A DNA stretch of 21,810 bases from a virus. Positions 1 to 21,810 of this stretch are shown piece after piece (the stretch's first letter is position 1; every line of letters begins with the position of its first letter). The position numbers were made by a program, and so were the translations under genes. The notes beneath the pieces were generated by a model. The model made no database searches. It was given only the letters and a program-made list of their open reading frames with translations, and was not told the origin of the DNA. The DNA lies in IMG/VR virus record IMGVR_UViG_3300035184_001680, positions 1 through 21,810 of that record, one strand, 5' to 3'.

Positions 1-9
1 ATAAAAGTT

Positions 10-783
10 ATGAAGCTAACAGCAGAAAAAATCCAAATGAATTGGGTAGAATTCCTATCCAACATTGAAACTTACATAACAGGTAATCGTAAGAAACAAT
101 TACTTGATTTCTATAATAAGTATGGAGAAAGAATTATGATGATGCCCGCATCTCATAAAAAAGAATATCACTCTGCCTTCCCTGGGGGATATGTTGATCA
201 TGTAAATAGAGTCGTTAATGTATCTTTATCTATGTCTTCCCTTTGGAAAGATTTTGGTTGTGATATGACTACATTTACTACCGAAGAATTAATATTCTCA
301 GCTATTAATCATGATTTAGGTAAAATGGGAGATGGTGAGCATGAAGCATATATACCTCAGACAGATAAATGGAGAAAAGATAAATTAGGTGAAGATTATA
401 CATTTAATAAAAAATTAGCTTTTGCATCCGTTCCAGATCGTGGGTTATTTTTACTCCAAGAACATGGCATTTCATATACATTTAATGAGATGATTGGTAT
501 TCAAACTCATGATGGGTTATATGATTCAGCTAATGATAAATATCTTAAAGGTTATATGCCCGAACAAAAACCTCGCACCTCCCTCCCATTTATTTTACAC
601 CAAGCCGATATGTTAGCTGCTAGGGTTGAATTTGAAATCGAATGGTTACCTAAATTTAAACATCCCGTGGATACTGTTAAGAAAAGTTTTACATTAGATA
701 ATAATAAAAAATCAACCACAAAAAATAAAGCATTAAGCTCTATTCAAAGTGAAGGTTTACAAAATATTTTTAATAAATTATGA
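10..783 (+). CDS. HD-domain metal-dependent phosphohydrolase (YhaM-like fold), 257 aa
   Basis: Probable soluble metal-dependent phosphohydrolase of the HD superfamily. The metal-ligand pattern is visible in order: His64 in GGYVDH, His101-Asp102 in INHDLGK, His167 in QTHDG and Asp200 in HQADMLA. The GGYVDH segment before the HD pair resembles the YhaM type of HD exoribonuclease or nucleotidase; that family comparison is from memory. Residues 1-45 are helical and the Lys/Asn-rich tail from about 225 looks flexible. The substrate cannot be read from sequence; RNA ends, nucleotides or a cyclic nucleotide signal are all possible. The ATG at 10 gives a sensible helical start, but only nine bases lie upstream, so an earlier start outside the window cannot be excluded. 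The stop overlaps the next start (ATGA), suggesting translational coupling. It sits before the late sigma gene, so it is probably expressed before the structural genes. Confidence 0.85.
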   Translation: MKLTAEKIQMNWVEFLSNIETYITGNRKKQLLDFYNKYGERIMMMPASHKKEYHSAFPGGYVDHVNRVVNVSLSMSSLWKDFGCDMTTFTTEELIFSAINHDLGKMGDGEHEAYIPQTDKWRKDKLGEDYTFNKKLAFASVPDRGLFLLQEHGISYTFNEMIGIQTHDGLYDSANDKYLKGYMPEQKPRTSLPFILHQADMLAARVEFEIEWLPKFKHPVDTVKKSFTLDNNKKSTTKNKALSSIQSEGLQNIFNKL

Positions 784-1070
784 TCATCTCATTTACAGGT
801 ATAGTAATAACACTTTTATCAATAGCCCTCCTAATTTTCTTTTTCACAACTCTTAATTTACTTAGGAAAAATGAAAAGGCCGAAGATATTGTTGTTGGGT
901 ATCTTACATACTTAGACCAAATTTCTAGAGTAATAGAAGCATCAGACGAAAAATTAAAAAAAATTGATATTAAGGGATCATTTGCCTCAGATGATGAAGT
1001 AGGTTTTTTCTTTAAACAAATAAAGCAAATTCAAGATATCCTTAATGAATTTAAATTAAAAAAATATTAA
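780..1070 (+). CDS. Small single-pass membrane protein, unknown function, 96 aa
   Basis: I do not recognise the family. Residues about 3-27 form one strongly hydrophobic segment (ISFTGIVITLLSIALLIFFF) followed by a basic patch (LLRKNEK). This suggests an N-terminal anchor with the rest in the cytoplasm. Residues 35-96 are charged and predicted helical, with an Ile/Leu spacing compatible with a short coiled coil. No cleavage site is evident. It overlaps the HD-domain gene by four bases (ATGA) and lies six bases before the sigma gene, so the three were probably co-transcribed. A membrane tether, holin accessory or superinfection factor would all fit its shape, but nothing in the sequence decides between them. 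Confidence 0.8.
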   Translation: MIISFTGIVITLLSIALLIFFFTTLNLLRKNEKAEDIVVGYLTYLDQISRVIEASDEKLKKIDIKGSFASDDEVGFFFKQIKQIQDILNEFKLKKY

Positions 1071-1076
1071 GGGTTA

Positions 1077-1889
1077 ATGGATCACATAATAAAAAAACAT
1101 AAATCACAACCACAAAAAAAAGTTTATTTTTCCAAAGAAACCGAGGCAGCCATTGTTAGGTATAATAAATCAAAAGATGGTGATGAGAGGAGTGATATTT
1201 ATGAAGAATGGGTTCATTGGCCCTTTTATAAATTAACTGAAAATATAATCCATACTTTTAAATTTTACCATACAGATGGTGTTGAAAATTTAGAAGACCT
1301 CCAACATGAAATTATTACATTTTTATTATCTAAAATACACCTCTTTAACCCTGATAATGGGGCTAAAGCTTATTCCTATTTTGGTACTATTGTTAAACGT
1401 TGGTTAATAACATATAATCAAAAGAACTATGGTAATAAAATCAAAAATCTAAATATTGTTGATTTAAATAATTATTCCCAACTAGATACTACATCTCCAA
1501 GTTTTATTTTATCAAAAGCTAGAATGGACGATACTAATAATATAGTTGAAGAGGAGGAATTTAGTAATAGAAACTTATCAGTAGGCAAAGAATACAAGTA
1601 TGAAGATCGTTTATCCCAGTTTATAGATCAGTACGTTGAGTATTGTACTGATAGAATTTATACTCTCTTCCCTAAAGGTAATGATGCAACTATAGCAGAT
1701 GCAATTTTAGAACTATTTAGGAAGCGGGACCAAATTGATGTTTTTAATAAAAAAGCTCTTTATATTTATATTCGCGAGATGGTTGATGTTAAAACCCCAA
1801 AAATTACCAAAATAGCTAATAAACTATATGGTATTTTTAAAGTAAAATACTTATTTTATTTAGAGCACGGTTACTTTCCAACAAAATAA
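1077..1889 (+). CDS. 55: Late-transcription sigma factor, T4 gp55-like, 270 aa
   Basis: Phage-encoded sigma factor expected to direct host RNA polymerase to late promoters. The region-2 core is clear at residues about 70-118: an acidic helix (LEDLQHEIITFLL), then FNPDNGAKAYSYFGTIVKR and WLITYNQKNYG. This is the typical sigma region 2 pattern (F-P-x-G-x-K-A-x-x-Y). T4 gp55 is about 185 residues and has only a region-2-like core. This protein is longer, with an acidic linker (about 150-175) and a C-terminal helical part (about 205-262) containing TPKITKIANKLYG, which could be a helix-turn-helix. I do not see the hydrophobic clamp-binding tail of T4 gp55. A weak AAGGG lies five bases before the ATG, one of few Shine-Dalgarno-like leaders here. 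The first copy of the 16-base putative late promoter follows directly at 1902, which fits a sigma factor lying upstream of the genes it switches on. Confidence 0.85.
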   Translation: MDHIIKKHKSQPQKKVYFSKETEAAIVRYNKSKDGDERSDIYEEWVHWPFYKLTENIIHTFKFYHTDGVENLEDLQHEIITFLLSKIHLFNPDNGAKAYSYFGTIVKRWLITYNQKNYGNKIKNLNIVDLNNYSQLDTTSPSFILSKARMDDTNNIVEEEEFSNRNLSVGKEYKYEDRLSQFIDQYVEYCTDRIYTLFPKGNDATIADAILELFRKRDQIDVFNKKALYIYIREMVDVKTPKITKIANKLYGIFKVKYLFYLEHGYFPTK

Positions 1890-1901
1890 TTTTAAACTTA
1901 C

Positions 1902-1917
1902 ATATTTATAATCAAAA
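1902..1917 (+). promoter_or_regulatory. Putative late promoter, copy 1 (ATATTTATAATNAAAA)
   Basis: First of three copies of a 16-base element identical at 15 positions. It contains a perfect TATAAT (1907-1912), preceded by an AAACTTAC leader that is partly shared with the other copies. It lies in the 33-base gap after the sigma gene, and the ATG of the next gene is five bases past its end. I read it as the -10 region of a late promoter recognised by the phage sigma factor. The T4 late box TATAAATA is similar but not identical. No host-type -35 is evident. Confidence 0.65.
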
Positions 1918-1922
1918 ATCAT

Positions 1923-2267
1923 ATGGGACAGTTAGAATCATTTGTTTTTGGCGATAAAACATTTTCAGATATACTTGAAGAAATTTATAATAACCAAAAA
2001 AGGAGGGATGCTCAAGTAGTAGCCCTTATATCTGAATTAAAACCTTTAATTAAGGAATTAGGAGATGCCACACTTATAGTACCTCTTATTAAGGAGTATA
2101 TGGAGATAGGTGTGAAAAATGACGAAGCTTTAATTAAAATGGCAACTATAGTTCAACGAGCACTTCAAAATGTAAATGATGATGGGGGGTTTGGAATTTC
2201 TGATGAAGAGAAAGATCAACTTTTAGCTGAAATGGATAAACTCCAAATAAAATCTAAGGATGCCTAA
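1923..2267 (+). CDS. Small helical protein preceding the gp5-like spike gene, 114 aa
   Basis: Family not recognised. It is an acidic, almost entirely helical protein. Residues 18-60 and 85-112 have heptad-like hydrophobic spacing (ALISELKPLIKEL, LIVPLIKEYMEIG, DQLLAEMDKLQIK), so it may oligomerise or act as an assembly chaperone. There is no signal peptide or membrane segment. It is the first gene after putative late promoter copy 1 and overlaps the spike gene by eight bases, so translation of the two is likely coupled. A role in assembly of the central baseplate hub is a guess from position only. Confidence 0.8.
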   Translation: MGQLESFVFGDKTFSDILEEIYNNQKRRDAQVVALISELKPLIKELGDATLIVPLIKEYMEIGVKNDEALIKMATIVQRALQNVNDDGGFGISDEEKDQLLAEMDKLQIKSKDA

Positions 2268-3489
2268 ACAAAGAACAGGTTTATCATCATTAAACCCCAC
2301 TCAATCTACAAAATCTATTCCCTTAAACATATTCCCAGCTAGGGTAACTATGACAATTTTGGACAATACGACAGAAAGAGAAGCTTTTCAAAATTTTGGA
2401 GAGTGGAGTTCAATTGGTAGTCTATTTTTTTCAAAGCTTAACAGTCCTAATCCCAGTAAAAAATTTACAACTGATAATTTTGCCAAACCTCTATTTCCTA
2501 ATACCTCTAATATACCCTTACATAATGAATTAGTATATGTTATGGCTTTACCTAATAGTAATGTTCAATCTGATGTTAATGATTTAACTTATTATTATTT
2601 CCAAGCTATTAATATTTGGAATAGCACTCACCATAACGCAATTCCTGATCCTATTAATAATAGTTCTTTACCATCTTCTCAAACCCAAGACTATGAGCAA
2701 ACCTCAGCGGGGTCTGTAAGAAGAGTTACAGATGGGGGTACAGAAATTGAATTAGGTAATACATTTCAAGAAAAAATATCTATTCGTAATTTACAACCTT
2801 ATGCCGGGGATATAATACATCAAGGGAGATGGGGTCAATCTCTTAGATTTGGGTCTACTGTTAAAGAAACCCCAATCCCTAATACTTGGTCAACATCTGG
2901 GGAAGATGGTGATCCTATAACAATATTAAGAAATGGGCAGTATGAAGGAGATACAGAACCTTGGATCCCACAGGTAGAGGATATTAATGATGATGCTTCA
3001 AGTATGTGGTTAACTAAAAACCAAAAAATACCAATTAATGTATCAACTCGAACATATAGATCATATCAAACCCCACCAGAATCCCCTAATTTATTTACAG
3101 GGGAACAAATACTCTTAAATTCCGGTCGTTTAATTTTTAATTCTAAGACAGATTCAATTCTTCTAAGTGCTAAAAAAACAATAAATTTAAACTCTGTTGA
3201 TAGTGTCAATATTGATTCACCTCTAACTGTAATCCAATCACCCACAGTTTTATTAGGTGATAAAAATGCAACTGAGCCTATAATATTAGGTGATACATTT
3301 CTATCTGATTTCTCATCATTGATGTCTTCTTTAGTAACTTTATGCCAGCAATTACAAGTACCTATGGCTTTAGCATCACTTCAACCTCATGCGGGTTTGC
3401 CTACCCCGGCAACTCAAACCCTTACAAAAGCTCAAAACATGATTAACAGAATAAATAATTATAAATCAAAAGTAAGTAAATCTAAATAA
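2260..3489 (+). CDS. 5: Baseplate central spike / hub protein, gp5-like without lysozyme domain, 409 aa
   Basis: Likely forms the trimeric membrane-piercing spike at the centre of the baseplate. Residues about 20-200 look like an OB-fold region carrying long insertions; its last strands include LQPYAGDIIHQGRWGQSLRF, a pattern seen in phage gp5 and Mu gp45-type spikes. Residues about 280-345 show short repeating strands with spaced hydrophobic residues (QILLNSGRLIFNSKTDSILL, then KKTINLNSVDSVNID), typical of the intertwined beta-helix of such spikes. A helical C-terminal tail follows (345-400). T4 gp5 is 575 residues with an internal lysozyme domain; none is visible here. The ATG at 2260 overlaps the preceding gene by eight bases, and the stop shares one base with the next start (TAATG). 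The spike assignment rests on fold pattern and position next to gp25 and gp6 genes. Confidence 0.78.
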   Translation: MPKQRTGLSSLNPTQSTKSIPLNIFPARVTMTILDNTTEREAFQNFGEWSSIGSLFFSKLNSPNPSKKFTTDNFAKPLFPNTSNIPLHNELVYVMALPNSNVQSDVNDLTYYYFQAINIWNSTHHNAIPDPINNSSLPSSQTQDYEQTSAGSVRRVTDGGTEIELGNTFQEKISIRNLQPYAGDIIHQGRWGQSLRFGSTVKETPIPNTWSTSGEDGDPITILRNGQYEGDTEPWIPQVEDINDDASSMWLTKNQKIPINVSTRTYRSYQTPPESPNLFTGEQILLNSGRLIFNSKTDSILLSAKKTINLNSVDSVNIDSPLTVIQSPTVLLGDKNATEPIILGDTFLSDFSSLMSSLVTLCQQLQVPMALASLQPHAGLPTPATQTLTKAQNMINRINNYKSKVSKSK

Positions 3490-5276
3490 TGTCTTATTTA
3501 ACTAAACTAGCATTTTCAAAAGGTACAGAGGTAATTAAGGTTGCTACTAATATGGAAATTTCTATTCAAAATTTAATAGAAAAATTTAGAAACGAATGCC
3601 CTCCTAAAGAAGACTTACTTCAAATAGTAAAACAAAAAAACCAAATTCAAGAAGGTTTAGAACAAGTTGTATCAGCCTTTGACGCTGTAAATACTGTAGC
3701 TGTAACAACTGGTACATTAGTTGATACGATTTCTATAGCTGTACAAATTATTAAAGCAATTCCATTCCCAACTTCAACTCCCCCTGGATTAGGTGTCCCA
3801 ATTAATGTTCTTACTCTTCTTTCAGACTCTTTAGATAAATTAGGATTTTTACTAAGACAAACTAAGGGTGCAGTATCAGTAGTCCCTGTTATTACTAGAC
3901 AAATTACTGATTCAGCCTCTATTATAATATTAAAACTACAAGAATTAGACGTTCTTTTTAGTACGTGTTTAGAGGAGTCCTTAAATAATGCAAATATGGA
4001 ATGGGATCCTGAGTTTAATTATACTGAAAAGGATTCTTGCATTTATGAAAGAAAACCATATGCTTCAAAAATAAACAATAATTTAAATTTACAACCTAAT
4101 TTAAACCCCATAGCCTGGCAGTTAACTACAATGGCTAGTATTAGGGAAAATTTAGCTGTAGAAATAGGTAATGTAGTAGCAACTTCTGGAAACTTTGATG
4201 ATGACTTAACTAATGTTGAAGATGAACAGGCGTTATTAGCTCAATTGAGTGCAAACTCAAAAGAAGCTTACATTTATAAAGGTTTTAGATTTGAACTTCA
4301 ATATGAACAATATAATCAATTTTCCTTCCCATCTAGAAGAATTTTTATTAAGTTTGAAAGCGATGACACTCAAGAAGTATATTTTGGTCTTTCTTTTTAT
4401 AATTTAAAAAATAGCGTTTATTCTTATAGTAACTCTGTTAAAATTTTGGTAAATGAGGCTAAATTTAGGGTTGATAATCTTAATTATGATTATTGGTGGA
4501 ATAGGTGGAATGATCGCCAATTAGCATTACTCGAAGGTCTTACAGAAGAAGTAGAAATAATAGAAACCGAAATAGGAAATGAAACAACTTCATCACTACC
4601 ACCCACAAATAATACTAATACAGGTACTGAAGATAATAGTAATCCTCCTAATTACCCATTTGCTATTAAATTAATAAAACAGCCATGGTCAAATTGGAAT
4701 AATTTAGGTAGTACAGATGCTAATTTCCAAAGAAAGATGTATGGTCCTAATCCTTATAAAACAGTTCCTTTTAGTCTTGATATTGGAAAATCCTTACAAA
4801 AAAGTGCATATAGGGCTAATGTTAATGGTTTAAGTGATTTTGGGGGTATGAATGCAAGTAGTAGTATAAGGTTAAAAGCAGATGTAAAAGTCCCAGGCAC
4901 TGTAATAACCTTTAGAGTAGATACTGGTAGGTTTACCCCAAATAATATATCAGGAGCTTATCCTACCACTTGGGGAACATTTAGACCAGGGATAGATAAT
5001 GAATATGTTAGAGGTAAAGTAGATGTAAAAATTAATGCAGCATCAGGTTCGGAATATCAAAATATCAAATTATTAACCGTTCAAGAAGGAGTCAAAAATT
5101 ATTCTTTTACATATCCTGAAGCTGGTATATATTATATTGAGGCTACAATTTGGGAGGGTAATAAATATAATGATGTTAATGGTATTCCTTTTAATAATTA
5201 TAACTTCCTTAATGAGACTGCAATCAATGCCAACCAATCAGCTTCTTTAATCATATCCTATGAAAATCAACCTTAA
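3489..5276 (+). CDS. Putative virion structural protein of the baseplate cluster, 595 aa
   Basis: No family recognised with certainty. Residues 1-170 are mostly helical with long hydrophobic stretches (65-95 and 104-160, e.g. VVPVITRQITDSASIIILKL). These could be buried amphipathic helices, and the Pro/Gly-rich segment at 91-105 breaks them. Residues 255-335 are beta-rich with aromatics (YIYKGFRFELQYEQ, YDYWWNRWNDR). A low-complexity linker of Thr, Asn, Pro and Gly spans about 366-389. Residues 390-595 look like a beta-sandwich (SIRLKADVKVPGTVITFRVD), perhaps a carbohydrate-binding or Ig-like domain. It shares the base at 3489 with the spike gene and ends its presumed transcription unit, followed by a 64-base gap holding the second putative promoter. 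Position between gp5-like and gp25 suggests a tail or baseplate component; hub (gp27-type) is possible but unproven. Confidence 0.82.
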   Translation: MSYLTKLAFSKGTEVIKVATNMEISIQNLIEKFRNECPPKEDLLQIVKQKNQIQEGLEQVVSAFDAVNTVAVTTGTLVDTISIAVQIIKAIPFPTSTPPGLGVPINVLTLLSDSLDKLGFLLRQTKGAVSVVPVITRQITDSASIIILKLQELDVLFSTCLEESLNNANMEWDPEFNYTEKDSCIYERKPYASKINNNLNLQPNLNPIAWQLTTMASIRENLAVEIGNVVATSGNFDDDLTNVEDEQALLAQLSANSKEAYIYKGFRFELQYEQYNQFSFPSRRIFIKFESDDTQEVYFGLSFYNLKNSVYSYSNSVKILVNEAKFRVDNLNYDYWWNRWNDRQLALLEGLTEEVEIIETEIGNETTSSLPPTNNTNTGTEDNSNPPNYPFAIKLIKQPWSNWNNLGSTDANFQRKMYGPNPYKTVPFSLDIGKSLQKSAYRANVNGLSDFGGMNASSSIRLKADVKVPGTVITFRVDTGRFTPNNISGAYPTTWGTFRPGIDNEYVRGKVDVKINAASGSEYQNIKLLTVQEGVKNYSFTYPEAGIYYIEATIWEGNKYNDVNGIPFNNYNFLNETAINANQSASLIISYENQP

Positions 5277-5324
5277 ATTTTTTAACTGAAATAAAAGTAA
5301 ACATACAAAAAATTAACTAACTTA

Positions 5325-5340
5325 ATATTTATAATAAAAA
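5325..5340 (+). promoter_or_regulatory. Putative late promoter, copy 2, abutting the start codon
   Basis: Second copy of the 16-base element, with TATAAT at 5330-5335 and an AACTTA leader. It ends at the base immediately before the ATG at 5341. With normal -10 spacing, transcription would begin at or within the start codon, giving a leaderless mRNA. The next in-frame methionine is about 60 residues on, past a conserved-looking helix, so the annotated start is probably right. It would drive the long unit 5341-18290. Confidence 0.65.
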
Positions 5341-5703
5341 ATGAAGTCAACAGAATTAAAAATCTTAATAAAATCAGCCGTAAGAGAAGCAATTCAAGAA
5401 GAATTGAAAGATATCTTATTAGAGGCTGTTAAGACTCCTCAAGTTTTACAACACCCAACCACAACACATACCCCAATTGTAGAGAATGTTCTTACTACTA
5501 ACTCTAATCCCCCATCTCCGAGCATGAGTGCTGAAGATAAAAGGGAGGCGTATAAAAATATTTTAGGTGATACAGCAGCATCTTTTAATTCAAGTAATGT
5601 CCCTCAAGGTTTTCAACCCAAACCTGGGTTTGATTCATCTAACGGAACTTTACCTGGTGGGGAAGTTGATATGTCCCAAATATCACAATTAATGAAAAGA
5701 TAA
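5341..5703 (+). CDS. Small protein with amphipathic N-terminal helix tag, 120 aa
   Basis: Function not known. Residues 3-30 form a charged amphipathic helix (LKILIKSAVREAIQEELKDI). Similar short Lys/Arg/Glu helical starts occur on many proteins of marine T4-like phages, as I recall. Residues 32-60 are a Thr/Pro-rich disordered stretch, a short helical segment sits at about 64-75 (SAEDKREAYKNILGD), and the rest is Gly/Pro/Ser-rich, ending in a small helix (MSQISQLMKR). There is no catalytic motif. It is the first gene behind putative promoter copy 2 and lies three bases before gp25, so it is probably made in step with the baseplate wedge and may be a minor virion or assembly protein. Confidence 0.78.
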   Translation: MKSTELKILIKSAVREAIQEELKDILLEAVKTPQVLQHPTTTHTPIVENVLTTNSNPPSPSMSAEDKREAYKNILGDTAASFNSSNVPQGFQPKPGFDSSNGTLPGGEVDMSQISQLMKR

Positions 5704-5706
5704 AAA

Positions 5707-6114
5707 ATGGCACGAATATTACAAAACAGATTTCCCATTGACTCAGTTGCTAGAAAAGCGGTTGGGTTTGGTTTTCCTTTAAATGGTCCTGCTGTTTTTG
5801 TGCCTACATATACAACTCGAGAACAAACAAAAGCAAACTTAATTAATTATTTATTAACCAATAAGGGTGAAAGGGTATTTAATCCTAACTTTGGAGCTGA
5901 TTTAAGAAATTTATTATTTGAAAATATTTTAAATCGTACAACAGACGAATTACAAGAAATAATACAAAATGATATAAATTTATACTTCCCTCAAGTTATT
6001 ATAAAACAAATTCGATTCGACAATCAACCTGATATTAATACAATTAATTTTTCCTTAACATATACAATATTAAATTTTGGGATAACCGATGATATAACTA
6101 TATTACTACAATAA
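5707..6114 (+). CDS. 25: Baseplate wedge protein gp25, 135 aa
   Basis: A wedge subunit of the contractile-tail baseplate of the gp25/GPW family, with a lysozyme-like fold but a structural role. It contributes to the core bundle that joins wedges and contacts the sheath. The diagnostic block is at residues 50-71, with LTNKGERVFNPNFGADLRN followed by LLFE; the conserved start TREQTKANLINYLL precedes it at 37-50. Length matches T4 gp25 (132 residues). The C-terminal part alternates beta strands (VIIKQIRFD, INFSLTYTI), as expected. It starts three bases after the preceding stop, in an A-rich leader without Shine-Dalgarno, and its stop shares one base with the gp6 start (TAATG). Confidence 0.93.
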   Translation: MARILQNRFPIDSVARKAVGFGFPLNGPAVFVPTYTTREQTKANLINYLLTNKGERVFNPNFGADLRNLLFENILNRTTDELQEIIQNDINLYFPQVIIKQIRFDNQPDINTINFSLTYTILNFGITDDITILLQ

Positions 6115-7976
6115 TGGCAGATTTAAAAAGAGACATAAGGTATGTTGATAAGGATTTTAACCAGTTTAGAAATTCCTTAATACAATATACAAAAACATAT
6201 TTTCCTAATACTTATAATGACTTTACAGATACTTCTACAGGTATGCTGTTTATGGAAATGACATCTTATGTTGGGGATGTTTTATCATTCTATCTAGATA
6301 ATCAAATACAAGAAACTTTTATCCAAAAAGCAAGACAGCAAGAAAATTTATACCAGATGTCTTACTTGTTAGGTTATAAGCCAAAAGTTACAACAGCAGC
6401 TTCTGTGAATATAGACTTCTACCAACAACTCCCAGCATCACAATCTGCAGGTGCATATGTTCCGGATTTTAATTATTCCATGATAATTCCTGAAAATACC
6501 CAAATAACTTCTAATTTAAATAGTACACAAAACTTTTTAATAGAAGATGTAATTGACTTTTCAGCCTCAGGTTCTCTGGATCCTACAGAAGTTACAGTTT
6601 ACCAAATATCAAATGGTAACCCAACATATTATTTATTAAAAAAGACTAGAAAAGCAATTTCTGCTACAATTAATTCAATACCTTTTACATTTGCAGCTTC
6701 TAAGCGGTATGATACAAGAACACTCGTAAAATCCAATATTATAGGCGTATTAGACGTGGTAGATACTGATGGCAATACTTGGTATGAAGTACCAAATATG
6801 GCGCAGGAAAACGTATTTGATACGATACGAAATACTAATCAAAATGATCCAACATTTAATAAAGAGGCGGATGCTCCCTACTTACTTAAACTAAAACAAG
6901 TTCAAAGGAGATTTGTTACTAGATTTATAAACTCTGGAAGTTTAGAATTTCAATTTGGGGCAGGTTCAACTCGAAGTAATGATGAGGAGATAGTTCCTAA
7001 CCCTGATAATGTAGGTTTGGGTTTACCTTTTGAAAGAGACCAATTAACAACCGCATTTTCACCATTAAACTTTATATTTACTAATACTTATGGTATTGCC
7101 CCTTATAATACTACTTTAAATGTAAGATATTTAACTGGTGGGGGTGTCGCATCTAATGTTGAAGCCGGAACCTTAACAGTTTTAAACGATACTAATTTTA
7201 AATTTATTAATCCAAACTTATCTAATACATCATTAGCAAACCAAATTTTCTCTTCTATCTCATCTAATAACCCTTTAGCTGCAGATGGAGGTCAAGATGG
7301 GGACACAACAGAAGAATTAAGATTAAATGCTGTAGGAAATTTCCAAAACCAACTTCGTACTGTAACCAAAGAAGATTATTTAATTAGAGCTCTATCAATG
7401 CCCTCTAATTTAGGAACTATAGCTAAAGCTTATGCCCAGCCTACTAAGATAGGTGAATTTAACCCTGGTGAATTACCAACAATGTTAGATTTATATGTTT
7501 TAACTTATGATGCAAATTCAAATTTAAGAACAGCTTCTTCTTTAATGAAGGCAAATCTTTCAACTTATTTAGCTGAATATAGAATGATAAATGATTCAAT
7601 TAATATCAAAGATGCCTTTATTATTAATATAGAAGTAATATTTGATATAATAGTATTGCCTAACTATAATAATAACGAAACTATTACTAAATGTATTACA
7701 TCCTTACAAAACCAATTAAATACTGATAGATGGCAGATAAACCAACCAATTTTATTAAAAGATTTATATATTCTTTTAGATAAAGTAGAGGGGGTTCAAA
7801 CTGTAAAAAATGTAGTAATTAATAATTTAACTGGAGATGCTTTAGGTTATAGTGAATACGCTTATGATATAGCAGGTGCTACATTAAATGAAGTAGTTTA
7901 CCCATCTATAGATCCTATGATTTTTGAAGTTAAATACCCAAAAGAAGATATTAAAGGTAGAGTAGTACCCCTATAA
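6114..7976 (+). CDS. 6: Baseplate wedge protein gp6, 620 aa
   Basis: A principal wedge protein of T4-type baseplates; dimers of gp6 link adjacent wedges into the inner ring. The N-terminal block is strongly diagnostic: DLKRDIRYVDKDFNQFR (3-19), TKTYFPNTYNDF (26-37), STGMLFMEMTSYVGDVLSFY (41-60) and LLGYKPK (85-91). A baseplate-J-like core appears at about 389-440 (GGQDGDTTEELRLNAVGNFQ, then LRTVTKEDYLIRAL). Length is near T4 gp6 (660). It is separated by 12 bases from the next gene. The stop region CTATAAATAA contains a T4-like TATAAATA, which I do not accept as a promoter because the same octamer also occurs inside other genes here. Confidence 0.94.
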   Translation: MADLKRDIRYVDKDFNQFRNSLIQYTKTYFPNTYNDFTDTSTGMLFMEMTSYVGDVLSFYLDNQIQETFIQKARQQENLYQMSYLLGYKPKVTTAASVNIDFYQQLPASQSAGAYVPDFNYSMIIPENTQITSNLNSTQNFLIEDVIDFSASGSLDPTEVTVYQISNGNPTYYLLKKTRKAISATINSIPFTFAASKRYDTRTLVKSNIIGVLDVVDTDGNTWYEVPNMAQENVFDTIRNTNQNDPTFNKEADAPYLLKLKQVQRRFVTRFINSGSLEFQFGAGSTRSNDEEIVPNPDNVGLGLPFERDQLTTAFSPLNFIFTNTYGIAPYNTTLNVRYLTGGGVASNVEAGTLTVLNDTNFKFINPNLSNTSLANQIFSSISSNNPLAADGGQDGDTTEELRLNAVGNFQNQLRTVTKEDYLIRALSMPSNLGTIAKAYAQPTKIGEFNPGELPTMLDLYVLTYDANSNLRTASSLMKANLSTYLAEYRMINDSINIKDAFIINIEVIFDIIVLPNYNNNETITKCITSLQNQLNTDRWQINQPILLKDLYILLDKVEGVQTVKNVVINNLTGDALGYSEYAYDIAGATLNEVVYPSIDPMIFEVKYPKEDIKGRVVPL

Positions 7977-7988
7977 ATAAAAAATAAT

Positions 7989-8441
7989 ATGTCAGATTCA
8001 TTAATAGATAGCTTTAACAAAACAAACCTAGATACTCAAAACTCTGAGCCTTCTGGAGGTCCTATAAATTCTCCTCAATATAATTTTGAAACTAAATATT
8101 CATCTACAGACCCATATTTTATACCCGGAACACAGGCCCAAGAATCAGTATTAAGTCAATCATTAACTGTAACGGCTTTAGATGTAGAAAGTAATGAAGC
8201 TGGTGTCCCTCAAGGAGGTTCAGGTGGTCCTAATAGAACAAATTCTCCAAATATTCCAAGTGGTCAGTATAAAGCTATTGGTTCCTCCCCTTTACCATTA
8301 TCCCCATCACCTGGAGGCTCTGCTATTAAAACTAGAGAAGGTAGTGAAAAGGATTTTACTTTAAATGCTTACACTCCTCAAAATACTTACATGCAAACTA
8401 TGATTAAATTTAGGGATGAAGCTAAAAACAAATTAATATAA
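7989..8441 (+). CDS. Low-complexity, probably disordered protein in the baseplate cluster, 150 aa
   Basis: Not recognised. The sequence is dominated by Ser, Pro, Gly, Asn and Thr: PSGGPINSP (22-30), GVPQGGSGGPNRTNSPNIPS in the middle, then SSPLPLSPSPGGS. This implies an extended or disordered chain rather than a compact fold. The only helix-forming part is the C-terminus (YMQTMIKFRDEAKNKL), which could be a docking segment. It is sandwiched between gp6 and a DNRLRE-like protein gene with 12- and 6-base gaps, so it is co-expressed with the wedge. A linker, chaperone or minor baseplate protein is possible. Composition matches its neighbours, so I regard it as a real gene. Confidence 0.78.
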   Translation: MSDSLIDSFNKTNLDTQNSEPSGGPINSPQYNFETKYSSTDPYFIPGTQAQESVLSQSLTVTALDVESNEAGVPQGGSGGPNRTNSPNIPSGQYKAIGSSPLPLSPSPGGSAIKTREGSEKDFTLNAYTPQNTYMQTMIKFRDEAKNKLI

Positions 8442-8447
8442 TAAACA

Positions 8448-9593
8448 ATGGCTATATATAAAATATTTCCTGAAAAAGATGCTACCTTATATACTGAATT
8501 TCCAACCCAAAATACAGGGTTAGATCAGATTATAGAATCATCTATGTATCTTGCTAATTCGGTACCTCAAGTTAGTAGATATTTAATTAAATTTCCTACA
8601 TCTCAAATTACAGAAATGTATGAAAATAAAATTACAAATGGGGAATATGCAGTTTACTTAAGAAATTTTAATGCTGTTGTAACAGGTCTAAACTCAGACC
8701 AAAAGTTAGAATTTTACCCAACATGGGGTAATTGGGATATGGGTACTGGTAGATTTAATGATCAACCTATAGTAACAAATGGTACAAGTTGGACATATCT
8801 AAAATATTCAGGATCAACCTCTTGGGAAGAAAGTGGTTTTGATCCTTATGTAACAGCATCATTCCAATCTACCTTACCAGGTGGTGGTAATTGGTATACA
8901 GGTTCAAACATACCTAGCCTAAATCCCGTTATATCAACTCAAAGTTTTAACTATTCGGATACTAAAGATGTTGTAGTTGATGTAAAAAATACAGTTGAAA
9001 CTTGGTATAGTTATTCATTAGATAATACTAAAGGTTTCCCCAATGAAGGATTTATAGTAAAAAACCCTGATAATGTTGAATTTATAAATAGTAAATCAAA
9101 TACAACAATATTTAGATTCTTTTCAATAGATACAAACACAATATACCCCCCACAATTAGAATTTAGATTCAATGATTATGTGTTTAATACAGGATCATCA
9201 ACCAATAAAATATTACCACAAGTAGAGAGTTTTATTTCAATATATAATAATAATGGCACTTACTATTCTCAAAGTATACCTAGATTAAGATTTGCAGCAA
9301 TGCCTAAATACCCAGATAGAACATTCTTAACATCTTCTTTATATACAACTAACTACTTCCTCCCAGAATCACAATCATTATATGCCATAAAAGATACAGA
9401 GACTAATGAATTTGTAATTGATTTTGATAATGAATATACTAGAATAAGCTCAGACTACTCATCAAGTTATTTTGATTTATATTGTAATGGTTTAGAACCT
9501 GAAAGGTATTATACTATTTTAGTTAAAACCTCCATAGGGGGCGTTGTTAAAGTTTTTGATGAAAATATAATGTTTAAAATAGCTAAAGGATGA
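8448..9593 (+). CDS. Baseplate-cluster protein with DNRLRE-like N-terminal domain, 381 aa
   Basis: Residues 5-242 follow the layout of the DNRLRE beta-sandwich known from secreted and surface proteins. It opens with an Asp-containing strand and Asn-Thr-Gly turn (IFPEKDATLYTEFPTQNTGL). A segment SRYLIKFPTSQI where the family has its conserved arginine/phenylalanine strand follows, then Trp-rich strands (FYPTWGNWDMGTG). The VKNTVETWYS...NEGFIVK block is next, and the domain closes on PPQLEFRFND. Residues 250-381 look like a second beta domain. There is no signal peptide, as expected for a virion protein. It may occupy the place of a T4 gp8-type or accessory wedge protein, but I see no direct gp8 similarity. 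Adhesion to host polysaccharide is an attractive inference only. Its stop overlaps the next start by four bases (ATGA). Confidence 0.82.
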   Translation: MAIYKIFPEKDATLYTEFPTQNTGLDQIIESSMYLANSVPQVSRYLIKFPTSQITEMYENKITNGEYAVYLRNFNAVVTGLNSDQKLEFYPTWGNWDMGTGRFNDQPIVTNGTSWTYLKYSGSTSWEESGFDPYVTASFQSTLPGGGNWYTGSNIPSLNPVISTQSFNYSDTKDVVVDVKNTVETWYSYSLDNTKGFPNEGFIVKNPDNVEFINSKSNTTIFRFFSIDTNTIYPPQLEFRFNDYVFNTGSSTNKILPQVESFISIYNNNGTYYSQSIPRLRFAAMPKYPDRTFLTSSLYTTNYFLPESQSLYAIKDTETNEFVIDFDNEYTRISSDYSSSYFDLYCNGLEPERYYTILVKTSIGGVVKVFDENIMFKIAKG

Positions 9594-9985
9594 GTAATGT
9601 AAAACAAGTAAACATAATAAGACAAGTATTCGATAGAGAAGCCTTTAATAATACAGTTCCCACTGAATTCACTCAACTAGTAAATACACCAGACCCATCT
9701 TTTTTTGATATTAATTTGGCTACCCAAGAAGATTTTTGGATATTGTATAATAAATTCTTTTATGCAATTCCTAAATTTACATCTGAATCATCATCAAACC
9801 CAAATCTTGAAAATTCCCATCAATATTTAGCAGAAACCAGTGGGGGTTTTATTGGGTTAGATCCTAATAGAGACGAAATAAATGCTTTATTAGAAGAAAT
9901 TGCAGATTTAAGAACAGAAAATTTAGAAGTTAGGCAGGAAATTGTAGAAATTATAGCAAACTTTAATGATAATCAAGGCACATAA
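9590..9985 (+). CDS. Small coiled-coil protein of the baseplate cluster, 131 aa
   Basis: Family not firmly recognised. Residues 1-60 combine helices and aromatics (VFDREAFNNTVP, ATQEDFWILYNKFFYAIPKF). Residues 74-92 contain SHQYLAETSGGFIGLD, and residues 94-125 form a clear acidic coiled coil (EINALLEEIADLRTENLEVR). The sequence is rich in Glu, Asn and Asp. The coiled coil suggests oligomerisation or docking onto the giant protein encoded ten bases downstream. It starts in the stop codon of the DNRLRE-like gene (ATGA), indicating coupling. A structural or assembly role is inferred from position only. Confidence 0.8.
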   Translation: MSNVKQVNIIRQVFDREAFNNTVPTEFTQLVNTPDPSFFDINLATQEDFWILYNKFFYAIPKFTSESSSNPNLENSHQYLAETSGGFIGLDPNRDEINALLEEIADLRTENLEVRQEIVEIIANFNDNQGT

Positions 9986-9995
9986 TAGTAAATAA

Positions 9996-12900
9996 ATGGC
10001 AGAAAAACCAAAAAATCCCAGAGATAAAAAACTTCCACCATCAAAGTTTGTAGACGCCCAAAAAGGTAATAATCAACCTGTTTTTATAGAGGCTAACAGA
10101 AATTTCCTCAGTGATGTTAATATTCCTGTAAGTGCTTCAGTAGTATCAGTATCTCCAAGGGATATAGTATCGGATAGTTTTATAACATTAGAAGATACCG
10201 CTATAATACCTAACTCAGGATTATCATCATCATTTCTTCCTAATGAAAATTTAGTTGAATTTTATGCTTATGATACTCAAAAGAATATTATTAGTAGGAA
10301 TTATAATTTTTTAAATTGGGGTATAACAAAAAATACAACTAACACAGAAGTCCCAACAACATTTACCGATAACCAAGGTATACAAATTCTTGAATCTGAC
10401 ACATCCCCAATTCCAACAGATTTTATTGAATTAAACCCTGCAACTGATCTTTATAATTTAGGATTTGATGCTGGTGAGACTTATGCCTTATATAATTTTA
10501 TAAATTATGAATTAGGTTCATCTGTAGAGGATACATACTACATATCCGAAATATCAGGTGACCGAACTGAAATTAAATTAAGATCTAATACAATATCTGA
10601 TAGAGATATTAGAAGTACCTATAAGAAATTTCGCCAAAAATTTAACTCTCAAAAATATTTTGATGAATTTTATCTTGGGTTATTTGATAATAGATATGAA
10701 ATTTGTACTAATATTCTTCTTGAAAGAGATGGTAAAGGTGAATCACTTCTTATTAAGTTATATAACGAACTTGATCCTTCAATTTTAGCAGAATCCCAAG
10801 TTTACTTAATTACTAAGGTAGGGGAAACTGTATCTTATAAAGTAGAATTTGAAGAAGATTATCAATCTTTTGTAGATAACGCTACATATATTAAAGGTCC
10901 TAATATTAATATCCCATTACAAGATTTAGTTAATAACTCAACAACACTTAAATCCCAAAACAACTTACTAGATTCAAACTCCTCAGAATCTGTAAATGCT
11001 GTATTAAACATATTAAACCAAACAGGTGTAACAATAACCCCAGATTATTCATACAACACTTTTGATCAATTTATTAATTTCTCTTCTGCTAAAGAAAGAT
11101 TAAATAATTTTATTGAAAAAGTAACAGAACTTCAATCATATGAATCTGACATTTCTACTATTGAAAATGTAACAGGTTCTAACCCTGGAGTAGTAGCAAT
11201 TTCATCAAGTTTAGCTAGTTTAACTACCAAAGTATCAAACTTAATTGAAAATTTTGATGGGTACGAAAACTATTTATATTATAAATCATCATCTTATGCC
11301 TACCCTAAAACAGGCTCAGCTTATCCTTATACTTTACTCCCAACAACAGACCAAGCTGTAATAGATTGGATAGGTAGTGATGTAGAGGGATCTCAATATT
11401 ATGGAGGTTATGTATTATCTGCTTCTTTATATGATGAAAATAACCAAAATTGGTTATATTATACTATCCCTGAATTTATAAAAGAAAATTCAAGTAATGA
11501 TGAATATATTACTTTTTCAAATATGGTTGGTCAATCTTTTGATGAAGTTTGGCTTTATACAAAAGCCTTAAGTGAAAGATATAATACAACAAATGACCCT
11601 GATAAAGGGTTACCTCTAGATTTAGCTGCAGATGCAATTAAGGGTTTAGGGTTTGAAACTTTTGGAAATAATTATGACAATCAAGATAATTTTATAGGTT
11701 TAGCTGGTGAAGATAATGGGACTTATGTGCCCCCAACAGGTAGTGAATTAATTACTAAATATGTTGCTATAAATAACGGACAAATTATTAATTATTGGAG
11801 TGTTGGTTATTCTTGGGAGGATTATGTAGAACAGTTTATAGAAGCAGGTTTCCCGTATGCCATTGATAAAGTAAGTAAAGAAATTTATAAACGTCTTTAC
11901 CATAATATGGCTTACCTTACTAAGAAAAAAGGTTCGATTTCAGGTTTAAGACAACTAATTAATATTTGGGGTATCCCTAATACAATCCTTCGTATTAATG
12001 AATTTGGAGGTAAAAATAGAGATAATACTGATGATTATGATTTGTGGCAGAATAGATATAGCTACGCCTATACCCCCATATCAGCAGGCTACCACTTGGC
12101 AAGTTCATCTATTAAAGTACCGTGGATGCCTTTAGAAAGAAACTATATTGCTGAGACGGAAAACATAGTCCCAGATGGGGTTGCTCTTAGATTTAAAGCT
12201 CCCAAAGGTGCTCCTATTTCAACTTTTGGTGGGTCTTTTTATAGCCAATCAATTGCAGTTAAGAAATCAAATGGTACCGCTAACTCCCAAATGGATTGGG
12301 GTATTAGTTTATTTTATGAAGACCAACCATCAGGATCATATAGCGGTTCAAGTTTTAGCGATTACTACAATTATGGTAAATTAAGATTTTATATGTCAGC
12401 CTCAACAGCTGATGGTGGGGTTCAAATTTCAAACGATATTTACCTTCCATTCTTTGATGGCGGTTGGTGGAGTGTTTTACTTCAAAGAGATCAACACATA
12501 GGGTATACTGATAATACAGTTCCTACGACTTATACATTATTTGCGGCCAATAAACAATCTAATGGCTGGGATGGTAATTCAATAGGATTTACAGGATCGG
12601 TAAGTATGAATTCCACTACAAAACTTTCTATAAATAAATCTTGGAATGATTTTGGAGTTACTGAGGTTGATGGGGTTTACATTGGAGGTTATATATCAGG
12701 TTCAAATATAATGTCTGAAGTATCTAATGATTTTGGTAAAATATTTTCCGGATCCTTTCAAGAATTTAGATATTATTCAAATGATATTCCTAGAACTGTT
12801 TTTAATGATTTTGTAATGAATCCTGAATCCATTGAAGGTAACAATATTACAGGATCCGAAAGTTCATTTGACATAGTAAATTTTAGGGCACCTTTAGGTA

Positions 12901-15900
12901 ATGAATTAGAAAATATATTCTCAGGATCATCAACTACCTTTACCGACCAAATTTCCTCATCTCACCCTGCAATTACAGGTTCAGCAACTGTAGTAATTAC
13001 AGGCTCTTTTAGAAACCCCGCAGATAGTACTATAACTTCAAGTTATAATTTTATAGGGTATAATGATTCAAAAGATAAAATTTATAGTAAACCAAATACT
13101 GAAGTTTATTTTTTAGATCAACCTTCAATTGGGATAAGAAACAGAGTATCAAAGAAAATTAAAGTAGAAGATGGTAGTGTTTATGGTAAGGTACTATCAC
13201 AATATAAAAGTATAGACCAAGATTATTTAATTAGTCAAAGTTACACTGAAGATATTACAAGTTTAGAAGTAGGATTTTCACCCCAAGATGAAGTTAATGA
13301 TGATATTATTGCTTCATTTGGGTATGGGGTAATCTCTTCAGTTATAGCGGATCCAAGATTCTTTTATGATTCACAGGAAGTTTATTATCCTAAACTAAGA
13401 CAAATATCAGAGGAGTATTTTAAAAAGTATACCGAAGGTAGTGTTTGGGATTATATAAGATTAATTAAATATTTTGATAATTCACTATTTAAGGCTATTA
13501 AATCATTTGTACCTGCGCGTACTAGCGTGACTACAGGCGTTATAATTAAACAAAATATGTTGGAGCGCAATAGGCGCCCATCAGTATTAATTAACCCAAA
13601 TACTATAATAGCATACACACCAGAAACAGGTTCTGTGGTTGGTGGTCAATCAACAGAAACCGGATTTAATAGTGCTATTTCCTATAGGGATTTAGAATTA
13701 ACAGGTAGTATTAATATAGGTACTCTAAGTGGCTTACATGGTAATGTTCCCCCAAATTTAAGAGGAGAAGTATCAGCTAGTGGTGCTGGCTTTAACATCA
13801 TCCCTATAACTCAAAGTTGGACGGGAAGTTATGATACTGTATTGGGTTTAATTCCATTTACAGACTCATCATCTTATGAATTTTATAATGGGGAATATAG
13901 TGGAAGTACAATAGTAGTAACTACCCAATCCCTACTTAATAATCCTTTTGCTTTAGCACCTGTTTTAGATACTAATTATACTGTTAATGTCACCTCTAGT
14001 GAAGGTAAATTTAGTGAAACATTAAATAGTACTATAAACACATACCCATCATTTTCATTTAATTTACAAGCATTTTCATATGGTTCCTTATCTAGTGACC
14101 CCGCAGGTAAAACTACATTCCAAGGAGATTTTGATAGTTGGGGAACTGGTAATACTGTTGGGGATTCTACAGGTTCTATTTTTATAGCCCAAGATGACCC
14201 AAACTCGGGGACAAACTGGCAGAGTAGGTTTTATATAATTGGTTTAATACTCCCTCAGAGAATGCGATTGAAGAACTCGGGGGTAGTATCAACAAATAAT
14301 GCCGGGAATCATTTAGGCATAAATTATACCCCTGGATTTAGTGGAGGTTATAGTGCCAATCAACCTGACTTTAGCCTTGCTAATCTTATAACCCTTCCAT
14401 CTTCCCCAACATCTGGGTCAGGTTTAATAGGTCTTGAAACTGGAGATTATATACCTAATGATATTGGTCCTTATTTTAAATTAGATATAACAGGTTCCAT
14501 GAATAGCTTTTATGCTGATCCAAATAATACTCCTGTAGTACCAACAACAGAATCAGTATATGATGAAAAGAACTACCCAATTACCGAGTGGCAAAATAAC
14601 CAATTACCAACACCAGGTGCAAGCTTAATCGCAACAGTCTCACCTCCAGGCCCTAATACAGGAACTAAGTATTACAGCGATTCATTTCCTTCTACTTTAA
14701 ACTCAAATTTACGTTCAGTCCAATGGAAAAGAAAAGCTAGTTTAGGGCTTATAGATATTGAAGATACTGATGAATTAATATATGCAAATAATTTTGATTT
14801 TGCAGCCTCAGATTTACAATCACCATCATCTTTTAGATTTACTTTAGTTAATAGTACAAATAATGATAAAAATACTACTTTAAATTTAAACATGACTGAG
14901 ATGCAGTCTTACAATGTCCAGAATGGTCTTGGAGATCCTTGGAGTACAGTAACCCTACCTTTATCTTTATTTGCCCCTTCAGGATCTACTTTTGATAGTT
15001 ATAAATATGATACAGTTCAAATTCAATATGATATTAGATCTAACTCTATTGCTACCCCAACAACAGAATCAATATATGATGAAGATAACTACCCAACTAC
15101 CGAGTGGTTAAATAACCAATTACCATCAGGTGCAAACATAGCCGCAACAACTTCACCTCCAGGCCCTAATACAGGAACTAAATATTACAGAGATTCTTTT
15201 GCTTCTACTTTAAACACAAATATACGTTCAGTCCAATGGAAAAGAAACCCTAGTGAAGGGACTATACTTCTTGACCAATCTGATGAATTAATATATGCAA
15301 ATAATTTTAACTTTGCTGCAAATGATATACAAAACGGCTCATATTTTAAATTTGCTCTAGTTAATAGTACAAATGGTGAAATATATGCTACTCCAACTTT
15401 AGACATGTCTAATATGCAGACTTATAACGTCCAACCCGGTCTTGGAACTAGTTGGAGTACAGTAACCCTACCTTTTAACCTATTTGCAGCTTCAGGATCC
15501 ATAGCGGGTGATTTTTACTATGATACATTTCAAATCCAATATAATATTTTATCTGCCTCTCGTCAAGGTCAAACTGTTAATTTAGATACTTTACGTATTC
15601 AATTTAATGGTGGTGCCCCTCCAGATCAAACTTTTAATTTAGATACTTTACGTATTCAATTTAATGGTGGGGGTGTTCCTCCAACCGACTTTCCAGATGG
15701 TGTTGGTTTTGATACAGATGATAACTTTGGAGGTTTAGATACTAATGAAATAATTTCAAGAGTTATAGGCCCTAACACAACCATTACAAGAACCCCAGGT
15801 CAAACTGGTACTACAAATGGGGAAGGTCTCGTTAAGTATCTTATAGGTTCCCCTCAAAATAATAATGCTAGACCTATTAGACTTTATGATAAAGCAACTA

Positions 15901-18290
15901 ATAATGCAGCTAATATCCCTTGGAATAGTGCCCAGCAACCCTTTACAGGTTCATCAACATCTACAGTATTTATATCAAATTATGATACTGAAATAGAAAG
16001 ACAAAGAGATGCCTTTGCAGTTGCACCTCAAAAACCTAACTCCCTTCCTTTAATAGGTAGTGGTAGTTTAAGTTTAGTAGGAACAACTTGGACAGGTTCT
16101 TATAGTGATCATGGTGATTGGTTTCCATCCCTATTATTATTTAATAGAAGAAATTATGATACTTTAACAGGGGATTTAATAAATAATACTGAAACTTTCA
16201 CTCAATTTCCCCAATTTCAATTTACTATAGATGGGTTTACTGGAACTCCATACCTCCCACCTGTAATATTTAAACAATCTAATAATGATATAAGTGGATT
16301 ACTATCATATAATTCAGGTACATTTACTATCCCCTTCGAAAATGATGCAATAGCATATTCATATGTTCCTGCTACAAGTACCTTTCTTAGTGGATCTCCA
16401 TTTACATCTACTCCTCCTGGAATGTTTATACCTAATTTAGCATCTAACCAATACATATCCTTTGATCCTCAACTTCCACTTCAATCGGATTTTTATAATA
16501 CCCCATTTAATCCTTTAATTAATAATGCAACAGAAAGTGTTAAAAATACATATGTCCAAGTAGTAGAATATGATAATGGCCCTATACCTTCTAACTTTGA
16601 CCCTATAGTTAGTAGAACAGCTTTAAAAGCAAGAATACCTGATAGTTTTTACACTCAAAAAGCATCTATTCTTCCAAGATATTTAGGAAGTACCTTACAA
16701 AGTGCAAATTATAATACTTATACTTTACCTGGAAATATTACATTTTTAAATGCTTTCTTTACCGGTAGTACTATTACAGGATCTACGTGGGATGGTGATG
16801 TAAGTTTCGGAAAAACATCAGTAATTGATGTAAACCCAATATACATGGCCCATTTTAAAAATTCAAAAGAAAATTATGAATTGTTTGGTTCCTATACTTT
16901 TAGAATTGATTCTTTAATTGAAGTTCCTCTAGAAGATGTAACTGGGGGGAAAGCTCCAATAACCCCTATGGTTCTAAAAGTTGATGGGAGTAATGCAAAC
17001 TTAGCAGAAGTTAGAAGTTCATTTGAAGTTAATAGAAGTGCTAGTATTGCTTATAACTCTTCTAAATTTAGAGGGGTTAAGTACTCATCCTTAAAGGTAG
17101 GAAGTGGTAAAATATTTCAAGGAGCGATGGAATATCAAACTATATTTACAACACAACCTAACCCAACATCCTTTATCAACACCGCTAGTTTTATTACTTC
17201 TAGTTGGGTTGATTTTCGATTTGCTATATCAGAATCTTCGTCAACTACTACAGCAAACTCTAATGTTTTATTATTACCAGAATCTAATGTTACACCCAGT
17301 GGTACCTCATCATCACTAGGCGAAGTATTTTCAATATCAAGTTCAGGAGCATGGTTATCCACAGGTAGTAATGCATTATATTTTAGAGGGGGTTATACCC
17401 GTACTATACAAAACATGATGCCAAATGAAGATGCCGCTGAAGGTAGTACTGCTATAGAAGCAGGTTCTGGAAGATTTTATGGGAGTAGTTTAGCTATGAT
17501 TCACAATTATAACAAATATAGTGAAAACAAAATAGTAGCAACTGGGTCTTTATATTCATATGTGCAATCAACTAATAGCGGAATATCAAAACCAGGAACA
17601 CCCTCAGCATCATTCTTCCAGTTTGATAATGAAGAAATTTATTCATATCTTGAATTTTCGGGTTCAAATGATGGTGCCTTACCATCTTCATCAAATTTAC
17701 TCCCTTATGAAGATTTTAACCAACAATTTTTAGTAGAAGTTGGTGATGAAGTTAGAGTAACATATAATATTGCAGTTGTCCCTTCGGGTACAGTAGGAAG
17801 AACAACAACAACCCCAAGTGTTGGGAATCCTACATTCCACACTGAAACATTTACTGTTGTAAGTGCCGAAGGTAATACAGATTATGAAAACGAAATATAT
17901 CCATTCGAAATGTCTGCTTCCATATTTACAACCCAAATTTCAGAATCTGGTGGGGGTAATATTATCGTAAATACACCAATAACTGAATCTCAATATAATT
18001 ATGATAAATTAATAGTTTACCCAGACCCTTCAACTGTACAACCACCAATAATTGATGGTGATATTTTTAATTTTACAATTAGAAGAAGAATAAATGCTGA
18101 TGATAGAGTTGTTGTATACCAATCCCCACCCTCAGGTTCAAAGGGTGTAGAAACTATATCTGGAGATGGTTATATCATTCCAGATGATTTTTCATCACAA
18201 CAAAAACGAAATGCGTTAACTTTAATTAATCAATTAACAGCTAAAAATGCTTTTCGTGCATCAGAAGACCCCCCAAGTTTAAAAGAATAA
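9996..18290 (+). CDS. Giant modular baseplate/tail protein with gp7-like conserved blocks, LamG-like domain and internal duplication, 2764 aa
   Basis: The largest gene in the window, probably a peripheral baseplate wedge or tail-fibre-like virion protein. T4 gp7 is only about 1030 residues, so this is at most a greatly extended counterpart. Visible blocks: a Pro/Lys-rich start; FINFSSAKERLNNFIEK near residue 360; a helical block at about 632-675 (LYHNMAYLTKKKGSISGLRQ, then IWGIPNTILRINEFGGK); and a LamG/concanavalin-like beta domain at about 728-950 (GVALRFKAPKG, GGWWSVLLQRD, GSFQEFRYYSND). A second conserved block lies at about 1150-1190 (WDYIRLIKYFDNSLFKAI, SFVPARTSVTTGVIIK). A variable Ser/Thr/Gly/Asn-rich region (about 1200-2250) follows, holding two repeats. 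A beta-rich end begins near 2262 (DVNPIYMAHFKNSKENYELF). The gp7-like blocks are recalled from large phage structural proteins; order after gp6 supports that reading. TGS/SGS tripeptides are frequent throughout. The leader is A-rich with no Shine-Dalgarno. Confidence 0.85.
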   Translation: MAEKPKNPRDKKLPPSKFVDAQKGNNQPVFIEANRNFLSDVNIPVSASVVSVSPRDIVSDSFITLEDTAIIPNSGLSSSFLPNENLVEFYAYDTQKNIISRNYNFLNWGITKNTTNTEVPTTFTDNQGIQILESDTSPIPTDFIELNPATDLYNLGFDAGETYALYNFINYELGSSVEDTYYISEISGDRTEIKLRSNTISDRDIRSTYKKFRQKFNSQKYFDEFYLGLFDNRYEICTNILLERDGKGESLLIKLYNELDPSILAESQVYLITKVGETVSYKVEFEEDYQSFVDNATYIKGPNINIPLQDLVNNSTTLKSQNNLLDSNSSESVNAVLNILNQTGVTITPDYSYNTFDQFINFSSAKERLNNFIEKVTELQSYESDISTIENVTGSNPGVVAISSSLASLTTKVSNLIENFDGYENYLYYKSSSYAYPKTGSAYPYTLLPTTDQAVIDWIGSDVEGSQYYGGYVLSASLYDENNQNWLYYTIPEFIKENSSNDEYITFSNMVGQSFDEVWLYTKALSERYNTTNDPDKGLPLDLAADAIKGLGFETFGNNYDNQDNFIGLAGEDNGTYVPPTGSELITKYVAINNGQIINYWSVGYSWEDYVEQFIEAGFPYAIDKVSKEIYKRLYHNMAYLTKKKGSISGLRQLINIWGIPNTILRINEFGGKNRDNTDDYDLWQNRYSYAYTPISAGYHLASSSIKVPWMPLERNYIAETENIVPDGVALRFKAPKGAPISTFGGSFYSQSIAVKKSNGTANSQMDWGISLFYEDQPSGSYSGSSFSDYYNYGKLRFYMSASTADGGVQISNDIYLPFFDGGWWSVLLQRDQHIGYTDNTVPTTYTLFAANKQSNGWDGNSIGFTGSVSMNSTTKLSINKSWNDFGVTEVDGVYIGGYISGSNIMSEVSNDFGKIFSGSFQEFRYYSNDIPRTVFNDFVMNPESIEGNNITGSESSFDIVNFRAPLGNELENIFSGSSTTFTDQISSSHPAITGSATVVITGSFRNPADSTITSSYNFIGYNDSKDKIYSKPNTEVYFLDQPSIGIRNRVSKKIKVEDGSVYGKVLSQYKSIDQDYLISQSYTEDITSLEVGFSPQDEVNDDIIASFGYGVISSVIADPRFFYDSQEVYYPKLRQISEEYFKKYTEGSVWDYIRLIKYFDNSLFKAIKSFVPARTSVTTGVIIKQNMLERNRRPSVLINPNTIIAYTPETGSVVGGQSTETGFNSAISYRDLELTGSINIGTLSGLHGNVPPNLRGEVSASGAGFNIIPITQSWTGSYDTVLGLIPFTDSSSYEFYNGEYSGSTIVVTTQSLLNNPFALAPVLDTNYTVNVTSSEGKFSETLNSTINTYPSFSFNLQAFSYGSLSSDPAGKTTFQGDFDSWGTGNTVGDSTGSIFIAQDDPNSGTNWQSRFYIIGLILPQRMRLKNSGVVSTNNAGNHLGINYTPGFSGGYSANQPDFSLANLITLPSSPTSGSGLIGLETGDYIPNDIGPYFKLDITGSMNSFYADPNNTPVVPTTESVYDEKNYPITEWQNNQLPTPGASLIATVSPPGPNTGTKYYSDSFPSTLNSNLRSVQWKRKASLGLIDIEDTDELIYANNFDFAASDLQSPSSFRFTLVNSTNNDKNTTLNLNMTEMQSYNVQNGLGDPWSTVTLPLSLFAPSGSTFDSYKYDTVQIQYDIRSNSIATPTTESIYDEDNYPTTEWLNNQLPSGANIAATTSPPGPNTGTKYYRDSFASTLNTNIRSVQWKRNPSEGTILLDQSDELIYANNFNFAANDIQNGSYFKFALVNSTNGEIYATPTLDMSNMQTYNVQPGLGTSWSTVTLPFNLFAASGSIAGDFYYDTFQIQYNILSASRQGQTVNLDTLRIQFNGGAPPDQTFNLDTLRIQFNGGGVPPTDFPDGVGFDTDDNFGGLDTNEIISRVIGPNTTITRTPGQTGTTNGEGLVKYLIGSPQNNNARPIRLYDKATNNAANIPWNSAQQPFTGSSTSTVFISNYDTEIERQRDAFAVAPQKPNSLPLIGSGSLSLVGTTWTGSYSDHGDWFPSLLLFNRRNYDTLTGDLINNTETFTQFPQFQFTIDGFTGTPYLPPVIFKQSNNDISGLLSYNSGTFTIPFENDAIAYSYVPATSTFLSGSPFTSTPPGMFIPNLASNQYISFDPQLPLQSDFYNTPFNPLINNATESVKNTYVQVVEYDNGPIPSNFDPIVSRTALKARIPDSFYTQKASILPRYLGSTLQSANYNTYTLPGNITFLNAFFTGSTITGSTWDGDVSFGKTSVIDVNPIYMAHFKNSKENYELFGSYTFRIDSLIEVPLEDVTGGKAPITPMVLKVDGSNANLAEVRSSFEVNRSASIAYNSSKFRGVKYSSLKVGSGKIFQGAMEYQTIFTTQPNPTSFINTASFITSSWVDFRFAISESSSTTTANSNVLLLPESNVTPSGTSSSLGEVFSISSSGAWLSTGSNALYFRGGYTRTIQNMMPNEDAAEGSTAIEAGSGRFYGSSLAMIHNYNKYSENKIVATGSLYSYVQSTNSGISKPGTPSASFFQFDNEEIYSYLEFSGSNDGALPSSSNLLPYEDFNQQFLVEVGDEVRVTYNIAVVPSGTVGRTTTTPSVGNPTFHTETFTVVSAEGNTDYENEIYPFEMSASIFTTQISESGGGNIIVNTPITESQYNYDKLIVYPDPSTVQPPIIDGDIFNFTIRRRINADDRVVVYQSPPSGSKGVETISGDGYIIPDDFSSQQKRNALTLINQLTAKNAFRASEDPPSLKE
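14541..15560 (+). repeat. Two-copy in-frame tandem duplication, 516-bp period, within the giant gene
   Basis: Unit 1 spans 14541-15056 (172 codons, residues 1516-1687) and unit 2 spans 15057-15560 (168 codons, residues 1688-1855). Both begin PTTES(V/I)YDE and end at (Q)IQY(D/N)I. By hand count about 65% of residues are identical. Identical runs include SPPGPNTGTKYY, RSVQWKR, DELIYANNF and WSTVTLP, and the matching DNA keeps long identical stretches. The units abut directly, with a one-residue gap and small end differences. The period is a multiple of three, so the frame is kept. The unit is beta-rich and probably one domain. Confidence 0.93.
15570..15670 (+). repeat. Short tandem repeat, 57-bp period (44-base copies, one mismatch)
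   Basis: Copies at 15570-15613 and 15627-15670 match at 43 of 44 bases and encode NLDTLRIQFNGG twice, separated by a short Pro-containing spacer (APPDQTF). The offset of 57 bases is 19 codons, preserving frame. It sits immediately after the second unit of the 516-bp duplication. The near identity points to a recent slippage or recombination event. Confidence 0.95.
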
Positions 18291-18320
18291 TATAGCTTGG
18301 AGTAAAAATAAAATTAACGT

Positions 18321-18336
18321 ATATTTATAATTAAAA
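18321..18336 (+). promoter_or_regulatory. Putative late promoter, copy 3
   Basis: Third copy of the 16-base element, with TATAAT at 18326-18331 and an ATTAACGT leader. It lies in the 57-base gap after the giant gene, 11 bases before the ATG at 18348. Distances from element end to start codon in the three copies are 5, 0 and 11 bases. This variable spacing argues for a transcription signal rather than a ribosome-binding signal. Confidence 0.65.
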
Positions 18337-18347
18337 TAGTATAACAA

Positions 18348-19031
18348 ATGGGATATTTAAATAATCAGGTAGTAACAGTAGATGCTATCTTAACAACAAA
18401 AGGAAGAGAGCTTTTAGCAAGAGGAGATGGTTCTTTTAACATACGAGCATTCGCATTGTCAGATGACGAAATAGATTATACTCTATATAATCCAACTAAC
18501 CCTTCAGGTTCTGCATATTATGGTGAAGCTATTCAAAACATGCCTTTACTAGAAGCATTCCCTGATGAAACTCAAATGATGAAATATAAGTTAGTAACTC
18601 TACCTAGGGATACGGCTAAAATGCCGGTTGTTACCGCTGGTGGTGTTTCTGTAGTTACTTTAAAACAAACAGGACAAACAACTATAACACCACAAACCCT
18701 AAATTATTTAGGAAATAATTCAGTACAAGAAACATCTGGATATTCATTTACTGTAAGTGATATAAGACAATTTGCAGCCACTAATGGGGTTGTAGGTCAA
18801 GGTATTACTACAACAGCCGCAACTGCTTTAAATTCAATCTCAACACAGACCAATGGTACTAATGTATCGAGGACAGTAATAGGTACATCATTATTATTAA
18901 CAGCAACCGGTGTTAACACTTTATATAGTAGTAAAGCAAATACTTCTACTATACTTTACAGTACATTACAAATTATAGGTTTAGATTCAGGAGCAAGAGT
19001 TCAAATCCCAATTCAAATTTCAAGAACATAA
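18348..19031 (+). CDS. Putative virion structural protein, 227 aa
   Basis: Resembles, from memory, a family of uncharacterised structural proteins in marine and Bacteroidota phages; the exact role is unknown. The conserved-looking N-terminal half includes NQVVTVDAILTTKGRELLAR (6-25), FALSDDEIDYTLYNP, SAYYGEAIQNMPLLEAFPDE and MKYKLVTLPRDTAKMPV. The second half is Thr/Ser/Asn-rich and beta-like (VIGTSLLLTATG, LQIIGLDSGARVQIPIQI). There is no signal peptide or catalytic motif. It heads the third presumed late unit, behind putative promoter copy 3, and is followed after 12 bases by a pair of paralogous virion-protein genes. Its separate promoter suggests it is needed at high dose; a tail-completion, neck or decoration role would fit, but this is inference. 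Confidence 0.83.
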   Translation: MGYLNNQVVTVDAILTTKGRELLARGDGSFNIRAFALSDDEIDYTLYNPTNPSGSAYYGEAIQNMPLLEAFPDETQMMKYKLVTLPRDTAKMPVVTAGGVSVVTLKQTGQTTITPQTLNYLGNNSVQETSGYSFTVSDIRQFAATNGVVGQGITTTAATALNSISTQTNGTNVSRTVIGTSLLLTATGVNTLYSSKANTSTILYSTLQIIGLDSGARVQIPIQISRT

Positions 19032-19043
19032 ACATAAAATAAT

Positions 19044-20159
19044 ATGGCAGCAACTCCAGAATTTACAGCAAATCAAAATCAACGTTTAGCCAACCAACGT
19101 GCGGCTTCAGTTGATACTAGCAATAATACTATATCAACATATGCTCCTCTTGAAGGTCAAGATTTACTAATTAGTACAGAAAATGTAACTAGCACAGTAT
19201 GGGAAGGTAACCAACCAACACTAACAGCATTTTTCACATCATCAGCTCAAGTGGGAAGCACTACAGGTCAATTCTATTGGAATTTGTATGCAACAGCCGC
19301 AACTACAGGATCAACACAATTTGCAATTGCATATTGTGATGCCGATGGTAGTGGTAGTCAACTATACAACCCCAATGTTCCTGTATTATCACCCACAAGA
19401 ACAAATTATGGACAGTATAGAAATTTAATATTAGGGGATGAGAATTCATCCTTTGTATTTGGAAATCAATCATCTTCTTATTTTTATGCATTACCAATTG
19501 AAAGATCAGGGTACAAGGAAGAATTACTACCTGGAGTTTGGTCATTAGCTTTATCAGGCTCTGCCCAAACCCTTCGTCTTACAGATGATAGTAAATTAGG
19601 AGGCCCAGCAGTATTTTCAGATGCTGGTAGGGTATACAATATAGTATCGGGATCAGCAGGAACTGTTTATACTGGAGTTAACACTAATGGTTGGACCCTA
19701 GCTTCAGGATCTTATGGTTGGTTCCTCCCAGATATTGCAACCCTACTTTTAAGTGGTGATGCTCTAGATGGATCATTCGCTAATGGGGGTATTGATTTAG
19801 ATATAGTAAGGGGTACCAACACTACAAATAATAATCCAAATTTATTATTTCAACAATTAAATAATGGTCCAGGAGCAACCCCAGGATTTACTTTAAACTC
19901 TCAAGAACAATTATCATCTGATTTTATCTTTTGTAGAGCTCGGAGTCAAAACTTTAATTACTCCACAAACCCTTCATTCATATCAGGATCAGACGGGGCT
20001 GTATTATTTGATACATTTATAAACGACCCTCAAGTATACATTACTACGGTGGGTTTATATAATGATGACCAAGAATTAGTAGCAGTAGCTAAATTATCAA
20101 GACCACTATTAAAAGATTTTACAAAAGAATTATTAGTTAGAATTAAACTAGACTTTTAA
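19044..20159 (+). CDS. Putative virion protein, member A of a paralogous pair, 371 aa
   Basis: The middle and C-terminal parts share an ordered set of motifs with the next gene product: PIERSGYKEELLPGVWSLAL (151-170), LRLTDD (177-182), a short hydrophobic strand block (GWFLPDIATLLLSG), FNYSTNP (304-310) and YITTVGLYNDDQELVAVAKL (332-351), followed by SRPL. The N-terminal 130 residues are beta-rich and specific to this copy (STENVTSTVWEGNQPTLTAF, LSPTRTNYGQYRNLILGDEN). The shared end pattern (VGLYN, LVAVAKLS) is, as I recall, widespread in uncharacterised phage structural proteins. It probably assembles in the tail or baseplate periphery. It lies 12 bases after the preceding gene and 3 bases before its paralogue. 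Confidence 0.83.
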   Translation: MAATPEFTANQNQRLANQRAASVDTSNNTISTYAPLEGQDLLISTENVTSTVWEGNQPTLTAFFTSSAQVGSTTGQFYWNLYATAATTGSTQFAIAYCDADGSGSQLYNPNVPVLSPTRTNYGQYRNLILGDENSSFVFGNQSSSYFYALPIERSGYKEELLPGVWSLALSGSAQTLRLTDDSKLGGPAVFSDAGRVYNIVSGSAGTVYTGVNTNGWTLASGSYGWFLPDIATLLLSGDALDGSFANGGIDLDIVRGTNTTNNNPNLLFQQLNNGPGATPGFTLNSQEQLSSDFIFCRARSQNFNYSTNPSFISGSDGAVLFDTFINDPQVYITTVGLYNDDQELVAVAKLSRPLLKDFTKELLVRIKLDF

Positions 20160-20162
20160 TGA

Positions 20163-21101
20163 ATGGGTGCATGGAAACAATTTACAACTAAAGACGTTAC
20201 AATAACTCCTTTTATAGCTGATAAGGGTTGGAATCTTACTGGGTCTTCAATGACTGGTTCCTCCTTAGGAGCTAACATATTTGTAGGGCAAAATGAACCA
20301 TACGATGCAACATCCCAAACAGGTTTTGTATATTCATCTTCAAGGAGTTCTATATATAATAGTGTTAAACAATTATATTATACAAACTATATATCCTCAA
20401 GTTTAGGGGATAATGTAACCACAGCTAGCATACGCCCTGGAGTTACAAGAGAAGATGATGTATTATTTGGTCCTATTCAATCCCCAATATATGATAACTA
20501 TTTACAATCTTCTTTACATCAGTTTAGATACTGGCCTACAGGTAGTGATGATTTAGTGTCAGTAATTGCAATCCCAACCAAACTCTTTGGAGAAAAGATT
20601 ATCCCCTACACTTTTGATCTTAAATATACAGGATCTAACTTTCCTACAGGCTTAAGTCTTACGGATGATGGAGATGGAAATATTATAAGTGGATCAGATA
20701 GTATGGTTGTAGGTCAAATATTCTACTCTCATGGTCTTGTTGTACTAACAACAGAAAGTTGTCAATTATTTGGAGTCGATGTGGAAAAATTTGGGGCACT
20801 ACCTCAAACTGAAATAAACTTTTCATCATCCTTAACAATTTACGAACAACAGTATAAGTGTACAATTTTAGAGAACGAATTTGGGGTTTCAACCAACCCC
20901 TCACTATTAACATCATCAATAGAAGGATCAGCTAATTTAGAATACTATCCTTTTGCAACCGCTTCATTTTTTGAACCTTATATTACTTGTGTAGGTTTAT
21001 ATAATGAGGCCCAACAACTAGTAGCTGTTGGAAAGTTATCTTTTCCATTACCTGTGTCCCAATTTACGGATACAACAGTTATTGTAAATTATGATATATG
21101 A
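20163..21101 (+). CDS. Putative virion protein, member B of the paralogous pair, 312 aa
   Basis: Paralogue of the preceding gene product. Matching blocks in the same order are IAIPTKLFGEKIIPYTFDL (135-153), LSLTDDGDGNI (164-174), VGQIFYSHGLVVLT (183-196), STNPSLL (243-249) and YITCVGLYNEAQQLVAVGKL (273-292), then SFPL. The N-terminus (GAWKQFTTKDVTITPF, SSIYNSVKQLYYTNYI) differs from member A and may be the variable, position-specific part. The start at 20163 follows the previous stop closely. An overlapping out-of-frame ATG at 20159 is not used. The stop overlaps the nuclease gene start (ATGA). A structural role is inferred; the two proteins may form a hetero-oligomer or occupy related sites in the virion. 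Confidence 0.83.
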   Translation: MGAWKQFTTKDVTITPFIADKGWNLTGSSMTGSSLGANIFVGQNEPYDATSQTGFVYSSSRSSIYNSVKQLYYTNYISSSLGDNVTTASIRPGVTREDDVLFGPIQSPIYDNYLQSSLHQFRYWPTGSDDLVSVIAIPTKLFGEKIIPYTFDLKYTGSNFPTGLSLTDDGDGNIISGSDSMVVGQIFYSHGLVVLTTESCQLFGVDVEKFGALPQTEINFSSSLTIYEQQYKCTILENEFGVSTNPSLLTSSIEGSANLEYYPFATASFFEPYITCVGLYNEAQQLVAVGKLSFPLPVSQFTDTTVIVNYDI

Positions 21102-21556
21102 TAAATTGGATCTATGAAAATAAAGAATTTGATACTATTAAAAATGATAGTTTTGGGTTCGTGTATAAAATAACCCATACCCCTTCCGGTAAAGTTTATA
21201 TTGGTCGAAAAAATTTCTTTACAAAAAGAAATAAAAGATTAGGTAAAAAAGAATTAGAAATAGTAAGAGAAGAAAGGAAATTAAAGAAAATGAGAGGAAA
21301 AACTCCTACTAAGAAATTAATAGTAGCTGAATCTGATTGGAAATTATATTGGGGTTCTAACCCCTCCCTTAATAAATTTGTAAAAGAAGAAGGTAAAGAA
21401 AAATTTACAAGAGAAATACTTGAATTTGCCTTTAATAAAAAACATCTAACATATTTAGAAACTAAATATTTATTTAAACTAGACGTTTTAGAAAATCCAA
21501 AACTATATTGGAATGATAACATACTAGCAAAGTTTTTTACTAAAGATTTTATTTAA
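21098..21556 (+). CDS. GIY-YIG family endonuclease, Seg-like, 152 aa
   Basis: Putative DNA endonuclease. The signature is present in modified form: GFVYKI at 20-25 (in place of GIY), YIGRKNF at 34-40 with the usual catalytic arginine in the vicinity (Arg37), and a candidate metal-binding glutamate in TYLETKYL (Glu121). The middle (41-73) is very basic, as expected for DNA binding (TKRNKRLGKKELE, KLKKMRGKTPTKK). WKLYWGSNPSLNKFVKEEG (81-99) resembles the SegE-type subgroup as I recall it. No separate DNA-binding domain follows, so it is a minimal catalytic domain. It overlaps the structural gene by four bases and precedes primase, i.e. it sits at a module boundary, where free-standing homing endonucleases of T4-like phages are often found. 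A repair or host-DNA degradation role is the alternative. Confidence 0.78.
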   Translation: MINWIYENKEFDTIKNDSFGFVYKITHTPSGKVYIGRKNFFTKRNKRLGKKELEIVREERKLKKMRGKTPTKKLIVAESDWKLYWGSNPSLNKFVKEEGKEKFTREILEFAFNKKHLTYLETKYLFKLDVLENPKLYWNDNILAKFFTKDFI

Positions 21557-21569
21557 GCGTTGATACGCT
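21556..21569 (+). other. Short hairpin between nuclease and primase genes
   Basis: A perfect 5-bp stem (AGCGT / ACGCT) with a TGAT loop begins at the last base of the nuclease stop codon. It is followed by A residues, not a T tract, so it is not a standard terminator on the + strand. It could be an RNA-processing or pausing structure, or chance. The remaining bases up to the primase ATG show no clear promoter. Confidence 0.3.
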
Positions 21570-21594
21570 AAAAACCTTTCATATATTACTATAT

Positions 21595-21810
21595 ATGGTA
21601 AATGAACTATTAGTAAATCTAGTAAATTCTGTTATAGGCTCTGGTAAGAGGACAGCTAGGGGTAACCAAGCCCATTCTTGTCCTTACTGTAAACACCATA
21701 AACCCAAATTAGAAATTAATTTTTCTGAAAATAAAAAAGGTTATAATCCTTGGCATTGTTGGGTTTGTAATAAAAAAGGAACTCGCCTTACATCCCTATT
21801 TAAACAAGTA
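21595..21810 (+). CDS. 61: DNA primase, T4 gp61-like, N-terminal zinc-binding part (cut by window edge)
   Basis: The first 72 codons of an open frame running past the right edge. Four cysteines form two CxxC knuckles, Cys29/Cys32 in SCPYCKHHK and Cys55/Cys58 in WHCWVCNKKG. They are separated by a 22-residue segment containing NFSENKKGYNPW, and the second is followed by TRLTSLFKQ. This matches the zinc-ribbon layout at the start of T4 primase gp61 (CPVCGDSK, then IHCYNCN and a hydrophobic helix). The domain would recognise the template site for RNA primer synthesis at the replication fork. The catalytic TOPRIM part lies outside the window, so a zinc-binding primase-helicase or another CHC2-type protein cannot be excluded. 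The ATG at 21595 is the first in frame, 38 bases after the nuclease stop. It marks the return from late structural genes to replication genes. Confidence 0.8.
   Translation, partial: MVNELLVNLVNSVIGSGKRTARGNQAHSCPYCKHHKPKLEINFSENKKGYNPWHCWVCNKKGTRLTSLFKQV

Follow-up and report, generated by a model that had tools for sequence, protein, structure and literature searches.

A conserved AT-rich element before virion genes as the very probable late promoter in a widespread clade of T4-related phages

The late promoter of phage T4, in the passages of PMC2988020 and PMC7892883 that describe it, consists of one AT-rich box resembling a -10 element, has no clear -35 element, is followed by an AT-rich segment, stands before virion genes and is served by a phage protein with a sigma-2 region. 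According to the in silico comparison in PMC2988020, in its part on late promoters, the late boxes of KVP40, 44RR and S-PM2 are highly similar to that of T4, and Aeh1 carries a/gC at -13/-12; the same part of this T4 review asks why no fused late sigma has turned up in nature. The T4-like Microcystis phage Ma-LMM01 is said to lack gp55 and gp33, and its in silico late motif, WTNNANN16-22TATTMT, is read as SigA-like in the relevant part of PMC5780444. The promoter of flavobacterial sigma-A, as given in passages of PMC6847099 and PMC9723704, has TTTG at -33 and TAnnTTTG at -7; in these passages, leaders exceed 10 nt in 87% of the predicted transcripts of F. johnsoniae, and 5.5% of the mRNAs of F. 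psychrophilum are leaderless. Among the titles and abstract beginnings of the matches listed, none offers a precedent for the box described below or for late promoters of flavobacterial phages, a scope that mostly excludes subscription literature, excludes the immuto genome paper and is not proof of absence.

The DNA analysed here, referred to as the window, is a stretch of 21,810 bases from an IMG/VR virus record, with about 32% GC and long genes all on one strand. Matches to PHROGs include a gp25-like baseplate protein, a gp6-like baseplate wedge protein and a SegE-type GIY-YIG endonuclease (coordinates in Table 1), as well as a phosphohydrolase-like protein at 10-783 and, weakly, a primase at the right edge; the tRNA scan of the window found none, and the Rfam scan at the gathering threshold found no family. 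The 2,764-aa ORF of the window, for which neither PHROGs nor Pfam gave a match at the thresholds applied, aligns with an orthologue of 2,722 aa in G002, a complete 164-kb relative, and of about 1,265 aa in immuto. Of the named phages, Flavobacterium phage immuto is the nearest by gp6 (45%), followed by Microcystis phage Mel-JY01 (44%) and the uncultured LR756508 (36%). Sequences of the Shine-Dalgarno (SD) type precede 9/198 genes in G002 and 8/222 in immuto, vs 69/241 in Mel-JY01. This scarcity, together with the relationship to immuto and the type of early promoter described below, indicates that the hosts are probably Flavobacterium-like bacteria.

The initial annotation had placed a 16-base element at three gene starts on the coding strand, and its exact coordinates were confirmed: ATATTTATAATNAAAA occurs at all three on the + strand with 0 mismatches to the N-containing pattern (Table 1). 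No further exact copy exists on either strand of the window, and 300 order-2 Markov shuffles yielded a mean of 0.007 copies and a maximum of 1 (both strands together). When up to three mismatches to the 16-mer are allowed, the window contains 29 matches vs 17.1 expected, so that the exact copies alone stand out clearly. Copies 1 to 3 lie in gaps of 33, 64 and 57 nt, and the remaining gaps between structural genes measure at most 12 nt; the earlier description of these as the largest gaps is thus correct within the structural block, although a 38-nt gap just outside it (21557-21594, before the primase-like gene) exceeds the gap of 33 nt. The core of the element is shorter than the 16-mer and comprises nine bases, TATTTATAA. 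The statement that no copy lies inside a gene holds for the 16-mer but not for this core, which is found antisense inside genes at 9082 and 14999, with no sign of function. The ORFs of the first proposed unit overlap, and the core has no internal + strand copy there.

Table 1. Coordinates of the features in the window; promoter assignments, start sites (+1) and unit extents are predictions.
Feature	Position	Strand	Description
Sigma-like protein, proposed late sigma	1077-1889	+	270 aa; sigma region-2 fold ~19-118; conserved C-terminal domain ~176-265
Putative late promoter, copy 1	1902-1917	+	core 1903-1911; predicted +1 ~1916; ATG 1923; exact match; 57/57 orthologues
Putative late promoter, copy 2	5325-5340	+	core 5326-5334; predicted +1 ~5339; ATG 5341, probably almost leaderless; exact match; 72/72 orthologues
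Putative late promoter, copy 3	18321-18336	+	core 18322-18330; predicted +1 ~18335; ATG 18348; exact match; 13/13 orthologues
Proposed late unit 1	1923-5276	+	three genes: 1923-2267, 2260-3489, 3489-5276; predicted extent
Proposed late unit 2	5341-18290	+	seven genes, including 5707-6114 (gp25-like), 6114-7976 (gp6-like) and 9996-18290 (2,764-aa ORF); predicted extent
Proposed late unit 3	18348-21556	+	three genes and the SegE-like GIY-YIG endonuclease gene 21098-21556; predicted extent
Probable early/host-type promoter	21559-21587	+	GTTGA at 21559, TTCATATATT at 21578-21587; before primase-like gene at 21595

The conservation of the core was assessed in the best 80 of 210 relatives by gp6, in which orthologues of the window genes were taken by protein match alone and the 45 nt upstream were examined; rows were dropped when the alignment fell short of the first 8 residues, when no ATG was nearby or when less than 45 nt remained to the contig end. 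Within these best 80 of 210, TATTTATAA precedes the orthologues of the three genes in 142/142 cases (98 distinct upstream sequences; counts per gene in Table 1) and those of the other window genes in 0/457, or 3/457 with one mismatch allowed. The control consisted of 12 other genes, one of them without a usable orthologue, and did not extend to the first gene, the gene for the endonuclease or the truncated last gene. As the orthologous sequences are related, they do not represent independent events, and the other genes of the same loci serve as the control. In addition, ATATTTATAANNAAA is present in 17/17 related longer records, some of which are near-copies of each other, always on one strand per record and with 0 in the reversed control.

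Enrichment upstream of genes was evident in both G002 and immuto: the core occurs in 23/201 gene-upstream windows vs 3/2,893 in-gene windows of G002 (Fisher p 3e-25), and in 15/217 vs 1/2,621 of immuto (Fisher p 2e-16). The simple ORF caller used assigns about 96% of G002 to coding sequence and places 201/202 called ORFs on one strand. Forward copies of the core are intergenic in 23/27 cases and inside genes in 4/27 in G002, where six reverse copies are found (4 intergenic); in immuto, 16/17 are intergenic and 1/17 lies inside a gene, with seven reverse copies (5 intergenic). With the preceding A included, the counts become 24 forward and 0 reverse in G002, and 8 and 0 in immuto. A matrix trained without immuto, whose training set holds a few sites from near-copies of G002, returned 17 forward and 1 reverse sites in immuto and 24 forward and 3 reverse in G002. 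De novo expectation maximisation on the upstream regions of G002 recovered two motifs, TTcgTATATTTA and TATTTATAAtnaAA; in immuto, the early motif was dominant and the late motif was not among the ten consensus forms shown. The lists of 24 late sites in G002 and 17 in immuto used below were compiled by hand, with three variant copies added (one in G002, two in immuto); copies inside genes and a single intergenic one of immuto (1337) were not taken up.

The consensus of 170 sites reads A(90%)-TATTTATAA-[TAC]-N-A-A-A-A, in which the nine core bases are fixed because the sites were selected on them. The A run that begins at the third base after the core forms an AT-rich downstream segment, and the first base 3' of the core is T in 42%, A in 29% and C in 28% of the sites. 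The letters TATAAT, pointed out in the initial annotation, therefore do not denote a sigma-70 -10 box, whose final T should be invariant, and the conserved unit is the core rather than the 16-mer. The AAC(T/G)TA-like flank described there also proved not to be general: the 24 G002 sites show little information at positions -8 to -2, except for a moderate T at -5. This flank and an A tract at -18 to -14 were considered as parts of the box; they appear in the pooled orthologue set and are weak within single genomes, for which shared descent is the likely explanation.

We take the T4 late box to be the 8-bp sequence TATAAATA. The corresponding part of the present element, TATTTATA, shares 6/8 positions with it on the same strand, in agreement with the earlier description of the two as close yet distinct, and is at the same time its exact reverse complement. 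G002 has only 8 forward intergenic copies of TATAAATA itself, 2 of them overlapping a late box, and immuto has only 7, with 3 such overlaps. The end of the core lies 5-20 nt from the ATG in 145/172 sites (range 0-38 nt, once 58). A T4-like placement of the box at -13 to -6 would put +1 on the A run, at the fifth base after the core, and would give a median leader of 5 nt; the ATG is less than 4 nt from the core, that is before or at this predicted start, in 8/172 sites. The alternative register TATAAnnA, in which the T4 box is aligned on TATAA, was rejected: it moves +1 to about 8 nt after the core and thus inside the gene at the 60/172 sites whose ATG is within 7 nt of the core. For this reason TATTTATA at -13 to -6 is preferred, as an inference and not a proof, since 51 of the 60 look like one gene family by their N-terminus.

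The genes behind the late box include the portal, the next head gene, the gene preceding head completion, the tail tube, the tape measure and the endolysin (followed by the holin), in addition to the three window units, among them the baseplate unit. Most genes behind the G002 box have no known function, with a PHROG match in 4/19 of those scanned, and several G002 late boxes sit in the early region. For the 163-type, portal, 197, 208 and tube genes, the exact box occupies matching positions in G002 and immuto (about 45% identical in gp6), and the positions also match for the 153-type and sheath genes, where one genome of the pair has a variant form of the box. Absence of the motif before capsid genes had been named as an argument against a late promoter, and it applies in part: neither G002 nor immuto has a box of its own directly upstream of the major capsid gene, which would rely on a promoter 4-5 kb upstream.

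A second class of promoters, of host type, precedes other genes, including the exonuclease, dpdA, folE and primase genes and many small genes of unknown function. Its motif in G002 is TTTGGA, whose end lies about 15 nt ahead of TTCGTATATT (25 forward, 0 reverse), and a related form occurs in immuto (16 forward, 0 reverse). This class (TTTGG...TATATTTA) roughly corresponds to the flavobacterial sigma-A promoter as given in the relevant passages of PMC6847099, apart from the last base. The consensus TTCGTATATT itself is absent from the window; the sequence at 21559-21587, however, resembles that preceding the primase gene of G002 at 94456, and this early-type sequence in the gap before the primase-like gene suggests that the promoter class switches at the edge of the structural block. 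Two further observations concern the early promoters of G002 (L084-L092). Their spacer between -33 and -7, TTTGGAGAAGC.A.G..., is unusually conserved (for example at 53355, 59944 and 66737), beyond what a host promoter needs, which makes an additional regulator or a role in RNA possible, and a G-rich stretch often lies downstream of the box.

The initial annotation had also identified a gp55-like sigma gene directly before copy 1, and both the fold and the homology of its product bear this out, the latter weakly. With Pfam Sigma70_r2, the window protein reaches E 0.014 (15.6 bits against a cut-off of 24), and 35/36 orthologues match when E up to 0.1 is allowed (best 2.1e-5); in genome scans this model finds the sigma gene alone in G002 and nothing in immuto. 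The late sigma family phrog_234, which contains T4 gp55, matches 19/36 orthologues (best 5e-4) and 14/37 of a second set, with no match to the window protein itself at E up to 0.1, and phrog_11747, of unknown function, matches more members (28/36). In genome scans, phrog_234 detects the sigma gene, and that gene alone, in G002 (E 1.6e-4) as well as in immuto (immuto35A_152, E 0.008), and nothing in Mel-JY01 and LR756508; the family also matches in 2/14 control genomes. Profile alignment with hhalign pairs residues 13-116 with residues 6-112 of eight gp55s (E 2.4e-4, probability 44%; E 7e-4 and 26% with a broader set), and T4 gp55 as a single sequence gave nothing useful against the sigma profile. 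In the AlphaFold model (mean pLDDT 64.5), residues 19-118 match sigma factors (best Z 9.6, 2.5 Å, 91 residues), which occupy nearly all the top rows of the structure comparison, although values of this size can arise by chance between helical folds. Foldseek alone gave no match at E ≤0.001, and the PDB sequence search none at E up to 1 or 10. These weak but concordant signals, from the sigma-2 fold and from gp55 homology, favour a gp55-like protein.

The conserved C-terminal domain (Table 1) extends beyond the sigma-2 part and is absent, by length, from the 185-aa gp55. No sigma region-4 Pfam model is found among the families of the 36 or 37 orthologues, the PDB sequence search with the C-terminal part returned seven unrelated weak rows, and no PDB fold is a convincing counterpart of the domain model (pLDDT 82); among 36 re-aligned chains the sigma-54 core-binding domain ranks first (Z 5.3, 72 residues, 3.1 Å). 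Comparison with T4 gp33 alone and with a set of seven gp33 gave no match (hhalign E 0.69 for the set). In the alignment, the extreme C-terminus is hydrophobic in the window clade and is not conserved in immuto. Upstream of the sigma gene, a small gene (780-1070 in the window) and the phosphohydrolase-like gene are found in the window, G002 and immuto, possibly forming a conserved regulatory cassette.

Relatives of this sigma are encoded by at least 590 stretches of IMG/VR, according to a scan with its profile. A second, partly overlapping set was drawn from these, comprising 80 of the at least 590 loci, some on contigs already among the gp6 relatives, and 71 had a readable gene. The exact TATTTATAA follows the sigma stop codon within 90 bases in 56/71, and 12 more have it at one mismatch, such as TATTTATAC and TATTTATTA; of the remaining three, L128 has two mismatches, L139 ends at a contig edge and L107 has an interrupted frame. 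The sigma orthologues of four immuto records and of Mel-JY01 are annotated as hypothetical protein only. Unrecognised orthologues were found in Mel-JY01, recorded from Microcystis (33%, L094:18764-19534), and in the 484-kb uncultured phage LR756508 (33.5%, 100294-100953). The longer pattern TATTTATAANNAA has 0 copies in either genome, and no common promoter-type k-mer was seen before genes in the 240,000 of 484,177 bases of LR756508 that were examined.

Compared with the T4 late promoter, as introduced above from passages of PMC2988020 and PMC7892883, the present system shares the single -10-like AT box, the lack of a clear -35 element, the AT-rich downstream segment, the position before virion genes and the phage sigma-2 protein. 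It differs in that the central AA of the box is TT, so that TATTTATAA does not contain the 8-bp TATAAATA, and in that the box has a conserved flanking A and a 3' AA-NN-AAA and mostly lies 5-20 nt before the ATG. The sigma is also larger than gp55 by its additional domain, and its gene adjoins baseplate genes. Neither gp33 nor a T4-type clamp was detected: PF02916, PF09116 and the bacterial PF02768 each matched 0/3 genomes, phrog_223, which does match T4 gp45, 0/4 genomes, and phrog_254, which does match T4 gp33, 0/4 genomes, with the reservation that a very divergent clamp could be missed and that gp33 is small and variable. Whereas Aeh1 alters the first two positions of the box, in the comparison given in that part of PMC2988020, the present clade alters two central ones. 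The likeness to Ma-LMM01, as that phage is presented in the relevant part of PMC5780444, is that of an in silico motif class before the late genes of a T4-like phage.

We conclude, in line with the initial proposal of a dedicated late promoter in a divergent T4-like phage, that the element very probably serves as late promoter in a widespread clade of T4-related phages whose hosts are probably Flavobacterium-like; the neighbouring sigma would be the protein that reads it. The comparative and genome-wide evidence strongly supports the late promoter and the gp55-like sigma; the link between sigma and box, the start site and the extents of the operons are what we infer from sequence. The box, (A)TATTTATAA-NN-AAA, stands on the coding strand ahead of virion and lysis gene starts, in most cases with no -33/-35 element. 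The phage sigma-2 protein, with its additional C-terminal domain, would replace the host sigma on the host RNA polymerase and melt the box, which would lie at about -13 to -6 like TATAAATA in T4. Transcription would then begin in the conserved A stretch, about 5 nt past the core, each promoter driving the polycistronic block that follows it in Table 1. The resulting leaders of about 0-15 nt would be tolerable, since these phages and flavobacteria do without Shine-Dalgarno leaders; they would be short even by flavobacterial standards, as far as the cited passages of PMC6847099 and PMC9723704 document these.

The competing explanation that the box is a promoter of the host RNA polymerase holoenzyme, with the main or an alternative flavobacterial sigma and perhaps a phage activator as in T4 middle transcription, appears improbable. 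It draws on the resemblance of ATATTTA to the TAnnTTTG of the -7 element, in the passage of PMC6847099 describing it, and to the phage early box TATATTTA. The T that would complete TAnnTTT, however, is not conserved (T at -2 in 35% of the 170 late sites), and C precedes TATTTATAA in 8/17 listed immuto sites. In G002, TTG is found in the -33 area of 20/25 early vs 2/24 late sites, with 32/201 in the control; the late sites of immuto have it in 5/17, which is not below the G002 control, so that immuto alone is less clear and lends this explanation some support. Unlike the flavobacterial sigma-A promoter as set out in that passage of PMC6847099, the late box does not show the TAnnTTTG spacing nor, in G002, a -33 element. 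Moreover, the only sigma-like gene that phrog_234 or Sigma70_r2 detects in G002 is that beside copy 1.

A role of the box in mRNA, as a translation-initiation enhancer or an RNA-processing site, is very improbable in our view. Its mostly short distance to the ATG, with an A run following, would be compatible with such a role, as A at -3 favours initiation in Flavobacterium (PMC6847099, passage on translation), but that distance is variable, and the box marks three window genes and none of the 457 orthologues of others in the best 80 of 210 relatives. Mel-JY01 is informative in this respect. ATATTTAT occurs there in 18/218 upstream windows vs 2 on the reverse strand, at a median of 34 nt from the ATG (20 intergenic sites pointing at a start), with an SD-like sequence in between in 14/20 sites of the list, read by eye. 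The portal, 163-type and tube orthologues have the core 34-40 nt upstream with an SD-like sequence, and the 197-type gene has it 17 nt upstream without one. The core thus keeps the same genes and its distance shifts with the mode of translation, which is promoter-like behaviour, and its location farther upstream, with the SD-like sequence between, argues against a translation signal. Even less credible is a T4-type late promoter read leftwards, with TATAAATA on the opposite strand giving antisense or bidirectional RNA: the reverse complementarity of TATTTATA fits it exactly, but the conserved extra bases and the A run are on the start-codon side, and since almost all G002 ORFs share one strand, RNA running leftwards would not express any late gene. 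Chance, or the AT-richness of a genome of about 32% GC, for which the count of near matches to the 16-mer (29 vs 17 expected) could be cited, has hardly any probability left, being refuted by the 142/142 vs 0/457 in the best 80 of 210 relatives and by the 17/17 one-stranded records with their reversed control of 0.

Beyond the late-promoter reading, we put forward only tentatively, and consider rather unlikely, that the 270-aa protein represents a naturally occurring late sigma in one piece, in which the C-terminal domain attached to the gp55-like sigma-2 part does the flap-holding job of gp33. The late promoters of the clade would then fire without gp33 and the gp45 clamp, hence without that coupling to replication, and yield nearly leaderless virion mRNAs. 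If this is true, the protein would be a candidate for the fused late sigma asked about in the part of the T4 review cited above (PMC2988020). As a cultured relative exists, Flavobacterium phage immuto, the late-promoter reading is testable. The predicted early and late units amount to a first transcription map for a group of aquatic phages that is common but has been little characterised. They suggest how a T4-type late box may change and yet keep its position at the same virion genes, and that the spacing between box and start codon may follow the translation habits of the phage.

Follow-up and report, generated by a model that had tools for sequence, protein, structure and literature searches.

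A putative -10-only late promoter that reaches the start codon in T4-like phages of Bacteroidetes

Main finding

The AT-rich element that abuts the start codon of gene 5341 is probably a late promoter made up of a -10 box only. On this reading, which we hold with good though not full confidence and which rests on comparative sequence analysis, the promoter belongs to a clade of T4-like myoviruses infecting Bacteroidetes, is probably read by a phage sigma factor, and has its +1 about 4 nt after the sequence TATTTAT, such that the promoter can approach the ATG to the point at which +1 falls on the start codon. The host core RNA polymerase, together with the phage's own protein of the sigma-70 family, would recognise the element, and transcription would begin about 4 nt past TATTTAT on a conserved purine. 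With a host that makes no use of Shine-Dalgarno pairing, a message would need no leader, and the promoter could thus move towards the ATG. At gene 5341 the distance would have shrunk to a leader of 4-5 nt (5'-AAAAAUG) and in about one third of its orthologues to a leader of about 0, while other late genes would retain leaders of up to about 35 nt.

The element and its genomic context

The window, i.e. the whole stretch of 21,810 nt that was analysed, covers the tail and baseplate module of a contig of a T4-like myovirus. Among named phages, Flavobacterium phage vB_FspM_immuto_2-6A (hereafter immuto) is the closest to it, with 40-45% protein identity. Gene 5341 is followed by gene 5707, which is gp25-like (Pfam GPW_gp25, 4e-10), and by gene 6114, a baseplate wedge gene according to PHROG.

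Three positions in the window, 1902, 5325 and 18321, carry ATATTTATAAT, ahead of ATG 1923, 5341 and 18348, respectively. The copies lie in gaps of 33-64 nt, which constitute three of the four intergenic gaps of more than 30 nt in the window, and each precedes the first gene after the gap. None of the genes at the tight junctions of the window has TATTTAT within 60 nt upstream. A scan of the window with ATATTTATAA returned the same three copies on the + strand and a single, intragenic copy on the other strand. The coordinates given in the earlier note and its distances to the ATG of 0 (5341), 5 (1923) and 11 nt (18348) hold for the 16-base form of the element, ATATTTATAATNAAAA; counted from the core TATTTAT, the respective distances are 8, 13 and 19 nt. 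The sequence logo has ATATTTATAAY-A-AAA as full consensus and TATTTAT as its invariant core. A -35 partner is lacking, the information content upstream of the core being at most 0.29 bit per position across the 94 sites compared. The coordinates are collected in Table 1.

Table 1. Positions of the element, the associated genes and the predicted leaders (window coordinates unless a locus is given).
Feature	Position	Strand	Evidence or remark
Candidate reader of the motif: sigma-70-family protein, 270 aa	1077..1889	+	Directly before first motif copy; Sigma70_r2 in relatives
Motif copy ahead of ATG 1923, with predicted leader of 9-10 nt	1902..1922 (TATTTAT 1903-1909)	+	TATTTAT in 165/165 orthologues
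TATTTAT core, putative late promoter before ATG 5341	5326..5332	+	Upstream of 112/112 orthologues; logo ATATTTATAAY-A-AAA
Predicted +1 (5337, possibly 5336) and predicted 4-5 nt all-A leader before 5341	5336..5340	+	Spacing floor, purine, host spacing
Protein of unknown function (120 aa) heading the baseplate wedge unit	5341..5703	+	ORF
Third motif copy, ahead of ATG 18348, with predicted leader of 15-16 nt	18321..18347 (TATTTAT 18322-18328)	+	Conserved spacing in relatives
TTGG-N17/18-TTCGTATATTTA sites	Loci L083-L095, L108-L113, e.g. G001 near 104794		

Conservation, orientation and placement

More than 230 distinct loci were collected in three scans of viral contigs that carry the neighbouring sigma-like gene; this gene served as bait, so the association between sigma gene and motif is partly built in. 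TATTTAT was found at most 70 nt upstream of the 5341 orthologue in all 112 distinct regions and of the 1923 orthologue in all 165 (277 in total, with orthologous sites not being independent of one another), against a background of 17.7% for all + strand genes in the same loci. The element is, moreover, strongly oriented. The ratio of coding to other strand for ATATTTATAA was 24:0, 27:3, 21:0, 15:0, 13:2 and 8:0 in six longer relatives, and the orientation of the motif tracks that of the gene where genes are divergent or lie on the minus strand. A perfect palindrome, ATTATAAATATTTATAAT, at G005:C1:27423-27440 (locus L105) consists of two overlapping divergent copies of the motif. A control with the backward pattern of ATATTTATAAY was unclean, because TAATATTTATA overlaps the same sites, and composition-matched A/T 7-mers and 8-mers took its place.

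The motif precedes about 30% of the genes with an upstream gap of 15-59 nt, and merely 2 of the 336 genes at in-operon junctions (gap <5 nt). In immuto it is found ahead of the genes for terminase, portal, tail sheath, tail tube, baseplate hub and tape measure. Given this conservation, the strand bias, the placement at the head of transcription units and the virion genes downstream, the data favour a directional late promoter over a translation element. The content of the genes downstream (sheath, tube, terminase, portal) is consistent with late expression. Not every late gene has the motif: in immuto, no TATTTAT occurs within 60 nt upstream of the major capsid gene (NC_055915.1 position 126896), unlike at the neighbouring structural genes. 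In the literature that we searched, with partial coverage, neither this promoter nor the late transcription of immuto-like phages was described.

A spacing floor and the predicted transcription start

The distance d between TATTTAT and the ATG has a sharp lower limit. Compared with the control 7-mers, an ATG is strongly over-represented at d=4 (66 sites, 2.5 expected) and at d=4-8 (177 versus 17.6), and depleted at d=0-3 (11 versus 21.7). Many of the cases with d<4 that were inspected have a second, adjacent ATG at a d of at least 4 or a further copy of the core on the upstream side; a few, e.g. immuto 1336, stay unexplained. The short spacing recurs in 28 clusters of downstream genes, most of them small, that have a median d of 4-8. 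A constraint on the motif sequence alone does not readily explain the step, since the A-run is interrupted to a similar degree by an ATG at d=4 and by one at d=3. Moreover, where the ATG is 20-40 nt away, 82% of the sites still have a purine at d=4 and 84% an A at d=5. In Flavobacterium johnsoniae the -7 element TAHHTTTG lies 4-5 nt from the transcription start (PMC6847099), and laying this geometry over nATATTTA puts +1 at d=3 or 4. From the spacing floor, the purine at d=4 and the host geometry taken together we infer that +1 lies about 4 nt after TATTTAT, at the conserved purine. In the window this would place the predicted starts at 5337, 1914 and 18333, which gives leaders of 4, 9 and 15 nt, or of one additional nucleotide each should +1 lie at d=3. 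In immuto (NC_055915) the rule would put +1 of gp114 at 81525, on the A of its ATG, that of the tail sheath gene at about 147004 (22-nt leader) and that of the tail tube gene at about 149183 (18-nt leader). A reading in which the -10 box extends to the last base of the A-run was rejected, as it would move +1 into the gene.

At the 5341 orthologues the ATG follows TATTTAT by 4-8 nt in 98 of 112 cases and by exactly 4 nt in 39, and gp114 of the isolate immuto 2-6A likewise has a spacing of 4 nt; the relatives, in which the earlier note had suggested to look for the same closeness, thus have kept it. At the 1923 orthologues TATTTAT is mostly found 10-16 nt before the ATG, and a d of 18-20 is kept at the 18348 site in G001, G005, G008, G002 and immuto.

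How general are near-leaderless messages?

A near-leaderless message of gene 5341, with a predicted leader of 4-5 nt, is well supported by these comparisons, and at the 39 orthologues with d=4 the leader is predicted to be about 0, the A of the ATG coinciding with the predicted +1. The proposal that RNA starts at or near the ATG is therefore supported for one of the three sites in the window and not for 1923 and 18348, with predicted leaders of about 9 and 15 nt. Nor is the extension to late mRNAs in general, as made in the earlier note, supported: in four diverged genomes the predicted leaders of late genes overall have a median of 12 nt and 37% are shorter than 10 nt, with 26-29% in three genomes and 69% in G003. 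This predicted share is nevertheless larger than in the hosts for which figures were found, i.e. 3.7% of leaders <10 nt in Bacteroides thetaiotaomicron (PMC7366714), 5.5% leaderless in F. psychrophilum (PMC9723704) and 13% of leaders not exceeding 10 nt in F. johnsoniae (PMC6847099).

A Shine-Dalgarno-like sequence precedes 0-12% of the starts here, as compared to 66% of the T4 late starts. The start codons thus look as expected for a Bacteroidetes host, and the link drawn in the earlier note between a host that does not rely on Shine-Dalgarno pairing and a promoter that abuts the ATG is a reasonable one. Its further suggestion that late messages could bypass normal initiation control is not supported. 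Our reading of gene 5341 would presuppose efficient translation of its near-leaderless message. A stronger version of our reading is conceivable, in which promoter and start codon have become fused, the late sigma factor sets +1 on the A of the AUG and truly leaderless messages of a structural gene are a conserved, gene-specific trait (the 39 orthologues) of a widespread clade of Bacteroidetes phages, possibly aided by changes that the phage makes to the host ribosomes; we regard this version as tentative and somewhat doubtful.

A candidate sigma factor

The protein encoded directly before the first motif copy, or its orthologue, is probably the phage sigma factor that reads the motif on the host core RNA polymerase. 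Sigma70_r2 was matched in 15 of 33 relatives (best 1.2e-6), and a whole-genome search with the gp55 family phrog_234 had this gene as its sole match in each of G001, G002 and immuto (1.6e-4 to 8e-3). An alignment to gp55 with hhalign was weak (probability 6%, E 0.006), and a sequence-profile search of solved structures gave nothing relevant. AlphaFold models reached a pLDDT of 64.6 (poor) with 32 close sequences and 73.6 with 72 sequences, and the protein has an extra C-terminal helical domain. The best Foldseek matches of the second model were ordinary sigma factors, below significance (best E 0.025), and no gp55 was among the matches listed. A gp45-type clamp (PF02916, PF09116) was not found in G001, G002, G003 and immuto, while the T4 positive control was; the IMG/VR records may be partial and a diverged clamp is possible.

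Relation to known promoters

The late promoters of T4 depend on gp55, gp33 and gp45 and consist of the 8-bp sequence TATAAATA, located about one helical turn upstream of +1. The element described here is similar in that it is a single AT-rich -10-like box without a -35 box, is followed by AT-rich sequence, precedes virion genes and is accompanied by a phage protein of the sigma family. However, the coding strand here reads TATTTATAA, and it is TATTTATA that is the reverse complement of TATAAATA; the motif as TATAAATA on the + strand was rejected, since at the three window sites TATAAATA is on the other strand. In addition, the gp45-type clamp was not detected in the four relatives. With two defining features failing, we describe the element as a variant of the T4 late promoter and not as a member of that class. 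The leaders differ as well: in T4, the 14 late sites located within 100 kb are followed by leaders of 9-24 nt, never <9, most of them with a purine stretch resembling a Shine-Dalgarno sequence, whereas leaders here may drop to zero.

In the leaderless mRNAs of mycobacteria and archaea a -10 element places +1 at or near the A of the AUG. The predicted +1 is similarly placed here, but in a putative phage late promoter and in a phylum in which leaderless host mRNAs are uncommon.

Alternative explanations

The element might be read by the primary sigma factor of the host, SigA, instead of a phage sigma factor, which we consider unlikely. Bacteroidetes SigA promoters have TAHHTTTG at -12 to -5, and nATATTTA resembles it, with an A at position 2, a TTT-centred -7 box in place and a similar distance to the predicted +1. 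The same genomes also have host-like TTGG...TTCGTATATTTA promoters. Yet the first T is not conserved in the phage element (position -1 holds no information), the near-invariant final G of the host element is an A, the conservation extends downstream as TAAYAAA, the predicted leaders are shorter, and there is no counterpart to the -33 TTGG of the early-type sites. These early-type sites, TTGG-N17/18-TTCGTATATTTA, form a second promoter class with a host-like -33/-7 layout before many small, probably early genes in G001, immuto and G003; the 28 sites have a median of 26.5 nt from TTTA to ATG.

Alternatively, the element could act in the mRNA as an enhancer of translation initiation, e.g. as an A/U-rich ribosome standby site or a Kozak-like sequence, with the promoter further upstream. 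It always lies upstream of start codons, and initiation in F. johnsoniae benefits from an A-rich stretch ahead of the ATG (PMC6847099). The variable spacing, already held against an enhancer in the earlier note, indeed weakens this idea, as the distance to the ATG ranges from 4 to about 40 nt without a single optimum, and so does the near absence of the element from in-operon genes. Moreover, the A-rich positions d=4-5 remain tied to the motif even at sites whose ATG lies 20-40 nt off. We consider this alternative very unlikely. Finally, the closeness at 5341 would be an artefact of annotation if the true start were further downstream, the outcome that the earlier note had named as fatal to its reading. 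Start codons were predicted from sequence only, and in some other genes the first ATG is probably not the conserved one. At 5341 an in-frame TAA at 5335-5337 makes this ATG the first possible start, an alternative in-frame start upstream is absent in 112/112 orthologues, and the N-terminus M-K-x-x-x-L-K, which is conserved across the orthologues, starts at this codon, with the next in-frame ATG only at codon 62. A downstream start is contradicted by this conservation from codon 1 and appears exceedingly improbable.

Implications and further observations on the window

The phage promoter proposed here joins two oddities of the Bacteroidetes, a promoter box unlike sigma-70 sites and translation without Shine-Dalgarno pairing. 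If the explanation is true, independence from such pairing allows a phage promoter to move right up to the start codon, and the sharp floor at +1 by itself predicts transcription start sites from sequence. The motif would provide a rule for the annotation of late genes in a large set of uncultured flavophage-like contigs, and the cultured phage immuto 2-6A offers a direct test system.

Two other features of the window deserve mention. The 2764-aa protein of the tail region (9996-18290) has an internal duplication of a long segment at about 14.6-15.5 kb (TTESVYDEKNYPITEWQNNQLP / TTESIYDEDNYPTTEWLNNQLP). Right after the tail genes, 21098-21556 encodes a SegE-like GIY-YIG endonuclease (Pfam PF19835, 1.4e-29). 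Its PHROG is labelled 'NAD synthetase' and the similarly placed gp100 of immuto is annotated likewise, which looks like a propagated misannotation.
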